Shown: in pieces, positions 1 to 64,000 of the stretch
Layout of the letters: every line of letters starts with the position of its first letter
Numbering within the stretch: the stretch's first letter is position 1
Assembly (NCBI RefSeq): GCF_024171995.1
Contig: NZ_JAMTCT010000003.1
Location: 248,001-312,000, forward strand
Direction of reading: 5' to 3'
Origin: Promicromonospora umidemergens
GTDB lineage: Bacteria; Actinomycetota; Actinomycetes; Actinomycetales; Cellulomonadaceae
Length of the DNA stretch: 64,000 nt
Notes under the pieces: model-generated
What the model was told of the DNA's origin: nothing
Seen by the model: only the letters and a program-made list of their open reading frames with translations
The model's database searches: none
Position numbers and translations under genes: made by a program

Positions 1-999
1 CGTGTCCTGGTACTCGTCCACCATGACGTGCCGGAACCGGCGGCGGTAGTGCTCGGCGACGTTCGGGAACGCCTGGAGCAGGTTCACCGTGGTCATGATG
101 ATGTCGTCGAAGTCGAGCGCGTTCGCCTGCGCGAGGCGCGCCTGGTAGCGGGTATAGACGTCCGCCAGGACCTGGTCGAACTTGGGCGCCGCCGTGTTGC
201 GTTCGTCGGCCGACTGTCCGCCCCACGGCCTGCGGATGGCACCGGCCTCCGCCGCCGCGGCTTCCGCGAGCGCCTCCTGGGTGGCGTGGGCGCCGGTCTG
301 CTGCGCGTAGGTCTCGGGATCGACCAGCTCGTTCTTCAGGTCGCTGATCTTGTTGGAGAGCCCGCGGGCCGGGTACTTCTTGGGATCAAGGTTGAGCTCG
401 CGCGTCACCAGGGTGATGAGCCGCTGGCTGTCCGCGGCGTCGTAGATGCTGAAGCTCGACCTCAGTCCGAGGGTCGTCGCCTCGCGGCGCAGGATCCGCA
501 CGCAGGCCGAGTGGAACGTGGACACCCACATGCGGTTCGCTGCCGGACCCACCAGGCCGCCAACTCGCTCGCGCATCTCGGCGGCTGCCTTGTTGGTGAA
601 CGTGATGGCGAGGACCTCGCCCGCCCGCGCACGTCCGGTGGCCAGGAGGTGGGCGATGCGGTGCGTCAGCACGCGCGTCTTGCCCGACCCCGCGCCTGCC
701 ACGATGAGGAGCTGCCCGCCCTCGTGCACCACCGCTGCTCGCTGCTGCGGGTTGAGGCCGTCCAGCAGCTCGTCCGGGTCGAGGTGCGCGTAGGCCCCGC
801 GGGCTCGCGGCGCCTCGGACTCGTGCGGCAGGCCCGCGAGCCAGTCCGGCTCGGCGGGAAGTGCTGCCTCGCCCGGGTCGCCGGCGTCCGCCGCCCCGTC
901 GTCGTCCCACTGCGGTGCCGTGCTCGGCAGGCGCGAGATCGGTCCGGGCGACGCAAGGTCGAGGCCGGGCAGGGAGAGGCTGTCGAAGAGGGAAGTCAT
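1..999 (-). CDS. pcrA: ATP-dependent DNA helicase PcrA/UvrD, N-terminal part (cut by window edge)
   Basis: Superfamily 1 3'-5' DNA helicase used in repair and replication. The first 333 codons are visible and the gene continues past base 1. After a non-conserved tail of about 80 residues come the Q motif (LNPQQRAAV), Walker A (AGAGSGKT), motif Ia (TFTNKAA) and, at the very edge, the DEYQD Walker B of UvrD/PcrA enzymes. The ATG at 999 follows an AGGA ribosome site. A TAGGCT sequence 8 nt further upstream could be a -10. It lies 49 nt downstream of the methyltransferase gene on the same strand. The family call is secure; PcrA rather than another UvrD paralog is likely from the N-terminal layout. 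Confidence 0.93.
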   Translation of the reverse strand, partial: MTSLFDSLSLPGLDLASPGPISRLPSTAPQWDDDGAADAGDPGEAALPAEPDWLAGLPHESEAPRARGAYAHLDPDELLDGLNPQQRAAVVHEGGQLLIVAGAGSGKTRVLTHRIAHLLATGRARAGEVLAITFTNKAAAEMRERVGGLVGPAANRMWVSTFHSACVRILRREATTLGLRSSFSIYDAADSQRLITLVTRELNLDPKKYPARGLSNKISDLKNELVDPETYAQQTGAHATQEALAEAAAAEAGAIRRPWGGQSADERNTAAPKFDQVLADVYTRYQARLAQANALDFDDIIMTTVNLLQAFPNVAEHYRRRFRHVMVDEYQDT

Positions 1000-1048
1000 C
1001 GGTCCTAAGCCTAGGCGGGCTGACTGACAGTGCCGACGGGCCGCGCGG

Positions 1049-1834
1049 TCAGGCCTTCTCCCAGACCGAGACCTGCTTGGTGCTCTCGTGCTCGAACGGG
1101 GCCCGGTCCCAGTTCGCCCAACGGTGCTTGAGCCGCATCCCGGCGATGCGGGCCATGAGGTCCATCTCGGCGGGCCACGCGTACCGGAAGGGGACCACGC
1201 GGAACCGGCCGCCGTCCGGGGTCACCGTCACGTGGTTGGACGTGAAGAGCTGCGTCGCGACGTCGTACCGGTCGAAGCCGACGTACCCGCCCCCGTCGTC
1301 GGGCGCGACGGTGAACGGCACGGTGTCCTGGCCGGGCGGCATGCGCCGCAGGTCCGGGATGCCCACCTCGACGAGGAACAGGCCGCCAGGGCGCAGGTGC
1401 GCAGCGGCGTTGCGGAAGACGTCGACCTGCCCGTCCTGGGTGGTGACGTTGGAGATCGTGTTGAAGACCAGGTAGACCAGCGAGAACTCGCCGGGCACCC
1501 GGGTGGAGGTCATGTCGCCGATCGTGACGTCGATGCGCTCGCCGCCCGGCTTGCCGCCGATGCGGGCGGCCATCGCCTTGCTCAGCTCGATGCCGCTCAC
1601 CGGCACTCCGCGTGCGGCCAGCGGCACGGCGATCCGGCCGGTCCCTGTCGCGAGCTCCAGCACCGGACCGCCGTCGGCCAGGTCTGCCAGCACGTCGACC
1701 ACCGGGTCGATCACCTCGGGCGTGTTCGCGTCCTCCGGGTCGTCGTACCCGGCGGCCACGCTCTCGGGGAACAAGCCGTCGCTCGGGTCGTCGATGGTCG
1801 TCCTGCTCGCGTCGTCGCGCGCCGTTTCGCTCAC
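1049..1834 (-). CDS. class I SAM-dependent methyltransferase
   Basis: A 261-residue methyltransferase of the Methyltransf_25 type. Motif I (VLELATGTGRIAVPLA) lies near residue 58, followed by an acidic motif II (GIELSKAM) and a post-I stretch ending in DMTSTRVPGEFSLVYLVFN. The substrate cannot be read from sequence. The GTG start is preceded by TAACGT, 7 nt away, so the mRNA is probably leaderless. It runs divergently from the MFS gene and upstream of pcrA. Nothing ties it to the glycopolymer cluster, and its own -10 is 50 nt from the nearest cluster box, outside the spacing seen elsewhere. Confidence 0.85.
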   Translation of the reverse strand: MSETARDDASRTTIDDPSDGLFPESVAAGYDDPEDANTPEVIDPVVDVLADLADGGPVLELATGTGRIAVPLAARGVPVSGIELSKAMAARIGGKPGGERIDVTIGDMTSTRVPGEFSLVYLVFNTISNVTTQDGQVDVFRNAAAHLRPGGLFLVEVGIPDLRRMPPGQDTVPFTVAPDDGGGYVGFDRYDVATQLFTSNHVTVTPDGGRFRVVPFRYAWPAEMDLMARIAGMRLKHRWANWDRAPFEHESTKQVSVWEKA

Positions 1835-1897
1835 GGCCTCGACGTTATGCCCGGTGGCGGCGTCGGCTCACGTCTATTTCCGGCTCCGCGATGCGCC

Positions 1898-1959
1898 GGG
1901 TGAGAAAACCAGTTCACCCCTCCCCGACCCGCCAGGGCAGGACACGCCGGCCGTAACCT
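1898..1959 (+). promoter_or_regulatory. cluster box pair and -10 of the MFS gene
   Basis: An inverted pair, GGGTGAG (1898-1904) and TTCACCC (1913-1919), separated by 8 nt. The TTCACCC half is 34 nt before TAACCT (1954-1959), a plausible -10 for the MFS gene at 2006. The same inverted arrangement with the same 8-nt spacer recurs at 10694-10715. Confidence 0.6.
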
Positions 1960-2005
1960 GAACAGGCCTGCCCCACTCAGCTGCGACACGATCGCTGGAG
2001 CCCCA

Positions 2006-3388
2006 TTGTCTGGTCTCGTCAGTGCCGAACCGGCAGAGGCTGGCTCTCCGACCGGCTCCTCCCGCGGCCGACCGGGCAAGCGGTCGGGCGACGCACGCCG
2101 ACGCGCCGGCCGGGTCCCGTCCACGGTGGTGACGCTGGGCGTGGTGAGCTTCCTGACCGACGTCTCCTCCGAGGCCGTCATGGCGGTCCTGCCGCTGTAC
2201 GTCACCGCAGCCCTCGGCATGTCGGTGATCGCCTACGGCGTGGTCGACGGGCTCGTTCAAGGCGCCGGGGCGCTCGTCCGGGTGGCCGGCGGCTGGGCCG
2301 CCGACCGCACCGACCGCCCCAAGTGGGTGGCGGCCGTTGGCTACGGCCTCTCGGCGCTGACCCGGGTGGGACTGCTGTTCGCCGCCGGCCTGCCCGCCAT
2401 CGCGAGCCTCGTCGTGACGGACCGCATCGGCAAGGGCATCCGCACCGCCCCGCGGGACGCCCTGATCGCCGCCGCGGCGAACCCCCGCAACCTCGGGCGC
2501 TCGTTCGGCGTGCACCGGGCGCTCGACACGGCGGGCGCCACGCTCGGGCCGCTGCTCGCGTTCGCGATCCTCTGGGCGATCCCGGACGGCTGGACGACGA
2601 TCTTCGTCGTCTCGCTCGGCGCGGCGGTGCTCGGCGTCGGCGCCCTCGTCCTGCTCGTCCCGGACCTGCGGCCGCGCCAGGCCGCGTGGCTCAGGACGCA
2701 CCGCACGCGCGAGGACCGCGGGCTGCCCAGGTGCAAGGGGTGCACGTGCGACGCGGCCGGCGGCCTCGAGCTCGCCGGGCGGCCCTTCTCCTGGAGCTTC
2801 CTGCGCGGCGGCGCGACCGTGCGTCTGCTGGTCGTCGCCGGGATCCTCGGGCTGCTCACCGTCGGCGACGGGTTCGTCTACCTCGCGCTGCAGGACCGCG
2901 ACGGGTTCGCCACCCACTGGTTCCCGCTGCTCTACGTCGGGACGAACGCCACGTACATGCTGCTCGCCGCACCGATCGGCCGCCTCGCCGACCGCGTCGG
3001 CCGGGCCCGGGTACTGGTCTGGGGGCACGCCCTGCTGGCCGGCGCCTACGTCTGCGCGGCCCTCCCGTTCCCGGGAGCGGCCACCACCATCGCGGCCCTG
3101 GTGCTGCTCGGCACCTTCTACGCCATGACCGACGGCGTGCTCGCCGCGCTCACCAGTGCGCTCGTCCCCACCGCCGTCCGAGCCACCGCGATCGGCACCG
3201 CGCAGACCGTCACCGCGGTCGTGCGCATGGTCGCGTCCGCCGGGTTCGGCGTGCTCTGGTACGCGTTCGGCAGCGTCGAAGCGCTGTGGATCGTGACGGC
3301 CGCCCTGGTCGTCGCGGTTCCGGTGTGCGCATACCTGGTCAGGGGCGGCCGGCTGGAGCGGGACCCCGACCCGGAGATGCCGGCATGA
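2006..3388 (+). CDS. MFS transporter
   Basis: A 460-residue major facilitator with about 12 membrane segments. The sequence DRIGKGIRTAPRDALI in the loop near residue 140 marks an MFS subgroup whose substrates are mostly unknown. The central loop, near residues 241-246, carries CKGCTC, which could bind metal. The TTG start is preferred because GGAG sits 5 nt upstream and no better start precedes the conserved region. The stop overlaps the next ATG (ATGA), so the two genes are probably co-translated. A cluster-type box lies upstream. Confidence 0.85.
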   Translation: MSGLVSAEPAEAGSPTGSSRGRPGKRSGDARRRAGRVPSTVVTLGVVSFLTDVSSEAVMAVLPLYVTAALGMSVIAYGVVDGLVQGAGALVRVAGGWAADRTDRPKWVAAVGYGLSALTRVGLLFAAGLPAIASLVVTDRIGKGIRTAPRDALIAAAANPRNLGRSFGVHRALDTAGATLGPLLAFAILWAIPDGWTTIFVVSLGAAVLGVGALVLLVPDLRPRQAAWLRTHRTREDRGLPRCKGCTCDAAGGLELAGRPFSWSFLRGGATVRLLVVAGILGLLTVGDGFVYLALQDRDGFATHWFPLLYVGTNATYMLLAAPIGRLADRVGRARVLVWGHALLAGAYVCAALPFPGAATTIAALVLLGTFYAMTDGVLAALTSALVPTAVRATAIGTAQTVTAVVRMVASAGFGVLWYAFGSVEALWIVTAALVVAVPVCAYLVRGGRLERDPDPEMPA

Positions 3389-4413
3389 CCGGCAGACCCG
3401 CCTTCCGCCGTCGGGCCGCGTTCGCCGTGCTGGTCGTCGTGGTGCTCACCGGCACCACCTGGTACGCCGCCGCGGAGCTCCAGCGCGCGCGGGCGGAACA
3501 GAACGCGCCGACCCGGGTCGAGGTGACCGAGGGCGTGCTGGACGGTCCCCACGTCCTGTTCCGCGGCACAGCCCCGGGCGAGCTCTACGGCAGGGTCGCC
3601 GCCGTCGCCCTGGACGATCTGTCCGGCCCGCGCGAGGTCACGCCCGTCGTGTGCGACCGGGTGTCGTCCCAGGGCGCGACGACGCTCTGCCTGCGCACCC
3701 GCCGCGGTGTCGTCACGACCTACGAGGCCGAGGTGCTCGACGCCGCCTGGCGGACCACGGCCACCTGGTCGCTGCCCGGTCTCCCCAGCAGGGCCCAGCT
3801 CTCACCGGACGGGCTCGTGGCCACCACCGCGTTCGTGACCGGCCACTCCTACTCCCAGGCGGGCTTCTCCACGGAGACCATGGTGCGCGACGCCGACGGC
3901 GCGAAGGTGTCCGGCAACCTCGAGGACTTCACCCTGCTGGCCGACGGCGAGCGCGTGGCCCCGGTCGACCGGAACGTGTGGGGTGTGACCTTCGTGGACG
4001 ACCGCTACTTCTACGCCACGGTCCGGTCGCAGTCCCTCGGCCACACCTGGCTCGTGCGCGGTGACCTCACCGAGCGCACCCTCGTCACCGTGCTCGACGG
4101 CGTCGAGTGCCCCTCGTTGTCCCCGGACGGGACCCGGCTGGCCTTCAAGCACGACGTCGCGGCGGACGGTGCGGCGACCCAGCACTGGACACCCGCCGTG
4201 CTCGACCTGGCCACCCTGGAGGTCACGGTGCTCGACGCCGAGCAGCGGACCGTGGACGACCAGATGACCTGGCTCGACGACACGACGCTCCTCTACGGGC
4301 TACCCCGTGCCGACGAGCCAGGGACCACCGACGTCTGGTCCCTGGCCGTCGACGGCACGAGCAAGCCCGCCGTGGCGATCCCGCAGGCCTGGTCCCCGAG
4401 CGTCGTGGGGTGA
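3385..4413 (+). CDS. membrane-anchored propeller-like protein of unknown function
   Basis: 342 residues. An N-terminal signal anchor (residues 10-30) is followed by an extracellular domain with repeated beta-propeller-like segments of the TolB/WD40-like kind, for example LSPDGLVATTAF and LSPDGTRLAFK. The ATG overlaps the MFS stop codon, so it is translationally coupled to the transporter and may act with it at the cell surface. I do not recognise a catalytic motif. The 3' end faces the lipoprotein gene, and a 14-bp tandem duplication lies between the two. Confidence 0.7.
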   Translation: MTGRPAFRRRAAFAVLVVVVLTGTTWYAAAELQRARAEQNAPTRVEVTEGVLDGPHVLFRGTAPGELYGRVAAVALDDLSGPREVTPVVCDRVSSQGATTLCLRTRRGVVTTYEAEVLDAAWRTTATWSLPGLPSRAQLSPDGLVATTAFVTGHSYSQAGFSTETMVRDADGAKVSGNLEDFTLLADGERVAPVDRNVWGVTFVDDRYFYATVRSQSLGHTWLVRGDLTERTLVTVLDGVECPSLSPDGTRLAFKHDVAADGAATQHWTPAVLDLATLEVTVLDAEQRTVDDQMTWLDDTTLLYGLPRADEPGTTDVWSLAVDGTSKPAVAIPQAWSPSVVG

Positions 4414-4422
4414 CACGACGCC

Positions 4423-4450
4423 TACTGGGACGGGCTTACTGGGACGGGCC
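4423..4450. repeat. 14-bp tandem duplication between convergent genes
   Basis: TACTGGGACGGGC(T/C) occurs twice head to tail (4423-4436 and 4437-4450), and the second copy touches the stop codon of the lipoprotein gene. It looks like a replication-slippage duplication. No hairpin terminator with a T-tract is visible in this 36-bp gap. Confidence 0.7.
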
Positions 4451-5193
4451 TACTTGGCGGACAGAGCCGCGAAGACGGTGACGTCGCACCCACCGCGGGT
4501 ACGCGAGGTGCCCAGCTGGACCGTGCCGTCGGCGCGGGCGAGATCGACGGTGGTGCGGCCCGGACGCGCGGTAGTGCCCGTCTCGGTGAAGCCGCCGGAC
4601 GTGAACCAGCTGCGGTAGTCGAGCACCACGGCGTCGCAGGCGCCGTCCACCTTCGCGTCGAGCGTCACCTGGTAGCGGCCGTCCGTCCCGGTCACGGAGC
4701 TGGACGCCACAGCGGTGCCAGCGGGTACCAGGACGACGTCGTCGGGGAAGCCCGCCACGAGTCCCTCAGCTGTGCCGGTCCGCTGGTCGCGGGTCAGCCG
4801 GCCGGCCGCGGGGGCCACCGAGTCACCCAGGCCGTCGCCGCTCGGCCGGCCGGGCGCGGGCGGGGCGACCTCGCTGCCCTCGGCTCCGTTCTGCCCGCCG
4901 CTGCGTCCGTCCGGCGCCGCTGAGGCGGCGGTCTCCGGCTTCTTGCCGTTCCCGTCGGTCTTCGGCTTCCCGTCGGGGCCGGCGGTAGCGCCGTCCGCAC
5001 CGTCAGGCGTGGGGCCCGGCGTGACGTCCGCAGTGGGGGCGGCCGTGCCGGGACCCGACGCCGCGGTGGGTCCGGCGTCCGGTCCCGGATCCTGCGAAGC
5101 GGTGCAGGAGGACAGCACCAGGGCGGCGACCAGCAGGGGTGTGACGAGGTGGCCCCTGCCGGCCGCGGCGGCGAGCTCTCTGCGGCGGCTCAT
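4450..5193 (-). CDS. secreted lipoprotein, unknown function
   Basis: 247 residues. The N-terminus has arginines, a hydrophobic stretch and a lipobox (LSSC), so it should be lipidated and anchored outside the membrane. A Pro/Gly/Ala-rich linker of about 90 residues leads to a C-terminal domain of about 100 residues with TGRYQVTLDAKVDGACDAVVLDYRSWF-like beta strands and two cysteines. I do not recognise the family. It starts 14 nt after the stop of the giant DUF4082 gene, so the two form an operon and may share a surface role. The start is chosen so that the signal peptide begins MSRRR. Confidence 0.75.
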   Translation of the reverse strand: MSRRRELAAAAGRGHLVTPLLVAALVLSSCTASQDPGPDAGPTAASGPGTAAPTADVTPGPTPDGADGATAGPDGKPKTDGNGKKPETAASAAPDGRSGGQNGAEGSEVAPPAPGRPSGDGLGDSVAPAAGRLTRDQRTGTAEGLVAGFPDDVVLVPAGTAVASSSVTGTDGRYQVTLDAKVDGACDAVVLDYRSWFTSGGFTETGTTARPGRTTVDLARADGTVQLGTSRTRGGCDVTVFAALSAK

Positions 5194-5207
5194 GTCATGT
5201 GTCCCGG

Positions 5208-8200
5208 TCACTGGTCGGTGAACACCGGCTCCACCCAGTACCCGGTGCCCTGCCACGAGTACTGCGGGAAGCCGCCGCCATAGGAGTAGCGTCCGGCGTC
5301 CACCGGCGTCGTCAGCGGGCCGATGGTCCGCGGCTGTGCGAAGTACCCCGCACCGGCCGCGTAGCCGCCCTGCGGCGCGAGATAGGACACGACGTAGGTG
5401 GTGCCCGCCGTGATGGCCGCCGGATCGGGCAGCGGGACCGTCTGCCAGCCCTCGCCCCCGCCCGAGGGTGCCTCCGTGGTGGCCAGCGGCGCACCGCCCG
5501 CCGACCACACGGTCACCGTGTGCGGCCCTGGGTTGTTCGGACCCCGGTAGAAGCGGACCGCTCCGACGACGCCGTCGCGGGCCGCGGAGAACCGGGTGCC
5601 GAGCTCGACGGCCGCGCCGTCGTCCGCCGATGCCACCGGCGGCACGTCACCGCCGAAGATCAGGCACGGGCACGCGCCGGCCGGAGCCTGCGTGGTGAAC
5701 GACCACGTGGTGGGCGCAATGGTGCCCCCGTCGGTGGTGGTCCCCGCGAACCGGGCCGTGTACGTGGTGCCGGGCAGAAGGTCTGCCGTGGGGTCCAGTG
5801 TCGCCGTCGTGCCGTTGATCGCCAGGCTGCCCGGCACGGCCTGGCTGCCCGGTCGGGTCAGCGTCAGCGTGGCGCCCGCCGCGAGCGGCTTTGATGCCGT
5901 GACCGAGACGGAGGTGCTCGCCTGCACGTCGAACGCGCCGGAGGCCGGCGTCCGCGAGACGACGGTGGGGGCGACGGGAGCCGGCGTGAACGCCACGTCC
6001 ACGAGGTAGCTCGAGGAGGTCGTGGTCGTCGGGCGGCCCGAGCCGTAGAGGTACACCCCGGCGTTCTGCGGCGTGTTCAGGTCCCCGACCGTCCGGGGGG
6101 CAGCGAGCGCACCGAGGGTCGCCGGATAGCGGCCGGTCGGCGCACGGTAGCCCACCGTGTACTCCTGTCCGGCGGTCACCGCTGCGGGGGTGTCGAACTC
6201 GACGTCCTGCCACCCACGCGTGACGGGGTGCGTGACGGTCGCCTGGGCGACGAGCTGCCCGTTCTCGGCCCACAGGGAGGCCACGAACGGCCCCTGGATC
6301 TCGGCCGACTTCCAGAACTCCATCCCGGAGACGTGGCCTGCCACGCGCGGCGAGAAGCGCATGCCGAGCACTACGGCGCCCGGGTCGGCAGCGGCCGCGA
6401 GGTCCGGCACCGTCGTCTCGTCGAACACGCCGCACGGGCACGTCGCGGACGGCGGGCGGACGGTCCGGAAGCTCCAGGTCCCGCCGTCGGACAGCTGTGT
6501 TCCCTCGGCGGAGCGGGCGGTGACCACGGCCGTGTGCTGGGCGAACCCGGCGAGCGGCGCGGACGGCGTGAAGGTGGCCGTCCGCGTGGGGGCGTCGTAG
6601 GAGACGCTGCCCGCCACGGCGTTGCCCGCCTCGTCGGTCACGGTGAAGCCGATCGTCGACAGGACCGCGGGCTTCGAGAACGTGATGCGCACCCGGCCGT
6701 CCAGGGGCACGCTGACCTCACCTGCGACGGGTGCGTGCGCGATGGCGACCAGCGGGGAGTCGTCGATGAACGTGAACACGGGGTCCACGTAGTAGGCGGC
6801 GTTGTTCCAGGACTGGGTGGGGACGGTACCGGCAGCGCCGAACACGCCGGCCGGGGTGGCGCCGAACCCGCCCTGGACGGTGAGCGGCCCTGCGGCGCGC
6901 CCCTGAGCCTGGAACGCCCAGGGCGTGGCGGTGTAACCGCCGGAGGGCGCGGTGTAGGACACCACGTACGCCTCCCCCGCGACGACGGGCACCGGGCGGA
7001 CGAACGACGCCTTCTGCCATCCGGTCGCCGACTCGCCGGTGAACTGCACGGCGGCCAGCGGCTCGCCGGCCGCGCTCCACAGCGTCCCGCGGTGCACGCC
7101 GGTGTTCGCCGCGTTCTTGTGAAACCGGACGCCGCTGATGTAACCGTCGGCCGCCGCCACGAACCGCATGCCCAGCTCGACCGGCGACGAGTCGTCGGCC
7201 GGGGCGTTGGTCGGGGGCGCGGTGCCGAACACCGTGCACGGGCAGGTCACCTGGACGCCCACGGACGCGGCGGGCCCGATGTTCGCGGAGTCGTCGACCG
7301 CACGGGCACGGATCCCGGCCGCTCCCGAACCGAAGATCTGCCCGGTGTACGTCCAGCTCGCGCGGCCGGTGGCGGGGTGCCAGGTCTGCCCGTCGTCGAG
7401 CGACACCTCGACGCCTGCCACCCGGCCGGTGGCGTCGGAGGCCGTACCGGTGACGGTGACGCTCGACCCGCCTGCGAACGACTGCTGCGCGGCAGGGCCC
7501 TGGATCTGGGTGGTCGGCCCGGTGACGTCAGTCGTCCGCGTCGCCGGGGTGATGCCGGACGCGAGGCTGTCCGGCTGGACGCCCATGTCCGCGAACAGGT
7601 TGACCGTCGCCTGGCGCATCCGGGAGTCCGCGGGGGCGCCGTCGCCGTCGTGCTGCTGATCCAGGCCCCACGACCACTGCACCGTGCCGGCCGAGAACAC
7701 CAGCGCGCCGCTCGGGGCCCGGTACATCGTGATCGTGTGCGTGGTCACGCCGGGCGCCACCGCGTTGCCGAAGTCCTGCAGATACTCGGGTACGTCGCCC
7801 ACCGTCTTCGACATGCGGATCAGACCCGCGGGCCGGACGCCGTTGTCGAGGTCCTCGTTCGACTCGTACCCGACCGTGTGCTGCGCCAGCGCCTGAGAGG
7901 TCCCGGCGGCAAGGGAGGCCAGCGTCGTGCCCCGCCAGATCCTCATCTTCCCCTCCTCGGCCGGGACAGTGACGGGCAGGTCCGAGTAGTTGGTCGTGTA
8001 CAGGGTGCCGATGAGGCCGTTCTCGGGGCGGCCTGCCCCGGCGGCCTTGCTCGCATACCGGGGGTCGCGCCACGTCCCGGTCCACTCGGTGGAGGGGTCG
8101 ATCTTGGCGCTGCCCCAGGTCTCCTTGTACGACACGAGGGTGCGGCGGGCGGCCGCCGGGCCGGCCACGGACGGTTCCCAGCGCGTGCGCCAGTAGACCT

Positions 8201-9158
8201 CGTTGCCGGCGAAGAAGCCGAGGTGCACCCCTGCGTCGCGGGCCTGCTCGACGGCGGCCCGCTGCGGGCCGGACCAGTACTCGTCGTGCCCGACGGACAG
8301 GAACGCGTCGTGGTTCAGCAGCCGAGACCCGTCGCGGTCGGTGTCTGCCCCCGCGATGTAGGTGACGTCGTAGCCGTTCTGCTCCAGGAACCGGACCATC
8401 GCGTACTCGGCACTGAAGTAGAAGTCACGGCCCTGCGACAGCCCGCGGGTGTTGAACGGACGGTTGTAGCTCAGCTTGTAGGCCCGCCCGTTGGCGCCGC
8501 CCTGGTAGAAGCTGGAGCCGCCGTAGGTGTTGTAGGCCTGCCAGGTCGTGTCCGCCGTCTGGAAGACCATGTCCGAGGTGGAGCCGTCGTCGCGCACGAC
8601 GAACGTGATGTGGCTCTGACCGCCCGTGTCCTGCCGGGTCAGGTGCGCCACGTAGACGCCGGACACGGCGGTGGCCGGGACGTCCCATGCCGCCGACACC
8701 GCCCAGCTCCCGCAGTCGACCAGCTCGACGGGCTCGGACCAGGCGCACTCGGGCTGCGTCTGCGGCAGCGTGGCGCTCGGCGTGACCTGTGCGACCTTGC
8801 GCGCCCCCAGCCCCTGGTACCAGCCCGTGCGGTAGATGTCGATCGTGTACGCCCGCGCGTCGGTGTCGATCTTGAACGCGACCCGGCTCCCCGTGTCGAC
8901 GCTCATCTCGGTGGCGAAGCCCTGGATACTGGAGTCGCCCGCGCCCTCGATGTCCCAGACCTGCGGGGACGTGCCCGGCTTCGAGTTCTCGCACACGACC
9001 GGGTTGCCCCCTGGATCGCACGGGGCAGCCTCGGCGGTGGTCGCGGGGACCACGGAAAGCAGGCCAGAGGACAGAGCGAGCACTGCCACGGCGAAGACCG
9101 CCGGGACGCGAAGGGCGCGACGGGACCGAGATGCTGGACCTGCTATGGAGTAGCCCAC
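5208..9158 (-). CDS. giant secreted protein: N,N-dimethylformamidase beta-like domain plus three DUF4082 domains
   Basis: 1316 residues. A signal peptide ending in ATTAEA is followed by a region resembling the C-terminal domain of N,N-dimethylformamidase large subunit (about residues 60-530; it contains DAFLSVGHDEYWSG). Next comes an Ig-like domain (about 540-635), then three DUF4082 modules alternating with two Big_5 Ig-like modules. Each DUF4082 module opens with a CPCxxF signature near residues 640, 906 and 1161. The cysteine pairs may form disulfides. GTG 9158 is chosen because TACAGT lies 7 nt upstream (leaderless); a longer form from GTG 9167 is possible. Similar proteins occur beside actinobacterial polysaccharide genes, but their function is unknown. 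The box upstream fits the cluster regulon. Confidence 0.85.
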   Translation of the reverse strand: MGYSIAGPASRSRRALRVPAVFAVAVLALSSGLLSVVPATTAEAAPCDPGGNPVVCENSKPGTSPQVWDIEGAGDSSIQGFATEMSVDTGSRVAFKIDTDARAYTIDIYRTGWYQGLGARKVAQVTPSATLPQTQPECAWSEPVELVDCGSWAVSAAWDVPATAVSGVYVAHLTRQDTGGQSHITFVVRDDGSTSDMVFQTADTTWQAYNTYGGSSFYQGGANGRAYKLSYNRPFNTRGLSQGRDFYFSAEYAMVRFLEQNGYDVTYIAGADTDRDGSRLLNHDAFLSVGHDEYWSGPQRAAVEQARDAGVHLGFFAGNEVYWRTRWEPSVAGPAAARRTLVSYKETWGSAKIDPSTEWTGTWRDPRYASKAAGAGRPENGLIGTLYTTNYSDLPVTVPAEEGKMRIWRGTTLASLAAGTSQALAQHTVGYESNEDLDNGVRPAGLIRMSKTVGDVPEYLQDFGNAVAPGVTTHTITMYRAPSGALVFSAGTVQWSWGLDQQHDGDGAPADSRMRQATVNLFADMGVQPDSLASGITPATRTTDVTGPTTQIQGPAAQQSFAGGSSVTVTGTASDATGRVAGVEVSLDDGQTWHPATGRASWTYTGQIFGSGAAGIRARAVDDSANIGPAASVGVQVTCPCTVFGTAPPTNAPADDSSPVELGMRFVAAADGYISGVRFHKNAANTGVHRGTLWSAAGEPLAAVQFTGESATGWQKASFVRPVPVVAGEAYVVSYTAPSGGYTATPWAFQAQGRAAGPLTVQGGFGATPAGVFGAAGTVPTQSWNNAAYYVDPVFTFIDDSPLVAIAHAPVAGEVSVPLDGRVRITFSKPAVLSTIGFTVTDEAGNAVAGSVSYDAPTRTATFTPSAPLAGFAQHTAVVTARSAEGTQLSDGGTWSFRTVRPPSATCPCGVFDETTVPDLAAAADPGAVVLGMRFSPRVAGHVSGMEFWKSAEIQGPFVASLWAENGQLVAQATVTHPVTRGWQDVEFDTPAAVTAGQEYTVGYRAPTGRYPATLGALAAPRTVGDLNTPQNAGVYLYGSGRPTTTTSSSYLVDVAFTPAPVAPTVVSRTPASGAFDVQASTSVSVTASKPLAAGATLTLTRPGSQAVPGSLAINGTTATLDPTADLLPGTTYTARFAGTTTDGGTIAPTTWSFTTQAPAGACPCLIFGGDVPPVASADDGAAVELGTRFSAARDGVVGAVRFYRGPNNPGPHTVTVWSAGGAPLATTEAPSGGGEGWQTVPLPDPAAITAGTTYVVSYLAPQGGYAAGAGYFAQPRTIGPLTTPVDAGRYSYGGGFPQYSWQGTGYWVEPVFTDQ

Positions 9159-9165
9159 GTTCGCC

Positions 9166-9217
9166 ACTGTAAGGACGTCGACAGCGGTCAGGCAGAGCGA
9201 GGAAGGGTTCCTCACCC
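9166..9217 (-). promoter_or_regulatory. cluster box and -10 of the DUF4082 gene
   Basis: Read on the minus strand, GGGTGAG (9217-9211) lies 39 nt before TACAGT (9171-9166), which is itself 7 nt before the GTG start. A second box, TTCACCC at 9222-9228, is offset by exactly 11 nt, the spacing of a PHO-box-like direct repeat. Confidence 0.6.
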
Positions 9218-9218
9218 C

Positions 9219-9265
9219 CGGTTCACCCGTCTGCACGAGACTCCCGGTCCACCCGTCTGCACGAG
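9219..9265. repeat. two-copy direct repeat, 26-bp period
   Basis: A 21-bp unit at 9219-9239 recurs at 9245-9265 with one mismatch. Both copies contain CACCCGTCTGCACGAG. Each copy includes a TTCACCC-like box, so the array doubles a possible operator between the DUF4082 gene and lhgO. Confidence 0.75.
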
Positions 9266-9312
9266 GCGTGCCGGCTCTCTGCCAGGATGCTCGCACCGAC
9301 ACGGAGGTAGTC

Positions 9313-10512
9313 ATGGAAGACCTGGTCGTCATCGGTGCCGGCATCGTCGGACTCGCCACGGCGCGCGAAGTGCTCCGGCGCCGTCCGGGAGCAGCCGTCC
9401 TCGTCCTGGAGAAGGCCGACGACATCGCGAGCGCGCAGACCGGCCACAATTCCGGCGTCATCCATGCCGGGCTCTACTACGCGCCCGGCTCGCTCAAGGC
9501 CAGGCTGTGTCGGGCCGGGCAGCGGGCCACCAAGGAGTTCTGCGACGAGCACGCCATTCCGTACAAGACCATCGGCAAGCTCGTCGTGGCGACCGACGAG
9601 GTCGAGGTCGCCCGGATGGAGCGGCTGGCCGTGCGAGGCGCCGAGAACGGAATCGAGCTCGAGCGCATCGACGGCGGCCGGCTCGCGGAGATGGAACCCA
9701 ACGTCCGCGGGCAGGCTGCACTGCTGTCCCCAGCCACCGGTGTCGTCGACTTCCGCGAGGTCGCCCGGGCGATGGCCCGGGACATCGACGAGCTGGGCGG
9801 ACGGGTGATCACCCGGTCGCAGGCCCGCTCGATCCGTGAGCTCGCGGGCCCCTCGGGCGAAGTGGTCGTCGGCTCCGACACAGGCGAGTACCGCACACGG
9901 AAGCTCGTCGTGTGCGCCGGCCTTCAGGCCGACAGGGTCGCAGCCATGGGCGGGCTCACTGTGGATTTCCAGGTCATCCCGTTCCGCGGGGAGTACTACC
10001 AGCTACCGCACGACCGTTCCGACGTCGTGCAACGGCTCATCTACCCGGTCCCTGACCCCGGCCTGCCCTTCCTCGGCGTCCACCTGAGCCCGACGATCGA
10101 CGGCAGGATCACCGTCGGCCCCAACGCCGTGCTGGGCTTCTCACGCGAGCGTCATCCCCGCGGTTCTGTCACGGCCCGCGACGTGGCGGAGTACCTGACG
10201 TTCCCGGGCATGTGGCGGTTCGCGAAGTCGAACATCCGGACGGGGGTGGACGAGATGCGCAGCTCGCTCTTCCCGCAGGGCTACCTCGAGCTCGTCCGTA
10301 AGTACTGCCCTGGACTCCGCCTCGAGGACCTGCGCCCTTATCCCGCCGGCATCCGTGCGCAGGCCATCATGCGGGACGGCACCTCGGTCGAGGACTTCTT
10401 GCTCCGTTCGACGGAGCGTCAGCTGCACGTGTGCAACGCGCCGTCGCCGGCCGCCACGTCTGCGATCCCCATCGCCGGTCTCATCACTGACAAGTTCGCG
10501 ACCGCTGCCTGA
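9313..10512 (+). CDS. lhgO: L-2-hydroxyglutarate oxidase
   Basis: 399-residue FAD-dependent oxidoreductase of the DAO fold. It oxidises L-2-hydroxyglutarate to 2-oxoglutarate and passes electrons to the quinone pool or oxygen. The N-terminal FAD motif GAGIVGLATA starts at residue 8. The family signature HNSGVIHAGLYYAPGSLKA follows near residue 50, and GRITVGPNAVLGF near residue 260. The ATG at 9313 has GGAGG 6 nt upstream; an in-frame ATG at 9268 would add 15 unconserved residues. It is a metabolic gene with no obvious link to the glycans, although a TCCACCC box and a weak -10 (GATGCT, 31 nt away) precede it. Confidence 0.92.
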   Translation: MEDLVVIGAGIVGLATAREVLRRRPGAAVLVLEKADDIASAQTGHNSGVIHAGLYYAPGSLKARLCRAGQRATKEFCDEHAIPYKTIGKLVVATDEVEVARMERLAVRGAENGIELERIDGGRLAEMEPNVRGQAALLSPATGVVDFREVARAMARDIDELGGRVITRSQARSIRELAGPSGEVVVGSDTGEYRTRKLVVCAGLQADRVAAMGGLTVDFQVIPFRGEYYQLPHDRSDVVQRLIYPVPDPGLPFLGVHLSPTIDGRITVGPNAVLGFSRERHPRGSVTARDVAEYLTFPGMWRFAKSNIRTGVDEMRSSLFPQGYLELVRKYCPGLRLEDLRPYPAGIRAQAIMRDGTSVEDFLLRSTERQLHVCNAPSPAATSAIPIAGLITDKFATAA

Positions 10513-10693
10513 GCAGCTCTCGGAACTACGGCACGAAATGGCTGCGGTGGTCGCCCACGCTGAACGAGGTCAAGGGCGGATGAAATATCGAGGGCGCTTT
10601 TTCGGCCGGCACGAGCAGGGCGGAAAGAAATGCAATCCCGGAGGCGGATGAGATTCGGGGTGATCTTTTCCGGAAAACCCACCGAAGACCTGC

Positions 10694-10753
10694 GGGTGAA
10701 TACCCCTGTTCACCCTCTCCACGGGTTTCTGCAATGTGTCCTGGACGTAAGAC
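10694..10753 (+). promoter_or_regulatory. palindromic cluster box and -10 of the first glycosyltransferase
   Basis: GGGTGAA (10694-10700) and TTCACCC (10709-10715) form a perfect inverted pair around 8 nt. TAAGAC (10748-10753) lies 32 nt further on, and the ATG at 10761 is 7 nt after it, which fits a leaderless transcript. Confidence 0.7.
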
Positions 10754-10760
10754 TTCCCTC

Positions 10761-11984
10761 ATGCATTCCGCCGCTCCACACGTTCTGGTGATCATCCAGA
10801 ACCTGCCGTTCCGGCTCGATCGCAGAGTACGGTCCGAGTGCCGCGCCCTGACGGACGCCGGCTACCGGGTGAGCGTCATCTGCCCGCAGGAGAACCCGGG
10901 CGAACCCGCCCGGTTCAAGATCGACGAGACCACCGTGCACCCCTATGCGCCACCGCCGGACTCGCACGGGCTCGCTGGCTACGTGCGCGAGTTCGTCGTC
11001 TCCTGGTGGCGCACCGCTCGCGCATCGGTGCGCGTGCACCGGGACGCCCCGTTCCAGGTCATCCAGGCGTGCAACCCGCCGGACACCTACTGGCTGCTCG
11101 CGCTGCTCTGGCGCCTGCGGCGCGGGGTGCGGTTCGTCTACGACCAGCACGACCTCTGCCCAGAGGTGTACGTCGCGAAGTTCGGCCGCCGGGGCCCGCT
11201 GCACCGCGCCCTGCTGCTGCTGGAGCGCGCCACGTATCGCAGCGCGGACCATGTCATCTCGACCAACGGCTCCTACCAGGCGATCGCGCAGGGTCGTGGC
11301 CGGGTCGACCCGCTGCGCAGCTCCGTCGTGATGAGCACCCCCGACGCCGACCTGATGCGGCGCGGCGAGCTCGAGCCGGGAGCGCGCGACCAGGCAAAGC
11401 ACCTCGTGGCCTATGTCGGCATCATGGGTTCGCAGGACGGCGTCGACCGGCTGCTGGCCGCCGTCGACCACGTGGTGCACCAGCGCGGGCGCACCGACGT
11501 GCGGTTCGCGCTCCTCGGGTTCGGGGACGCCCTGGCGGACCTGCGCGCCGACTGCACACGGCGCGGCCTGGACCCCTGGGTGCACTTCACCGGACGGGTG
11601 GACCACGCAGCGATCGGGCGCTGGCTGTCGAGCGCCGACCTCGGGGTCACGCCCGACCCGCCCAGCGAGTTCAACGACCGCTCCACCATGAACAAGACCC
11701 TCGAGTACATGGCGCACGAGCTGCCGGTCGTGGCGTCGGACCTGACCGAGACCCGCAACAGCGCGGGCGCGGCGGCGGCCTACGTCGCCGGCACCGACCC
11801 TGCGGCCCTCGGCGACACGATCCTCGAGATCCTCGACGACCCGGGGCGCGCCCGTGCCATGGGCGCGGTCGGCCGCGCTCGGATCGAGGGCGAGCTGTCC
11901 TGGCGCCGGCAGGCCGCCACCTACGTGGGGGTCTTCGACGGCATCACCGGGCGCACCGGAACACCTGCCGAGGCCCACGCGTAA
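10761..11984 (+). CDS. glycosyltransferase, GT4 family (GT-B fold)
   Basis: 407 residues. The N-terminal signature VLVIIQNLPFRLDRRVRSEC is typical of GT4 enzymes in exopolysaccharide loci. The C-terminal nucleotide-sugar domain has KTLEYMAHELPVVASD, the family E-x7-E region, near residues 313-328. Donor and acceptor are unknown. The ATG 10761 is chosen because a -10 (TAAGAC) sits 7 nt upstream; an in-frame ATG at 10734 would add nine unconserved residues. It is the first gene of the cluster and has its own palindromic promoter box. Confidence 0.87.
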   Translation: MHSAAPHVLVIIQNLPFRLDRRVRSECRALTDAGYRVSVICPQENPGEPARFKIDETTVHPYAPPPDSHGLAGYVREFVVSWWRTARASVRVHRDAPFQVIQACNPPDTYWLLALLWRLRRGVRFVYDQHDLCPEVYVAKFGRRGPLHRALLLLERATYRSADHVISTNGSYQAIAQGRGRVDPLRSSVVMSTPDADLMRRGELEPGARDQAKHLVAYVGIMGSQDGVDRLLAAVDHVVHQRGRTDVRFALLGFGDALADLRADCTRRGLDPWVHFTGRVDHAAIGRWLSSADLGVTPDPPSEFNDRSTMNKTLEYMAHELPVVASDLTETRNSAGAAAAYVAGTDPAALGDTILEILDDPGRARAMGAVGRARIEGELSWRRQAATYVGVFDGITGRTGTPAEAHA

Positions 11985-12018
11985 AACCCGACGGCCGCAT
12001 TTCGTCCTGCATTTGTCT

Positions 12019-12117
12019 TTCACCCCGGGTGAAAGGGGCCCACGGGTGAATAAACAGCGTCCGCAGGGTGATTTCGAATCACACCGGCCGGTACATCACG
12101 GGGCCGGCACGTACATT
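12019..12117 (+). promoter_or_regulatory. compound cluster boxes and -10 of the amino-sugar operon
   Basis: TTCACCC and GGGTGAA abut as a palindrome (12019-12033). GGGTGAA recurs at 12044-12050 and GGGTGAT at 12066-12072, 22 nt (two 11-nt units) further on. TACATT (12112-12117) lies 39 nt after the last box and resembles the TACGTT -10 before the second priming transferase (54599). A second, unboxed candidate promoter, TTGACT (12134-12139) with TGATAA 18 nt later, is closer to the gene. Confidence 0.6.
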
Positions 12118-12177
12118 GATCGGAGCCAGGAACTTGACTGCCCAGGCCGATCCGAGCTGATAACGGAAGAAGGCAGC

Positions 12178-13239
12178 ATGGACGAAAAGATCTTGCGGGC
12201 GGCCGTCGTGGGCGCCGGCTACTGGGGACCCAACCTCGCACGCAACTTCGCGGCGTCGGACCACTGGGAGCTGGCGGCGGTGTGTGACCTCGACGCGGAC
12301 CGCGCCGCCCGGGTCGCCGGCGCGCACGGCGGAGCCGACGTCGAGACGTCGCTCGCCGCGCTGCTCGCCCGGGACGACATCTCCGCTGTGGCCATCGCCA
12401 CCCCTGCCGGAACGCATCACTCGATAGCCATGGCCGCGCTGCGGGCGGGCAAGCACGTGGTCGTCGAGAAGCCGATCGCCGACAGCGCCTCCGCAGCGGA
12501 CGAGATGGTCGCTGAAGCCCACGCACGGGGCCTGGTCCTCATGACGGACCACACGTTCTGCTACACGCCGGCGGTGCGCAAGATCCGCGATCTCATCGCG
12601 GTCGGAGAGCTGGGCGACATCCTGTACATCGACTCGGTGCGGATCAACCTGGGCCTGGTCCAGCCCGACGTCGACGTGTTCTGGGACCTGGCCCCGCACG
12701 ACCTGTCGATCGTCGACTTCGTGCTGCCCGGCGGGCTGCGGCCCGTGTCGGTGGCCGCGCACGGCGGAGACCCGCTCGGCACCGGCAGAGCCTGCGTCGG
12801 ATATCTCTTCCTGCCGCTGGCCAGCGGCGCCGTGGTCAACGTGCACGTCAACTGGCTCAGCCCCACCAAGATCCGGCGGATCACGATCGGTGGGTCCAGG
12901 CGGACCCTCGTCTGGGACGACCTCAACCCGCAGCAGCGGCTCAGCGTCTACGACCGGGGCGTCAACTACGAGCAGATCGCCGCCGACGGCGAGGAGCGCC
13001 GGGCGGCCACTGTCTCGTACCGCCTGGGCGACACCTGGTCGCCTGCGCTGCCCGAGCAGGAGGCGCTCGGCCTGATGGTCGCCGAGCTGGCCGACGCGAT
13101 CACGCAGGCGCGGGCGCCGCTCACCGACGGCCGCGCCGGGCGCCGGGTCCTCGGCGTTCTCGAGGCAGCGTCGGCGAGCCTCGCCTCCGGCACCGCCTTC
13201 ATCCCCGATCCCCACCGAGAACTGGAGCTCTCCGCATGA
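12178..13239 (+). CDS. Gfo/Idh/MocA family sugar dehydrogenase
   Basis: 353 residues. NAD(P)-binding Rossmann motif VVGAGYWGPNLARNF near residue 10, and the family motif VEKPIADSASAADEM near residue 98. Together with the DegT and hexapeptide acyltransferase genes here it resembles the WlbA/WbpB step, which oxidises C3 of a UDP-N-acetyl hexosamine uronate so that an amino group can be added. That role is inferred from context. The ATG has GAAGAAGG upstream. Its stop overlaps the next start (ATGA). It opens a tightly coupled eight-gene operon ending at 21046. Confidence 0.88.
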   Translation: MDEKILRAAVVGAGYWGPNLARNFAASDHWELAAVCDLDADRAARVAGAHGGADVETSLAALLARDDISAVAIATPAGTHHSIAMAALRAGKHVVVEKPIADSASAADEMVAEAHARGLVLMTDHTFCYTPAVRKIRDLIAVGELGDILYIDSVRINLGLVQPDVDVFWDLAPHDLSIVDFVLPGGLRPVSVAAHGGDPLGTGRACVGYLFLPLASGAVVNVHVNWLSPTKIRRITIGGSRRTLVWDDLNPQQRLSVYDRGVNYEQIAADGEERRAATVSYRLGDTWSPALPEQEALGLMVAELADAITQARAPLTDGRAGRRVLGVLEAASASLASGTAFIPDPHRELELSA

Positions 13240-14267
13240 GCACACTGCAGGGCGCCGATGTCCTCGTCACGGGAGGCGCCGGGACCATCGGGTCGACGCT
13301 CGTCGACCAGCTCCTCGACGCGGGCGCCGCTCACGTCGACGTACTGGACAACCTGGTTCGCGGCCGGCGCGCCAACCTCGACGACGCGCTCGCCGACGGG
13401 CGGGTCACCCTCGTCGAGGGCGACATCCGCGACCGGGACCTGGTGCACGACCTCACCCGCGGCAAGGATCTGGTGTTCCACCAGGCCGCGATCCGCATCA
13501 CCCAGTGCGCTGAGGAGCCCCGCCTGGCCCTCGAGGTGCTCGTCGACGGCACGTTCAACGTGGTCGAGGCCGCGGCAGAGCATCACGTGAGCAAGCTCGT
13601 GGTGGCGTCGAGCGCGTCGGTGTACGGCCTCGCCGAGGAGTTCCCCACCGCTGAGCGGCACCACCATCACGACAACGACACGATCTACGGCGCTGCCAAG
13701 ACGTTCAACGAGGGCCTGGCCAGGTCGTTCCGTGCGATGAGCGGCCTCGACTACGTGACGCTGCGCTACTTCAACGTGTACGGCCCGCGCATGGACGTGC
13801 ACGGCCTGTACACCGAGGTGCTGGTGCGCTGGATGGAGCGGATAGCCGACGGGCGTCCGCCCCTGATCTTCGGGGACGGCCAGCAGACCATGGACTTCGT
13901 CTGTACGCCGGACATCGCCCGGGCGAATGTGCTCGCCGCGGCCAGCGACGTCGCCGAGGGCGTGTACAACATCGCCAGCGGCACGGAGACGAGCCTGCTG
14001 GAGCTGGCCCAGGCCCTGCTGCGGGTCATGGGGTCCGACCTACCCGTGGAGCACGGCCCGGAGCGGGCCGTCAACGGCGTGGTGCGGCGCCTGGCGGACA
14101 CGACGGCGGCACGCGACGACCTGGGCTTCGAGGCGACGATCGGGCTGGAAGAGGGCCTGCGGCTGCTCGTCGACTGGTGGCGTCCGCTGCGCGAGGAGAT
14201 CGCCGCTGGACGGTCCCTGCCCGAAGCGCCGGACCTGGCCGCCGCTGCGGTCAAGGGTGCGTCATGA
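13236..14267 (+). CDS. NAD-dependent sugar epimerase/dehydratase (extended SDR)
   Basis: 343 residues. Cofactor motif TGGAGTIG near residue 12, the catalytic YGAAK near residue 151, and ASSASVYG before it, as in GalE/WbpP-like nucleotide-sugar epimerases. The substrate is unknown; a UDP-hexosamine or uronate is likely from the neighbouring genes. A HHHH run (residues 143-146) replaces the usual short loop before the YxxxK helix. It overlaps the genes on both sides by 4 nt, so translation is coupled. Confidence 0.88.
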   Translation: MSTLQGADVLVTGGAGTIGSTLVDQLLDAGAAHVDVLDNLVRGRRANLDDALADGRVTLVEGDIRDRDLVHDLTRGKDLVFHQAAIRITQCAEEPRLALEVLVDGTFNVVEAAAEHHVSKLVVASSASVYGLAEEFPTAERHHHHDNDTIYGAAKTFNEGLARSFRAMSGLDYVTLRYFNVYGPRMDVHGLYTEVLVRWMERIADGRPPLIFGDGQQTMDFVCTPDIARANVLAAASDVAEGVYNIASGTETSLLELAQALLRVMGSDLPVEHGPERAVNGVVRRLADTTAARDDLGFEATIGLEEGLRLLVDWWRPLREEIAAGRSLPEAPDLAAAAVKGAS

Positions 14268-15406
14268 CCGCCGTCACGCCCTCGCGCATCAACGTCATGC
14301 AGCCATGGCTCGGGGCCGAGGAGGTCGCGGCGGTCACCGAGGTGATCGAGTCGGGCTGGGTGGCACAGGGGCCGCGCGTCGCCGCGTTCGAGGCCGCGTT
14401 CGCGAGCGCGATGCAGGCCCGCGCCGCGGTCGCGACGTCGAGCTGCACGACCGCGCTGCACCTCGCCCTGGTCGTCGCGGGCATCCGCCCGGGGGACGAC
14501 ATCGTCGTGCCGTCCTTCTCGTTCGTCGCCACGGCCAACGCGCCCACGTACGTGGGCGCACGGCCGGTGTTCGCGGACGTTGACGCTGTCACCGGCAACG
14601 TCACCGCCGAGACGGTCGCCGCGGCGCTCACACCCGCCACCCGCGCAGTGATCGCGGTGGACCAGGGCGGCGTGCCGGTGGACCTTGCAGCGATCCGGGG
14701 GCTGTGCGACCCGCTCGGCATCGTGGTGATCGAGGACGCTGCGTGCGGAGCGGGTTCGACCTACCTCGACCGTCCGGTCGGGGCGGGCGCCGAGATCGCC
14801 GCCTGGTCCTTCCATCCCCGCAAGCTCCTCACCACCGGCGAGGGCGGGATGCTCACCACCAGCCGCCCGGAATGGGCCACCCGCGCACGCCGCCTGCGGG
14901 AGCACGCGATGAGCGTCTCGGCCGCGGACCGGCACAGCTCCCTCGTGTCACCGCCGGAGGAGTACGGAGAGGTCGGCTTCAACTTCCGCATGACGGACCT
15001 GCAGGCCGCCGTCGGCCTGGTGCAGCTCGGCCGCCTCGACGAGATCGTGGCCCGACGGCGGCAGCTCGCCGACCAGTACCGCGACAAGCTTTCCGGTGTG
15101 CCCGGCCTGCGGCTCGTCGAGGACCCCTCCTGGGGCACGAGCAACATGCAGTCGCTGTGGCTGGAGATCCTGCCCGCCTACGGGACGGACCGGGAAGGCC
15201 TGCTCCTGGCGCTCGCCTCGGCGGGGGTCTCCGCGCGGCGCGGCATCATGGCGGCGCACCTGCACCCGGCGCACGCCGACCGGGACCACGCACCGCTTCC
15301 GGTGACCGAGCGGCTCACGGGCGGCACACTGGTCCTGCCCCTGTTCCACCAGATGACGGACGCCGAGCTGGACCGCGTGGTCGACGTCGTGCGCCGGGCC
15401 GGGTGA
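14264..15406 (+). CDS. DegT/DnrJ/EryC1/StrS sugar aminotransferase (first copy)
   Basis: 380 residues. A PLP-dependent enzyme that puts an amino group on a keto sugar nucleotide. The PLP lysine is in SFHPRKLLTTGEGG near residue 188, and the phosphate-binding and aspartate motif is VVIEDAACGAGS. It is only about as similar to the second copy (18669) as members of different subgroups, so the two probably aminate different sugars or positions. It overlaps the preceding SDR gene by 4 nt and is followed after 7 nt by the acetyltransferase, as in pathways that aminate and then acylate one sugar. Confidence 0.88.
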   Translation: MTAVTPSRINVMQPWLGAEEVAAVTEVIESGWVAQGPRVAAFEAAFASAMQARAAVATSSCTTALHLALVVAGIRPGDDIVVPSFSFVATANAPTYVGARPVFADVDAVTGNVTAETVAAALTPATRAVIAVDQGGVPVDLAAIRGLCDPLGIVVIEDAACGAGSTYLDRPVGAGAEIAAWSFHPRKLLTTGEGGMLTTSRPEWATRARRLREHAMSVSAADRHSSLVSPPEEYGEVGFNFRMTDLQAAVGLVQLGRLDEIVARRRQLADQYRDKLSGVPGLRLVEDPSWGTSNMQSLWLEILPAYGTDREGLLLALASAGVSARRGIMAAHLHPAHADRDHAPLPVTERLTGGTLVLPLFHQMTDAELDRVVDVVRRAG

Positions 15407-15413
15407 TCGCGCG

Positions 15414-16127
15414 ATGACGACCGACGGCCGGCCGGTCCTGCTGGTGGGGGCGAGCGGCCTCGCCCGCGAGGTGCTGCCCCTGCTGGCGGAGGAGGGCCGC
15501 ACGGTGCTGGGCGTGCTCGACGACCGGTACGCCGACCTGCCGCCGGTCCTCCCGCCGCCGTACGACCACGTGCCGGTCCTCGGCCCTGTGTCGTCCGCAC
15601 CCGACCACCCCGACGCCGCCCTCCTGCTGTGCGTGGGCCCGAGCCCGGTGCGCGCCGCGCTGCGGGACCGGCTCGGGCCGAGCGCGGGGTTCGCCACCGT
15701 CGTCGACCGGTCGGTCCGCAACCCTGCTGCCTGCGGGATCGGCGCCGGCTCGATCCTGATGGCACACGTGGTGATCACCGCGGACGCCGTGCTCGGCGAG
15801 CACGTGGTCGCCATGCCCGGCGTCACGGTCACGCACGACTGCGTGGTCGGCGACGTCGCCACGCTCGCCGCGGGCGTCGCCCTCGGCGGCGGCGTGGTCG
15901 TCGGGCCGGGGGCCTACCTCGGGATGAACGCCTCGGTCCACCCCGGCGTCCGCGTCGGTGCGGGGGCGACGGTCGGCATGGGCGCGGTCGTCCTTCACGA
16001 CGTGCCCGACGGCGAGACCTGGGCGGGCGTCCCCGCCCGCCGGCTGGTGCCACGCCCCGCGCGCGTCGCCGACCCCCGCCGCACCACCGACACCCAGCCG
16101 TTCCGGACCGCCCAGGAGGCGCGATGA
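15414..16127 (+). CDS. NeuD/PglD-like sugar O- or N-acyltransferase
   Basis: 237 residues. An N-terminal Rossmann-like substrate domain (VLLVGASGLAREVLPLL) is followed by about five left-handed beta-helix hexapeptide turns (IGAGSILMAHVVITADAVLGEHVVAM). The GVTVTHDCVVGD segment provides the usual catalytic histidine. PglD acetylates a UDP-4-amino sugar. Here the amine made by the adjacent DegT enzyme is the likely acceptor and acetyl-CoA the likely donor, by inference. A disordered Arg/Thr-rich tail follows residue 215. Confidence 0.85.
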   Translation: MTTDGRPVLLVGASGLAREVLPLLAEEGRTVLGVLDDRYADLPPVLPPPYDHVPVLGPVSSAPDHPDAALLLCVGPSPVRAALRDRLGPSAGFATVVDRSVRNPAACGIGAGSILMAHVVITADAVLGEHVVAMPGVTVTHDCVVGDVATLAAGVALGGGVVVGPGAYLGMNASVHPGVRVGAGATVGMGAVVLHDVPDGETWAGVPARRLVPRPARVADPRRTTDTQPFRTAQEAR

Positions 16128-17164
16128 GGTTCCACCGCCCCGCGGCCCCGGCCGAACGCGCCACGGTCTCGGTCGTGATCCCCTGCTACCGGTACGGCAA
16201 CTACCTGCCCACCGCCGTCGCCTCGGTGCTGGAGCAGGAGGACGTGGACGTCGACGTCCTGGTGATCGACGACGCCTCGGACGACGACAGCGCGCAGGTC
16301 GCCCGCAACCTGGCCGACCAGGACGCGCGGGTCCGCGTCGTGGTGCACACCGCCAACGCGGGGCACATCGCCACGTACAACGAGGGCCTGAACCAGGTCA
16401 AGGGCGACTACGTCGTGCTGCTCTCCGCCGACGACGCGCTCGTGCCCGGCTCGCTCGCCCGCGCCGTCGCCCTCATGCAGCGTCACCCGAGGGTCGGCCT
16501 GGTCTACGGTCACTGCGCCTACTTCACCGACGAGCCTCCCCGCGCCGACCGCGCGGCCCGGAGCTGGACCACCTGGCCGGGGCGCCAGTGGCTGACCTGG
16601 ATGTGCTCCCGCTCCACCAACCCGGTGTACACCCCCGGGGTGGTGATGCGCCGCACGGCCTGGGACGACGTCGGCCGGTACGACGCGCGGGTGCCCCACG
16701 CCGGCGACATGCTCCTCTGGTACCAGACCGCGGCACGCTGGGACGTCGGACGCGTGAACAACGAGGCCCAGGCGCTCTACCGGGTGCACGGCACCAACAT
16801 GCACCTGACCCAGTACGCCGGGATGCTCCGCGACATGCAGGAGCAGCGCGCGCTCCTGGGGATCCTGTTCGAGGAGACGCCGCCCGCGCACCTGCCTCCG
16901 GCGCGGGTCCGCGAGTCGGCGCTGCGGTCCATCGTCCGCCGCGCGAACCGGCTGGCGATCGCCGGGTCGCGCGACCCGTCGGGCGACGGCTCCGCCGAGG
17001 CGTTCCGGCGGTTCTCCGCCGAGACCACCGCCTTCCTCGGCGGACAGGGCGTCAGCCCGGTGCTGGTCGCCTGGGATGCCTGGCTGGAGAGCCGGTGGGG
17101 CGGGCTGCCGCGCCGTGCCTCCCGGCACCTGTGGTGGCGGCTGTGGCGCAGGTACGGCGTATGA
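16124..17164 (+). CDS. glycosyltransferase family 2 (GT-A fold)
   Basis: 346 residues. N-terminal VVIPCYRYGNYLPTAV, nucleotide-binding VIDDASDDDS, and the metal-binding acidic motif LLSADDAL near residue 105. The C-terminal third is helical and variable. It should transfer a sugar from a nucleotide donor to the lipid-linked intermediate at the inner membrane face. Donor and acceptor are unknown. It overlaps both neighbours by 4 nt in the amino-sugar operon. Confidence 0.88.
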   Translation: MRFHRPAAPAERATVSVVIPCYRYGNYLPTAVASVLEQEDVDVDVLVIDDASDDDSAQVARNLADQDARVRVVVHTANAGHIATYNEGLNQVKGDYVVLLSADDALVPGSLARAVALMQRHPRVGLVYGHCAYFTDEPPRADRAARSWTTWPGRQWLTWMCSRSTNPVYTPGVVMRRTAWDDVGRYDARVPHAGDMLLWYQTAARWDVGRVNNEAQALYRVHGTNMHLTQYAGMLRDMQEQRALLGILFEETPPAHLPPARVRESALRSIVRRANRLAIAGSRDPSGDGSAEAFRRFSAETTAFLGGQGVSPVLVAWDAWLESRWGGLPRRASRHLWWRLWRRYGV

Positions 17165-18672
17165 CCACGGCCCCGCTCGGGACGCAGGTCAGGTCCGGGC
17201 TGGTGTGGAGCGCGCTGAACAACGCCACCCTGCGGCTCGGCACCCTGATCACGGGCATCTTCCTGGCCCGCATCCTGGACCCCGAGACGTTCGGCGTGTT
17301 CGCCGTCGCCGCGACCGTGCAGGGCATCCTGATGACGGTCAGCGAGCTCGGGCTCGCCGCCGACCTGGTGCGCCGCGGCAGGTTCGACGAGCGCGGCCCC
17401 ACCATCGCGACGCTCTCCCTCGTCTCCTCGGGGCTTCTCACGGCCGCCATGTGGTTCGGCGCACCCGCCATCGCGGAGTTCATGGGCGCCGTCGAGGCGG
17501 CACCCGCTGTGCGGGCCATGTCGCTGACCCTCCTGCTCGCCGGGATCGGCGTCGTCCCGTTCGCCCGGCTGCAGCGCGACCTGCGCCAGCGGGAGCTCTT
17601 CCTCATCGAGCTGGTCGCGTTCACCGTCTCGACCACGCTGTCGGTCGGGCTCGCGCTGGCCGGCTGGGGCGCCATGGCGATCGCCGTCGGCAGGTTGTGC
17701 TCGATGGTCGCCGTCGTCGTGCTCGAGTTCGCCACGACCCGGACGCTCCCCCGGTTCGGGTGGCGGTCCGACGTCGCGTCGTCCGGCTTCCGGTTCGGGT
17801 TCCCGCTCGCGTGCGCCGGGCTGCTGTCGCTGGTCCTGCTCAACATCGACAACGTCCTGGTCGGGCGCCTGGGCGGGCCTGTGCTCCTGGGGCTCTACTC
17901 GCTCGCCTTCAACGTCTCGTCCTGGCCCAGCTCGGTGATCGGCACCGCGGTCCGGGCGGTCGCGATGCCTGCGTTCGCGCGGCGCAGCGACGACACCGGA
18001 ACGGCGGACCACGACGGGCTGGTCACCGCGTCGTCGCTGACCTGGGCGCTGGCGGTCCCCGTATCGATGCTGCTCGGCACACTGGCGGGTCCCGTGATCG
18101 AAACCCTGTACGGGCACGCGTGGGCCGCGGCGGCCGGGGTCCTGGCCTGGCTCGCCGCAGTCGGCGCGTTCCGCATCCTGTTCGACGTCTGGGTCGCTTA
18201 CCTCACGGCGGGCGGCTGGTCCGGGAAGCTGCTGCGCCGGCAGGGGTTGTGGCTGGTCGCCCTGGCACCGGTGATGTGGTGGGGCGTCGGGTCTCTCGGG
18301 CTGGTCGGCGCAGGGGCGGCGCACCTGGTCGTGGTGACGGTGGTCGTGCTCCCCGCGTTCCTGCACGCGCTGCACGGCACCGGGGTCCGGCTGCGCAGGC
18401 TCGTCGTCCCGCTGCTGGTGCCGGTCGCCGCGGTCGTCCCGGCCGCCGCCGTCGTCCTGCTGGTCCGGCACGTCGCCCCCGACGCGTGGGTCCATCTCAC
18501 CGTGGGCGGCGTCGCCGGGTTCGCAACCTACGCCGCCCTCGTACTGCCGTGGCTGGCACGGCTCCTCCCTGCCGGGGTCCTGCCCGGGCAGGACCTGCTC
18601 CGCCGGCTCTCCCGCCGGCCACGTCGTGCCGACCGGCCCGACCCCGAACCCAGCAAGGACATGGTCCCATGA
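17161..18672 (+). CDS. lipid-linked oligosaccharide flippase, Wzx-like (first copy)
   Basis: 503 residues with about 12-14 hydrophobic segments in the pattern of the polysaccharide transporter/MOP superfamily. The N-terminus (LVWSALNNATLRLGTLITGIFLARIL) carries the conserved LxRxL-P/D-E-FG motif (DPETFGVFAVA). Such proteins flip undecaprenyl-linked repeat units across the membrane. The second flippase is at 47691, and the two are clearly different proteins. It overlaps its upstream and downstream genes by 4 nt. Confidence 0.9.
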   Translation: MTTAPLGTQVRSGLVWSALNNATLRLGTLITGIFLARILDPETFGVFAVAATVQGILMTVSELGLAADLVRRGRFDERGPTIATLSLVSSGLLTAAMWFGAPAIAEFMGAVEAAPAVRAMSLTLLLAGIGVVPFARLQRDLRQRELFLIELVAFTVSTTLSVGLALAGWGAMAIAVGRLCSMVAVVVLEFATTRTLPRFGWRSDVASSGFRFGFPLACAGLLSLVLLNIDNVLVGRLGGPVLLGLYSLAFNVSSWPSSVIGTAVRAVAMPAFARRSDDTGTADHDGLVTASSLTWALAVPVSMLLGTLAGPVIETLYGHAWAAAAGVLAWLAAVGAFRILFDVWVAYLTAGGWSGKLLRRQGLWLVALAPVMWWGVGSLGLVGAGAAHLVVVTVVVLPAFLHALHGTGVRLRRLVVPLLVPVAAVVPAAAVVLLVRHVAPDAWVHLTVGGVAGFATYAALVLPWLARLLPAGVLPGQDLLRRLSRRPRRADRPDPEPSKDMVP

Positions 18673-19772
18673 CCTCCGAGACCGTACCGTTCGTCAACCT
18701 CGACCACATGCACGACGAGATAGCCGAGGAGGTGGACGCCGGCCTGAGCGAGGTGCTCCGGTCCAAGGCTTTCGTCCTCGGACCGCAGGTCGCCGCCTTC
18801 GAGCAGGCCTACGCGGCGTACTGCGGCGTCCAGCACTGCCTGGGCGTCGGCAACGGCACCGACGCGCTCGAGCTCGCCCTGCGTGCCTCCGGCGTGCGGC
18901 CCGGCGACGAGGTGATCATCCCTGCCAACACGTTCGTCGCGACTGCCGAAGCCGTCCTGCGGGCCGGGGCCAAGGTGGTGCTCGCGGACGTGGACGACGA
19001 CTTCCTGCTCGACCCGGCCTCCGTCCGCGAGCACCTGACGGAGCGGACGACGGCGGTGGTGCCGGTGCACCTGTACGGCCAGATGGCCCAGGTCGAGCTC
19101 ATCGCGGAAGCGGTCGGCCCGGGGGTCGCCGTCGTCGAGGACGCCGCGCAGTCCCAGGGCGCCCGGCGCCACGGCCGCCGGTCCGGCTCCCTCGGGACCG
19201 CTGCCGGCACGAGCTTCTACCCCGGCAAGAACCTCGGCGCGTACGGGGACGCGGGCGCTGTGACGACCGGCAGCGCCGAGGTGGCCGAGCACCTGGCGAA
19301 GCTGCGCAACCACGGCGGCGTCCGCCGCTACGAGCACGACGTGATCGGGACGAACTCCCGGCTGGACACCGTGCAGGCGGTCGTCCTGTCGCTCAAGCTG
19401 GCCCGGCTCGACCGCTGGAACGGCCGGCGCCGGGACGCGGCCGACCGGTACGCCGCGCTGCTGGAGGGCGCTCCCGGCCTCACCTTGCCGCGCACGGCGC
19501 CCGGCAACGAGCACGTGTGGCACCTGTACGTGGTCCAGGTCGAGGAGCGGGGCAAGGCCCAGGCGGCCCTGGACGAGGCGGGGGTCGGGACCGGGATCCA
19601 CTACCCGGCTCCGATCCATCTCCTTCCTGCCTTCTCCTACCTGGGCGGGCGGGCCGGTGACCATCCGGTCGTCGAACGGCAGGCGTCCCGGATCCTCTCC
19701 CTGCCGATGTTCCCCGGGATCACGGCCGCGCAGCAGGAGTGGGTCGCCGAGGCACTGCTGAACGTCCTCTGA
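18669..19772 (+). CDS. DegT/DnrJ/EryC1/StrS sugar aminotransferase (second copy, WlbC/WbpE-like)
   Basis: 367 residues. The PLP lysine is in FYPGKNLGAYGDAGAV near residue 186, with VVEDAAQSQGA upstream. This is the form typical of UDP-3-keto-hexosaminuronate aminotransferases such as WbpE. With the Gfo/Idh gene at 12178 and the WbpD-like acyltransferase at 32036 it would complete a route to a 2,3-diamino sugar acid. That assignment is inference. It overlaps the flippase stop (ATGA). Confidence 0.88.
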   Translation: MTSETVPFVNLDHMHDEIAEEVDAGLSEVLRSKAFVLGPQVAAFEQAYAAYCGVQHCLGVGNGTDALELALRASGVRPGDEVIIPANTFVATAEAVLRAGAKVVLADVDDDFLLDPASVREHLTERTTAVVPVHLYGQMAQVELIAEAVGPGVAVVEDAAQSQGARRHGRRSGSLGTAAGTSFYPGKNLGAYGDAGAVTTGSAEVAEHLAKLRNHGGVRRYEHDVIGTNSRLDTVQAVVLSLKLARLDRWNGRRRDAADRYAALLEGAPGLTLPRTAPGNEHVWHLYVVQVEERGKAQAALDEAGVGTGIHYPAPIHLLPAFSYLGGRAGDHPVVERQASRILSLPMFPGITAAQQEWVAEALLNVL

Positions 19773-19804
19773 CCCACCGAGAGCATCCGAGAGAAGGAGC
19801 ACCC

Positions 19805-21046
19805 ATGGCCCGATCCCGCTTCGCCCAGACCACTGCCACGCTGCGCCGCGCCCGCGACGTCGGGCCGCGCGGGGTGGCGCAGCGGCTGGCCGCGCGGGCC
19901 TATCGCGCAACGGGCGCCCAGGCACTCGACCTGCACCTCGACCCGGCCGACGTCGTCGGCGACGTGCCTGCCTCGCTGCCGGTGCCCGCGCCCCGCCCGG
20001 CGGGCGGTGCGGGCCAGGACTCCCCTGGGCTCACGGTCGGCTGGGTGACCAGCCCGCCCGCCGCCGGGTCCGGCGGCCACACGACGCTGTTCCGGATGGT
20101 CGAAGGGCTGGAGGCGCGTGGCCACACCTGCGTCGTGTACCTCTACGACCGGCACGGGCTCGACATCGCCCAGCGCACCGCGGAGCTGCGGCGCGGCTGG
20201 CCAGGGGTGCGGGCAGAGGTCCGGGACGCACGCGCGGGCATCAGCGGCGTGGACGCGGTAGTGGCGTCCTCGTGGGAGTCGGCCCACGTCGTGCTCTCCT
20301 ACGGTGCGGAGCCCGTGCACCGGCTGTACTTCATCCAGGACTTCGAGCCGTACTTCTACCCGCGCGGCTCGGAGTACGAGCTTGCGGCCATGACCTACCG
20401 GTTCCCGTTCCGCCGCATCGCGCTCGGCGAGATGGTCGCCGGCTGCCTCCGGTCCGAGCTGGGCCAGGACAGCGACCTCGTCCCGTTCGGGTGCGACACC
20501 CGCACCTACCACCTGCCGAAGGCCAGGATGCCTCGGTCCGGGGTGGTGCTCTACGCCAAGCCGGACGTCGGCCGCCGCGGCTATCTCCTGGCCCGCCTGG
20601 CGCTCGAGCGCTTTCACCGTACGCACCCGGACCAGGAGATCCACGTCTACGGGTCACCGCCCACAGGTCTGCCGTTCCCGGTGACCTACCACGGGAGCGT
20701 CACACCGACGGCGCTGAACGAGCTGTACGGGCGCGTCGTGGCCGGGCTGGCGATGTCCTTCACCAACATCTCGCTCGTGGCCGAGGAGATGCTCGCCGCC
20801 GGCGTCGTGCCGGTCGTCAACGACTCCCCACTGTCCCGCGCGGACCTGCCGGGCGCGTACGTCGGCTGGGCAGAGCCGACGGCGGAAGGCATCGCCGTGG
20901 AGCTCGCGGCCGCCGTCGACCGGCCGGACGCCGACGCCTACGCGGTGGAGGTCGCCGAGAGTGTCACGGGTCGGTCCTGGGACCTGACGCAGGAGCTGGT
21001 GGCGCAGATCGTGGAGGACGAGGTGCGGCGCGGTGACGGTGCATGA
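19805..21046 (+). CDS. WsaF-like glycosyltransferase (GT4-related)
   Basis: 413 residues. The central region contains YFIQDFEPYFYPRGSEYEL and RIALGEMVAG, the signature of WsaF-type rhamnosyltransferases and related enzymes. A nucleotide-binding C-terminal half follows (NISLVAEEMLAAGVVPVV). The donor may be dTDP-rhamnose, but no rhamnose biosynthesis genes are in the window. The ATG has GAGAAGGAG upstream. It is the last gene of the operon, and its final 83 bp overlap the 3' end of the convergent Wzz-like gene. Confidence 0.83.
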   Translation: MARSRFAQTTATLRRARDVGPRGVAQRLAARAYRATGAQALDLHLDPADVVGDVPASLPVPAPRPAGGAGQDSPGLTVGWVTSPPAAGSGGHTTLFRMVEGLEARGHTCVVYLYDRHGLDIAQRTAELRRGWPGVRAEVRDARAGISGVDAVVASSWESAHVVLSYGAEPVHRLYFIQDFEPYFYPRGSEYELAAMTYRFPFRRIALGEMVAGCLRSELGQDSDLVPFGCDTRTYHLPKARMPRSGVVLYAKPDVGRRGYLLARLALERFHRTHPDQEIHVYGSPPTGLPFPVTYHGSVTPTALNELYGRVVAGLAMSFTNISLVAEEMLAAGVVPVVNDSPLSRADLPGAYVGWAEPTAEGIAVELAAAVDRPDADAYAVEVAESVTGRSWDLTQELVAQIVEDEVRRGDGA

Positions 21047-21677
21047 CGGGTCGGCGCCCGCGGATCTCGAGCACTGCTATGACGGTGAACGTGGCGGCGA
21101 CGCCGAGCACGCCGGCCATCCCGGCGCTCCGGCCGCGCGACCCCTTCACCTGATGGACCACCGTCGACTCGGGGGCAACCGTCACGGTGATGTCGTTGAC
21201 GGGCGCCACCCCCGCGTCGCGCTGCAGGCGGTCCAGCGCCTCGGTGATCTGCGCGATGATCTCGCCCTGCCGCGCCGCGGCCTTGTCGGCGGTGGCCGCG
21301 ACGACCTCGACGTACAGGACCTGCTCGGCGAAGTGGGGGGCCCACTGGCCGCCCGTGTCCGGCAGGCGGATCGACCAGCCGTCACGTACCCCCTCGCCGA
21401 CGAGCGACGCGTCCGGAGAGGCGTACTTGGTGACCGCGTCCGGCCCCGAGACCGTCTTGGCGACCGCACCCGCCGTGATGATCAGGTCCTCGGAGGTGGT
21501 GCGCAGCGAGTTCGGGTACGCGGCGCTCGGCGGCGCGAGGAACACGACCTGCGTGCGGCTCCAGAAGACGCCGTCGTCCAGCGTCGTGGAGTACATGAGT
21601 CCGAGCGTCGCCACCGCGCCCGCCACCAGGACGATCCAGTGCCGCAGCGCCGCACGTACCAAATCCCAGAACTTCAT
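20964..21677 (-). CDS. Wzz-like chain-length/assembly protein without kinase domain (first copy)
   Basis: 237 residues. One transmembrane segment near residues 13-32, an extracytoplasmic domain, and a second segment near residues 193-212 followed by a basic Arg/Pro-rich cytoplasmic tail. This is the topology of CapA/CpsC-like polysaccharide co-polymerases. There is no Walker box, so a separate kinase (35397) would have to partner it. The ATG has GGAG upstream. It is transcribed away from a second protein of the same topology (21817). A -10 (TATCGT) and a cluster box lie upstream. Confidence 0.7.
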   Translation of the reverse strand: MKFWDLVRAALRHWIVLVAGAVATLGLMYSTTLDDGVFWSRTQVVFLAPPSAAYPNSLRTTSEDLIITAGAVAKTVSGPDAVTKYASPDASLVGEGVRDGWSIRLPDTGGQWAPHFAEQVLYVEVVAATADKAAARQGEIIAQITEALDRLQRDAGVAPVNDITVTVAPESTVVHQVKGSRGRSAGMAGVLGVAATFTVIAVLEIRGRRPVMHRHRAAPRPPRSAPPAPASGPRTDP

Positions 21678-21767
21678 CGAATCTCCGCTATTTCTCTCTC
21701 TGCCATTTCCCAGAGTGGGCGAAATTCGGGCCAGAATGCCGCGGCTCGTTCCTTTCCTCGCCCTCGC

Positions 21768-21813
21768 ACGATACCTTTGTCGAGCGTGGCGTGATACGCC
21801 CGGAAAGGGTGAA
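21768..21813 (-). promoter_or_regulatory. cluster box and -10 of the leftward Wzz-like gene
   Basis: On the minus strand TTCACCC (21813-21807) lies 33 nt before TATCGT (21773-21768). The box also sits 3 nt before the ATG of the rightward gene at 21817, so an activator bound there might hinder that gene. Confidence 0.65.
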
Positions 21814-21816
21814 CAA

Positions 21817-22569
21817 ATGTCATTCCTCGACCTGATCGCAGCCTTGGGCCGCCAGTGGATGGTGTCGATCGCGGGGCTCCTGGCGACCGCCGCACTCGTC
21901 TGGGGTGCCGCCGCCATGGAGCCGCCCGTCCACACCGCGCGCGCCCTGGTCCTGCTGGTGCCCTCCGAGCAGGCCGTCGGCAAGGGCGGCAACCCGTTCC
22001 TGGCGCTCGCTGGTCTCGACCTTCCGGCGCGCGTGGTGGTCGCCTACTACGAGAGCGACAGCGCCAAGGCCCAGTTCACCTCCGGCTCCCCCGACGCCGA
22101 GTACGTCGTGGCCATCGAGGAGTCGACGCGCGGACCGGTGATCGCCGTCGACGTGACGGACGAGACCCCGCAGCGCGCCCTCGAGACCCTTGACCTGCTC
22201 ACCTCGTCGATCCCCGTCGAGCTGCGGCGGCTCCAGGAGGAGGTCGACGCGCCGGAGGACGCCATAGTGTCGACGATCGTCCTCGCCAAGGACGAGCGGA
22301 CGGAGACCGACACCAGCGGCACGGTGCGGATGCTCATCGCTGCCTCAGGCGTCGGGCTGGTGGGGACCGTCGTCGGCGCCGTGGCGACCGACGGGATGCG
22401 GCGCAGCCGGTTACGGCGTCGGACACCGGTCACCGGGCCGCCTGTCCTCAAGCCGCCGGCGAGCAAACCATCGGACAGCGACCCGCCCTGGAACAACCCC
22501 GCCCCCGACTCCCGCGACCGCCGGAGGGACGACGCACCCGCCCGGGCGGCCACCGCGGAGCCCTGGTGA
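21817..22569 (+). CDS. Wzz-like chain-length/assembly protein without kinase domain (second copy)
   Basis: 250 residues. Transmembrane segments near residues 14-34 and 170-190 flank an extracellular domain. A Pro/Asp/Arg-rich cytoplasmic tail of about 60 residues ends the protein. Topology matches the divergent gene at 20964, but sequence similarity is low. It should regulate chain length or link polymerase and kinase. Its stop overlaps the GTG of the polymerase (GTGA), so these two products are probably made in balance. Confidence 0.7.
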   Translation: MSFLDLIAALGRQWMVSIAGLLATAALVWGAAAMEPPVHTARALVLLVPSEQAVGKGGNPFLALAGLDLPARVVVAYYESDSAKAQFTSGSPDAEYVVAIEESTRGPVIAVDVTDETPQRALETLDLLTSSIPVELRRLQEEVDAPEDAIVSTIVLAKDERTETDTSGTVRMLIAASGVGLVGTVVGAVATDGMRRSRLRRRTPVTGPPVLKPPASKPSDSDPPWNNPAPDSRDRRRDDAPARAATAEPW

Positions 22570-23894
22570 CGCGGGCCCGGCCCGCCGCGACCCACCGGCA
22601 TGCCGCACCGGCACGGTCCCCGTTCCGGCGGGCCGTGCCGTTCGACATCGTCACCTGGCTCTCGATCTACCTCGTCCTGCTGTTCGCCGTGCCGTCGAAG
22701 CTGGTGATCGGGCCGCTCGGCAGCGCGGGGGCACCGTCGATGGTGCTCGGCCTCGTGAGCCTGCTGCTGTGGGTCCTCATCGGTGTCGGCGCGGCCGGCA
22801 TCGGCGCGGCCGGGTCGGAGCCGCGCCGCCCCCGGCAGGTCCGGGTGGCGCTCGGCCTGTTCCTCTTCGGCGTCGGGGTGTCGTACGTCATCGCGATGTC
22901 GCGGCCCGTCGTCTGGGGCGAGGTCAGCCCCGCCGACGTCGGGCTCCTGTCGCTGCTCGCCTGGTCGGGCATGCTCCTCCTCGCGCACGACGGGATCGGG
23001 TCCCCCGCCCGACGCGACGTGCTGGTGTGGCGGCTGGCCCTCGCGGGCGGCGCCCTGGCCGTGCTCGGGCTCGCCCAGTTCGTCGTCGGTGAGCTGTTCG
23101 TGGACCGGATCTCCCTGCCCGGGCTGACCCTCACGTCGCCGTACGAGCTCGGGGAACGCAACGGACGCGTCCGCCCGCAGGGCACGGCCACCCACCCGAT
23201 CGAGTACGGCGTGCTGGTCACCATGCTGCTGCCGCTGGCGCTGCACGTCGGCTTCCAGCACACCGAGCGCCGAGCCCTGGTGCGCTGGGCGCCCGCTGCG
23301 GCGTCGCTCGCGCTGGTGCCCGCATCGGGTTCTCGGTCCGCCTATGTGGGCGCCGCCGTCGGCCTCGTGATCCTGCTCATCGGCTGGCGAGGATCGCGGC
23401 GCCGCGTGATGCTCGGCGTCACCGCGGCGGGCACGGCCGTAGGACTGGTGGTCGCACCGGCGATGCTGGCGTCGATCCTCGGCCTGTTCACCGGCGTCGC
23501 CGATGACCCGAGCGTCGCCTCCCGGACCGGATCGTTCGCGCTGGCGGGCGACTTCATCGCACGAGACCCCCTGTTCGGACGAGGGCTGGGCACCTTCCTG
23601 CCCACCTACCGGATCTTCGACAACCAGTACCTGCTGCTCCTGGTGACCGTCGGCGTGGTGGGCACTGCTCTGTTCTGCGGCCTCGGCATGGCGGCGGTCC
23701 GTGGGCTCGTGCGGGCCCGCGCCCACAGCGTGGACACCGACGCCAGGTCCCACGACCTCGCGCTGGCCCTCATCGCCTCGGTCGTCGTCGGCTTCGTCAG
23801 CCTGTTCTTCTTCGACGCCTTCGCTTTTCCGATGACGATGGGCGCCCTCTTTCTTCTGATCGGTCTCACCGGGTCGCTGCACGACCGGACATAG
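22566..23894 (+). CDS. O-antigen ligase/polymerase family protein, Wzy-like (first copy)
   Basis: 442 residues with about 11-12 membrane segments. The O-antigen ligase domain region includes GTATHPIEYGVLVTMLLPLAL and PASGSRSAYVGAAVGL, followed by the large periplasmic loop with RDPLFGRGLGTFLPTY, typical of Wzy/WaaL proteins. It should polymerise or ligate repeat units outside the membrane. Its GTG overlaps the preceding stop. The second polymerase candidate is at 38975. Confidence 0.87.
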   Translation: MTRARPAATHRHAAPARSPFRRAVPFDIVTWLSIYLVLLFAVPSKLVIGPLGSAGAPSMVLGLVSLLLWVLIGVGAAGIGAAGSEPRRPRQVRVALGLFLFGVGVSYVIAMSRPVVWGEVSPADVGLLSLLAWSGMLLLAHDGIGSPARRDVLVWRLALAGGALAVLGLAQFVVGELFVDRISLPGLTLTSPYELGERNGRVRPQGTATHPIEYGVLVTMLLPLALHVGFQHTERRALVRWAPAAASLALVPASGSRSAYVGAAVGLVILLIGWRGSRRRVMLGVTAAGTAVGLVVAPAMLASILGLFTGVADDPSVASRTGSFALAGDFIARDPLFGRGLGTFLPTYRIFDNQYLLLLVTVGVVGTALFCGLGMAAVRGLVRARAHSVDTDARSHDLALALIASVVVGFVSLFFFDAFAFPMTMGALFLLIGLTGSLHDRT

Positions 23895-23914
23895 TCGCGC
23901 CGGCCGGTCCGTCA

Positions 23915-23971
23915 TTCACCCGGACATTCACCCTCCGCCGTATTCCGCGCCGGCACTTCTTCGTTCACGAT
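23915..23971 (+). promoter_or_regulatory. tandem cluster boxes and -10 of the deacetylase operon
   Basis: TTCACCC at 23915-23921 and again at 23927-23933 (12-nt period). CACGAT (23966-23971) is 32 nt after the second box and 6 nt before the ATG at 23978. Confidence 0.65.
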
Positions 23972-23977
23972 AAACAA

Positions 23978-24631
23978 ATGATCAATCTCTGCTTTCACGG
24001 CATCGGGACGCCCCCAGTCGGTGTCCCGGCCGAGGAGGCCTCCTACTGGATCGGCGTCGGCACGTTCCGCCGGGTCCTCGACCTGGTCGCCGATCATCCG
24101 GACGTGCGGATCAGCTTCGACGACGGCAACTCCTCCGACGTCGCCGTCGCGCTGCCGGACCTGCAGGAGCGAGGGCTGGTCGCCGAGTTCTTCGTCATCG
24201 CGGGCCGTCTCGAGGACCCGGGCTCCCTGTCGGCCGACGACGTGCGCCGGCTGCGCCTCGCCGGGATGGGTGTCGGGTCGCACGGGATGCACCACCGTGT
24301 GTGGCGCAGGCTGGGTCCCACGGAGCAGCACGAGGAGCTCGCGGTCGCCCGCCGGCGACTCGAGGAGATCCTGGACGAGCCGGTACGCACGGCGGCGTGC
24401 CCGCTCGGCCGGTACGACCGCGCGACCCTGGCCGCGCTGCGGCGGCTGCGGTACACCCGCGTCTACACCAGCGACCGGGCACTGGCCCGGCCCGGTGCCT
24501 GGCGGCAGGCCCGGTTCAGCCTCCGCGCCCACGACACGGCCGACGACGTCGCCGGCTGGCTCCGGCACGGCGACCGCCGCGCCACCCGGTTCGCCGACTC
24601 GGCACGCACCTTCATCAAGGGGCTGCGCTGA
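23978..24631 (+). CDS. polysaccharide deacetylase (NodB/CE4 family)
   Basis: 217 residues. NodB motif 1 appears as ISFDDGNSSD near residue 45, with the catalytic base and metal-binding aspartates. Motif 2 appears as SHGMHH near residue 98, with the two metal-binding histidines. CE4 enzymes remove N-acetyl groups from glycans. No signal peptide or membrane anchor is visible, so it may act on the lipid-linked intermediate in the cytoplasm, which is unusual for the family. The start is supported by a -10 at 6 nt. TGATG overlap with the next gene. Confidence 0.85.
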   Translation: MINLCFHGIGTPPVGVPAEEASYWIGVGTFRRVLDLVADHPDVRISFDDGNSSDVAVALPDLQERGLVAEFFVIAGRLEDPGSLSADDVRRLRLAGMGVGSHGMHHRVWRRLGPTEQHEELAVARRRLEEILDEPVRTAACPLGRYDRATLAALRRLRYTRVYTSDRALARPGAWRQARFSLRAHDTADDVAGWLRHGDRRATRFADSARTFIKGLR

Positions 24632-25530
24632 TGGGGGCAGAGGTCGCCGCCGTCATCGTGACCTACAACAGCGCCGAGCACGTCGATGCTCTCCTGGACG
24701 GCCTGCCCGGCGCCTTTGGCGACGTCCCGTACACCACGGTGGTCGTCGACAACGGTTCCACCGACGGGACACCGGCGCTGCTGCGACGCCGGGGCGACTG
24801 CACGGTCGTCGAGAGCGTGAACGACGGCTACGGGGCCGGCATGAACCGTGCGGTGCGCCACGCGCCGGAGACGGCCGCGATCCTGGTGCTCAATCCGGAC
24901 GTGGAGCTCGACGCCGACGCGGTGCCGCGGATGCTGAGCGTGCTGCGCCGACCGGGGGTCGGCATCGTGGCTCCCCGCACCCGCGAGGCCGACGGGCGCC
25001 TGTCTCCGACGCTGCGGCGTACGCCGACCGTGGCTCGCGCCGGAGGGCTGAGCTTCACCCGCATGCCGCTGCTCGCGGAGCGGATCGACGACCCGCGGGC
25101 CTACACCACCGAGCACGCGGTGGACTGGGCGGTCGGCGCGATCTGGCTCGTGGACCGGGAGTGCTTCGAGGCGGTGGACGGGTTCGACGAGTCGTACTTC
25201 CTGTACTCCGAGGAGACGGACTTCGCGCTCCGGGCCCGGGACCGTGGCTGGGCCACGGTCTACACACCGACGGCGGGCGGCATGCACATCGGTGGCGGAT
25301 CAGGTACGAGCCACGAGACCCACACCATGCAGATGCTGAACCGGGTGCGCCTGATCCGGCGGCGTCGCGGCACGGGAGCCGCCTGGCTGTACTACGCGCT
25401 GACCCTGCTCGTGGAGCTCCGCCGCGGCCTCCTGGGCCACCGCGCGTCCTGGCCGACGCTGCGGGCGCTCGTGCGCCCTGCCCTGCGTCCGGCCGCGCTC
25501 GGGGCGAGCGACACGGTGCTGCCCCGATGA
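24631..25530 (+). CDS. glycosyltransferase family 2, rhamnosyltransferase-like
   Basis: 299 residues. VIVTYNSAEHVDALL, VVVDNGSTDGT, the acidic motif LNPDVELD near residue 90, and a FDESYFLYSEETDFALRARDRGW stretch near residue 188 that is typical of WbbL-like GT2 enzymes. The donor is probably a deoxyhexose nucleotide, by analogy only. Start overlaps the deacetylase stop and its end overlaps the next gene by 4 nt. Confidence 0.87.
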   Translation: MGAEVAAVIVTYNSAEHVDALLDGLPGAFGDVPYTTVVVDNGSTDGTPALLRRRGDCTVVESVNDGYGAGMNRAVRHAPETAAILVLNPDVELDADAVPRMLSVLRRPGVGIVAPRTREADGRLSPTLRRTPTVARAGGLSFTRMPLLAERIDDPRAYTTEHAVDWAVGAIWLVDRECFEAVDGFDESYFLYSEETDFALRARDRGWATVYTPTAGGMHIGGGSGTSHETHTMQMLNRVRLIRRRRGTGAAWLYYALTLLVELRRGLLGHRASWPTLRALVRPALRPAALGASDTVLPR

Positions 25531-26387
25531 GCTCTCCCCAGGAGGCGGGAGCGCCCGGGTCGCCGGTCGCGTCCGTCATCGTTCCCGCCCACGACGAGGA
25601 ACGCACGATCGGCCGCCTCCTGGACGCGTTGTGCGCAGAACCCGGCCGGTTCGAGACGGTCGTCGCGTGCAACGGGTGCACCGACGAGACGGCGCGGGTG
25701 GCCGCACGGTACCCGGTGACCGTGCTCGACCTGCCGGAGCCCTCCAAGGCGCGCGCGCTGCGTGCCGCCGACAAGGTGGCCCGGACGTTCCCGCGGGTAT
25801 ACCTCGACGCCGACGTCGAGATCACCGCGGACGGCCTGGCCCGGCTCGTGGCCGCGGTGGGCCCAGGACGCGCGGCGGTCGCGGCACCACGGCGGGTCAT
25901 GCCTCGTACAGGGGTCTCCGTGCTCACCCGCTGGTACTACGACGTCTGGGAAGCGCTGCCCACCGTGCGTTCGGGTCTGTTCGGGCGCGGGGCCCTGGCC
26001 GTGTCCCGGGACGGTGCACGCCGGGTCGAGGCGCTGCCCGAGATGATGGCCGACGACCTGGTGCTCTCCGAGGCGTTCGCACCGGCCGAGCGCGTCGTCG
26101 TGCAGGACGTCGCCGTCGTGGTGCACCCGGCGCGCACCCTGCGGGACCTCGTCCGCCGTCGTGCACGGGTGACGACCGGCAACGTCCAGGCGGACCGGGC
26201 CGGCCTGCGCGGGGCCGAAGCACGCACGACGCTCGGCGACCTCTGGCAGCTCGTGCGGGAGCGCCCGGGCCTGGCGCCGCGGGTCCCCGTGTTCCTCGGC
26301 GTCGTGCTCGCCGGGCGCGCCCGCGCCCGCGCTGCCGTGCGCGCAGGCGACTTCACCACCTGGGAACGCGACACCAGCACCCGGTGA
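25527..26387 (+). CDS. glycosyltransferase family 2
   Basis: 286 residues. The N-terminal VIVPAHDEERTIGRLLDAL and VACNGCTDETA, with YLDADVEI as the acidic motif near residue 92, place it in GT2. A short C-terminal helical region without clear membrane segments follows. Specificity is unknown. It is the third gene of the deacetylase operon and ends 24 nt before the convergent beta-helix gene. Confidence 0.85.
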   Translation: MSSPQEAGAPGSPVASVIVPAHDEERTIGRLLDALCAEPGRFETVVACNGCTDETARVAARYPVTVLDLPEPSKARALRAADKVARTFPRVYLDADVEITADGLARLVAAVGPGRAAVAAPRRVMPRTGVSVLTRWYYDVWEALPTVRSGLFGRGALAVSRDGARRVEALPEMMADDLVLSEAFAPAERVVVQDVAVVVHPARTLRDLVRRRARVTTGNVQADRAGLRGAEARTTLGDLWQLVRERPGLAPRVPVFLGVVLAGRARARAAVRAGDFTTWERDTSTR

Positions 26388-26410
26388 CCGACGCCGTCGG
26401 GCGAACGGGT

Positions 26411-27427
26411 CTATGTGCCACTTCCTGTGCACTCGATCGCGGGGCCCGGAGTCGTCCGACCCTCGTCGCTGACCGTCACGACGTGCGCCTGCCACGCGGT
26501 GAGGGCCGAGCAGAGGACGTCGACCGGTCCGTAGCCCCAGCTGTTCCGCACCACCTGCAGGTCGCGCACGGTTCCCGGCGTGCCCGCACGGAACGGGTAG
26601 CCCCCGCCCTCGACGAGCAGCCCGTCGATGGTCAGCGACGTGTTGCCCTGGCCGCTCGGGTAGAAGAAGGGCCCGGTGCCGTAGCAGTCCTTCCGCTCGA
26701 CCATGATGATCCGCGTCTGCCGGACGGTCACGCTGCCGCCGCCGTACCCCTGGATACCGTCGCCGTGCCAGTCCGGACAGGCGTCGGGCGGCGTGATCCG
26801 GACGAACGAGCGCTCGACGACGACGTCGCCGCACTGCTCGGCGCCCACCCTGATCCCCTCCGGGACACCGTCGATCACCACGTCCCGCACGGTGAACCCA
26901 CCGCTCCCGATGACCGGCGGGTCGGTGTCACGTGTCGGCGCGGACCCCGCGACGAACCGGGACGCCTCGATCACCAGGCCGGACCCGCAGGTGTCACCGG
27001 CGTCGTTCACCACCTTGGTCCCGACGGCGTCCACCCGCCGCAGCGTGACGTCCTTCGCCGCGACATAGATGATCCCGTCCGTGATCCGCAGGTCCTCGAC
27101 CACCGTCCCCGCCCTGCGGATCCAGAGGTCCCCCGTGTGGGTGCGCCGCGGCGACCACCCGGCGGGCAACCCCGCGGTCTCGGCCGTCGGGAACGTGATC
27201 GGCACCGCCGCCGTGCCGGACGAGGAGAGGTCGCCGGCGGCCGCGGGCCCTGCGGCGTCGGGCGACGGCCCGGACGCGGTGGAGTCCTCGGGCGGCGACG
27301 GCAGAGGTGCCGGACCGAGCGTGGTGAGCACAGCGGCGACCAGCGCACCGACGGCCCACCGGAGCGCCACCCGCCAGGACGGAGTGCCCATGCGGTTCAT
27401 CCTGGCACGCCGGCCCTCTTCGCTCAT
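26411..27427 (-). CDS. secreted parallel beta-helix protein (pectate-lyase-like fold)
   Basis: 338 residues. An N-terminal signal or anchor (residues 18-42) and a Ser/Pro linker lead to a right-handed beta-helix-like region with repeating VVEDLRITDGIIYVAAKDVTLRRV-type turns and several cysteines (DTCGSG, EQCGD, PDACPDWHGDG, RKDCYG). Such folds often bind or cleave polysaccharides; no catalytic set is evident. The ATG at 27427 is preferred because its ATGA overlaps the stop of the decayed glycosyltransferase gene upstream, as expected for former translational coupling. Internal ATGs at 27400 and 27391 are alternatives, the latter with AGGA upstream. Confidence 0.75.
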   Translation of the reverse strand: MSEEGRRARMNRMGTPSWRVALRWAVGALVAAVLTTLGPAPLPSPPEDSTASGPSPDAAGPAAAGDLSSSGTAAVPITFPTAETAGLPAGWSPRRTHTGDLWIRRAGTVVEDLRITDGIIYVAAKDVTLRRVDAVGTKVVNDAGDTCGSGLVIEASRFVAGSAPTRDTDPPVIGSGGFTVRDVVIDGVPEGIRVGAEQCGDVVVERSFVRITPPDACPDWHGDGIQGYGGGSVTVRQTRIIMVERKDCYGTGPFFYPSGQGNTSLTIDGLLVEGGGYPFRAGTPGTVRDLQVVRNSWGYGPVDVLCSALTAWQAHVVTVSDEGRTTPGPAIECTGSGT

Positions 27428-27558
27428 CCGGGCACCTGGCCGGCGCCCGCCGCGCGCGAGGCGGCGAGCTGCTCGTAGAGGTCCGTCATGCGCTCGATCC
27501 GGCGGTCCCACAAGCACGTGAGCCACACGGGAGGAACTCGCCGATTCGTTGACGACCA
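27424..27558 (-). pseudogene. internal-deletion remnant of a glycosyltransferase gene
   Basis: Only the two ends of a gene seem to remain. The 5' part, from a leaderless GTG at 27558, reads VVNESASSSRVAHVL, like a glycosyltransferase N-terminus. In another frame the 3' part reads WDRRIERMTDLYEQLAASR and ends in TGA, like the C-terminal helix of GT4 enzymes. The stop overlaps the ATG of the beta-helix gene. About 1 kb of coding sequence would be missing. A -10 (CACTAT, 27570-27565) sits 6 nt before the GTG, and a cluster box is upstream, so the old promoter now drives the beta-helix gene. Confidence 0.5.
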
Positions 27559-27564
27559 CCACCC

Positions 27565-27623
27565 GATAGTGGGGGCCGCCGCACGACAAAGGCACCCCTC
27601 TCACGGGTGAACGTAGGGGTGAT
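27565..27623 (-). promoter_or_regulatory. tandem cluster boxes and -10 of the beta-helix transcript
   Basis: Plus-strand GGGTGAA (27605-27611) and GGGTGAT (27617-27623) repeat with a 12-nt period, which is TTCACCC orientation for the leftward gene. CACTAT (27570-27565) is 34 nt from the nearer box. Confidence 0.55.
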
Positions 27624-27683
27624 AAAGACACCCTCCACGATGTCGCGGGGAATTTCGGGATGAAATCCGGCCACCCCGGCGGA

Positions 27684-27729
27684 TTCACCCCGCACGCGGC
27701 CTGCCGGCGCAATTTCCCGGGGCCATAAT
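27684..27729 (+). promoter_or_regulatory. cluster box and -10 of the GNAT gene
   Basis: TTCACCC (27684-27690) is 33 nt before CATAAT (27724-27729), which is 6 nt before the GTG at 27736. Confidence 0.65.
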
Positions 27730-27735
27730 GCGGAC

Positions 27736-28605
27736 GTGTCACATTCGAACAAGGTCGGGCTCGTCCCGATCACACCGGATGACCTCTCTCGCGTGGGCGA
27801 GTTTCTCAGCGCGCACCTGGACAACGCCCTCACGCCCGACCGATGGGCCCGGTCGCTGCGCCCCACCTGGACCACGAGCCACCCCCACCACGGGTTCCTG
27901 CTCGAGTCTGACGGCCGGGTCGTCGGCGTGTACGCCGGGGTCTACTCCGAGACCGGCGGCCCCGACCGGCAGCTGGCGGTGTGCAACCTCGCCGCGTGGT
28001 GCGTCCTGGAAGAGTTTCGCCAGCACTCGCTGCGGCTGGTGCGCGCGATGCTCGCCCAACGTGACCGGGAGCTCACCGACCTCTCGCCGAGCGGGACCGT
28101 CGTGCCCCTGAACGAGCGCCTCGGCTTCCGCCGCCTGGACACCTCCGGCGCGCTGGTCGTCAACCTCGCCCTGCCCACGCAGCCCGGTGTTCGCCTGCTC
28201 AGCGGGCGGGCAGACATCGAGGCCGTCCTCACGGGCGGCGACCTGGCCGCCTACCGTGACCACGCGGGCTCGGCGGCGGCACGGCATGTCGTCGCCGTCG
28301 CCGACGGGCGACCGTGCTGGGTGGTGTTCCGCAGGGTGCGGCGCAAGCGGCTCGGCCTGTTCGCCTCGGTGCTCCACGTGAGCGACCGCGACCTTTTCGG
28401 CACGGTCGCGCCGGCGGTGTACCGGCACATCCTGCTCGCGCACCGGCTGCCGTTCACCCTGGTCCAGACCCGCGTGTGCGGCCCTCGCCCGTGGCACTCC
28501 GTACCGCTGTCCGCACAGCGACCGATGATGTACCTGAGCCGGACCGGGGAGCCACCGGAATCGGTCACGTACCTCTACAGCGAGCTCACCCAGGTCCCGT
28601 GGTGA
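27736..28605 (+). CDS. GNAT-fold acyltransferase
   Basis: 289 residues. The N-terminal half has the GNAT pattern (LVPITPDDLSRVGEFL, a DGRVVGVYAGVYSE strand pair, then LNERLGFRRLD near residue 128). The C-terminal half resembles a second, degenerate GNAT domain. Acceptor and acyl donor are unknown. The gene stands directly upstream of the AMP-ligase/decarboxylase/ACP genes and shares the same type of promoter, so it may transfer an acyl group made by that module. The leaderless GTG start is supported by CATAAT 6 nt upstream. Confidence 0.75.
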   Translation: MSHSNKVGLVPITPDDLSRVGEFLSAHLDNALTPDRWARSLRPTWTTSHPHHGFLLESDGRVVGVYAGVYSETGGPDRQLAVCNLAAWCVLEEFRQHSLRLVRAMLAQRDRELTDLSPSGTVVPLNERLGFRRLDTSGALVVNLALPTQPGVRLLSGRADIEAVLTGGDLAAYRDHAGSAAARHVVAVADGRPCWVVFRRVRRKRLGLFASVLHVSDRDLFGTVAPAVYRHILLAHRLPFTLVQTRVCGPRPWHSVPLSAQRPMMYLSRTGEPPESVTYLYSELTQVPW

Positions 28606-28844
28606 AGACGGCGGGAAACATCTCACCCGGCCAGTGAGGCCGGTATCTGCCGGCCCTCAGGAATTCACCTCCTTGAATTCACCTTGTCGATTTCACCTTG
28701 TCGATTTCACCGTACGATTCGGCCCCACCAGGACCGCGCCGCCGGAACCACCGTCGGGCGATTATTTGATTCACCCGTTCTTCGTGCCCATTCACCCCCT
28801 TACGGCCTGCCGGAGACGATGGCTACCGCCGTACCGTGAACTTC
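28606..28844. promoter_or_regulatory. repeat-rich regulatory region before the AMP-ligase operon
   Basis: Contains CTCACCC (28622-28628), then four TTCACC units in a strict 14-nt tandem array (starts 28664, 28678, 28692, 28706), then TTCACCC at 28770-28776 and 28791-28797. The last box is 34 nt before TACCGT (28832-28837), which is 7 nt before GTG 28845. The array is AT-rich against its surroundings. Confidence 0.7.
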
Positions 28845-30449
28845 GTGACGACCTCCATCCATGAGCACGTGGAGCACCAGGCCCGGATCCGGCCCGACGC
28901 CCCCGCGCTGTCCTCCCGGGACTCGACGCTGACGTATGCGCAGCTGTGGCGTGCCGCACGACAGGCGGCGGCGCAGCTCGCCGGGCTCGGCGTGGCCCGC
29001 CACGACCGGGTGGCGGTCTACCTCGAGAAGCGGTTCGAGACGGTAGTGGCGCTCTGGGGCACCTCGGTGGCCGGCGGTGTGCTCGTCCCGGTCAACCCGC
29101 TGCTCAAGGGCACGCAGGTGGCGCACGTCGTCCGCGACTCCGGTGCGCGGGTGCTGGTCACGTCGTCGGGCAGGCTGGCCGCCGTGCGCGACCGGCTCGC
29201 CGACACCGGGCTCACCACCGTGCTCCTCGTGGACGGGCCGGAGGGCGCGTCCCTGGCGGACGGCCTGCCGGGCGTGACCGTGCACCGCTGGGCGCCGGTT
29301 CCCGGAGCCGACGAGAGCTCCGTCGACACCCAGCTCCCCGACGCCCCGCAGGCCGGGCCCGACACCGACATCGCGGCGATCCTGTACACGTCGGGCAGCA
29401 CCGGGGCGCCCAAGGGTGTCGTCCTGTCGCACCGCAACCTGATCGTCGGCGCGACCAGCGTCTCCGGCTACCTGCGCAACACCGCGGACGACGTGCTCCT
29501 TGCCGTGCTGCCCCTGAGCTTCGACGCGGGCCTCAGCCAGCTCACCACCGCGTTCGCCGTCGGCGCCCATGCGGTGCTGCTCGACTACCTGGTCCCCCGC
29601 GACGTGACCGCCGCGTGCGAGCGGCACGGCGTCACCGGGATCACGGGCGTACCGCCCCTGTGGACGCAGCTCGCGGCGGCGGACTGGCCGGAGCGCTCCC
29701 GGCAGACGCTGCGGTACTTCGCCAGCACCGGGGGGCGCCTGCCGGGCACGCTCCTGCGCGAGCTGCGCGAGCTGTTCCCCACCGCTGCGCCGTACCTGAT
29801 GTACGGGCTGACGGAGGCGTTCCGGTCCACCTACCTGGACCCCGGCCAGGTCGAGTCGCGCCCCGACTCGATCGGCCGGGCCATCCCCAACGCGGAGGTC
29901 CTGGTGCTACGCCCGGACGGCACACCCTGTGCCCCCGACGAGCCGGGCGAGCTGGTGCACCGCGGCAGCCTGGTCGCGCTCGGCTACTGGAACGACCCGG
30001 AGCGCACGGCCGCACGCTTCCGGCCCGTGCCCGGGTACGACGAACCGTGGCGTGCGGTCCCGGAACCTGCCGTGTGGTCGGGCGACACGGTCGTGCGGGA
30101 TGCCGACGGGTACCTCTACTTCGTAGGCCGCTCCGACGAGATGATCAAGACCTCCGGGTACCGCGTCAGCCCCACCGAGGTGGAAGAGGCGGCCCTCGGC
30201 ACGGGCCTGGTGCGCGAGGCGGTCGCCCTCGGCGTGCCCGACGCCCGCCTGGGCCAGCGCATCGTGCTCGTCGCCGGGGCACCGGAGCCCGTCGACACCG
30301 ACCGGCTGCTCAAGGAGATGCGCCAGTCGCTCCCGACGTTCATGCTGCCTGCGGAGGTTCGCCAGGTGACCGCACTGCTCCGGAACCCCAACGGCAAGCT
30401 GGACCGTTCCGCGATCCGCGCCAAGGTCTCGGCGGAGGTCGCCTCGTGA
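28845..30449 (+). CDS. acyl-AMP ligase, exosortase-A-system-associated type
   Basis: 534 residues of the ANL adenylating superfamily. P-loop YTSGSTGAPKGV near residue 180, YGLTEAF near residue 325, GDTVVRDADGYLYFVGRSDEMIKTSGYRVSP near residue 410, and the catalytic C-terminal lysine in PNGKLDRS. It should activate a carboxylic or amino acid as the adenylate and load it on the carrier protein encoded at 31724. The layout with a PLP decarboxylase and ACP matches ligases found beside exosortase A (TIGR03098-like), but no exosortase is visible here. GTG 28845 is preferred as leaderless; GTG 28836 lies inside the -10. GTGA overlap with the next gene. Confidence 0.85.
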   Translation: MTTSIHEHVEHQARIRPDAPALSSRDSTLTYAQLWRAARQAAAQLAGLGVARHDRVAVYLEKRFETVVALWGTSVAGGVLVPVNPLLKGTQVAHVVRDSGARVLVTSSGRLAAVRDRLADTGLTTVLLVDGPEGASLADGLPGVTVHRWAPVPGADESSVDTQLPDAPQAGPDTDIAAILYTSGSTGAPKGVVLSHRNLIVGATSVSGYLRNTADDVLLAVLPLSFDAGLSQLTTAFAVGAHAVLLDYLVPRDVTAACERHGVTGITGVPPLWTQLAAADWPERSRQTLRYFASTGGRLPGTLLRELRELFPTAAPYLMYGLTEAFRSTYLDPGQVESRPDSIGRAIPNAEVLVLRPDGTPCAPDEPGELVHRGSLVALGYWNDPERTAARFRPVPGYDEPWRAVPEPAVWSGDTVVRDADGYLYFVGRSDEMIKTSGYRVSPTEVEEAALGTGLVREAVALGVPDARLGQRIVLVAGAPEPVDTDRLLKEMRQSLPTFMLPAEVRQVTALLRNPNGKLDRSAIRAKVSAEVAS

Positions 30450-31702
30450 CGACGCGACCGCTGGTCGAGTCCCCCGCTGCGCTCCACCCCGCCGTCGCGG
30501 CGCTGCCGGTCTCGGGCGACGAGGTCGTGGTGGGTGGCGTACCCCTGACCCGCCTGGCCGCCCGCGTCGGCTCGACACCGTTCTTCGCCTACGACCGGCA
30601 GCGCGTCACCGACCGGGTCGGCGAGGTCAGAGCCGCGCTCGACGGCGCGGTGCGCCTCGGATACGCCGTCAAGGCGAACCCGATGCCCGCCGTCGTGCAG
30701 CATCTGGCCGGGCTGGTGGACGCGCTCGACGTCGCCTCGACGCGGGAGATGCACACCGCGCTGGACACGGGCACCGATCCACGGCACGTCAGCTTCGCAG
30801 GGCCCGGCAAGACGCCGGACGAGATCCGGTCCGCCGTCGCGGCGGGCGTGCTGATCGAGCTCGAGTCGGAGACCGAGGCCCGCCGCGTCGTCGCGGCGGG
30901 CGACGAGCTCGGCGTCGTCCCGCGCGTGGCGGTCCGCGTCAACCCCGACTTCGCGGTGCGCGGCTCGGGGATGCGCATGTCCGGCGGCCCGCAGCAGTTC
31001 GGGGTGGATGCCGAGCAGGTCCCGGACCTGCTCGGCTATCTGGTGGCCACCGGGGTGGACATGAACGGGTTCCACGTCTTCGCGGGGTCGCAGAACCTGG
31101 ACGCGGAGCTCATCGCCCACGCCCAGCGCGCCACGGCCGAGCTCGTCGTCGCGCTCGCCGACCACCTGCCCGGTCCGGTGCGCTACGTGAACCTGGGCGG
31201 CGGCCTGGGCATCCCCTACTTCCCGAAGGACCGACCGGTCGACCTCGGTCGCGTGGGCGAGAGCCTCGCGACCGTGGTCGGCGAGCTGATCGCTCCGGCG
31301 CTGCCCGACGCCGACGTCCACATCGAGCTGGGCCGCTACCTCGTCGGCGAGGCGGGCTGCTACGTGACCCGCGTGATCGACCGCAAGGTCTCGCGCGGAC
31401 GGACGTACCTGGTGGTCGACGGCGGGATGCACCACCAGCTCGCCGCGTCCGGCAACCTCGGGCAGGTCATCCGGCGCAACTACCCGGTGCTCGTCGGCAA
31501 CCACATGGCATCGCCCGACATGGAGCAGGTGACCGTCGTCGGCTGCCTGTGCACGCCCCTCGACGTCCTGGCCGACGGCGTCCAGCTCCCCCGGGCCGAG
31601 CCAGGTGACCTGGTCGTGGTGCTCCAGGCCGGGGCGTACGGCCTCACCGCCAGCCCGACCGCCTTCCTCGGCCACCCGGCGCCCGCCGAGGTACTGGTCT
31701 GA
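30446..31702 (+). CDS. PLP-dependent decarboxylase, fold type III (exosortase-A-associated type)
   Basis: 418 residues, related to diaminopimelate/ornithine decarboxylases. The PLP lysine is in GYAVKANP near residue 76, the phosphate-binding glycine loop is VNLGGGLGIPYF near residue 250, and the interface cysteine is VVGCLCTPLD near residue 369. It should decarboxylate a free or carrier-bound amino acid. The gene order ligase-decarboxylase-ACP matches the TIGR03098/TIGR03099 pair. The substrate is unknown. GTGA overlap with the ligase indicates coupled translation. Confidence 0.87.
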   Translation: MTTRPLVESPAALHPAVAALPVSGDEVVVGGVPLTRLAARVGSTPFFAYDRQRVTDRVGEVRAALDGAVRLGYAVKANPMPAVVQHLAGLVDALDVASTREMHTALDTGTDPRHVSFAGPGKTPDEIRSAVAAGVLIELESETEARRVVAAGDELGVVPRVAVRVNPDFAVRGSGMRMSGGPQQFGVDAEQVPDLLGYLVATGVDMNGFHVFAGSQNLDAELIAHAQRATAELVVALADHLPGPVRYVNLGGGLGIPYFPKDRPVDLGRVGESLATVVGELIAPALPDADVHIELGRYLVGEAGCYVTRVIDRKVSRGRTYLVVDGGMHHQLAASGNLGQVIRRNYPVLVGNHMASPDMEQVTVVGCLCTPLDVLADGVQLPRAEPGDLVVVLQAGAYGLTASPTAFLGHPAPAEVLV

Positions 31703-31723
31703 CCCCCTGACAGGAGAGACACG

Positions 31724-32020
31724 ATGAGCAGCGACGTGACACACAGCCCGTCCGGCACCGCTACCGGCGGCGAGGTAACTCTCGCCGCCGTGCTGGACGT
31801 GGTCGGCACCACCCTCGGGATCGAGGATCGCGTCGGCACGTTCGACGCCGCCACGCCCCTCTTCGGCACCCTGCCGGAGCTGGACTCGCTGGCCGTCCTC
31901 GAGCTCCTGACCGCGCTGGAGGACCGGTTCGGGATCACTGTCGACGACGACGAGCTGACGGGCGGGCTGCTGGAGACCGCAGGCAGCCTGCACGCGTTCG
32001 TCCACGACAGAGCCCGCTGA
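31724..32020 (+). CDS. acyl carrier protein
   Basis: 98 residues. The phosphopantetheine serine is S55 in ELDSLAVLELLTALE, followed by the acidic helix DDDEL. A low-complexity tail of about 16 residues precedes the four-helix core. It starts 21 nt after the decarboxylase with AGGAGAG upstream. As the only carrier in the window, it is the likely acceptor for the adenylate made by the ligase. No phosphopantetheinyl transferase is present, so it must use one encoded elsewhere. Confidence 0.9.
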   Translation: MSSDVTHSPSGTATGGEVTLAAVLDVVGTTLGIEDRVGTFDAATPLFGTLPELDSLAVLELLTALEDRFGITVDDDELTGGLLETAGSLHAFVHDRAR

Positions 32021-32035
32021 ACCACCGAGGCCACC

Positions 32036-32665
32036 ATGACCAGCCACGGGGACCCGGTGCGCGTCGAGGCGTCGGCGGACGTCGACGAGCGCGCGACGAT
32101 CGGCGGGGGAACCGCCGTCTGGCACCTCGCCCAGGTTCGGGAGGACGCCGTCGTCGGTGCCGGCTGCATCGTGGGACGGGGAGCCTACGTCGGGCCTGGT
32201 GTGCTGCTGGGCGACGGCTGCAAGCTGCAGAACTACGCCCTCGTCTACGAGCCGGCCGTGCTGGAGGACGGCGTGTTCGTCGGCCCCGCCGCCGTGCTGA
32301 CCAACGACCTGTACCCCCGGGCGATCACCCCGGACGGCACGGTCAAGACCGGCGACGACTGGCAGGCGGTAGGCGTAACGGTCAGGACCGGTGCCGCCAT
32401 CGGCGCGCGGGCGGTGTGCGTGGCACCGGTGACGATCGGCCGGTGGGCCACCGTCGCTGCCGGCGCGGTGGTGACTGCCGACGTGCCCGACTTCGCCCTC
32501 GTCGCCGGGGTGCCGGCACGGCGCATCCGGTGGGTGGGGCGTGCCGGCGTGCCGCTGGAACGCATCGATCCGGACCGGTGGCGCTGCCCCGCGACCGGTG
32601 ACGAGTTCACGGAAGCGGACGGCGTGCTGAGCGAGGCATCCTCGAGCGCTCGCCCTTGCGGGTGA
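32036..32665 (+). CDS. WbpD/WlbB-like N-acyltransferase (left-handed beta-helix)
   Basis: 209 residues. It begins with hexapeptide turns (AVWHLAQVREDAVVGAGCIVGRGAYVGPGVLLGDGCKLQN) and has VFVGPAAVLTNDLYPRA and VPARRIRWVGRAG. These are hallmarks of the UDP-2-acetamido-3-amino-2,3-dideoxyglucuronate N-acetyltransferase group. It would acylate the 3-amine introduced by the aminotransferase at 18669. Placed after the ACP, it might instead accept an acyl group from that carrier. Fifteen nt separate it from the ACP gene. Confidence 0.85.
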   Translation: MTSHGDPVRVEASADVDERATIGGGTAVWHLAQVREDAVVGAGCIVGRGAYVGPGVLLGDGCKLQNYALVYEPAVLEDGVFVGPAAVLTNDLYPRAITPDGTVKTGDDWQAVGVTVRTGAAIGARAVCVAPVTIGRWATVAAGAVVTADVPDFALVAGVPARRIRWVGRAGVPLERIDPDRWRCPATGDEFTEADGVLSEASSSARPCG

Positions 32666-33016
32666 CCCGCATTTCGCTCATCCTTTTCCTGGCGATCGAA
32701 TGGCGTGGATGAAAAGGGCGAATGGCGTGGATGAAATGGGTCCGCCCCCTTCTACGACGAATTTTCTCGCCCTTTTTCATCATGGGTGAATACGTGGGTG
32801 AAGACATGGGTGAAGAGGTGACGACAAGACGACACCGCCCCTTTCCTCTCGTATCATTGTGCTCAGGAAGCCGATGCGTTCCGGGCCATGAACCGCCCCG
32901 AACCGACCTGCACCAGGACTGGCACAGCCAGCCCCATCGCCCTGTGGCGGCCGTTGCACTCCGATCGAACGCACTCGATACATCGCAACCGTTGCCGAGG
33001 GAAGAAGGGTTTCGAC
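32666..33016. promoter_or_regulatory. regulatory region of the first priming transferase
   Basis: A 351-bp gap without a supported gene. GGATGAA occurs at 32707-32713 and 32729-32735 inside a duplicated AATGGCGTGGATGAAA unit (22-bp period, two 11-nt turns). Three perfect GGGTGAA boxes follow with a strict 12-nt period (32784, 32796, 32808). TATCAT (32852-32857), a strong -10, lies 37 nt after the last box. The remaining 160 bp would be a long 5' leader. Confidence 0.75.
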
Positions 33017-34600
33017 GTGGCGAGCCAGACGCTGGGCGGCGGATTCGAAATACACCCTGCACTGGCGGGTTTCCGGGTCAGGAATCATGCACCCCGTGGA
33101 TTTCACAGCATTCGCGCGTCGCTCGCCATGCCCCTGTGGCAGACCCGGTACCGCACGCGACTTCGCCTCTCGGACGCCGCTGTCGTGGTCGGTGCCGCGG
33201 TGGCCGCGTTCGCGCTCGACGCCGCCCTGCCTGCCGGCTCCTCGGGTCACCCCGGCCTGGTCAGCTCTGTCGCCGTCCCCGCAGTGGTGGCCATGGTCTG
33301 GATAGCGGCACTGGCGGCACAGGGCTCGTACGACCTGCGGATCGTCGGCCACGACCTCACCGAGTACCGGCGGGTCCTCGGCGCCACCTGGACGTCGGTG
33401 AGCCTGCTCGTCCTCGTCGCGTGGCTCACCGCCCTCGTCGAGGTGCGGGACGTGCTCGTGCAGGCCGTCGCGTTCCCACTGGGGCTCGCCGGGTTGATCA
33501 CGTCGCGGTACGCCTGGCGGCGGTGGGTGCTGCGCACCCGGCGCCGCGGCGCCGGGTGCATGACCTCCGTCCTCGTCGTAGGGCACCGAGAGCGGGCCGA
33601 ACGGGTGATCCGCCTGCTCAACGACTCTCCCGAGCAGGGGATCGTGGTGGTCGGCGCCTGCCTGCCGGCCGACGAGGCACCGTCCGGCGACGGCACCCGG
33701 TCCGACGGGACGCGGCCCCGTGACGCGGTTCCCGGGGACGAGGTGGGCGGCGTCCCGGTCCTTGGCGACCTGTCCCGTGTGGGTGAGGCGGCGGCTCTGG
33801 TCCGCGCGAGCGCGGTGGCGGTGAGCGCGTCCGGCCGGATCACGACCGATGTGGTCCGCCGGCTCGGCTGGCAGCTCGAACGGGTCGGGGTCGACCTCAT
33901 GCTCACGACCGAGCTGGCCGACGTCGAAGCCTCCCGCGTCACCGTCGCCCCGGCGTCGGGGATCTCGCTGCTGCACGTAGCGGCGCCCCGGTTCGACGGA
34001 CAGAAGTTTCGCGTGAAACAGGTCATGGACTGGGTGCTCGCCGCTCTGTTGACGCTGCTCGTGCTGCCGGTGCTGGTCGGCGTGGGGCTCGCTGTCGTAC
34101 TGACCAGCAAGGGCGCCCTGTTCTACCTGTCGGAGCGGGTAGGGCGCGAGGGCCGGATCTTCCGGATGGTCAAGTTCCGCACCATGCACAGCGGTGCCGA
34201 CCGTGCGGTGCCCGCCCTGGCCGCGGTGAACGAGGCGGCGGGCCCGCTGTTCAAGGTGCGCGCCGACCCGCGCGTCACCCGGGTGGGCCGGATCTTGCGC
34301 AGGTACTCGCTCGACGAGCTGCCCCAGCTCCTCAACGTCCTGTGCGGGCACATGAGCCTCGTCGGCCCGCGGCCCGCGCTGCCGCACGAAGTGGCTGCCT
34401 ACGAGCAGCGCATGCGGCGCAGGCTCCTGGTCAAGCCCGGCATGACGGGCCTGTGGCAGGTCTCCGGCCGGTCGGACCTGCCCTGGGACGAGGCGGTACG
34501 ACTCGACGTCTACTACGCCGAGAACTGGACGCCGTTGCTCGACCTGCAGATCCTTGCCGAGACCGCCCACGCCGTCGTCTCGGGCCGCGGCGCCTACTGA
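33017..34600 (+). CDS. priming polyprenyl glycosylphosphotransferase, WbaP-like (first copy)
   Basis: 527 residues. Four or five N-terminal membrane segments, a central Rossmann-like domain (TSVLVVGHRERAERVIRLL), another membrane stretch, and the C-terminal catalytic domain with MVKFRTM, RRYSLDELPQLLNVL and HMSLVGPRP. It transfers a hexose-1-phosphate to undecaprenyl phosphate, the first step of repeat-unit synthesis. GTG 33017 has GGAAGAAGGG 7 nt upstream; the open frame extends further up but lacks a good start. Its last 180 residues are almost identical to the copy at 54732, while the N-terminal halves differ more. Confidence 0.9.
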   Translation: MASQTLGGGFEIHPALAGFRVRNHAPRGFHSIRASLAMPLWQTRYRTRLRLSDAAVVVGAAVAAFALDAALPAGSSGHPGLVSSVAVPAVVAMVWIAALAAQGSYDLRIVGHDLTEYRRVLGATWTSVSLLVLVAWLTALVEVRDVLVQAVAFPLGLAGLITSRYAWRRWVLRTRRRGAGCMTSVLVVGHRERAERVIRLLNDSPEQGIVVVGACLPADEAPSGDGTRSDGTRPRDAVPGDEVGGVPVLGDLSRVGEAAALVRASAVAVSASGRITTDVVRRLGWQLERVGVDLMLTTELADVEASRVTVAPASGISLLHVAAPRFDGQKFRVKQVMDWVLAALLTLLVLPVLVGVGLAVVLTSKGALFYLSERVGREGRIFRMVKFRTMHSGADRAVPALAAVNEAAGPLFKVRADPRVTRVGRILRRYSLDELPQLLNVLCGHMSLVGPRPALPHEVAAYEQRMRRRLLVKPGMTGLWQVSGRSDLPWDEAVRLDVYYAENWTPLLDLQILAETAHAVVSGRGAY

Positions 34601-34627
34601 TGCGCTGCGGGGCTCGACGGGCGCGAC

Positions 34628-34689
34628 GGGTGACGTTCGGGTGAAAATGCGTCCATCGGTTACTACTCTGCGCAGGCCCACGGCATGCT
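34628..34689 (+). promoter_or_regulatory. tandem cluster boxes and -10 of the tyrosine phosphatase
   Basis: GGGTGAC (34628-34634) and GGGTGAA (34639-34645) repeat with an 11-nt period. CATGCT (34684-34689) is 38 nt downstream and 9 nt before the ATG. TACTAC at 34661-34666 is an alternative -10 that would break the spacing rule. Confidence 0.5.
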
Positions 34690-34698
34690 TGACCTGAC

Positions 34699-35337
34699 AT
34701 GGCCACGACGATCCTTGCGGTGTGCACGGGGAACATCTGTCGTTCCCCTGCCCTGGCGCGCCTGCTCACGGCCCGCACCGACGGCACCGTCGAGGTCGAC
34801 AGCGCCGGTGTGCGGGCGCGGGTGGGCGAGCCCATCGCACCTCGCATGGCGAGCCTGCTGCAGTCCCGCGGGCTGGACAACGGGCCGTTCGCCGCCCGCC
34901 AGCTCACACCCGAGATGATCCGCTCGGCAACCGTCGTCATCACGATGTCACGTGGCCAGCGCTCGGCGGTCGTGCGGGCGGTGCCCGATGCGGTCCGGCG
35001 CACGTTCACGCTGCTGGAGCTCGCACACGTCCTGAGCACCTCGCCCGGGCCACGTACGGCGACGGACGACGCGACCCGGTGGGCCATGGTCCCGGAGCTG
35101 GTGAGCCTGGAACGCCTGAACCACTCGGCGTGGAACCGGGAGCTCGACATCGCGGACCCGTGGGGGCGCAGCGAGAAGGCTTTCCGGCGCGCGTTCGAAC
35201 GGATCGGGTCGGCCACCGACACCGTGTGCGGTGTGCTCGGCACGGGTAGGCAACCCTGGCTCCTGAGCCCGCCGACCCCCCGTACCGGCGTGCAGCTCCC
35301 CCAGCCGCGGCACTCGTCGCAACCCGGCCGGCCCTGA
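34699..35337 (+). CDS. low-molecular-weight protein-tyrosine phosphatase
   Basis: 212 residues. The phosphate loop CTGNICRS (C9, R15) opens the protein, and the acid/base aspartate is in IADPWGRSE near residue 153. In capsule loci such enzymes dephosphorylate the BY-kinase, here encoded 60 nt downstream, and so control polymerisation cycles. A Pro-rich tail of about 35 residues follows the fold, which is unusual for the family. Confidence 0.9.
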   Translation: MATTILAVCTGNICRSPALARLLTARTDGTVEVDSAGVRARVGEPIAPRMASLLQSRGLDNGPFAARQLTPEMIRSATVVITMSRGQRSAVVRAVPDAVRRTFTLLELAHVLSTSPGPRTATDDATRWAMVPELVSLERLNHSAWNRELDIADPWGRSEKAFRRAFERIGSATDTVCGVLGTGRQPWLLSPPTPRTGVQLPQPRHSSQPGRP

Positions 35338-35396
35338 GCTACGCGGACAGCGCTGTACACGACAACCGGTCCACACGGACAACAGGGAGGCAGGGC

Positions 35397-37181
35397 GTGG
35401 AACTCGCCGAATACGCGAACGTGCTGCGCCGGCGCTGGCCGGTCATCGTCTGCTCAACGCTCCTCGCGGCGCTCGCCGCCTTCGGCTGGGCCTGGACGAC
35501 GCCGCCGTCCTACACCGCGACGGCCAAGGTGTACGTGTCGCTGAACACTGGCGAGTCCACCAGCGACCTGCTGCAGGGCTCGACGTACGTCAAGAACCTG
35601 ATCGAGTCCTACGCGGCGCTCACCGACATGCCGGTGGTGCTCGACCCCGTCGCCGACGACCTGCGCACGGGCACGACAGGTCGCGAGCTCGCCGAGGCGG
35701 TCACCGCCGACTCGCCGCTCAATACCTCGATCATCGAGATCGAGGTCGTCGACGGCGCTCCGGAGCGTGCGGCACAGATCGCGGACGCCGTCGCGCAGCA
35801 GCTCTCGGCGACCGTGGTCGACCTCTCGCCGGCCACCCCCAGCGGCGGCCAGTCCATCGCTGTGACGGTCGTGTCGCCCGCTGAGGTTCCCCAGGAGCCG
35901 TCCGCCCCGAGGACCCAGCTCCTGACGGCGGCGAGCGGTGCCGCCGGTCTCGCGCTCAGCATCGCGATCGTCCTGCTCTGGTCCGTTCTCGACACGCGGA
36001 TCCGCTCGGCCAAGGACCTGGAGATGGTGTCGGAGGGCACCGCGCTGCTCGGCTCGATCCCGCTCGTCAAGCGCAAGGTCGCCCGGGTCCCGGCCACCCA
36101 GGACCCGCTGAGCCCTCGTGCGGAGGCCTACCGCCGCGTCCAGACGAACCTGTCGTTCGTCGACGCGACCACGCCCGCCCGGGTCCTGGTCGTGACCTCC
36201 AGCATCCCGGCCGAGGGCAAGTCGACGACGGCCATCAACCTCGCCTCGACCTTCGCCGAGAACGGTAGCCATGTGCTGCTGATCGACGGTGACATGCGGC
36301 GCCCGTCGGTCGCGCCCACGCTGGGGCTGGAAGGCGCCGCTGGGCTCACCACCGTCCTCGTCGGCCGGGCCACCATGGCGAACCTGGTGCAGCGGTACGG
36401 CCCTGGACCGCTCGACATCCTCCCGCTCGGCCCGATCCCGCCCAACCCGCACCAGCTCATCGCCTCGGACGCCACCCGCGACCTGCTCGCAGCGGCACGC
36501 TCCGCGTACGACGTCGTCATCGTCGACGCACCGCCGCTGCTCCCCGTCTCGGACGCCGCGGTCCTGTCGACCATGGCCGACGGCGTCGTCGTCGTCGTGG
36601 GTGCCCGGCGGGTACGCCGGCAGCAGCTCACCCAGGCGCTCCGCGCGCTCGCGGGGGTCGAGGCCCCGGTGCTCGGCCTGATCCTGGCGTTCGCACCCCG
36701 GTCCGGTCCTGGCGGGACGTACTACGGCTACCGCACGACAAAGCACCGCTGGGCCGGCGTCATCCCGGGGAGCCGGCGGCACGACCCGCTCGACCTGCCG
36801 TCGACCACCGGCGCGATCAGCGTCGTCCCTGGCTTTGGCGGAGCTCGCCGACCGGGTCCCGCCCCTGTTCCCGGCGGTGTCCCTGGGCTGAGCAGCGGGC
36901 CCCGTCCTGGGGTGAAGCCAGCGCCCAGCGCTCTCCCCGGCGCCGGCGGCAAGCCTGGTCCCTCCGGCAAGCCCGGGCCGCCCAGCAAGCCCGGTCCGTC
37001 CAGCACTCCTCGTCCGCCCAGGACTCCCGGTCCGGCCAGGGCCCCCGGACCGGTGAGCGCATCAGGTCCGCTCGATGCTCCAGCGGCCGGCACGGGATCA
37101 GGTGCCAAGCCGGGTCCGGGGCCCCGGACGAGTGCCGCCGTCGGCTCCGATTCCGGGCAGGCCGACGAGCCGACCGGGTGA
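35397..37181 (+). CDS. polysaccharide co-polymerase with BY-kinase domain (Wzc/CpsCD-like) and collagen-like tail
   Basis: 594 residues. An N-terminal Wzz domain between membrane segments near residues 14-32 and 180-200 is fused to a BY-kinase. The kinase has Walker A SSIPAEGKSTTAINLA (near 266), Walker A' LLIDGDMRRP (near 296) and Walker B VIVDAPPLLPVSD (near 376). The usual C-terminal tyrosine cluster is reduced to TYYGY near residue 441. After it, about 110 residues are Pro/Gly-rich with GKPGPSGKPGPPSKPG-type repeats. GTG 35397 has GGGAGG upstream. It should set chain length under control of the phosphatase next to it. Confidence 0.9.
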   Translation: MELAEYANVLRRRWPVIVCSTLLAALAAFGWAWTTPPSYTATAKVYVSLNTGESTSDLLQGSTYVKNLIESYAALTDMPVVLDPVADDLRTGTTGRELAEAVTADSPLNTSIIEIEVVDGAPERAAQIADAVAQQLSATVVDLSPATPSGGQSIAVTVVSPAEVPQEPSAPRTQLLTAASGAAGLALSIAIVLLWSVLDTRIRSAKDLEMVSEGTALLGSIPLVKRKVARVPATQDPLSPRAEAYRRVQTNLSFVDATTPARVLVVTSSIPAEGKSTTAINLASTFAENGSHVLLIDGDMRRPSVAPTLGLEGAAGLTTVLVGRATMANLVQRYGPGPLDILPLGPIPPNPHQLIASDATRDLLAAARSAYDVVIVDAPPLLPVSDAAVLSTMADGVVVVVGARRVRRQQLTQALRALAGVEAPVLGLILAFAPRSGPGGTYYGYRTTKHRWAGVIPGSRRHDPLDLPSTTGAISVVPGFGGARRPGPAPVPGGVPGLSSGPRPGVKPAPSALPGAGGKPGPSGKPGPPSKPGPSSTPRPPRTPGPARAPGPVSASGPLDAPAAGTGSGAKPGPGPRTSAAVGSDSGQADEPTG

Positions 37182-37253
37182 CGCCCCGACGCGCACCGCG
37201 CGCGTCGACAAGATGCCGGTGACTGCCGGTGTGCCAGCCGCTACGGTGGCACG

Positions 37254-37901
37254 ATGCCGACCGGACCTCAGCTCCTCGCCTTCCTCGCGGCCTCCGTCGT
37301 CTTCATCGCCCTGCCAGGACCCAGCGTGCTGTTCGCGATCGGCCGTGCGCTGACGGTCGGACGCCGGGACGCGCTCCTGTCGGTGACCGGCAATGCGCTG
37401 GGTCTTCTCGTCCAGGTGGCCTTCGTGGCCATCGGCCTTGGTGCGCTGGTCGAGGCGTCCGCCACCGCCTACACCGTGCTCAAGCTCGTGGGTGCCGGAT
37501 ACGTGGTCTACCTCGGGATCCAGGCGATCCGGCACCGCGCCGACGCCCGGCTCTCCCTGGCCGCACCCGACACGACCCGCACGGCGAGCCCGTGGCGCGC
37601 GATCTGGGCCGGACTCGTGGTGGGTGGGACCAACCCGAAGACGATCGTGTTCTTCGCGGCGTTCCTCCCGCAGTTCATGAACGACGCCGCACCCGCGACG
37701 CCGCAGCTGCTGTTCCTCGGTCTGCTGTTCGGCCTGCTGGCCCTCGGTCAGGACTCGATCCTGGCGCTGGTGGCGAGCCAGGCCCGTACGTGGTTCTCCC
37801 GCAGTCCGAAGCGGCTCGACCACCTGAGCGTCGCGGGCGGAGTCGCGATGGTGAGTCTCGGCACCGGCCTCGCCCTCGAGGGCGCCGTCGTCAAGGCCTG
37901 A
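37254..37901 (+). CDS. LysE/RhtB family amino-acid exporter
   Basis: 215 residues with about six membrane segments. The family motif ALPGPSVLFAIGRALTVGRRDAL lies near residue 20 and NPKTIVFFAAFLPQF near residue 127. It exports amino acids or related metabolites; the substrate is unknown. TACGGT (37242-37247) sits 6 nt before the ATG, so the transcript is probably leaderless. It has no cluster box, so it looks like a bystander between the two halves of the cluster. Confidence 0.88.
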   Translation: MPTGPQLLAFLAASVVFIALPGPSVLFAIGRALTVGRRDALLSVTGNALGLLVQVAFVAIGLGALVEASATAYTVLKLVGAGYVVYLGIQAIRHRADARLSLAAPDTTRTASPWRAIWAGLVVGGTNPKTIVFFAAFLPQFMNDAAPATPQLLFLGLLFGLLALGQDSILALVASQARTWFSRSPKRLDHLSVAGGVAMVSLGTGLALEGAVVKA

Positions 37902-37958
37902 GGAACAGCTTCCCGGCCGGACCTGGCCTGCGGCAGCTGTGGACGGTTCGTGTCGCTG

Positions 37959-38978
37959 TCATACCCGCTGCCCGCCGCTCAGCCGGTCCGGGACGGCGTA
38001 GAGGTAGCGCAGCGGGCCAGAGGCTGTCCAGCCCCGCACGAGCGACGAGAGCACGATCGCAGCCGCCGCGGCGGCCGGCACCACGAGGAGGCTGGGCACG
38101 CCCGGCGGGATCGCCGACCCGGTCAGGCCGATCACCAGGGACGATCCCAGGATGAGCACCGGGGTGTGACCGAGGTAGACCGGCAGTGTCGCCGACCCGA
38201 TCTGCACCAGGCGGGCACTCCGGACGAGGAAGGTACCGAGCGCGACACCGGCGAAGATTCCGACGACGCACAGGACGAAGTACACCCCGACGACGGACCG
38301 GAGCCCGGCCGCCTCGACGCCCGTGGCCAGGAGCGCCCAGCCGAGCAGGAGCCCGGCCCTGGCCTGCCAGGGCGTCCGGGCGAACCGGAGCAGCGGCCCG
38401 CGCAGGTGCATGCCGCACACGAAGAACACGTAGTACTTGAGCGCACCGTTCCACCCGACGTTGCCGAGGTCGAAGCCGTCGGTCAGTGCGATGACGGACG
38501 GCACGGCCGCGGCCAGGAGGTGCCACCGCCAGTCGACCGCCCGCAGCAGCCGCGCGACGACGCAGAAGAGCGCGAGCGCCCAGATGAACCACAGCTCGAA
38601 CTGCGGGCGGACCGGGGACATGAGCAGGTCTCGCAGCATCGGGCCGAACCCGAGCGGAGTCCCGCGCAGCGCGAACCCGATCAGGTAGCACGCTGTGCCG
38701 ATGCTCTCCCAGAGCAGGAAGACCCACAGGTAGAGGCGCAGCCGCCGGTCCCACAGTGCGCGCCAGGTCGATCCGGCCTCGCCCGCCGCGCCGACGCGGT
38801 ACGCGAGCATGCCTGAGATCATGAAGAAGAACGGCATCCGTACGGAGGACACGTAGTCGTTGACCTGCTCCCAGCCGGCCACGTCGAACCAGCGCGCCGC
38901 GTGGTAGATCACGACCAGGACGACCGCGATCCCCCTGCCCGCATCGATCCAGGCCTCGCGCCCGGGCGTGCCGTTCAC
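37959..38978 (-). CDS. acyltransferase 3 family membrane protein
   Basis: 339 residues, about ten membrane segments. The N-terminal WIDAGRGIAVVLVVIYHAARWF contains the histidine conserved in this family, and MPFFFMISGMLAYR follows. Such proteins O-acylate exported glycans. The GTG overlaps the stop of the polymerase (GTGA), linking it to that operon. The product could O-acetylate the second polysaccharide. Confidence 0.87.
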   Translation of the reverse strand: MNGTPGREAWIDAGRGIAVVLVVIYHAARWFDVAGWEQVNDYVSSVRMPFFFMISGMLAYRVGAAGEAGSTWRALWDRRLRLYLWVFLLWESIGTACYLIGFALRGTPLGFGPMLRDLLMSPVRPQFELWFIWALALFCVVARLLRAVDWRWHLLAAAVPSVIALTDGFDLGNVGWNGALKYYVFFVCGMHLRGPLLRFARTPWQARAGLLLGWALLATGVEAAGLRSVVGVYFVLCVVGIFAGVALGTFLVRSARLVQIGSATLPVYLGHTPVLILGSSLVIGLTGSAIPPGVPSLLVVPAAAAAAIVLSSLVRGWTASGPLRYLYAVPDRLSGGQRV

Positions 38979-40231
38979 CCGGACGCCTTCCCCACCGGCC
39001 GCACCAGGGGGGCCATCAGCGCCACGGCGAGGACAAGGATGGGCAGCGCGCTCTCCAGCGGGGCGAACAGCAGGTTCCAGACCGACTTCACCCCGAGGAA
39101 CAGGAGCAGTGCGGAGGCGGCTCGCCCCGTGGTGAGAACAGCGGTACGCGCGACCAGGAAGACCAGCAGCACGGCGGCCAGGACGAGTCCCGGGATACCG
39201 CACCAGGCCCACAGGTCGCCGATCACCGAGTGCAGCTCGAACCCGCTGCCGAACATGTAGTTCTCGACGTACCCGTTGTTCGGCTCGTACCCGAGGGCGG
39301 CCATGCCGGACTTGGCCACGAGAAGGTCGGTCATGGACGGGACGCTCCCGCCGCCGAACCCGCCCGGCGATGCGCTCATCAAGGCCGCGGTGGCGCCGAT
39401 CTCCGGCCGCCCGCCGGTGATCAGGGTGCCCGACGTCGCTAGCTGGAGCTCGGTACGGGCCTGCGCGCTCTCCCCGAGCGCACCCTCGAGGATCGCGGTC
39501 TGGACCGAGAAGTACGTCCCGAGCGCGAGCGTGCCAAACAGGATCACCGTCCGCAGGGCCGCAAGCCCTGACGACGCCGGCCGCCCCCAGGACTGCCACA
39601 GCACGAGCAGCGCGACCAGGAGAAGGATCGCGCTCGTGGAGCGTCCGCCGCTGACGGCGGAGACGCCCGCGAGCGCGAGCACGGCGACGACGTCGACCCA
39701 TCTGCTGCGCCATCTCGCCGCCACAGCGAGGACGATGATGGTGACCGGCAGCGAGAACCCGAAACGCCAGGGGCTCTCGGCGTACATCTCGCTGGACGGG
39801 TTGACGCCGAGCAGCATCCCGATGCCGAACACGGCTCCCACCACCCACACCGAGGCTCGGCTGCGTGCCCACAGGGCGCAACCAACCCCGCACACGAGCC
39901 CGAGCACGACGAAGACTGACTCCAGGAGGCCGACGTTGGACACGACCCGCGAGTCGCTGTGCCAGACCGTGAGCCAGATGCTCCATGCCGCTGCGGCCCC
40001 ACCCAGGACGGTCATCCAGGTGATCCATCGGGAGCTACGCACCCAGGGTGCCCACAGCGGCAGGAGCACCACGGCGAGCGCGAGCCCCGTGGTCAGGCCG
40101 AAGAACACGTCATGGCGCATCCCCGTGAGGACGAGGCAGAGCAGTGCCAGCCCGGTCGTAGCGACGGCCCAGCCCTCCCGCCCCTCAGGGGACGGGAGGG
40201 TCTGGGCCGGTGCGGCAAGGCTGGACGTCAC
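38975..40231 (-). CDS. Wzy-like polymerase/O-antigen ligase (second copy)
   Basis: 418 residues with about 11 membrane segments. A large extracytoplasmic loop (about residues 240-320) contains FGGGSVPSMTDLLVAKSGMAALGYEPNNGYVENYMF. The layout matches Wzy-type proteins, but motifs are weaker than in the first copy at 22566. GTG 40231 overlaps the stop of the LamG/PKD gene, so the order LamG/PKD protein, polymerase, acyltransferase forms one operon. Confidence 0.75.
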   Translation of the reverse strand: MTSSLAAPAQTLPSPEGREGWAVATTGLALLCLVLTGMRHDVFFGLTTGLALAVVLLPLWAPWVRSSRWITWMTVLGGAAAAWSIWLTVWHSDSRVVSNVGLLESVFVVLGLVCGVGCALWARSRASVWVVGAVFGIGMLLGVNPSSEMYAESPWRFGFSLPVTIIVLAVAARWRSRWVDVVAVLALAGVSAVSGGRSTSAILLLVALLVLWQSWGRPASSGLAALRTVILFGTLALGTYFSVQTAILEGALGESAQARTELQLATSGTLITGGRPEIGATAALMSASPGGFGGGSVPSMTDLLVAKSGMAALGYEPNNGYVENYMFGSGFELHSVIGDLWAWCGIPGLVLAAVLLVFLVARTAVLTTGRAASALLLFLGVKSVWNLLFAPLESALPILVLAVALMAPLVRPVGKASG

Positions 40232-43200
40232 TGCGTGGACGGCCCCGCCCACAGGTTGTCCAGTCGGACGGTGTTCTCACCGGTGGTGGCCCGGCCGGAC
40301 AGGCTGAGCGAGTAGCCGACGCCGCCGGCGTCCTGCAGCTCGGGTGTCGAGTCGGTGGTCGTGAGCTGCCAGTCCGCCGGCTCGGTGGTGCCGGCCTTCC
40401 ACACCTTGCCCTCCAGGGTGGTCGGGGCCGAGCCGGTGATCCGCATCCGCACCGCGAGGCGTTCGCCGGGCGCGACGCTCAGGCCGGCGATGTTCGTCGC
40501 GGCCAGGGTGGTCTCGGCCGACTGGAGCCCGACGAGCTGGAGCTGGACCGCGCCGGTCGCCATGACCCAGACCTTGGCCCGGTACTCGCTGGAGAAGCCG
40601 TCGGCGCGTCCCACCAAGGATACGAACGTGCCGCCGCCGTCGGAGATCTCGTCGAGCGAGAGCACGCTCGTGAGGTCGACGTCCGCTGCGGACACCTCTC
40701 GCAGGTGGGCCTTGCGGTTCGCGCCCGGAGCGCTCAGGGTCATGGCGCCCTCGCCGTCGGCGACGGAGTAGTTCGACGACCCGCTGTAGAGGGTCCAGGG
40801 ACCGCCCGCTGCGGCCGCACCCCAACCGCCGGTCACCGAGCGGGAGAAGTCGTCCGTGGCGAACTCTGTGGGCACGGAGGCCTCGACCTGGACGCTGTCC
40901 TCGGCGGTGGCGCCTTCGTCGTCGGTCACCGTGAGGGTGACGGTGTAGGTACCGGGGGCCGCGTAGGTGTGGGCCGCCTCCTGACCGGTGCCCGTCGTGC
41001 CGTCGCCGAAGCTCCAGGCCCAGGCCTCGATGGTGCCGTCAGGGTCGGCGGAGCCGCTGCCGTCTGCCGTGAGGTCGAAGCCGTGGACGTTCGCCGCTGC
41101 GTCGGCGACGGGCGCGTGGTTGGGGCGACCGCCGGTCGTTGCCACGACGTAGTGGTCCGAGACCTTGGCGGCGGACAGCACCGTCGGGTAGATCGCTACG
41201 TCGTCGACCGAACCGGTCAACCGGTCACCGAGCACCGGGCGGCTGGGCCAGCCGCTCAAGGTGTCGGCACCGATCCGCCAGTACCCGTTGACGGACAGGC
41301 CGGTGGTGACGTCGGCCCGGTCGGCGACCCGGGCGCCGTCGACGAAGAGCTGCATGCCGCCCGACCCGAGCGTGGCGACCACGTGGTGCCAGTCTCCGTC
41401 GTCGACCCGCCCCGGCGACCGGAGCGTCATCCTGCTGCCGTTGTTCACGCCGAACGTGAGCCGGCCGCCGGAGTCGACGTAGAGCAGCCGGTCGGTGGAG
41501 CTGGAGGTACCGGTGGCGCTGTTGCTGTTGCCGAAGCCGACGATGCGGCCGCCGCCGTCGCTCCGGACCCAGGTCTCGATGGAAAACGTATTCGGTCCGG
41601 CACCGCCCTCCGTCGAGACGAGCCGGCTGGACGAGGAGTTCCGGAACGTCGCGGCGGTGTTCGAGTCCCCCGTGATCGCGCCGGCGGCGCCGAGCTGGAC
41701 GCTCGTCGGCACGACGAGGTCGTCGGCGCCCGCCCAGTCGTAGGTGCGGTTCGACCCGCCCGGCTCGCCGAGACGCCACAGGTGCGCCGCGCCGTCCTGC
41801 ACGACGGTGTCGGCGAACTCGCTGCGGAGGGCGGTGGAGACCGTGGCGTAGATCCACTCCGACCGCTTCACGTTGCCCGACGGGTCCGTGACGGTGAGGC
41901 GGTAGCGGTGCTCCGAGCCGGGCGCGAGGCCGGTGTCCCTGGCGGTCCGCTGCACGGGCTTCCAGAACTTGGCTGCGATCGTCTCCTTGAAGACCGGCTC
42001 CGTCGACAGGGAGTCGCGGTAGATCCGGTAGGTGAGCGCCTCGTCGTCACGGTCCCACGTGGTGGACAGGTTGATCCGGACGGTGCCCGCCGAGACCGAG
42101 GCCACCGTCGGGTTGAGAGCGGCACCCGACTCGACCGGGCCGGACTCGTTGGGCGCGGCGCTGCGCTTGGCGTACCGGACCAGGCCCTGCTGCCCGACGC
42201 CGTTCACCCGCGGGAACTCGCCGCCGTACAGCACGTAGTCCTCGTTGCCGGTCACCGTCCAGGTGGCCTGGTTCTTGCCGCTGTACGTCCCGAGGCTCGT
42301 TCGCGGGTACCAGGTCAGCAGGTCGGGGCGCGGTGTGCCGGGGTGGTCGGGGTAGTTGTAGATGTCCTTGGTGTTGGTGCCGCGCACCTCGTCGGTGAAG
42401 GCCGTCGAGTGGTAGTAGGACCGCGGACTGGTCTCCGGGAACCCGCCGCTGTTGCCGCAGTAGTGCTTGTGGCTGGCGGTATAGACGACGTCGCCGATCG
42501 CCGCCACGTCGTAGGTGTCGCCGTGGCAGTCCTCGATCCAGACCAGTGTGCCGTCGTCCCAGCTGACCTTGAACGTGCCCTCGGTCGTGCCACGGGCGTT
42601 GTAGTGCCAGCCGACCCCGTACCAGGCGTCGTCCGTCGAGGTCAGTCGCATGACGCTGGAGCTGTCGCCCGCGTTGCGCACCGTCGCGTTGACCGGCAGC
42701 CTGCGCGTCGCACCGGTCGCCGAGTCGAGCCAGGCGATGCCGTAGGAGTTGGCCGTGTCGGAGTTGACCGAGGTGAACGTGCCAGAGATGGCCACAGACT
42801 GCTCGTCCGGCGACACGACGATCGACTGGACCTGCCGGTTGTCGACCACCGGGACGAATCCGCGCTGGAGGGCACCGTTCGACGCGTTCATGGCGGCGAC
42901 GCGGTAGCGCGTCGTGTTGTTGACGGCGGAGAAATGACCACCTGCGTAGACGGTGGTGTTCGTGGCCGCGACGGCCTTCGTCGTGCCGTTCAGGTTCGGC
43001 GCGAACGACGTGTTCAGGCTGCCGCTCGGCAGGTTGAACGCGGCGATGCGGCTGCGGGCGGCGCCGTTGACCGTCGTGAAGCCGCCCACCACGTAGAGCC
43101 GTGTCCCGTCCGGCGAGGCCGCCAGGTCGGTGACGTTGCCGTTGAGCGTGTGGTTGAACGACGTGATCAGCTCGCCGGTCGTCAGGTTGTAGGCGAGCAG

Positions 43201-43506
43201 GTTGGTCCGCCGCACCAGGTTGGTGCCCGGGGCGGCACCGGCGGGCCGGGCGTTCGCGAACTCTCCGCCGACGTACACGGTGTTGCCGACGATGACCTGC
43301 TTCCACACGATGCCGTCGACCTGCACGGTCGGCAGGGCGTCGGCGGACACGGTGGCCGGGTCGGCAGTCGGCTCGGCGACGTCGGTAGTCACCTGGGTGA
43401 CCTCGGTGGCCGACGCCGACGAGGTGGCGACGAACGACGTGACCACGAGAGTGATGCTCGCGAGGACGGCGGAGAGCCGCCGTCCGGGCAGAGTGCGATG
43501 GGACAC
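40228..43506 (-). CDS. large secreted protein with propeller repeats, LamG and PKD domains
   Basis: 1092 residues. A signal peptide ends near SSASA. Residues about 35-440 contain repeated YVGGEFANARP / YVVGGFTTVNG / YAGGHFSAVNN units of a beta-propeller type. A fibronectin-like region (about 445-545) follows, then a LamG/concanavalin domain (about 575-785), a PKD domain (DGSGSADPDGTIEAWAWSFGDG, about 800-875) and a C-terminal jelly-roll region. The protein probably binds glycan at the cell surface. GTG 43506 has GTGAGG upstream; a TTG at 43527 would lengthen it by 7 residues. The operon promoter carries a cluster box. Confidence 0.85.
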   Translation of the reverse strand: MSHRTLPGRRLSAVLASITLVVTSFVATSSASATEVTQVTTDVAEPTADPATVSADALPTVQVDGIVWKQVIVGNTVYVGGEFANARPAGAAPGTNLVRRTNLLAYNLTTGELITSFNHTLNGNVTDLAASPDGTRLYVVGGFTTVNGAARSRIAAFNLPSGSLNTSFAPNLNGTTKAVAATNTTVYAGGHFSAVNNTTRYRVAAMNASNGALQRGFVPVVDNRQVQSIVVSPDEQSVAISGTFTSVNSDTANSYGIAWLDSATGATRRLPVNATVRNAGDSSSVMRLTSTDDAWYGVGWHYNARGTTEGTFKVSWDDGTLVWIEDCHGDTYDVAAIGDVVYTASHKHYCGNSGGFPETSPRSYYHSTAFTDEVRGTNTKDIYNYPDHPGTPRPDLLTWYPRTSLGTYSGKNQATWTVTGNEDYVLYGGEFPRVNGVGQQGLVRYAKRSAAPNESGPVESGAALNPTVASVSAGTVRINLSTTWDRDDEALTYRIYRDSLSTEPVFKETIAAKFWKPVQRTARDTGLAPGSEHRYRLTVTDPSGNVKRSEWIYATVSTALRSEFADTVVQDGAAHLWRLGEPGGSNRTYDWAGADDLVVPTSVQLGAAGAITGDSNTAATFRNSSSSRLVSTEGGAGPNTFSIETWVRSDGGGRIVGFGNSNSATGTSSSTDRLLYVDSGGRLTFGVNNGSRMTLRSPGRVDDGDWHHVVATLGSGGMQLFVDGARVADRADVTTGLSVNGYWRIGADTLSGWPSRPVLGDRLTGSVDDVAIYPTVLSAAKVSDHYVVATTGGRPNHAPVADAAANVHGFDLTADGSGSADPDGTIEAWAWSFGDGTTGTGQEAAHTYAAPGTYTVTLTVTDDEGATAEDSVQVEASVPTEFATDDFSRSVTGGWGAAAAGGPWTLYSGSSNYSVADGEGAMTLSAPGANRKAHLREVSAADVDLTSVLSLDEISDGGGTFVSLVGRADGFSSEYRAKVWVMATGAVQLQLVGLQSAETTLAATNIAGLSVAPGERLAVRMRITGSAPTTLEGKVWKAGTTEPADWQLTTTDSTPELQDAGGVGYSLSLSGRATTGENTVRLDNLWAGPSTQ

Positions 43507-43586
43507 GAGAACCTCACTGGGGAGCAAATGGGCCGCCGGACCGCTGAGCCGCCGGACGATATGGGTCTGGAGAACGACCGCGCAAC

Positions 43587-43643
43587 ACGCTAACGGCGGA
43601 CAGGAAGGTCGGCACGGCGAGAGCGGGGTGAACTCTGGGTGAT
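43587..43643 (-). promoter_or_regulatory. tandem cluster boxes and -10 of the LamG/PKD operon
   Basis: Plus-strand GGGTGAA (43626-43632) and GGGTGAT (43637-43643) repeat with an 11-nt period. Read on the gene strand the nearer box is TTCACCC, 33 nt before TAGCGT (43592-43587). Confidence 0.7.
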
Positions 43644-43653
43644 CTCAGGTGCG

Positions 43654-44346
43654 TCAGGTGCCGGTGAAGATCACGATCGCCTTGCCGACACCGGCGTCGA
43701 CCTCGAGCTCTACCTGGTCCTGGAACTCGGCCGGGACACTGAAGACGAACGCCCCGCTGGCCGAGCCGCCTGCGGCGACCTCCGGCTCGAACGGCTTGCC
43801 ACCGGGTTTGAGCAGGGACGTCGCCGGCGTGCGGTCGGGCCCGTAGTAGGCGTTCACCACGACCGTCCGCAGGTCGAGCGCCTTGCCCGTGCCGTTCGTG
43901 AGCTCGACGGCGAAGCGGAGCGCCGGGCCACCCACCTCACCGGGGACGTTCGCCTGCCCGGTCACGTCCTCGACCGACGGCACCGCCACGGTGACGCCCG
44001 GCTCTGGCGTCGCGACGGCGTCGAAGGGCGCCGGGTCGAGCGTCTCCCGTGGTTCGGGGGCCGTCGCCGTGTCGACCCTCGGACCGGGCTCGGCATCGTC
44101 CGTGTCCGACGGTGCCGGGGCGGACGGTTCGGAACCGCCTTGACCCGGCTCGTCGGGTTCGGGACCGGCCGCCTGGTCCTCGGCACCCTCGCCCGACGTC
44201 GTCGGACTCGCGGACGGCATCGCACCGGCCGCCGGCTCCGCGTTCGACCGCAGCGCGACCACGGCCGCGACGGCAGCGGCCGCAAGGACAAGGACGACGA
44301 GTGCCAGCAGGAGCCGATGCCGGGTGATGAGTGGGGAAGCGGGCAT
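43654..44346 (-). CDS. membrane-anchored protein of unknown function
   Basis: 230 residues. One membrane segment (about residues 12-34), an acidic Pro/Glu/Ser-rich linker to about residue 120, then a compact beta-rich domain (LRFAVELTNGTGKALDLRTVVVNAYYGPD) that resembles Ig-like domains of the DUF4352/CARDB kind. I do not recognise it with certainty. It lies 53 nt after the GT2 gene at 44400 on the same strand and just upstream of the LamG/PKD operon promoter. Confidence 0.7.
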   Translation of the reverse strand: MPASPLITRHRLLLALVVLVLAAAAVAAVVALRSNAEPAAGAMPSASPTTSGEGAEDQAAGPEPDEPGQGGSEPSAPAPSDTDDAEPGPRVDTATAPEPRETLDPAPFDAVATPEPGVTVAVPSVEDVTGQANVPGEVGGPALRFAVELTNGTGKALDLRTVVVNAYYGPDRTPATSLLKPGGKPFEPEVAAGGSASGAFVFSVPAEFQDQVELEVDAGVGKAIVIFTGT

Positions 44347-44399
44347 GATCCCTGAGCGTAGCCGCGCGCCGCTCGACCGGCCTGTTCTACGGCTGATCT

Positions 44400-45377
44400 T
44401 CATCCCTGCCGTGCGTACGGCAGCAGCACCGTCCCGCAGGCCGCCAGCAGCTCCCCGCGCGACCTGGCGAGCGCCCGCCGGCCCCGCGCGTCCCCGGCGA
44501 CGTCGCGACGTGTCGCCGCCCGTGCGACCTGCAGTGCCCCGAGTGCGCCCCGAGCTATCCCCGCTGCCGCCGTGCGCGCCCGCAGGGCGGTACGCCGTCC
44601 CCGGCCCGGCGCGAGCATGAGCGCCACGCGCGCCGACGAGTTGGCGAGCCCGGCGGTACGTGCGAGGAGGTATGGCCGGGCGAGCCGGTCGGCAGGGACC
44701 ACGTCGGACACGACCGCCTCCGCACACCAGACGATGCGCCCACCCGCAGCGGTCAGCGCGCTCGTGAAGAGCGTGTCCTCGCCGCCGGAGAGCCCAAGGG
44801 CCAGGTCGAAGGCCAGGTTCGCCCGCCGGACCGTGCGCAGGTCGAGCAGGAGGTTGTTCGTCGCGGCGCTGGGAACCGTGGTCCCGGTGCGGAGCCCCAG
44901 GCGGTGGGCACGGTCGTAGAAGCCGCCCGCCACGACCCACGGCTCAGGCTCGTCCGCGTACCGGGAAGCCACGGGCCCGGCGACCGCGTCAGCCCCCGTC
45001 GCCCGGTACGTCGCGTGCAGGGCGTCGAGCCAACCGGGTCGCGGCACCTCGTCGTCGTCCACGAACACGAGCAGGTCCTGGTCGCCCGAGGCGTGCAGCG
45101 CGGCGTTGCGTGCGGCCGAGATACCAGGCTCCGGTTCCACGACGACGGTCACGGGGCACGCCCCCGCCTCCAGCCGTGCCGCCGCCTCCGTCACGGCGGC
45201 GGCGCCCGTGCCAGCCGGGTCGTTGTCGACGACCAGCACGCTCACCTCGACGGCCTTGGCCCGGCCGGCCAGGCCGGCCGCCTGCTCGACGAGCACCGGG
45301 ACGAGGGCAGCTATCCGGTCCGGGCGCCGGTACGTGAGCACGGCGACGACCAAGCGCTCCGTCCGAACCTCGCCCAC
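44400..45377 (-). CDS. glycosyltransferase family 2
   Basis: 325 residues. VVAVLTYRRPDRIAALVPVL, VLVVDNDPAGTG and the acidic FVDDDEVPRPGW near residue 110 place it in GT2. GGEDTLFTS near residue 210 is the usual second acidic motif. Specificity is unknown. GTG 45377 is chosen because GGGAGGG is 9 nt upstream; GTG 45386 would be too close to it. It is divergent from the GT4 gene at 45467. Confidence 0.85.
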   Translation of the reverse strand: MGEVRTERLVVAVLTYRRPDRIAALVPVLVEQAAGLAGRAKAVEVSVLVVDNDPAGTGAAAVTEAAARLEAGACPVTVVVEPEPGISAARNAALHASGDQDLLVFVDDDEVPRPGWLDALHATYRATGADAVAGPVASRYADEPEPWVVAGGFYDRAHRLGLRTGTTVPSAATNNLLLDLRTVRRANLAFDLALGLSGGEDTLFTSALTAAGGRIVWCAEAVVSDVVPADRLARPYLLARTAGLANSSARVALMLAPGRGRRTALRARTAAAGIARGALGALQVARAATRRDVAGDARGRRALARSRGELLAACGTVLLPYARQG

Positions 45378-45466
45378 CAGAATCACCCCTCCCTAGACGC
45401 CACGAAGACTGGGTCGGCAGTTACCGTAGCGTGGCCCGCCCCCGATCCACCGGAGAGTCAAGACCC

Positions 45467-46684
45467 GTGCAGCAGGTTCACCCGCGCGTCCTCGTCAGTG
45501 CTTATGCGTGCGGACCCGGTGACGAGCCGGAGGCCGCGGCCGGATGGGCCTTCGCGCGGGCGGCGGCCCGGTCCCACCAGGTGCATGTCATCACCCGGCA
45601 CCGGTTCGCCCCGGCGGTCGCCGCTGAGCTCGCGCGCGACCCGGAGCTTGCGCGGAACCTGACCGTGGAGTATCTCGACCTGTCCGCGCGGGTCCTCGCT
45701 CTCAAACGCCGCGGCAGCGACGTGTACTGGTACTACATGCTCTGGCAGCGCGCGCTGGCCCGGCGCGCCACGGAGCTGCACCGGGCCGCGCCGTACGACG
45801 TGGGCCACCATGTCACCTTTGCCAACGACTGGCTGCCCTGCGGACTGGCCCGGGTTCAGGACCTGCCCGTCGTCTGGGGCCCGGTCGGGGGCGCGAGCGC
45901 CGTCCCGTCGCACCTCGTGCGGTGGCTCGGGCTGCGCGGCACGATCACGGAGCTGCTGCGCGGGCTGCTCACCGCACCGCTGCGGGCCGTGTGGGGCGAC
46001 GCCGCCGCCCGGCGCGCGACGGTCGTCGTCGCGCAGAACGAGACTGTCGCGCGGAGGTTCCGACGGGCCGGCCACGTCGTCGTGGAGCCGAACGCCGCGC
46101 TGGACGACGAGCTGCCGCAGCAGGCCCGACCGCCACGTCCGGAGCTGGCGCAGGACCCGCTCCGGGCCGTCTTCGTAGGCCGGCTCCTGGCCTGGAAGGG
46201 CGGTCGGCTCGCCATCGAGACGCTCGCCCGTACGCCCGGCTGGGACCTGCACGTCTACGGCACGGGGTATGAAGGTCCGGCGCTCGAGCGGCTGGCCGGG
46301 CGGCGCGGAGTGAGCCACCGCGTCGTCTTCCACGGGCACCGGCCGCGAGCCGAGGTGCTCGACGCGATCGCCGGGTGCGACGCGATGCTGTTCCCGTCGA
46401 TGCACGACCAGGCCGGCTGGGTCGCGGCCGAGGCGAGCGCCCTCGGGCGCCCGGTGGTCTGCCTGCCGCTCGGCGGCGTGCCGCTGCTGGCGGGACCCAA
46501 TGCGCGGCCGGCCGCTCTGACGGGCGACGTGGTGGGCCACCTCGCGATGCGGCTGGCCGAGGCCGCTACCGAGCCGGGCACCCCGTCCGACCGGTGGTCC
46601 GTCTCCCGGCTGCCCGACGTCGTGGAAGGCCTCTACCGCACGGCCCGGTCCGGCAGCCCGGCGGCGAAGGGCAGCCCCGTATGA
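45467..46684 (+). CDS. glycosyltransferase, GT4 family
   Basis: 405 residues. The N-terminal VLVSAYACGPGDEPEAAAGW and WGPVGGAS are typical of a GT4 group in exopolysaccharide loci. The donor domain has FVGRLLAWKGG and FPSMHDQAGWVAAEASALGRPVV (E-x7-E). GTG 45467 is chosen over GTG 45431 because GGAGAG lies 9 nt upstream and the conserved region starts just after it. A weak box, ATCACCC (45383-45389), lies 32 nt before TACCGT (45422-45427). It overlaps the next gene by 4 nt. Confidence 0.87.
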   Translation: MQQVHPRVLVSAYACGPGDEPEAAAGWAFARAAARSHQVHVITRHRFAPAVAAELARDPELARNLTVEYLDLSARVLALKRRGSDVYWYYMLWQRALARRATELHRAAPYDVGHHVTFANDWLPCGLARVQDLPVVWGPVGGASAVPSHLVRWLGLRGTITELLRGLLTAPLRAVWGDAAARRATVVVAQNETVARRFRRAGHVVVEPNAALDDELPQQARPPRPELAQDPLRAVFVGRLLAWKGGRLAIETLARTPGWDLHVYGTGYEGPALERLAGRRGVSHRVVFHGHRPRAEVLDAIAGCDAMLFPSMHDQAGWVAAEASALGRPVVCLPLGGVPLLAGPNARPAALTGDVVGHLAMRLAEAATEPGTPSDRWSVSRLPDVVEGLYRTARSGSPAAKGSPV

Positions 46685-47694
46685 CTCCTGTCCGTGTCCT
46701 GACCTCGAACCGCGAACCGCGCAGCACCACCAACCCATACATCACCATGCTCACCGCGGCGCTGCGCCGGACCCCTGGCGTCGAGGTCGTCACGTTCTCC
46801 TACCGGTCGGCCCTGCTCGGGCGGTACTCCGTCGTGCACCTGCACTGGCCGGAGACCATCCTCGGCCAGGGCGGCCGACGGCTCACCGGGCGGGTGGCGC
46901 GCTGGGTGCTCGCGGCGCTCCTGCTGCTCCGGCTCACGCTCACGCGTACGCCCGTGGTCCGCACCGTGCACAACGTCGAGCTCCCGGCCGACGCGGGTCC
47001 GCTCCAGCGCCTCCTGCTGCGCTGGTTCGACCGCCTGACGACGCACCGGATCCTGCTGAACGACCGTACCGAGTCCGCAGGCCCTGCGACCACCATCCCG
47101 CACGGCCACTACCGCGACTGGTACACCGGCCCCCGCTCGCCGGTCGTTCCCGGCCGGCTCCAGTACGTCGGCCTCGTCCGTCGGTACAAGGGGGTCGAGG
47201 GGCTGGTCGAGGCGTTCCGGTCCGTTCCGGACGACTCGCTCACCCTCGGGATCGCGGGGGCGGCGTCGAGCGCTCGGCTCGCGGCGACGATCACCACGCT
47301 GGCCGACGGCGACCCGCGCGTCACCCTGCACCTCGGCTTCTTGTCCGACGACGCGCTCGTCGCCACCGTGACCGCTGCGGAGCTCGTGGTGCTGCCCTAC
47401 CGGTTCATGCACAACTCGGGCGCCGTCCTGGCCGCGCTCTCGCTCGACCGCCCGGTGCTCGTGCCGGAGACGCGGGTCAACGCCGACCTGGCCGCTGAGG
47501 TCGGTCCGGGCTGGGTCCACACCTTCGCAGGCGACCTCACGAGCGCAGACCTCGAAGGGGCTCTCGCGGCGGTGCGCCGGCCGCGCGCCGCAGCCCCCGG
47601 CCTGGATGCCCGGGACTGGGCCGGTGCCGGCCACGCACACCTGGCCGTCTATCGTCTGGCACTGTCTCGCGCGGGATCCGGGGTGCGCGCGTGA
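46681..47694 (+). CDS. GT-B glycosyltransferase
   Basis: 337 residues. Two Rossmann-like halves with VVHLHWPE, VRTVHNVELP, LQYVGLVRRYKGVEGLVEAF and VVLPYRFMHNSGAVLAALSLDRPVLVPE. The pattern resembles cytosolic GT-B enzymes of the GumK/GT4-like group. No donor can be assigned. Start and stop overlap the neighbouring genes by 4 nt, so it belongs to the 45467-49001 operon. Confidence 0.83.
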   Translation: MTPVRVLTSNREPRSTTNPYITMLTAALRRTPGVEVVTFSYRSALLGRYSVVHLHWPETILGQGGRRLTGRVARWVLAALLLLRLTLTRTPVVRTVHNVELPADAGPLQRLLLRWFDRLTTHRILLNDRTESAGPATTIPHGHYRDWYTGPRSPVVPGRLQYVGLVRRYKGVEGLVEAFRSVPDDSLTLGIAGAASSARLAATITTLADGDPRVTLHLGFLSDDALVATVTAAELVVLPYRFMHNSGAVLAALSLDRPVLVPETRVNADLAAEVGPGWVHTFAGDLTSADLEGALAAVRRPRAAAPGLDARDWAGAGHAHLAVYRLALSRAGSGVRA

Positions 47695-49001
47695 CCGAGG
47701 CTCGCGCCGGCACGCCCTGGCGCTCGGTCGGGAACAGCGCCATCGCCCAGGTCGTCGTGACCGGCCTGTCGGGGCTGGTCGGCATGATGACCGCGCGTCT
47801 GATCATCGAGCAGTTCGGCGTGGCGCAGTACGCCCAGTACGGGCTCCTCTCGTCCCTGCCCGCGCTGATCCCGTTCGCCGACCTCGGCATGGCCGCCGTG
47901 GTGGTGAACGTACTGGCCTCCTCGGACCGGGCGAGCACCGATCCCGTGGTCCGTAGGACGCTGACCAGCGCCTTCCGCGTCCTGGTCTGCTCGGGCCTCA
48001 CGATCGCGGCGATCGGGGTGCTGCTGGGGGTGCTCGGCTGGTGGCCCGTGCTCCTCGGGCCCGGGCTGCTCGACGGTGGCGCCGTCACCGCGACGGTTTG
48101 CGCAGTGATCCTCGGCCTGGCGCTGCCCTGCGGCGTCGGCGCCCGGATCCTCGTGGGGCTCGGCCGCAACCCGCTCCAGACGGCGCTCAGCGGGCTCGCC
48201 GCACCCCTGGTCATGGTGGGCGTGCTCATCGTCCTCGCGGTGGGCAACGGGTCGGGCTCGTCCCTCGCCATCGCGTCCTACGCGGCGGTGGCGATCGTCG
48301 CGGTGGTCCGCCTGGTCGCCGCGGCCCGCCTGGTCCGGCCGCAGGTCGGCGCGGCGCTCCGGGACGTGCCCCGGCTACGGGCAGTGCCCGGCGTCCGGGT
48401 CTTCGACGTCGCCTGGCCGATGCTGGTGCAGATGATCTCGCTGCCGATCGCCATGCAGACCGGCCGAATCCTGCTGAGCCACCAGGGCACGTCGGTGGAC
48501 CTCGCGCAGTACAACCTCGCCGCGCAGCTCTTCGGCGTCGTCCTCGCCGCCGTGTCGTCCGCGGGGCTCACGCTGTGGCCGCACTTCGCGCGGGCCCGCA
48601 ACCAGTCGGTCAAGGCGTCGCCGTTCCGCGCCTCACTGGTCTTCGTCGCGGCGGGTGCGGTGCTGTCCCTGCTGCTCGCGGTGCTCCTTCCCGTGCTGGT
48701 GCCCCTGGTGACCGACGGGAAGCTCGGCCTCACCCTGTCGCTGGTCGCGGCGTTCGTGGCGTTCACGATCGTCCAGGCGGCCAAGTACCCGATCGGCATG
48801 TACATGACCGACACAGCGGGCCTGCGGGCTCAGGTGCTCCCGATCGTGTTGATGGTGCCCCTGAACCTCGCCCTGACGTGGTGGTCCATCCCGTACCTCG
48901 GCGCCGCCGGCCCGGTGTGGGCGACGGCGGCCTCTGTGGTGGTGTGCCAGGTGGTCCCGACCACGCTGTGGGTGCGTCGAAGGCTGCGGCAGCAAGGCTG
49001 A
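47691..49001 (+). CDS. lipid-linked oligosaccharide flippase, Wzx-like (second copy)
   Basis: 436 residues with about 12 membrane segments of the MOP/PST type. The N-terminus reads SVGNSAIAQVVVTGLSGLVGMMTARLIIEQFGVAQYAQY. It presumably exports the repeat unit assembled by the right-hand glycosyltransferases. It overlaps the preceding gene by 4 nt. An imperfect GAGCCG/CGGCTC hairpin (49000-49017) spans its stop. Confidence 0.87.
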   Translation: MTEARAGTPWRSVGNSAIAQVVVTGLSGLVGMMTARLIIEQFGVAQYAQYGLLSSLPALIPFADLGMAAVVVNVLASSDRASTDPVVRRTLTSAFRVLVCSGLTIAAIGVLLGVLGWWPVLLGPGLLDGGAVTATVCAVILGLALPCGVGARILVGLGRNPLQTALSGLAAPLVMVGVLIVLAVGNGSGSSLAIASYAAVAIVAVVRLVAAARLVRPQVGAALRDVPRLRAVPGVRVFDVAWPMLVQMISLPIAMQTGRILLSHQGTSVDLAQYNLAAQLFGVVLAAVSSAGLTLWPHFARARNQSVKASPFRASLVFVAAGAVLSLLLAVLLPVLVPLVTDGKLGLTLSLVAAFVAFTIVQAAKYPIGMYMTDTAGLRAQVLPIVLMVPLNLALTWWSIPYLGAAGPVWATAASVVVCQVVPTTLWVRRRLRQQG

Positions 49002-49049
49002 GCCGACCACCCGGCTCGGCGCCGCCGCCGCCCAGGAGAGTGCTGACGC

Positions 49050-49973
49050 CTACGAGGTCCGCCGCTCACCTGATACGCGCAACGCCTCCACCACGCCCCG
49101 CGCCACCCCGCGCCACGGACCGATCCCCTCGATGAGCTGTCGGCGCCCGCCACGCAGCGCCACCGCCCGCGCTGCCGGCAGCAAGGTACGCCGCCACCGG
49201 CGCACATCGGCCGGGCCGAGGTTCTTGCGCGCGAACAGCATCCGGTTGCGGATGTCGTACCGGTAGTACGTCTCGCTCTTGGCCCGGCCCCGGGACTCCT
49301 GGGTCCCGCCCTCGTCGTGCACCACGTGGGCGTCCTCGACCACCTCGAGCCGCGCCCCGAGCGTCAGCGCTCGCCACGACAGGTCGACGTCCTCCCAGTA
49401 GAGGAAGTACTCCTCGTCGAACCCGCCGAGCTCCGACCACAGCCCGGCCGCGACCGCCAGGCAGGCCCCGCTGAGCCACGGCACGTCGTCGGGAGCAGCG
49501 CGCCGGCCGCTCATGGTGCCGTCCGCGCGGTGCAGGTAGGTCAGGCCCCGCGAGTACACGCTGCCGTCGGGCCGGTGGATCCGGGGGGCGACGAGCGCCC
49601 GGTCCTGTGCACGCACCGTCGAGGCGAGCGTCGCCAGGCCTGCCGGGCTGGCCCAGGCGTCCGGATTGAGGAACAGCAGGATGCGCGAGCCGGCCGCCAG
49701 AGCGTGCGCGGCGCCGAGGTTCGAACCGCCGCCGAACCCGACGTTCCTCGCGGGCGTCAGCAGCTCCCACCCGTGCCGGGCGGCCAGCCGCGTCACGGCC
49801 TCCCGCTCCCCGGCGCCGCTGTAGCTGTCCACGACCACCGTCCGCACGCCGCTGGCGCCGATCGTCCGGGGCAGGTTGGCGGCGAGCAGGTCGGAGGAGC
49901 CGTAGTTGACGACGATCAGCGCCACGTCGCCGAGCGCGCTCACCTGCCGCGAGCTCGCACCGTCGTCAGGCAC
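49050..49973 (-). CDS. glycosyltransferase family 2, WbbL-like
   Basis: 307 residues. ALIVVNYGSSDLLAANL, VVVDSYSGAG, the acidic LNPDAWASP near residue 97, and FDEEYFLYWEDVDLSWRAL near residue 180 are typical of rhamnosyltransferase-like GT2 enzymes. GTG 49973 has GAGG about 9 nt upstream; GTG 49982 is adjacent to that site and less likely. It is divergent from the sulfotransferase gene. Confidence 0.87.
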   Translation of the reverse strand: MPDDGASSRQVSALGDVALIVVNYGSSDLLAANLPRTIGASGVRTVVVDSYSGAGEREAVTRLAARHGWELLTPARNVGFGGGSNLGAAHALAAGSRILLFLNPDAWASPAGLATLASTVRAQDRALVAPRIHRPDGSVYSRGLTYLHRADGTMSGRRAAPDDVPWLSGACLAVAAGLWSELGGFDEEYFLYWEDVDLSWRALTLGARLEVVEDAHVVHDEGGTQESRGRAKSETYYRYDIRNRMLFARKNLGPADVRRWRRTLLPAARAVALRGGRRQLIEGIGPWRGVARGVVEALRVSGERRTS

Positions 49974-50041
49974 GGGAATCACCCTCGACGTGCGTGTCCC
50001 TACCCGGGCATGCGCTCGCACAGCCCGTAGCGTTCGCTTCT

Positions 50042-50947
50042 GTGGACAAATCAGCACTGCCTTCGGCGGTCGTATCGGCTGGACGAGGACTGGTTCGCGG
50101 ATACGGGACGCTCACCGCACCGTTCCGGGCCGGCCCGGACTTTCTGCTCATCGGCGCCAAGCGTGGCGGGTCCACGTCGCTGTACTTCGCGCTGCTGGAG
50201 CACCCGCAGGTGCTGCCCCTGTTCCCGAGCGCGCGGTTGCTGCCCAAGGACAACCACACTAAGGGCGTCCACTACTTCGACACCCACTACGCGAAGGGTG
50301 ATGTCTGGTACCGGTCGCACTTCCCGGCCACCGCGCGCCGTTCCGGGAGAGCCGTCGGGGAGGGGTCCCCGTACTACCTCTTCCACCCCCTCGCCGCCGA
50401 GCGCGCGGCACGCGACGTGCCAGGCACCAAGATCCTGCTGATCCTGCGCGACCCGGTCGAGCGCGCTTTCTCGCACTACCGGGAGCGGCGGCGGCAGGAC
50501 GCCGAGGAGCTCCACACCTTCGAGGCGGCACTGGCTGCCGAGGACGAGCGGCTCGCGGGTGAGCACGATCGCATCGTCGCCGACCCGTTGTACCAGAGCT
50601 ACGCGCACGAGCAGCAGTCCTACCGGGCTCAGGGCGAGTACGCACCGCATCTTCGGCGCTGGATGGACCACTTCCCGGCGGAGCAGTTCCACGTGCTCGC
50701 CGCGGAGGACTTCTATGCCGACCCGCAGTCGGCCTGTGACGGCGTGGCCCGGTTCCTCGGGCTCGAACCGGCGCCGCTGCCGACGTCGGTGGCCGAGCCG
50801 TGGAACGCCGCGCCGAGCAGCAAGCTCGCTTCGACGACGCGCCAGGTGCTCGCCGAGCACTACGCGCCGTTCAACGCAGACCTCGAGACCTTGCTGGGCC
50901 GCGAGCTGCCCTGGTCCCGCCCGGACATCACCGGTCACGTCAGCTGA
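50042..50947 (+). CDS. sulfotransferase (PAPS-dependent)
   Basis: 301 residues. The 5'-phosphosulfate loop is FLLIGAKRGGSTSLY near residue 36, and the 3'-phosphate motif is ILRDPVERAFSHYRE near residue 136, as in carbohydrate sulfotransferases of the heparan type. It should move sulfate from PAPS to a sugar hydroxyl or amine, so the polymer is probably sulfated. TAGCGT (50028-50033) lies 8 nt before the GTG, suggesting a leaderless transcript; an in-frame GTG at 49994 would add 16 residues. Confidence 0.87.
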   Translation: MDKSALPSAVVSAGRGLVRGYGTLTAPFRAGPDFLLIGAKRGGSTSLYFALLEHPQVLPLFPSARLLPKDNHTKGVHYFDTHYAKGDVWYRSHFPATARRSGRAVGEGSPYYLFHPLAAERAARDVPGTKILLILRDPVERAFSHYRERRRQDAEELHTFEAALAAEDERLAGEHDRIVADPLYQSYAHEQQSYRAQGEYAPHLRRWMDHFPAEQFHVLAAEDFYADPQSACDGVARFLGLEPAPLPTSVAEPWNAAPSSKLASTTRQVLAEHYAPFNADLETLLGRELPWSRPDITGHVS

Positions 50948-51881
50948 GCACGCGCGGCCCGGTCATCGACCGCAGCTCCGCCGCCAGCCGGGCCGTGAGG
51001 GGTGCGTCGTGGTCGTCGCCGGCTCGCCCGGTGACCCGCTCCAGCCAGAACTCCGCGGCCTCGACGTGACCGGGGCCGGGTGCCGTACGGGGTCGTCGGC
51101 CGAGGACGGCGGCGCTCGTCACCGCGTGGTAGACCAGGTCGGCACCCGGCGGCGCCCAGGCCGCGTCCTCCCAGTCGATGAGCCAGGGCAGGCCGGGACC
51201 GCAGCGCCGGAGGTTCCACGGTGTGAGGTCGCCGTGCATCGGCCGCCAGTGGGCGGGTGTCCCCGGCGGCCGGTGGAGCGCCGGCTCGAGATGCCGCTGC
51301 ACCTCGGCGACGAGCCGGGGCAGGGCGACCCGGCGTGCAGGTCCGGCCGGTCGGGGCGGCATCGCTTCCATGACCATCCAGTGCCAGCCTGCCGTCTCGC
51401 CACGCTCCACCACCCGCGGCAGCCGGAAGGTCTCCGGCCGGCCGTGCACGATGGCCGCGACGGCCTTGTGCTCGCGGTCGAGCTCCGCCGGGTCCTCGCG
51501 GAGCTTGAGGAAGCCCACCGGCTTCCCCTCGCGCAGCAGGACGGCGGCCAGGCCGGTGCGAGAGGCCTGCGGGCGCTCGTAGAGGGCGAGGTCGTCGAAC
51601 GGACCGAGGCGCGCCGCCAGGGCCCGCCAGCGCGCAGGCCCGCCCGGCGGCGCCCAGCTCACCCGGTCGCCCGGGACGACGCGTGGCCCGAGCAGGGCGA
51701 CTGCGGAGTACCACCCCCACTGCACCGCCAGCGCAGCGGGCTTCGACCGCGTGAACAGGGCCATGCCGGCGAGGGCGCCCCGGCGCGACCCGGCGGGGAC
51801 CAGAACGTTGCGGGTGCCCATCCGGGGACGGATCAGCGCGTACGGGCCCGCTGGTCCCGGCGGGCCGTCAGGACCGCCCAC
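50940..51881 (-). CDS. aminoglycoside-phosphotransferase-fold protein
   Basis: 313 residues. The catalytic loop MHGDLTPWNLR lies near residue 216 and the metal motif LIDWEDAAWAPPG near residue 234, as in APH/choline-kinase enzymes. A conserved lysine may be in GFLKLREDPAEL near residue 125. In glycan loci such kinases can phosphorylate sugars or attached groups; that is inference. The GTG overlaps the end of the upstream glycosyltransferase by 14 nt. Its own stop overlaps the convergent sulfotransferase end by 8 nt. Confidence 0.78.
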   Translation of the reverse strand: MGGPDGPPGPAGPYALIRPRMGTRNVLVPAGSRRGALAGMALFTRSKPAALAVQWGWYSAVALLGPRVVPGDRVSWAPPGGPARWRALAARLGPFDDLALYERPQASRTGLAAVLLREGKPVGFLKLREDPAELDREHKAVAAIVHGRPETFRLPRVVERGETAGWHWMVMEAMPPRPAGPARRVALPRLVAEVQRHLEPALHRPPGTPAHWRPMHGDLTPWNLRRCGPGLPWLIDWEDAAWAPPGADLVYHAVTSAAVLGRRPRTAPGPGHVEAAEFWLERVTGRAGDDHDAPLTARLAAELRSMTGPRVLS

Positions 51882-53097
51882 GCGCGCTCAGCTCGGGCTC
51901 CGAGAGGTCGGCGTCGGTCGCCCACCGCGCGGCGTGCCTGCGCCGCGCGAGCGGTTTGGGTCCGGGCACGCTGCCCGCGGCCAGGTCGAACGCGAGCTTC
52001 TCGTAGCCGTCGGTGACGTCGTCCCAGTCGTACAGGGCCGCCCGCTCGGCCAGGGCCTGGCCCCGGCCCGCGCAGCCCGCTGGGTCGCTCTCGGCCTCGG
52101 TGACGCGCGCGCCGACGTCGTCCACCGTGCGGAAGTACCGGCCGGCACCCCCGAGGACCTCACGGTTGAACGCGACGTCGTACGCGATCGTGGCGGTACC
52201 GCCCCCGATCGCGCGGAGCAGCGACGGGTTGGTCCCGCCGACCGAGTGCCCGTGCAGGTACGTGAAGGCGCCCACGTAGAGCTGGTCGAGGAGCCCCTGG
52301 TCCCACACACCGCCCAGGAGGCGCACCCTGCTGTCACCCGCCGCGAGCGCCGAGATCCGCTCGGTGTACTCGTGCGCGTAGGGCGCGGAGCCGACGACGA
52401 CGAGCGGGCGCTCCGCGTCGGTCGCCACGTAGCCTTCGACGATCACGTCGACGTGGTTCTCCGGCTCGAACCGGGCGACCACGAGGTGGTAGCCGCCGGG
52501 TGTCAGGCCCAGCTCCGCGAGGCGCTCGTGCCCGACGCCGGTCAGGTCGGGTGCTCCGTACGTGATGAGGCGGCTGTCGGCGGCGTACTCGTCGCGGTAG
52601 TAGTCGGCGATGCCCGGCGCGTCCGCGATGAGGGCGTCCGAGAGCCCCACGGCCGCCGTCTCGGCAGCCCGGTAGTACTTCCGGCCGGTCGGCCCCCACT
52701 TGGCGCGGCGCCATTCGAGACCGTCGACGTGCGTGGCGACCGGGATGCGCACCGCGCGCAGCACGGGCAGCAACGGCGCATTGGCCGCGTTGAACACGAA
52801 CGCCACGTCGGTGCGGCGCGCCGCCAGGTGCGCGACGGACAGGGCGGTGTGGCTCAGGGTCTCCAGGGTGCGGCGACGCAGGGCGGGCAGCGTGACGAGC
52901 TCCATGCCCAGGTGGTGCGTGAGCGACGGTGCGCCGCTGTCCCGCGTGGCGAGGCCTTCCCGGCAGTAGACCCGTACCCGGTGCCCGCGCGCCGCGAGCC
53001 TGGATCCGATCTCCTCCACCGCCGTCTCGAAGCCTCCGTAGCGTGCTGGGACACCCCGTGTGCCGACCATCGCGATGTGCAGAGTTTCCGGGGGCAT
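51868..53097 (-). CDS. glycosyltransferase with DUF1972 N-terminus, GT4 family
   Basis: 409 residues. The N-terminal IAMVGTRGVPARYGGFETAVEEIG is the DUF1972 signature found in rhamnosyltransferase-like GT4 enzymes. The donor domain has VVARFEPENHVDVIVEGY and HGHSVGGTNPSLLRAIG. The ATG is 6 nt after TACGCT, so it is probably leaderless. It heads a two-gene operon with the kinase-like gene. Confidence 0.9.
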   Translation of the reverse strand: MPPETLHIAMVGTRGVPARYGGFETAVEEIGSRLAARGHRVRVYCREGLATRDSGAPSLTHHLGMELVTLPALRRRTLETLSHTALSVAHLAARRTDVAFVFNAANAPLLPVLRAVRIPVATHVDGLEWRRAKWGPTGRKYYRAAETAAVGLSDALIADAPGIADYYRDEYAADSRLITYGAPDLTGVGHERLAELGLTPGGYHLVVARFEPENHVDVIVEGYVATDAERPLVVVGSAPYAHEYTERISALAAGDSRVRLLGGVWDQGLLDQLYVGAFTYLHGHSVGGTNPSLLRAIGGGTATIAYDVAFNREVLGGAGRYFRTVDDVGARVTEAESDPAGCAGRGQALAERAALYDWDDVTDGYEKLAFDLAAGSVPGPKPLARRRHAARWATDADLSEPELSARGRS

Positions 53098-53103
53098 TCC
53101 GGG

Positions 53104-53154
53104 AGCGTAATCGCCCCAGATGCGCGGAACACCCCCGGGACACCCATTTCACCC
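53104..53154 (-). promoter_or_regulatory. cluster boxes and -10 of the DUF1972 glycosyltransferase
   Basis: CACCC cores occur at 53130, 53141 and 53150 on the plus strand. The best box, TTCACCC (53148-53154), reads GGGTGAA on the gene strand and is 38 nt before TACGCT (53109-53104), which is 6 nt before the ATG. Confidence 0.6.
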
Positions 53155-53205
53155 CTCTGAGGCACCATTTGTGCGCTGGGGCAAATCCGTTGGGTATAAC
53201 CTTTT

Positions 53206-54417
53206 TTAACCCGGGTGCCTCTTGACCGGTGCCAGCCGGACCACAGCCCGCCGGACCACCAGGAGCCGCCCCATCTGCGCCCGGTACCGCTGCACCCCGA
53301 ACCGCTCCGCCGCGTCCCGTCGGCCGGCCTCCGCGAGCGCGGAGGCTCGCGCCCGGTCGTCGACGAGCGCCGCGACGGCACCGGCGAGGGCTACGGCATC
53401 GTCGGGCGGCACGAGCAGGCCTGTCTCTCCGTCGCGGACGATCTCCGCCAGCCCCTGTGTGCGGCTCGCGACCACGGGCCGCCCGGCGAGCATCGCCTGG
53501 ACCGCCACGTTCCCGAACGGCTCCACCCGCGACGGCACGACGACGACGTCGGCGCGCGCGAACCACGCCCACGGGTCCGCGTACCCCACGAGCTCGACCG
53601 CACCGGCCAGGTCGTCCTCGTCGGCCCTGGCCCGGAGCTGGTCCTCGAACCACTCGTAGCCGGCGAACACGGACCCGCACAGCGTCAGCCGCACGTCCCG
53701 GCCGGCCCGGCGCAGGCGCGCCACGGCCTCGAGCGCGACATCGGACCCCTTGCGCGGCGACAGGCGCCCGACCAGCACGACGTGCGTCGATCCGGACCCC
53801 GGGCCCGCACCACCGTCGGCCACCGGAGACGGTGCCGCGCCGCCCGCACCGGCGTCGGGCCCTGGGGCCGCCGGCGGCCCCGGTACCCCGTTGTAGAAGA
53901 CCCGGGTCCGCTGTCTGAGCGCCGGGACCGCCGACACGACGACGTCGCGCGCCGCCACCGAGTTCACCACGACGTCGCGCGCGAGCAGCAGCGGAGCCGC
54001 CAGGCCGACCCGGACCACCCAGCGCACGTCCGCCTCCGCCTCGTGCACGTGGCACACGGGCGCCACCCCGGCGAGGCGGGCCGCGACCAGCCACGCGGGG
54101 ATCGTGAGGGTGTTGACCAGGACGGTGTCGGGTCCCAGGCGCCGGATCAGCCGAGTCATCGGTGCGAGGGCGCGCAGCGTGCTGATCCCCAGTGCGGCGA
54201 TGCCGCGCGGCGTCAGGTGCGCCTTGCGCAGTACCGGCACGTCGAGCGTCTCCACGCGTGCGCCGACGCCGCGCATCCGCTCGGCGAGCGGCCCGTCGCT
54301 CGGCAGCAGCACGACGACGTCCGCGCCCGCGTCGAGGCAGCCGACCGCGGTCTCGACCAGCTGGAGGTCGGAGCCGTAGAGGTCCACGGAGGCGTGCGCG
54401 AGCAGAACCGTTGTCAT
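53206..54417 (-). CDS. glycosyltransferase, GT4 family
   Basis: 403 residues. VLLAHASVDLYGSDLQLVETA at the N-terminus, LVGRLSPRKGSDVALEAV near residue 220 and VVPSRVEPFGNVAVQAMLAGRPVV near residue 305 (E-x7-E) define GT4. A Gly/Ala/Pro-rich insert near residues 190-210 separates the two Rossmann domains. CACAGT lies 8 nt before the ATG, so it is probably leaderless. Specificity is unknown. Confidence 0.88.
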   Translation of the reverse strand: MTTVLLAHASVDLYGSDLQLVETAVGCLDAGADVVVLLPSDGPLAERMRGVGARVETLDVPVLRKAHLTPRGIAALGISTLRALAPMTRLIRRLGPDTVLVNTLTIPAWLVAARLAGVAPVCHVHEAEADVRWVVRVGLAAPLLLARDVVVNSVAARDVVVSAVPALRQRTRVFYNGVPGPPAAPGPDAGAGGAAPSPVADGGAGPGSGSTHVVLVGRLSPRKGSDVALEAVARLRRAGRDVRLTLCGSVFAGYEWFEDQLRARADEDDLAGAVELVGYADPWAWFARADVVVVPSRVEPFGNVAVQAMLAGRPVVASRTQGLAEIVRDGETGLLVPPDDAVALAGAVAALVDDRARASALAEAGRRDAAERFGVQRYRAQMGRLLVVRRAVVRLAPVKRHPG

Positions 54418-54425
54418 GGGCGCCA

Positions 54426-54470
54426 ACTGTGCCAGCCGGGCGCCGGACAGGAGATGTCGGACCGGGTGAA
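54426..54470 (-). promoter_or_regulatory. cluster box and -10 of the GT4 gene at 54417
   Basis: Plus-strand GGGTGAA (54464-54470) reads TTCACCC for the leftward gene and is 32 nt from CACAGT (54431-54426). Another GGGTGAA is at 54492-54498. Confidence 0.55.
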
Positions 54471-54553
54471 CTCCGGCCGACCACACCGCCCGGGTGAAAT
54501 TTCCTTTCTCCGTCGAAAATGCCCCCTCACCAGGACGAAACCCGCGGGTTACC

Positions 54554-54604
54554 GGGTGACTTCGACGAGTTCACACCGCGCTGTCCGCAACTTCACCGTA
54601 CGTT
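54554..54604 (+). promoter_or_regulatory. cluster boxes and -10 of the second priming transferase
   Basis: GGGTGAC (54554-54560) is 38 nt before TACGTT (54599-54604). TTCACAC (54570-54576) and TTCACCG (54592-54598) are 22 nt apart on the same side. TACGTTGATC here closely matches TACATTGATC at 12112, the candidate -10 of the amino-sugar operon. Confidence 0.55.
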
Positions 54605-54731
54605 GATCACCAGCCACCGGCGCGATGCCGCTCGGAGAGCACTCGTACAACCCGCCAACGACGCCCTGGGTGCCGCGCGACAGCACGGGTCCGGGCACCA
54701 GCCACTCCAGCAGGAACCGAAGGGATCGAGC

Positions 54732-56291
54732 GTGACCACACACTCGGTTGACGGTGAGCCGCAGCTTCACTTCCCGGTGCGCGACGGCTTCCCGATGAAC
54801 CATGGTGCTTCGACAGCTACAGATGACGCCGACGTCCGCCCGCTCCGCGTCGCCTCCGCACCGCGTGCCCGGACCGGCTGGCAGGCCGGGTACCGGACAC
54901 GACTCCGGCTGACGGACGCCACGGTGATCGGGTCGACCCTGATCGCGGCATACGGTCTGCAGCTCGTGCTCGACGGTCCCTCGCGCTGGTCCAGCACCGA
55001 GCTGATCATGCATGCGGTCCCCGGCCTGCTGCTCGCGATCGTCTGGCTCGCGGCGCTGAACACGAACCGGGCCTACGACGTGCGTTTCTTCGGCCGCGGC
55101 ATGTCCGAGTACCAGCGCGTCCTCGACGCCACCTGGAAGTCCTTCAGCCTGATCGTCCTGCTCGCCTGGGTCACCGCCTATGCCGAGGCCCGCACCCTGC
55201 TGCTGGTCGCCGCCCCGCTCGGCATGGTGGGTCTCGTGGTGTCACGCTACGTCTGGCGGCAGCACCTGCTGCGCCAGCGCCGGCGCGGCGAGGGCGGCCT
55301 GACCATCGTCCTGGCGGTCGGCGGGCGCGAGCAGGCCGCACGGCTGATCCGGCTGCTGAACGGCGCGCCGGAGCAGGAGTTCGTCGTGGCCGGCGTCTGC
55401 GTCCCGGCGAGCGGCGTCCGGTCCGGCGAGAGGATCAGCGGCGTCCCGGTCCTCGGCGACCTCGACCACGTCGGGCAGACGGCGCACGAGATGGGGGCCG
55501 GCGCGGTCGCGGTGTGCAGCTCGCACGAGGTCACCGCCGACGTCGTGCGGCGGCTGGGCTGGGAGCTCGAGCGGTACGGCGTCGACCTGATGCTCACCGC
55601 CGAGCTGGCGGACGTCGCGGTCCCGCGGATCACCGTGTCCCCGGCTCCGGGGATGTCGCTGCTGCACGTGGACACCCCCCGGTTCGAAGGCCCCAAGTTC
55701 TCCGTGAAACAGGTCATGGACTGGGGCCTGACCGTCCTGCTGACCGTCCTGGTCGCGCCGACCCTGCTGGTCATCACGCTCGCCGTGGCACTGACCAGCC
55801 GGGGTCCGGTGTTCTACCTGTCGCACCGTGTGGGCAGGGGCGGACGCATCTTCCCGATGGTCAAGTTCCGCACCATGTACGTCGGCGCCGACCGGGACGC
55901 CGTGTCGCTGGCCGCCGCGAACGAGGCAGCAGGCCCGCTGTTCAAGATGCGTGCCGACCCACGGATCACACGGGTCGGGCGCTTCCTGCGCCGGTACTCG
56001 CTCGACGAGCTGCCCCAGCTTCTCAACGTCCTGTGCGGGCACATGAGCCTCGTCGGCCCACGTCCGCCGCTGCCCCACGAGGTGGCGGCCTACGAGGAAC
56101 GGATGCGGCGCAGGCTGCTCGTCAAGCCCGGAATGACGGGCCTGTGGCAGGTCACGGGCCGGTCCGACCTGTCCTGGGAGGAGTCCGTGCGGCTCGACGT
56201 CTACTACGCCGAGAACTGGACGCCGTTCCTCGACCTGCTGATCCTGGCCCAGACGGCCCGCGCCGTGGTCTCCGGCCGCGGCGCCTACTGA
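54732..56291 (+). CDS. priming polyprenyl glycosylphosphotransferase, WbaP-like (second copy)
   Basis: 519 residues. Same architecture as the copy at 33017: N-terminal membrane segments, a Rossmann-like domain (LTIVLAVGGREQAARLIRLL) and the catalytic C-terminus with MVKFRTM, RRYSLDELPQLLNVL and HMSLVGPRP. It starts repeat-unit synthesis by placing a sugar phosphate on undecaprenyl phosphate. GTG 54732 is preceded by GAAGGGA and avoids about 70 poorly conserved residues of the longer frame. The C-terminal region is nearly identical to the first copy, so both may use the same donor sugar. Confidence 0.9.
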   Translation: MTTHSVDGEPQLHFPVRDGFPMNHGASTATDDADVRPLRVASAPRARTGWQAGYRTRLRLTDATVIGSTLIAAYGLQLVLDGPSRWSSTELIMHAVPGLLLAIVWLAALNTNRAYDVRFFGRGMSEYQRVLDATWKSFSLIVLLAWVTAYAEARTLLLVAAPLGMVGLVVSRYVWRQHLLRQRRRGEGGLTIVLAVGGREQAARLIRLLNGAPEQEFVVAGVCVPASGVRSGERISGVPVLGDLDHVGQTAHEMGAGAVAVCSSHEVTADVVRRLGWELERYGVDLMLTAELADVAVPRITVSPAPGMSLLHVDTPRFEGPKFSVKQVMDWGLTVLLTVLVAPTLLVITLAVALTSRGPVFYLSHRVGRGGRIFPMVKFRTMYVGADRDAVSLAAANEAAGPLFKMRADPRITRVGRFLRRYSLDELPQLLNVLCGHMSLVGPRPPLPHEVAAYEERMRRRLLVKPGMTGLWQVTGRSDLSWEESVRLDVYYAENWTPFLDLLILAQTARAVVSGRGAY

Positions 56292-56295
56292 CCGG

Positions 56296-56769
56296 TCAGC
56301 CGCGCACCAGCCGCATCGGCGTGTGCGGGATCCCGTCCTCCAGGAACTCGCTGCCGTCCGGCTCGAACCCGTGCTTGCCGTACCAGCGCGTCAGCGGGGA
56401 CTGCGCGTCCAGCACGACGTCGCGGTCGTCGCCGGCGTCGTCGATGTACTTCAGCGCCGCACGCATGAGCTCGTCGGAGTGGCCCTTGCCTCGCGCGCCC
56501 TTGACCAGGGCCACGCGGCCGATGCGCCAGGCCCCGCCGTCGTCGAGCACGCGGGCTGTGCCGAGCACGCGGGTCCCGCCGTCGGACACGGAGTCGGGCG
56601 CCGCCTCGCCGAGGCCGACGACCAGCACGGTCGTCGGCTCGAGGTCGCGCCCGTCCAGGTCGTCGTACGGGCAGTCCTGCTCGACGACGAACACGTCCTG
56701 GCGCAGCTTCCAGACCCCATAGGCGATGGCGACATCGAGCTGGGCGAGCGGGGTGGTGATGATCTGCAC
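56296..56769 (-). CDS. GNAT N-acetyltransferase, ElaA-like
   Basis: 157 residues, the usual length of the ElaA group. YGVWKLRQDVFVVEQDCPYDDLDGRDLEP near residue 16 is the family signature. The acetyl-CoA loop is RVALVKGARGKGHSDELM near residue 86. The substrate is unknown. GTG 56769 is chosen because the family begins just before IITTPL. It is convergent with the priming transferase, separated by only 4 nt. Confidence 0.85.
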   Translation of the reverse strand: MQIITTPLAQLDVAIAYGVWKLRQDVFVVEQDCPYDDLDGRDLEPTTVLVVGLGEAAPDSVSDGGTRVLGTARVLDDGGAWRIGRVALVKGARGKGHSDELMRAALKYIDDAGDDRDVVLDAQSPLTRWYGKHGFEPDGSEFLEDGIPHTPMRLVRG

Positions 56770-56843
56770 GGGGTCGATGCTCGCACGTCTTGGCCGCGCG
56801 GAACATATCGCCGGCCGTCTTCCTGCCGTCCGGCGGGCACCGC

Positions 56844-58865
56844 TCAGCCGACCGGCAGGTACCGCTTCCACCAGTCCAGGATCAGCTCGAAGCGCTGCTG
56901 ACGGTGCCGCGGCCGCCCGGTGCGGGACAGCTCGTGGTTCTCCCCGGGGAAGACCACCAGCTCGGTCTCGACCCCGTGCCGCTTGAGCGTCGAGTAGTAG
57001 CGCTCCGCCTGGGACAACGGGCAGCGCAGGTCGAGCTCGGAGTGCATGACCAGCGTGGGGGTACGCACCTGGTCGGCGACGGCCTGCGGCGACTGCGCGG
57101 CCACCTGCTCAGGGGTCTCGCCCACGTACTCGAGGCCGAAGAACGATCCGATGTCGCTGGTCCCGAAGAACCCCTCCGGGTCGAGGAAGCCGCGCTCCAC
57201 GATCGCGCCGGCGAAGCGGTGGTCGTTGGCGATGGCCCACGCCGTGAGATAGCCGCCGTACGAGCCGCCCAGCACGCCCACGCGGGACCCGTCCAGGCGT
57301 CCGTCCGCCGCCACCGCGCCGTCCAGGAAGTCCAGGACGTCGGTCAGGTCGACCGTGCCCATCGCCTGGCGGACGGCGCGGCCGTGGGCCTGCCCGTAGC
57401 CCGCCGAGCCGCGCGGATTGCAGTACACGACGGCGTACCCGGCGTCGACCAGCACCTGCGTCTCGTCGAACAGCCCGACACCGTAGGACGCGTAGGGTCC
57501 GCCGTGGATCATCAGCAGTGTCGGGTGGTTGCCGGTTCCTTCCGGGACGGCGAGCCAACCATGCACCGCGTACCCGTCACGTCCGGTGACGGTCAGCTCC
57601 TTCGGGGTCACGACGCCGGCCGCGCGCAGCGGCGCGGAGAAGTCCGTCCGACGGCGCAGCTCGCCACCTGCCGCCAGGTCCACGACACCCAGGTCGCCAT
57701 AGCTCCCGGCGTCCGCGTACGACACGGCGAGGGTTGCGCCCCCGACCCCGAACTCGGAGACGACGACGTCGCCGCTGGTCAGCTGGGTCGTGACGCCGTC
57801 GTCGGCGACCCGGACCACCTGCTGGGTGCCCCGGTCCGCGAGGGCGAGCAGCACGCCGCCGTCCGCCAGGGGAACGGGCTCCCCGCCGACCTCCTGCGTC
57901 TCCGGGTCGGTGAGCCGACGCGGCCCCGGGTCGGCCCACGCGGACAGCACGTACAGCGCGGCGTTGCGGGCCACGAAGTCCTTGCCCTCAGGACCGAGGT
58001 CCTGCGCGACCACGTACAGCTCGCCGCCCGGACCGAACGCGATCGCCTGCGGGCCCAGCGTGCCGAGGTCGACGTCGGACCCGCCACCGGCCGGCGCGGC
58101 GAGCGGCAGCACGCGCACGATGCCGCGCGCCACCTGCCCAGCGCCCTGCTCGCGCTCGGCGATGACCCCGATCGAGCCGCCGTCCGGCGTGAAGGCGATC
58201 CCGCTGTGGTCGACGTCGTCGGTGGTCACGCGCCGCGGCTCCGGCACAGCGGGGCGTGGTTCTGCCTCGCCCTGCGCGGTCGGTGCTGGCTGCACCACCG
58301 GCTCGGCGGCGACGTCGGGCACGTCGACGACGAACACGTGCTGCGGCCGGTCACGGTGGTAGCCCAGGCCGTTGCGCGTCCAGCTCCACCCGGTGATGCG
58401 ACGAGGCGCCTCGGCGCCCGCCGCTATGCCCTCGACCGAGCCGTAACGACCCGGCTCGGGCTCACGGCTCAGGAAGGCGAGGCGCTTGCCGTCCGGCGAC
58501 CAGCGGAAGTCGCTCACGCCCAGCGTGCGGTCCGTGACCTGCACGGCCTCGCCGCCACCGGTCGGGAGCACCCAGAGCTGCGGCGCGGCCTCGGGCTGGG
58601 CGCGCAGGAAGGCGACCAGGGCGCCGTCGGGCGAGATGCGCGGGGCCGTGTCGCGGAAGCCACGGGTCAGGCGGCGGGGCGCCCCGCCGGCCTTGCTGGT
58701 CGGGCCTGCCGGGTCCGTCGGGTCCGTCGGCACCCGCCAGAGCTGCCCAACGGTGGCGTCGGCGTCGAGGTCGGGGCGGGTCACCGACACGACGGCCCAG
58801 GTGCCGTCCGGATGGACGGTGGGCCGCGAGACGGTACGGATCAGCGGAAGGTCGGTGGCCTGCAT
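56844..58865 (-). CDS. S9 family serine peptidase (acylaminoacyl-peptidase/DPP type)
   Basis: 673 residues. A beta-propeller domain (about residues 20-400, with repeated SPDG turns) is followed by an alpha/beta hydrolase. The nucleophile is in GGSYGGYL (about S535), with the aspartate in HSELDLRCP (about D611) and the histidine in GENHEL (about H644). It should cut short peptides in the cytoplasm; no signal peptide is seen. TAATGT lies 7 nt before the ATG, so it is probably leaderless. It is unrelated in function to the glycan cluster. Confidence 0.92.
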   Translation of the reverse strand: MQATDLPLIRTVSRPTVHPDGTWAVVSVTRPDLDADATVGQLWRVPTDPTDPAGPTSKAGGAPRRLTRGFRDTAPRISPDGALVAFLRAQPEAAPQLWVLPTGGGEAVQVTDRTLGVSDFRWSPDGKRLAFLSREPEPGRYGSVEGIAAGAEAPRRITGWSWTRNGLGYHRDRPQHVFVVDVPDVAAEPVVQPAPTAQGEAEPRPAVPEPRRVTTDDVDHSGIAFTPDGGSIGVIAEREQGAGQVARGIVRVLPLAAPAGGGSDVDLGTLGPQAIAFGPGGELYVVAQDLGPEGKDFVARNAALYVLSAWADPGPRRLTDPETQEVGGEPVPLADGGVLLALADRGTQQVVRVADDGVTTQLTSGDVVVSEFGVGGATLAVSYADAGSYGDLGVVDLAAGGELRRRTDFSAPLRAAGVVTPKELTVTGRDGYAVHGWLAVPEGTGNHPTLLMIHGGPYASYGVGLFDETQVLVDAGYAVVYCNPRGSAGYGQAHGRAVRQAMGTVDLTDVLDFLDGAVAADGRLDGSRVGVLGGSYGGYLTAWAIANDHRFAGAIVERGFLDPEGFFGTSDIGSFFGLEYVGETPEQVAAQSPQAVADQVRTPTLVMHSELDLRCPLSQAERYYSTLKRHGVETELVVFPGENHELSRTGRPRHRQQRFELILDWWKRYLPVG

Positions 58866-58894
58866 GACCTGGACATTACCCGCACCCGATCCTG

Positions 58895-58964
58895 GGGTGG
58901 TCGGTAAAACGTCAGGTGGTCGGCACCCCAGGCTGCCGACCACCTGACGTTTTACCGACCACCC
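58895..58964. repeat. 31-bp perfect inverted repeat (long hairpin)
   Basis: Arms 58895-58925 and 58934-58964 are perfectly complementary and enclose an 8-nt loop. Each arm itself holds two copies of GGTGGTCGG around GTAAAACGTCA. There is no T-tract on either side. It lies between the DUF456 gene and the leaderless promoter of the S9 peptidase, both leftward, so it may stop read-through or be a dispersed repeat. Confidence 0.9.
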
Positions 58965-58977
58965 GAGGCCGACCTGC

Positions 58978-59460
58978 TCAGGTGATGAGGAGGCCGACCA
59001 CCCAGGCGCCCGACGCGATCAGCGCGCCGACGAGCTGCACGCCGATGGTGATCAAGGTGGCCTGGACGGCTGTCTTGGTGGAGGTCCACGCCACCGACAC
59101 GTCCTTGTTCCGGGCCCACTCCAGCAGGAAGATCGCGCCGACGAAGAAGAGGAACAGGCCGATCACCGGCACCACGAAGAAGCCGATGATGCCGGCGATG
59201 CCGCCGACGGCGAGGGTCTGCCAGGGCACCTTGGCCTTGCGCATGTGCTTGCCCGCGATCACCCACTGCGCCACCTCTGCGATGACGATGACGACCGCCG
59301 CGACGCTGAACACGACCCACGCCTCGACGCCGCCGGTCATGATCGCCCACACGAGGATGCCGCCCAGCACGAGGACCGCACCCGGCAACACCTGGACGAC
59401 GATGCCGATCAGGCCAACCAGGACGGCCACACCGACGAGTACTTCTCCGAGAACGCTCAC
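58978..59460 (-). CDS. DUF456 domain membrane protein
   Basis: 160 residues with about four membrane segments. VQVLPGAVLVLGGILVWAI near residue 22 and the GGIAGIIGFFVVPVIGLFL glycine-rich segment near residue 87 fit DUF456, a family of unknown function. The GTG is 6 nt after TAGGGT, consistent with a leaderless transcript. It ends 14 nt before the long hairpin. Confidence 0.85.
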   Translation of the reverse strand: MSVLGEVLVGVAVLVGLIGIVVQVLPGAVLVLGGILVWAIMTGGVEAWVVFSVAAVVIVIAEVAQWVIAGKHMRKAKVPWQTLAVGGIAGIIGFFVVPVIGLFLFFVGAIFLLEWARNKDVSVAWTSTKTAVQATLITIGVQLVGALIASGAWVVGLLIT

Positions 59461-59484
59461 GGCCGCACCCTAGCGGTCGGGCGA

Positions 59485-59838
59485 TCAGTTCCAGAACACC
59501 GCGACCAGGATGTTTACCAAGGTGAGGCCGAGCACGGAGCCCTTGAGGCCCGGCGAGACGTCCTCGCCCTTGCGGACGGCGAGCACAGCCAGCACGGCGA
59601 CGGCGAGCGCGACGACCAGCTTGACGCCGATCTTGGCCATGTCCAGCTCGCCACCGCCGAAGGGCCCGGCCATCTCAGCGATGCCGACCATGATGATGCC
59701 AGCGGCGGCGGCACCCATGGCGCCGTGTGAAACACCCTTGTAGAGCGCCTTGGTGCGCAGCGACGCGATCGAACCGCCGAACACGAGCGCCCAGCTCGCG
59801 AAGTGCAGGAACACGAAGACGTTGTAGAGGAACTCCAT
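59485..59838 (-). CDS. small conserved membrane protein, unknown function
   Basis: 117 residues, three or four hydrophobic segments: YNVFVFLHFASWALVFGGSIASL at the N-terminus, a Gly/Ala-rich central helix and LGLTLVNILVAVFWN at the end. I recognise the general type but no named family. TATAGC lies 8 nt before the ATG. It ends 24 nt before the DUF456 gene, with which it shares strand. Confidence 0.75.
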   Translation of the reverse strand: MEFLYNVFVFLHFASWALVFGGSIASLRTKALYKGVSHGAMGAAAAGIIMVGIAEMAGPFGGGELDMAKIGVKLVVALAVAVLAVLAVRKGEDVSPGLKGSVLGLTLVNILVAVFWN

Positions 59839-60180
59839 GCCCGGATGCTATATGGCGGGATGGTGCGGAAGGCGCCGGATCGGCGTGGTTCACCTCACCA
59901 CCCGAACCTGGTGCTGATCTACGCGCCGCCTTGCAGGTCGGCGGTCGCCACCTGCGATCACCCATCGAAATTCGACGCCGTACCTGGATCACGCGACCGT
60001 CCACGACCCGAGGACACCGGGAGCAGCAGTAGAACCCGGACCAGCTCGCACCATGCGAACCGCACCATGCGTGTCATAGGCGAAATTCGTGGACCAAGCG
60101 CATCCGTTCTTGCTGGCGCGCGGGCGTCCGCTGCGACTCGCCCGCGAGACGGACGGCGCAGGGAACACACGCAGGGAACA
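59839..60180. other. gene-free stretch
   Basis: No supported gene. The open frames here lack start signals and coding character. It holds two CGCACCATGCG copies near 60050 and a perfect tandem duplication of GCAGGGAACACAC (60158-60170 and 60171-60183). AT content rises towards 60 kb. Confidence 0.5.
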
Positions 60181-60219
60181 CACCAAGAGCACCCGGCTTA
60201 ACGCCGAGGGCTCTTGGTG
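60181..60219 (-). terminator. hairpin terminator after the small membrane protein gene
   Basis: Perfect 10-bp arms, CACCAAGAGC (60181-60190) and GCTCTTGGTG (60210-60219), with a further CGGC/GCCG pairing inside the loop. It begins 4 nt past the stop codon at 60224 on the minus strand. The downstream T-run is weak. Confidence 0.6.
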
Positions 60220-60223
60220 CGAT

Positions 60224-60439
60224 CTACGACTCGTTCGGGGACGACTTCCCCTCCAGTTCACGTCGCCTCAGGAGGAGTTCGAGAGGAACCCAGACGACTA
60301 ACGTAATTCCGAGATAGATCAGGATCGCACCAATTGCGTCCGATCTTGCCGAGCCGTCCGTGAATACGTCACTGGCAAGCATCCCCAGAAGGAATGTCCA
60401 GATCGGAAGAAAGCGCCAGCTCCAACGAGTCAGGATCAC
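60224..60439 (-). CDS. small two-helix membrane protein, unknown function
   Basis: 71 residues with two hydrophobic segments (about 8-26 and 36-56) and a charged C-terminus (RRRELEGKSSPNES). GTG 60439 has GAAGGG upstream. It starts 10 nt after the stop of the secreted protein gene at 60450, so the two form an operon closed by a hairpin terminator. The small membrane partner could be an immunity or anchoring protein; that is speculation. Confidence 0.65.
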   Translation of the reverse strand: MILTRWSWRFLPIWTFLLGMLASDVFTDGSARSDAIGAILIYLGITLVVWVPLELLLRRRELEGKSSPNES

Positions 60440-60449
60440 ATCGCCCTTC

Positions 60450-60959
60450 TTAGTAGCACTTCGCCTGAACCAGCAGAGGCGGGATATTGGGGAGCGGGTA
60501 GGTGTACCGGAACTCCCAACGCGCACACCTGTCCAACTGGCTGTTGTTGTAGTCCGCGACTGTAACGTAGATCGCCGTGGCGATCACCAGGCCAGCCGGA
60601 CCCGCCAGGCTGAACAGGGCGATCGCGGTGGCGGCCGACCCGTTGTTGATCGCCTTCGCCGCCGCCTTCGACATGCGGACGTAGATGAACTTGCCGAAGG
60701 TGACACCCTTCGTCGATATCTCGCCGTTACCCTCGGCCGGGAGTGGCCCGTACCCGATACCCAGGTTCGGGCTGTTGGCGATCGCGGCCTCAATCTCGGC
60801 CTCGGTGAATCCCTGGCGCTCAAGCTCTACGAACGTGATAACGCCCGCCTGCTGCTGCGCCGGGGCCTTTTCTGCCGCCGATGCGACGGTCGCGCCGGTA
60901 CCGAACAGCGTAGCCGTGACGAGGACGCCGACAATGGCGCGCATGACGCGTGTGTACAA
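60450..60959 (-). CDS. secreted protein of unknown function with hydrophobic core segment
   Basis: 169 residues. A signal peptide ends near VASAAEK. An N-terminal part with FVELERQGFTEAEIEAAIANSPNLGIGYGPL is followed by a Lys/Ala helix and a strongly hydrophobic stretch (ATAIALFSLAGPAGLVIATAIYV, about residues 109-131). The C-terminus has two cysteines (DRCARW and a terminal KCY). I do not recognise the family. TTG 60959 is chosen because GGGGAG lies 5 nt upstream. Codon use is less GC-rich than in its neighbours, suggesting recent acquisition. Confidence 0.65.
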   Translation of the reverse strand: MYTRVMRAIVGVLVTATLFGTGATVASAAEKAPAQQQAGVITFVELERQGFTEAEIEAAIANSPNLGIGYGPLPAEGNGEISTKGVTFGKFIYVRMSKAAAKAINNGSAATAIALFSLAGPAGLVIATAIYVTVADYNNSQLDRCARWEFRYTYPLPNIPPLLVQAKCY

Positions 60960-60987
60960 GTTTACTCCCCTTGGTTCGTGACCATTA

Positions 60988-61007
60988 ATGAGCCGTTCTT
61001 GGCTCAT
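60988..61007 (-). promoter_or_regulatory. short hairpin or operator upstream of the secreted protein gene
   Basis: ATGAGCC and GGCTCAT form a perfect 7-bp inverted repeat around GTTCTT, 28 nt before the TTG start. It may be an mRNA leader hairpin or an operator. Confidence 0.4.
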
Positions 61008-61326
61008 CGATGACCATGCCAGAGGCGTGCGAAAATTCCATCAAAGTAGGACAAGTGTGATGTTCGTTACATACGGCTGCGGATCCTGCCGAGATCGACC
61101 ATGGCGCCTCGGAGTGCCCGCCGACTGACTGACCGGAGTGCCGCACGCCGCTGGGTGACCGCCATGCCAGCGGCATCGGCAGGCAGCCGCCCGGCACTGC
61201 TGCGGCCCGCCAGGGCGAACATCACCGAACCCCACTAAATCGATGGGGTAACACATAGGCGCTGTCGATGCGAGCGATAGGCATCCACTATGTGGACGTG
61301 GCCTTCCGCCCGTCACCAACCGGGGT

Positions 61327-61332
61327 TAACGT
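61327..61332 (+). promoter_or_regulatory. -10 of the sulfur-assimilation operon
   Basis: TAACGT lies 7 nt before the ATG of the leader peptide, the usual geometry of leaderless transcripts in this window. A CCAC-TAT-GTGG palindrome (61287-61297) lies 29 nt upstream of the -10 and could be an operator. The stretch 61008-61326 contains no supported gene. Confidence 0.55.
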
Positions 61333-61339
61333 CTTCGCC

Positions 61340-61444
61340 ATGACCAAGGCAGCGCGCATCTTCCTCGTGACCACCCGTCACGCGATGCCCATGTGCGCCA
61401 TGCCGACCGGTGCCTGCGACTGCTGTCGCAGCTGTCAGCCCTGA
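61340..61444 (+). CDS. cysteine-rich leader peptide of the sulfur-assimilation operon
   Basis: 34 codons, starting MTKAARIFLVTTRH and ending ACDCCRSCQP. Five cysteine codons are present, four of them in the last nine codons. The ATG is 7 nt after a TAACGT -10, so it is the first thing translated on the mRNA. Ribosomes would stall at the Cys run when charged Cys-tRNA is scarce, and this could open the start region of the sulfite reductase gene 158 nt downstream. Cysteine-rich upstream ORFs before sulfur genes are known in mycobacteria. TCCTGT (61524-61529) could pair with ACAGGA (61589-61594), the ribosome site of the next gene. Confidence 0.7.
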   Translation: MTKAARIFLVTTRHAMPMCAMPTGACDCCRSCQP

Positions 61445-61602
61445 CGCGCTCCCTCGCCCCTGCAAGGTCAGCGCGCGCCGCCGGCCCGCAGCGCTGAGTC
61501 CCTGGTCATCCCGGGAACCGGCTTCCTGTGCCCGCACGACGCGCACAACTCCCCCAGCTCCAGCTCCACGCCCGCGCGCCTCGCACGAACAGGACCCCAC
61601 AC

Positions 61603-63330
61603 ATGGTCAACACTGCCCCTGCCCGGACCGAGACCCCGACCAAGACCGCGAAGCGTCCGGCCCGCCCGAACGGCCAGTGGAAGGTCGACGGCCCCGCACC
61701 GCTGAACCACAACGAGGAGTTCAAGGCGGAGTCCGACCCGCTGGAGGTCCGCGACCGCATCGAGCGGATCTACGCCAAGGAAGGTTTCGACTCCATCCCC
61801 GGCGACGACCTGCACGGGCGTTTCCGCTGGTGGGGCCTCTACACGCAGCGCAAGCCCGGGATCGACGGCGGTAAGACCGCCACGCTCGAGCCGCACGAGC
61901 TCGAGGACAAGTACTTCATGCTGCGCGTCCGGATCGACGGCGGGGCGCTCAGCACCGAGCAGCTGCGGGTCATCGCGGGCATCAGCACCGAGTTCGGCCG
62001 CGACTCCGCGGACATCACCGACCGGCAGAACATCCAGCTCCACTGGATCGAGGTCGAGGCGATGCCAGAGATCTGGCGACGCCTCGAAGCCGTGGGGCTG
62101 AGCACCACGGAGGCCTGCGGCGACGTACCGCGTGTCATCCTCGGCAGCCCGGTCGCGGGGGTCGCGAAGGACGAGCTCATCGACCCGACGCCGGTGATCG
62201 AGGAGATCCAGAAGCGCTTCATCGGGGACCCTGCACTGGCGAACCTCCCCCGCAAGTTCAAGACGGCGATCACCGGCCACCCGAGCCTCGACGTCGTGCA
62301 CGAGATCAACGACGTCTCGTTCGTCGGCGTCGAGCACCCCGAGCGCGGTATCGGCTACGACGTGTGGGTGGGCGGCGCCCTGGCGACGACGCCGCGCTTC
62401 GCGGAGCGCCTCGGTGCGTTCGTCTCGGCCGAGGAGGCGCCGGAGGTCTGGCACGGCGTCGTCAGCATCTTCCGCGACTACGGCTACCGCCGGCTGCGCA
62501 ACAAGGCCCGCCTGAAGTTCCTGCTCGCCGACTGGGGCGTCGAGAAGTTCCGCGAGGTGCTCGAGACCGAGTACCTGGGCTACCGGATGACCGACGGCGA
62601 CGCCCCGCCCACACCTGCCGAGCTGGGCCTGGCCGAGCGCGGCGACCACATCGGCGTCCACGAGCAGCACGACGGGCGGTTCTACGTGGGCGCAGCGCCG
62701 ACCGTCGGCCGGGTCGCCGGCGAGAACCTGGCGCGGCTCGCCGACGTCGCAGAGGCGCACGGCAGCCGCCGGGTCCGGCTGACACCGCTGCAGAAGGTGC
62801 TGGTCCTCGGCGTCACGCAGGACCAGGTCGAGCCGCTCATCGCCGACCTGGACGAGCTCGGCCTGCACGCCCGGCCGAGCCTGTTCCGCCGGAACACGAT
62901 CGCCTGCACGGGCATCGAGTACTGCAAGCTCGCGATCGTGGAGACCAAGGCCACATCGGCCGAGGCGATCACGCAGCTCGAGGAGCGGCTCGGGGACCTC
63001 AAGGACCTCAAGCCACTGACCTTGCACGTCAACGGCTGCCCCAACTCCTGCGCGCGCATCCAGACGGCGGACATCGGCCTCAAGGGTCAGCTCGTGATGG
63101 ACGACGACGGCAACCAGGTGCCCGGCTTCCAGGTGCACCTCGGTGGCGGGCTCGCCTCTGTGGAGCGGGACGACGCCGGGCTCGGCCGCACGGTGCGTGG
63201 CCTCAAGGTGACGGCCGACGGGATCGGTGACTACGTGGAGCGCGTGGTGCGCCGGTACGACGCCGACCACGACGGCGCGGAGACGTTCGCACAGTGGGCG
63301 CACCGCGCCGACGAGGAGGCCTTGCGATGA
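61603..63330 (+). CDS. sir: assimilatory sulfite reductase (ferredoxin type)
   Basis: 575 residues of the nitrite/sulfite reductase family, which reduces sulfite to sulfide with siroheme and a [4Fe-4S] cluster. The cluster cysteines are visible as CTGIEYC (C435, C441) and NGCPNSC (C479, C483). RQNIQLHWI near residue 145 belongs to the first ferredoxin-like half. The ATG has AGGA about 9 nt upstream. A nitrite reductase role is possible in principle, but the overlap with cysH (ATGA) and the Cys-rich leader make sulfite the likely substrate. Confidence 0.92.
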   Translation: MVNTAPARTETPTKTAKRPARPNGQWKVDGPAPLNHNEEFKAESDPLEVRDRIERIYAKEGFDSIPGDDLHGRFRWWGLYTQRKPGIDGGKTATLEPHELEDKYFMLRVRIDGGALSTEQLRVIAGISTEFGRDSADITDRQNIQLHWIEVEAMPEIWRRLEAVGLSTTEACGDVPRVILGSPVAGVAKDELIDPTPVIEEIQKRFIGDPALANLPRKFKTAITGHPSLDVVHEINDVSFVGVEHPERGIGYDVWVGGALATTPRFAERLGAFVSAEEAPEVWHGVVSIFRDYGYRRLRNKARLKFLLADWGVEKFREVLETEYLGYRMTDGDAPPTPAELGLAERGDHIGVHEQHDGRFYVGAAPTVGRVAGENLARLADVAEAHGSRRVRLTPLQKVLVLGVTQDQVEPLIADLDELGLHARPSLFRRNTIACTGIEYCKLAIVETKATSAEAITQLEERLGDLKDLKPLTLHVNGCPNSCARIQTADIGLKGQLVMDDDGNQVPGFQVHLGGGLASVERDDAGLGRTVRGLKVTADGIGDYVERVVRRYDADHDGAETFAQWAHRADEEALR

Positions 63331-64000
63331 CCACGGTGGAAGCGGCACCGACCTCCTCTCTCTCGCTCTCCGGGCACGGCGCGGTCGTGAACCCGCGCCT
63401 TGCGCGCGTGCGCGCCCGCGCCGCCGCCCGCGAGAGCATCCGTGCCATGCGACCGGCCGCGCGGGCCAAGCGCCGCCGTCGGACCCCCGAGGAGCTGCGC
63501 GCCGTGGTGGAGCGCGGGCAGGCCCAGCTGAACGCCTGCGCGGACTCGCCGGAGGCGGACGCGCAGGCGGTCATCGCATGGGCCGTGCGTGAGTTCGGGC
63601 CGTACCTGGCGGTGGCCTCCTCGATGCAGGACACCGTGCTGTCGCACCTCGTGGCCGAGCAGTTCCCGTTCGTGGACGTGCTGTTCGGCGACACGGGCTA
63701 CCACTTCGCCGAGACGCTGGGCACGCGCGGCGCCGTGGAGATCGAGCTCGACGTCAACGTCGTGGACGTGCGCCCCGAGCTGACCGTGGCCGAGCAGGAC
63801 GCCGCGTACGGGCCAAGGCTGCACGACCGCGACCCCGAGGCCTGCTGCGCCATGCGCAAGGTCGCGCCGATGCAGAAGGCGCTGGAGAACTACGAGGCGT
63901 GGGCCACCGGCGTGCGCCGCGAGGAGACCGCCGCACGCGCCAACGCGCCGCTCGTGAGCTGGGACGAGCGCAACGGCGTGGTGAAGATCAACCCGATCGC
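63327..64000 (+). CDS. cysH: adenylylsulfate (APS) reductase, N-terminal part (cut by window end)
   Basis: 224 codons are visible. After a basic N-terminal extension of about 55 residues comes the PAPS-reductase fold with AVASSMQDTVLSHLV (P-loop-like) and LFGDTGYHFAET. A Cys pair, DPEACCAMRKV (C173-C174), marks the [4Fe-4S] type that reduces APS to sulfite. The second Cys pair and catalytic Cys would lie beyond the window. It overlaps the sulfite reductase stop by 4 nt, so sulfite is handed to the enzyme made beside it. Confidence 0.92.
   Translation, partial: MTTVEAAPTSSLSLSGHGAVVNPRLARVRARAAARESIRAMRPAARAKRRRRTPEELRAVVERGQAQLNACADSPEADAQAVIAWAVREFGPYLAVASSMQDTVLSHLVAEQFPFVDVLFGDTGYHFAETLGTRGAVEIELDVNVVDVRPELTVAEQDAAYGPRLHDRDPEACCAMRKVAPMQKALENYEAWATGVRREETAARANAPLVSWDERNGVVKINPI

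Follow-up and report, generated by a model that had tools for sequence, protein, structure and literature searches.

A putative activator box, TTCACCC, whose direction is tied to its distance from the -10 element in Promicromonospora exopolysaccharide promoters

Few regulators are known to follow a rule in which the way an activator site points is coupled to how far it lies from the promoter. For the marboxes of MarA, SoxS and Rob in E. coli, orientation is reportedly linked to core-promoter distance, a result ascribed to Martin et al. in 1999. The marbox is a degenerate site of about 20 bp bound by an AraC-type monomer, and overlapping the -35 element is part of its class switch. The box studied here is likewise asymmetric, occurs in both orientations and has its distance linked to orientation, but it is a short 7-mer, always lies well upstream and is often tandem. 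The boxes of MalT, a LuxR/STAND activator of E. coli, are also short and asymmetric, form direct-repeat arrays and keep a fixed distance from the core promoter. They differ in being GGGGATGAGG-like and nearer to the start, and no gene resembling MalT could be linked to the TTCACCC box.

In Streptomyces, the sites of BldM (TCACcCgnncGgGTGA) and of BldM with WhiI (TGnnCCGnnCGGGTGA) share with our actinobacterial box the half-site GGGTGA, yet the BldM site is 16 bp long with a fixed centre, whereas the units here are single or tandem and at other spacings (PMC4125116). The PHO box of PhoP/RegX3 resembles ours in its TTCACC core and in direct repeats about one turn apart, but in Streptomyces coelicolor its core is GTTCACC in 11-nt repeat units (PMC4415409). 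SARP/AfsR boxes are also direct repeats at one or two turns, in which 8 bp separate the 3' repeat from the -10 element (PMC10936776); that distance does not recur here, where the gaps are 33-34 and 37-39 (33-39 overall). Judged by the features compared, the box is not a PHO, SARP or BldM site. A search of the open-access literature, a scope outside which most subscription papers fall, found nothing on the box or on exopolysaccharide promoters of the genus.

The box in the exopolysaccharide region

The window, by which we mean the whole 64-kb stretch analysed, is a Promicromonospora exopolysaccharide region. It holds 30 exact copies of TTCACCC/GGGTGAA, against a mean of 4.61 in shuffled sequence (n = 100; sd 2.12; maximum 10), in keeping with the initial annotation, which had called the box common here and had it vanish past 55 kb: all 30 lie in 1-55 kb and none in 55-64 kb. 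The 7-mer is the most enriched of all 7-mers relative to its own genome (6.27 copies expected; log10 P -11; background of 18 of 20 stretches, without the pair that borders the window), with 46 copies in the 400 kb of the 20 stretches. Twenty-two of the 30 copies are wholly intergenic (P 3e-18, for an intergenic share of 4,436 of 55,000 bases taken from rough gene calls), and the remaining 8 lie inside genes. Across 12 clusters (704 kb), TTCACCC is enriched 3.2-fold over an own-genome control of 340 kb (17 of the 20 stretches, excluding the flanks and L126, which holds regulon members). The single-base variants assayed in the same comparison (15 of 21) range from 0.4- to 1.9-fold, TTAACCC excepted, which reaches 3.5-fold on counts of only 11 and 1. 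Sequence comparison also finds boxes retained in orthologous promoters of relatives.

Some 15 promoters had been said to carry the box, and all 15 genes listed do so, with at most one mismatch and at the gap to the -10 hexamer given for them. Twelve of the 15 pairs carry the exact 7-mer; the variants are GGGTGAG (9211), GGGTGAT (12066) and GGGTGAC (54554).

1913..1919, forward: TTCACCC, gap 34 to TAACCT, with GGGTGAG 8 bp upstream; promoter of MFS gene 2006-3388
9211..9228, reverse: GGGTGAA and GGGTGAG, direct repeat (11), GGGTGAG at gap 39 to TACAGT; promoter of a DMFA2_C/DUF4082 protein gene
ORF 5208-9461, reverse: the DMFA2_C/DUF4082 protein gene, start near 9153 (listed 9158)
10694..10715, forward: GGGTGAA-N8-TTCACCC, gap 32 to TAAGAC; promoter of GT4 gene 10761-11984
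12019..12072, forward: TTCACCC, GGGTGAA, GGGTGAA, GGGTGAT, the final unit with TACATT at gap 39; promoter of MocA-type gene 12178-13239
21807..21813, reverse: TTCACCC, gap 33 to TATCGT; promoter of the gene starting at 21677 (by eye resembling Wzz)
23915..23933, forward: TTCACCC-N5-TTCACCC (12-bp repeat), gap 32 to CACGAT; promoter of deacetylase gene 23978-24631
27605..27623, reverse: ATCACCC and TTCACCC (12-bp repeat), gap 34 to ACTATC; before a leftward gene (listed 27558; by eye a beta-helix-like secreted protein, without a Pfam match)
27684..27690, forward: TTCACCC, gap 33 to CATAAT; promoter of gene 27736-28605 (by eye like an acetyltransferase, without a Pfam match)
28770..28797, forward: TTCACCC-N14-TTCACCC (21-bp repeat), with TACCGT at gap 34; promoter of AMP-ligase/decarboxylase/ACP operon 28836-32665
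32784..32814, forward: three GGGTGAA in 12-bp repeats, with TATCAT at gap 37; promoter of priming sugar transferase 32888-34600
34628..34645, forward: GGGTGAC-N4-GGGTGAA (11-bp repeat), with CATGCT at gap 38; promoter of LMW phosphatase/Wzz genes (listed 34699)
43626..43643, reverse: ATCACCC-N4-TTCACCC (11-bp repeat), with TAGCGT at gap 33; promoter of a PKD/laminin-G protein gene (ORF 40228-43527)
53148..53154, reverse: GGGTGAA, with TACGCT at gap 38; promoter of GT4 gene 51868-53097
54464..54498, reverse: two TTCACCC, the proximal at gap 32 to CACAGT; before a GT4 gene (ORF 53206-54486; listed start 54417)
54554..54560, forward: GGGTGAC, gap 38 to TACGTT; promoter of a second priming sugar transferase (listed start 54732)

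Several of these promoters can be followed into relatives. The box of the MFS gene is conserved in G003 and G006, and four other genomes (G004, G007, G011, G012) have an 83-85% identical MFS gene on a contig other than the cluster's, preceded by GGGTGAA-N8-TTCACCC at gap 33-34. TTCACCC is retained in 10 of 10 aligned rows, window counted, before the gene starting at 21677; several relatives have ATCACCC variants at the deacetylase promoter, and most aligned relatives read CATACT in place of CATAAT before gene 27736-28605. Box and gap of the first priming sugar transferase recur in other genera. Elsewhere in the genome the box stands at the right gap before glycosyltransferase/UDP-glucose dehydrogenase genes (gap 32) and before a cyclase operon (gap 39 in three genomes; pair spacings 22, 12 and 21). 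The dedicated regulon first proposed is thus upheld as one box serving many promoters of a polysaccharide regulon, and not in its confinement to the window.

Direction of the box and its gap to the -10 element

The initial annotation gave a gap of 32-34 for TTCACCC and 37-39 for GGGTGAA. Among the promoters read the spread is 31-35 and 37-39, respectively, and the rule holds in same-genus clusters and in other genera. The -10 pattern scored, TANNNT, is our own; 9 of the 15 listed hexamers fit it, and six (TAAGAC, CACGAT, ACTATC, CATAAT, CACAGT and CATGCT) fall outside. The window by itself is weak evidence for the spacing, because just 6 of its exact boxes are followed by TANNNT at gap 33, 34, 37 or 38. 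In same-genus relatives, 205 TTCACCC boxes give 73 matches over gaps 5-89, of which 12 are at gap 33 and 12 at gap 34. Outside the genus (14 of 52 loci, the set leaving aside Promicromonospora itself and L034-L060), 57 GGGTGAA boxes have TANNNT five times at gap 38, seven times at 39 and never at 27-36, so placed in 12 of the 14 loci. The 57 TTCACCC boxes of the same loci give one match at 33, none at 31, 32, 34 or 35, and scattered matches elsewhere; outside the genus, this half of the rule hinges on that one match. Five more distant loci (L034-L038) have no TCACCC/GGGTGA in the roughly 420 bp preceding their gene.

Related genomes are not independent, and homologous boxes were also merged into groups, a gap being scored only where at least 40% of a group shares it. 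The 139 GGGTGAA groups then place 9 at gap 38 and 4 at 39 (mean 0.80 per position), and the 152 TTCACCC groups 3 at 33 and 4 at 34 (mean 0.51), leaving 13 and 7 groups at the key gaps. No exact-box group shows the swapped spacing (TTCACCC at 35-39 or GGGTGAA at 29-34); with hexamers, single groups turn up at swapped gaps. GGGTGAA has other peaks, with 7 groups at gap 61 and 3 each at 48, 49, 52, 60 and 68, of which those at 48-52 and 60-62 are read as distal boxes; TTCACCC also has 3 groups at gap 42. Exceptions are single unmerged GGGTGAA matches at gap 34 (G008 and G011) and 35 (G007), and a TTCACCC at gap 40 that six relatives share, lying antisense close to where the priming transferase gene begins. 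As with marboxes, one site is found either way round, and each orientation has a promoter distance of its own. We take an orientation-dependent gap to the -10 element, conserved in relatives, to be confirmed, with spread, as a feature of these sequences.

Could the spacing be a by-product of promoters copied, boxes included, from one ancestor, or the box be a repressor operator? Box and -10 element could indeed travel together in copying, but the spacers of different promoters are dissimilar, the rule is valid in both orientations, and before the orthologues of GT4 gene 51868-53097 the box switches direction between species, the gap moving from 38 to 33-34. Repressor operators usually overlap the core promoter, and the boxes sit well upstream of it. 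We give this explanation very little credence.

We consider it likely that TTCACCC is the recognition unit of a single transcription activator of extracellular-polysaccharide genes in Promicromonosporaceae, functional in either direction with a fixed contact point. The proximal unit would set the protein's contact point at much the same place in both orientations, some 40 bp ahead of the -10 element, with a gap of 33-34 where TTCACCC points to the gene and 37-39 where GGGTGAA does. A contact point displaced by about 2.3 bp from the centre of the 7-mer, toward its TT/AA end, would account for the difference of about 4.7 bp between the two gaps. The initial annotation had instead explained the shift as half a helical turn. 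That argument lacks support in this form, as flipping a site about its centre need not put the protein on the other face, and it is unneeded because an off-centre contact point keeps the protein some 40 bp upstream either way. A mirrored second half-site was sought in the logo and none was seen, so the off-centre contact point is drawn from spacing; the spacing of opposed box pairs leans weakly toward it. No -35 element is apparent by eye in the promoters read, and RNA polymerase would therefore depend on the activator for its recruitment. Often a second unit lies one or two turns further upstream, spaced by 12 or 21-24 bp where both units point the same way and by 14-15 bp where GGGTGAA precedes TTCACCC, and probably serves cooperative binding. 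Protein binding, activation, contact point, cooperativity and a single regulator are all what we infer from this arrangement.

The fuller picture, a polysaccharide regulon spanning the family and built on an invertible 7-mer, with the protein's place fixed, a flip matched by a move of about five bases and extra units at whole turns, is one we hold tentatively, at somewhat less than an even chance. The two set distances of the box suggest that one putative switch protein turns on this sugar-coat gene set of soil bacteria. The box would be a handle on how these actinobacteria turn on exopolysaccharide, and the roughly 20 merged promoter groups state the gap rule clearly enough for tests in which a box is flipped or moved. 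If true, evolution can invert a site within a single promoter, provided that the gap shifts by about five bases.

Paired boxes and candidate regulators

Over 13 genomes, same-direction pairs outnumber the reversed pattern at 12 bp (49 versus 1), 21 bp (33 versus 1) and 11 bp (9 versus 0). Three window promoters (9158, 34699 and 43506) carry 11-bp repeats. The inverted GGGTGAA-N8-TTCACCC occurs at 13 sites against 0 reversed; 7 have TANNNT at 33-34, from three promoters, and six are tied to two genes. Not every paired box is regulatory: among 28 loci with the 12-bp repeat, 9 were flagged as inside genes, and 42 of 58 paired-box loci have no TANNNT at the expected gap.

These spacings bear on a PHO box, through which PhoP/RegX3 would run the clusters under phosphate starvation. 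The PHO core contains the letters TTCACC, and a RegX3-like regulator (our label) adjoins pstS genes in the genome. GTTCACC-N4-GTTCACC, however, stands at one of the genome's own pstS regions, with weaker versions at two others, and no GTTCACC pair within 25 bp occurs in the 704 kb of clusters, where GTTCACCT is just 1.1-fold enriched. Exact 12-bp repeats dominate over the 11-bp spacing (49 against 9), the base before TTCACCC varies among paired boxes, and boxes occur in both directions. We rate this reading as very unlikely.

A LuxR/NarL-type regulator with a specificity akin to BldM would name the family of the activator and so overlaps the preferred reading. The half-site is identical to BldM's, and the genome has 48 GerE-domain matches. 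TTCACCC..GGGTGAA pairs, however, lie at distances of 8-10 and at least 18, with none in the sequences searched at 11, the distance for the group I palindrome TCACCC-N4-GGGTGA; the closely spaced ones number 8, most from one promoter (12178). The best BldM relative among the matches listed has 48% identity (13 genomes; many paralogues; an approximate probe). Anywhere in about 3.2 kb, the box occurs at 5 of the 30 GerE loci searched (of 48), and it occurs at 1 of 20 further LuxR-type loci. We regard such a regulator as unlikely, though worth keeping in mind.

In the winged-helix family, the own genome has 21 loci (two of the domains, L173 and L187, read on the wrong strand), with a box in 6, five of which were read. 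One orphan member (G000:C27:19515-20465) might be the regulator and control itself, having a 21-bp TTCACCC repeat upstream in 9 of 9 regions read, own genome included. Two genomes of 13 (G005 and G006), which keep the boxes, yielded no copy of the protein; a divergent subtilase gene shares the repeat, and neither side of it has TANNNT at the expected gap. This candidate is very improbable. Across the own-genome GerE and winged-helix families and the BldM probe in 13 genomes, the search yielded no convincing candidate for the activator preferred here.

Further paired-box regions lie on C12, at 45 kb of C27 and on C1; those on C7, C15 and C32 are seemingly coding or unclear, and C15 has a BrxB gene.

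Spacing between box and -10 hexamer

The 15 box/-10 pairs of the initial annotation were all found in the window, and spacing was also assessed independently of that reading by combining every exact box with every TANNNT at gaps of 5-89. In regions of 11 Promicromonospora relatives (205 boxes per direction), TTCACCC had TANNNT 12 times at gap 33 and 12 times at 34. Lesser peaks lay at 55 (8 matches), which we read as 34 plus 21, i.e. a second box, and at 40 (6 matches, in antisense orientation close to where the priming transferase gene starts). GGGTGAA had 3, 7 and 1 matches at gaps 37, 38 and 39, two more at 34, and bigger peaks at 48, 49 and 60 (7, 10 and 8), which we take to be distal boxes, set back from the proximal box by one or two turns. 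In 400 kb of control DNA from the source genome (46 boxes per direction), no TANNNT lay 31-35 nt from TTCACCC, and one lay at gap 39 from GGGTGAA, a gap shared by the cyclase promoter of control stretch L126. When homologous boxes were merged, the peaks were kept and the swapped-gap positions were empty for the exact 7-mer. The looser hexamer TCACCC/GGGTGA also kept the peaks, with 5 groups at 33, 6 at 34 (mean 1.2), 12 at 38 (mean 1.7) and single groups at swapped gaps.

The glycosyltransferase (GT4) gene at 51868-53097 provides a natural swap of orientation. It is preceded by GGGTGAA-N38-TACGCT in the window and G006, and by TTCACCC-N34-TACGCT, plus GGGTGAA at 49, in the same-genus genomes G002 and G009. 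In Myceligenerans indicum, a gene 73% identical to it follows TTCACCC-N33-TACTCT.

TTCACCC was 3.2-fold enriched in 12 clusters versus 340 kb of own-genome control, climbing to 6.2-fold with a preceding A and 5.2-fold with a preceding T. Single-base variants (15 of 21 tested) showed no enrichment, small-number cases aside (TTAACCC, 11 versus 1; TTCAACC, 34 versus 8). Outside the genus, 14 loci were sampled from Myceligenerans, Xylanimonas, Antribacter, Xylanimicrobium, Isoptericola and one further family member. GGGTGAA stood at gap 38-39 in 12 of them, always before the priming transferase, and TTCACCC gave one match, at gap 33. From these sequence patterns, it is likely that one activator reads an invertible box before exopolysaccharide genes at an orientation-dependent gap; our confidence is slightly reduced because the TTCACCC half has that one supporting match outside the genus.

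Site geometry and paired boxes

Measured from its centre, a GGGTGAA box lies ~42 bp from the -10 and a TTCACCC box 37.5 bp. The initial annotation had explained the shift as half a helical turn. Half a turn would not be required: a contact point ~2.3 bp off the box centre, on the TT/AA side, would make both distances ~40 bp and place the contact near -52 relative to the start.

Same-direction pairs prefer a spacing of 12 (15 groups), then 21-24 (10 groups together). GGGTGAA followed by TTCACCC prefers 14-15 (5 groups), and the reverse order 8-10 (8 pairs in 6 groups, most of them from one promoter). The opposed spacings of 15 and 9 bp, the latter class mostly one promoter, have a mean of 12, which is the direct-repeat spacing. 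This leans the same way as an off-centre contact point, and together they suggest that flipping the site probably leaves the protein in place.

A single pair turned up for three control motifs combined. Own-genome control stretches held three box pairs, two of which (21, 22) fit the spacings of the L126 boxes. Exact pairs taken across 13 whole genomes exceeded a reversed-pattern control, several of them lying inside genes. Separately, four TTCACC(T/T/T/G) with an exact 14-bp period lie at 28664-28712, upstream of the AMP-ligase operon and behind a 21-bp pair.

Polysaccharide genes and boxes elsewhere

By Pfam, the window holds a two-part polysaccharide region:
~9-34.6 kb, Cluster A: flippase, O-antigen-ligase-type polymerase, sugar-nucleotide enzymes, glycosyltransferases and an AMP-ligase/PLP decarboxylase/ACP/hexapeptide set
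34.7-56 kb, Cluster B: phosphatase, Wzz and many glycosyltransferases

By eye, two Cluster A proteins without a Pfam match (21677 leftwards, 21817 rightwards) look Wzz-like, and Cluster B 38975 and 47691 look polymerase-like and flippase-like. The priming sugar transferase is present in 13/13 Promicromonospora genomes, its best 10 named matches all being Promicromonospora. In the 40-60 kb sampled per genome from 11 members of the genus, A genes with little of B were seen in eight, B in G009, some of B in G002, and both A and B in G006; given this split occurrence, A and B look like separate units using the same box.

Consecutive genes at 28836-32665 encode an AMP-ligase, a PLP decarboxylase (Orn/DAP/Arg type), an acyl carrier protein and a hexapeptide transferase, perhaps a machine attaching a decarboxylated amino acid to the polysaccharide. 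Two very large proteins, likely secreted, have boxes resembling those of the polysaccharide genes (5208-9153, DMFA2_C and DUF4082 repeats; 40228-43527, PKD and laminin-G).

On contig C5 of the source genome, boxes separate a nucleotidyltransferase gene from a glycosyltransferase/UDP-glucose dehydrogenase pair, itself preceded by TTCACCC-N32-TAGCAT. Also on C5 (L126:15848-17401), GGGTGAA boxes stand before the genes for a small membrane protein and a class III adenylate/guanylate cyclase; across three genomes the proximal box is fixed at gap 39 and the second lies 22, 12 or 21 bp off. The transporter at 2006 has 83-85% identical counterparts off the cluster contig in G004, G007, G011 and G012, with GGGTGAA-N8-TTCACCC at gap 33-34. 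L163 (C15:6-26 kb), where clear coding calls are few and which is perhaps a mobile island, has a BrxB (BREX defence) gene near TTCACCC boxes.

Candidate regulators

Among selected ORFs, Pfam revealed no regulator in the window. PHO, SARP and BldM sites fail as the box's identity on the features tested. The character of the site hints faintly at a LuxR-type or winged-helix protein. An orphan winged-helix protein in which no receiver is recognisable (L188; G000:C27:19308-20465) is encoded divergently from a 1388-aa subtilase. It was not found in two of 13 genomes, both with boxes; upstream of its gene a 21-bp TTCACCC repeat is kept in 9/9 regions read. Elsewhere, a PHO box, GTTCACC-N4-GTTCACC, precedes a pstS gene that has a RegX3-like regulator nearby (L275:1260-1310).
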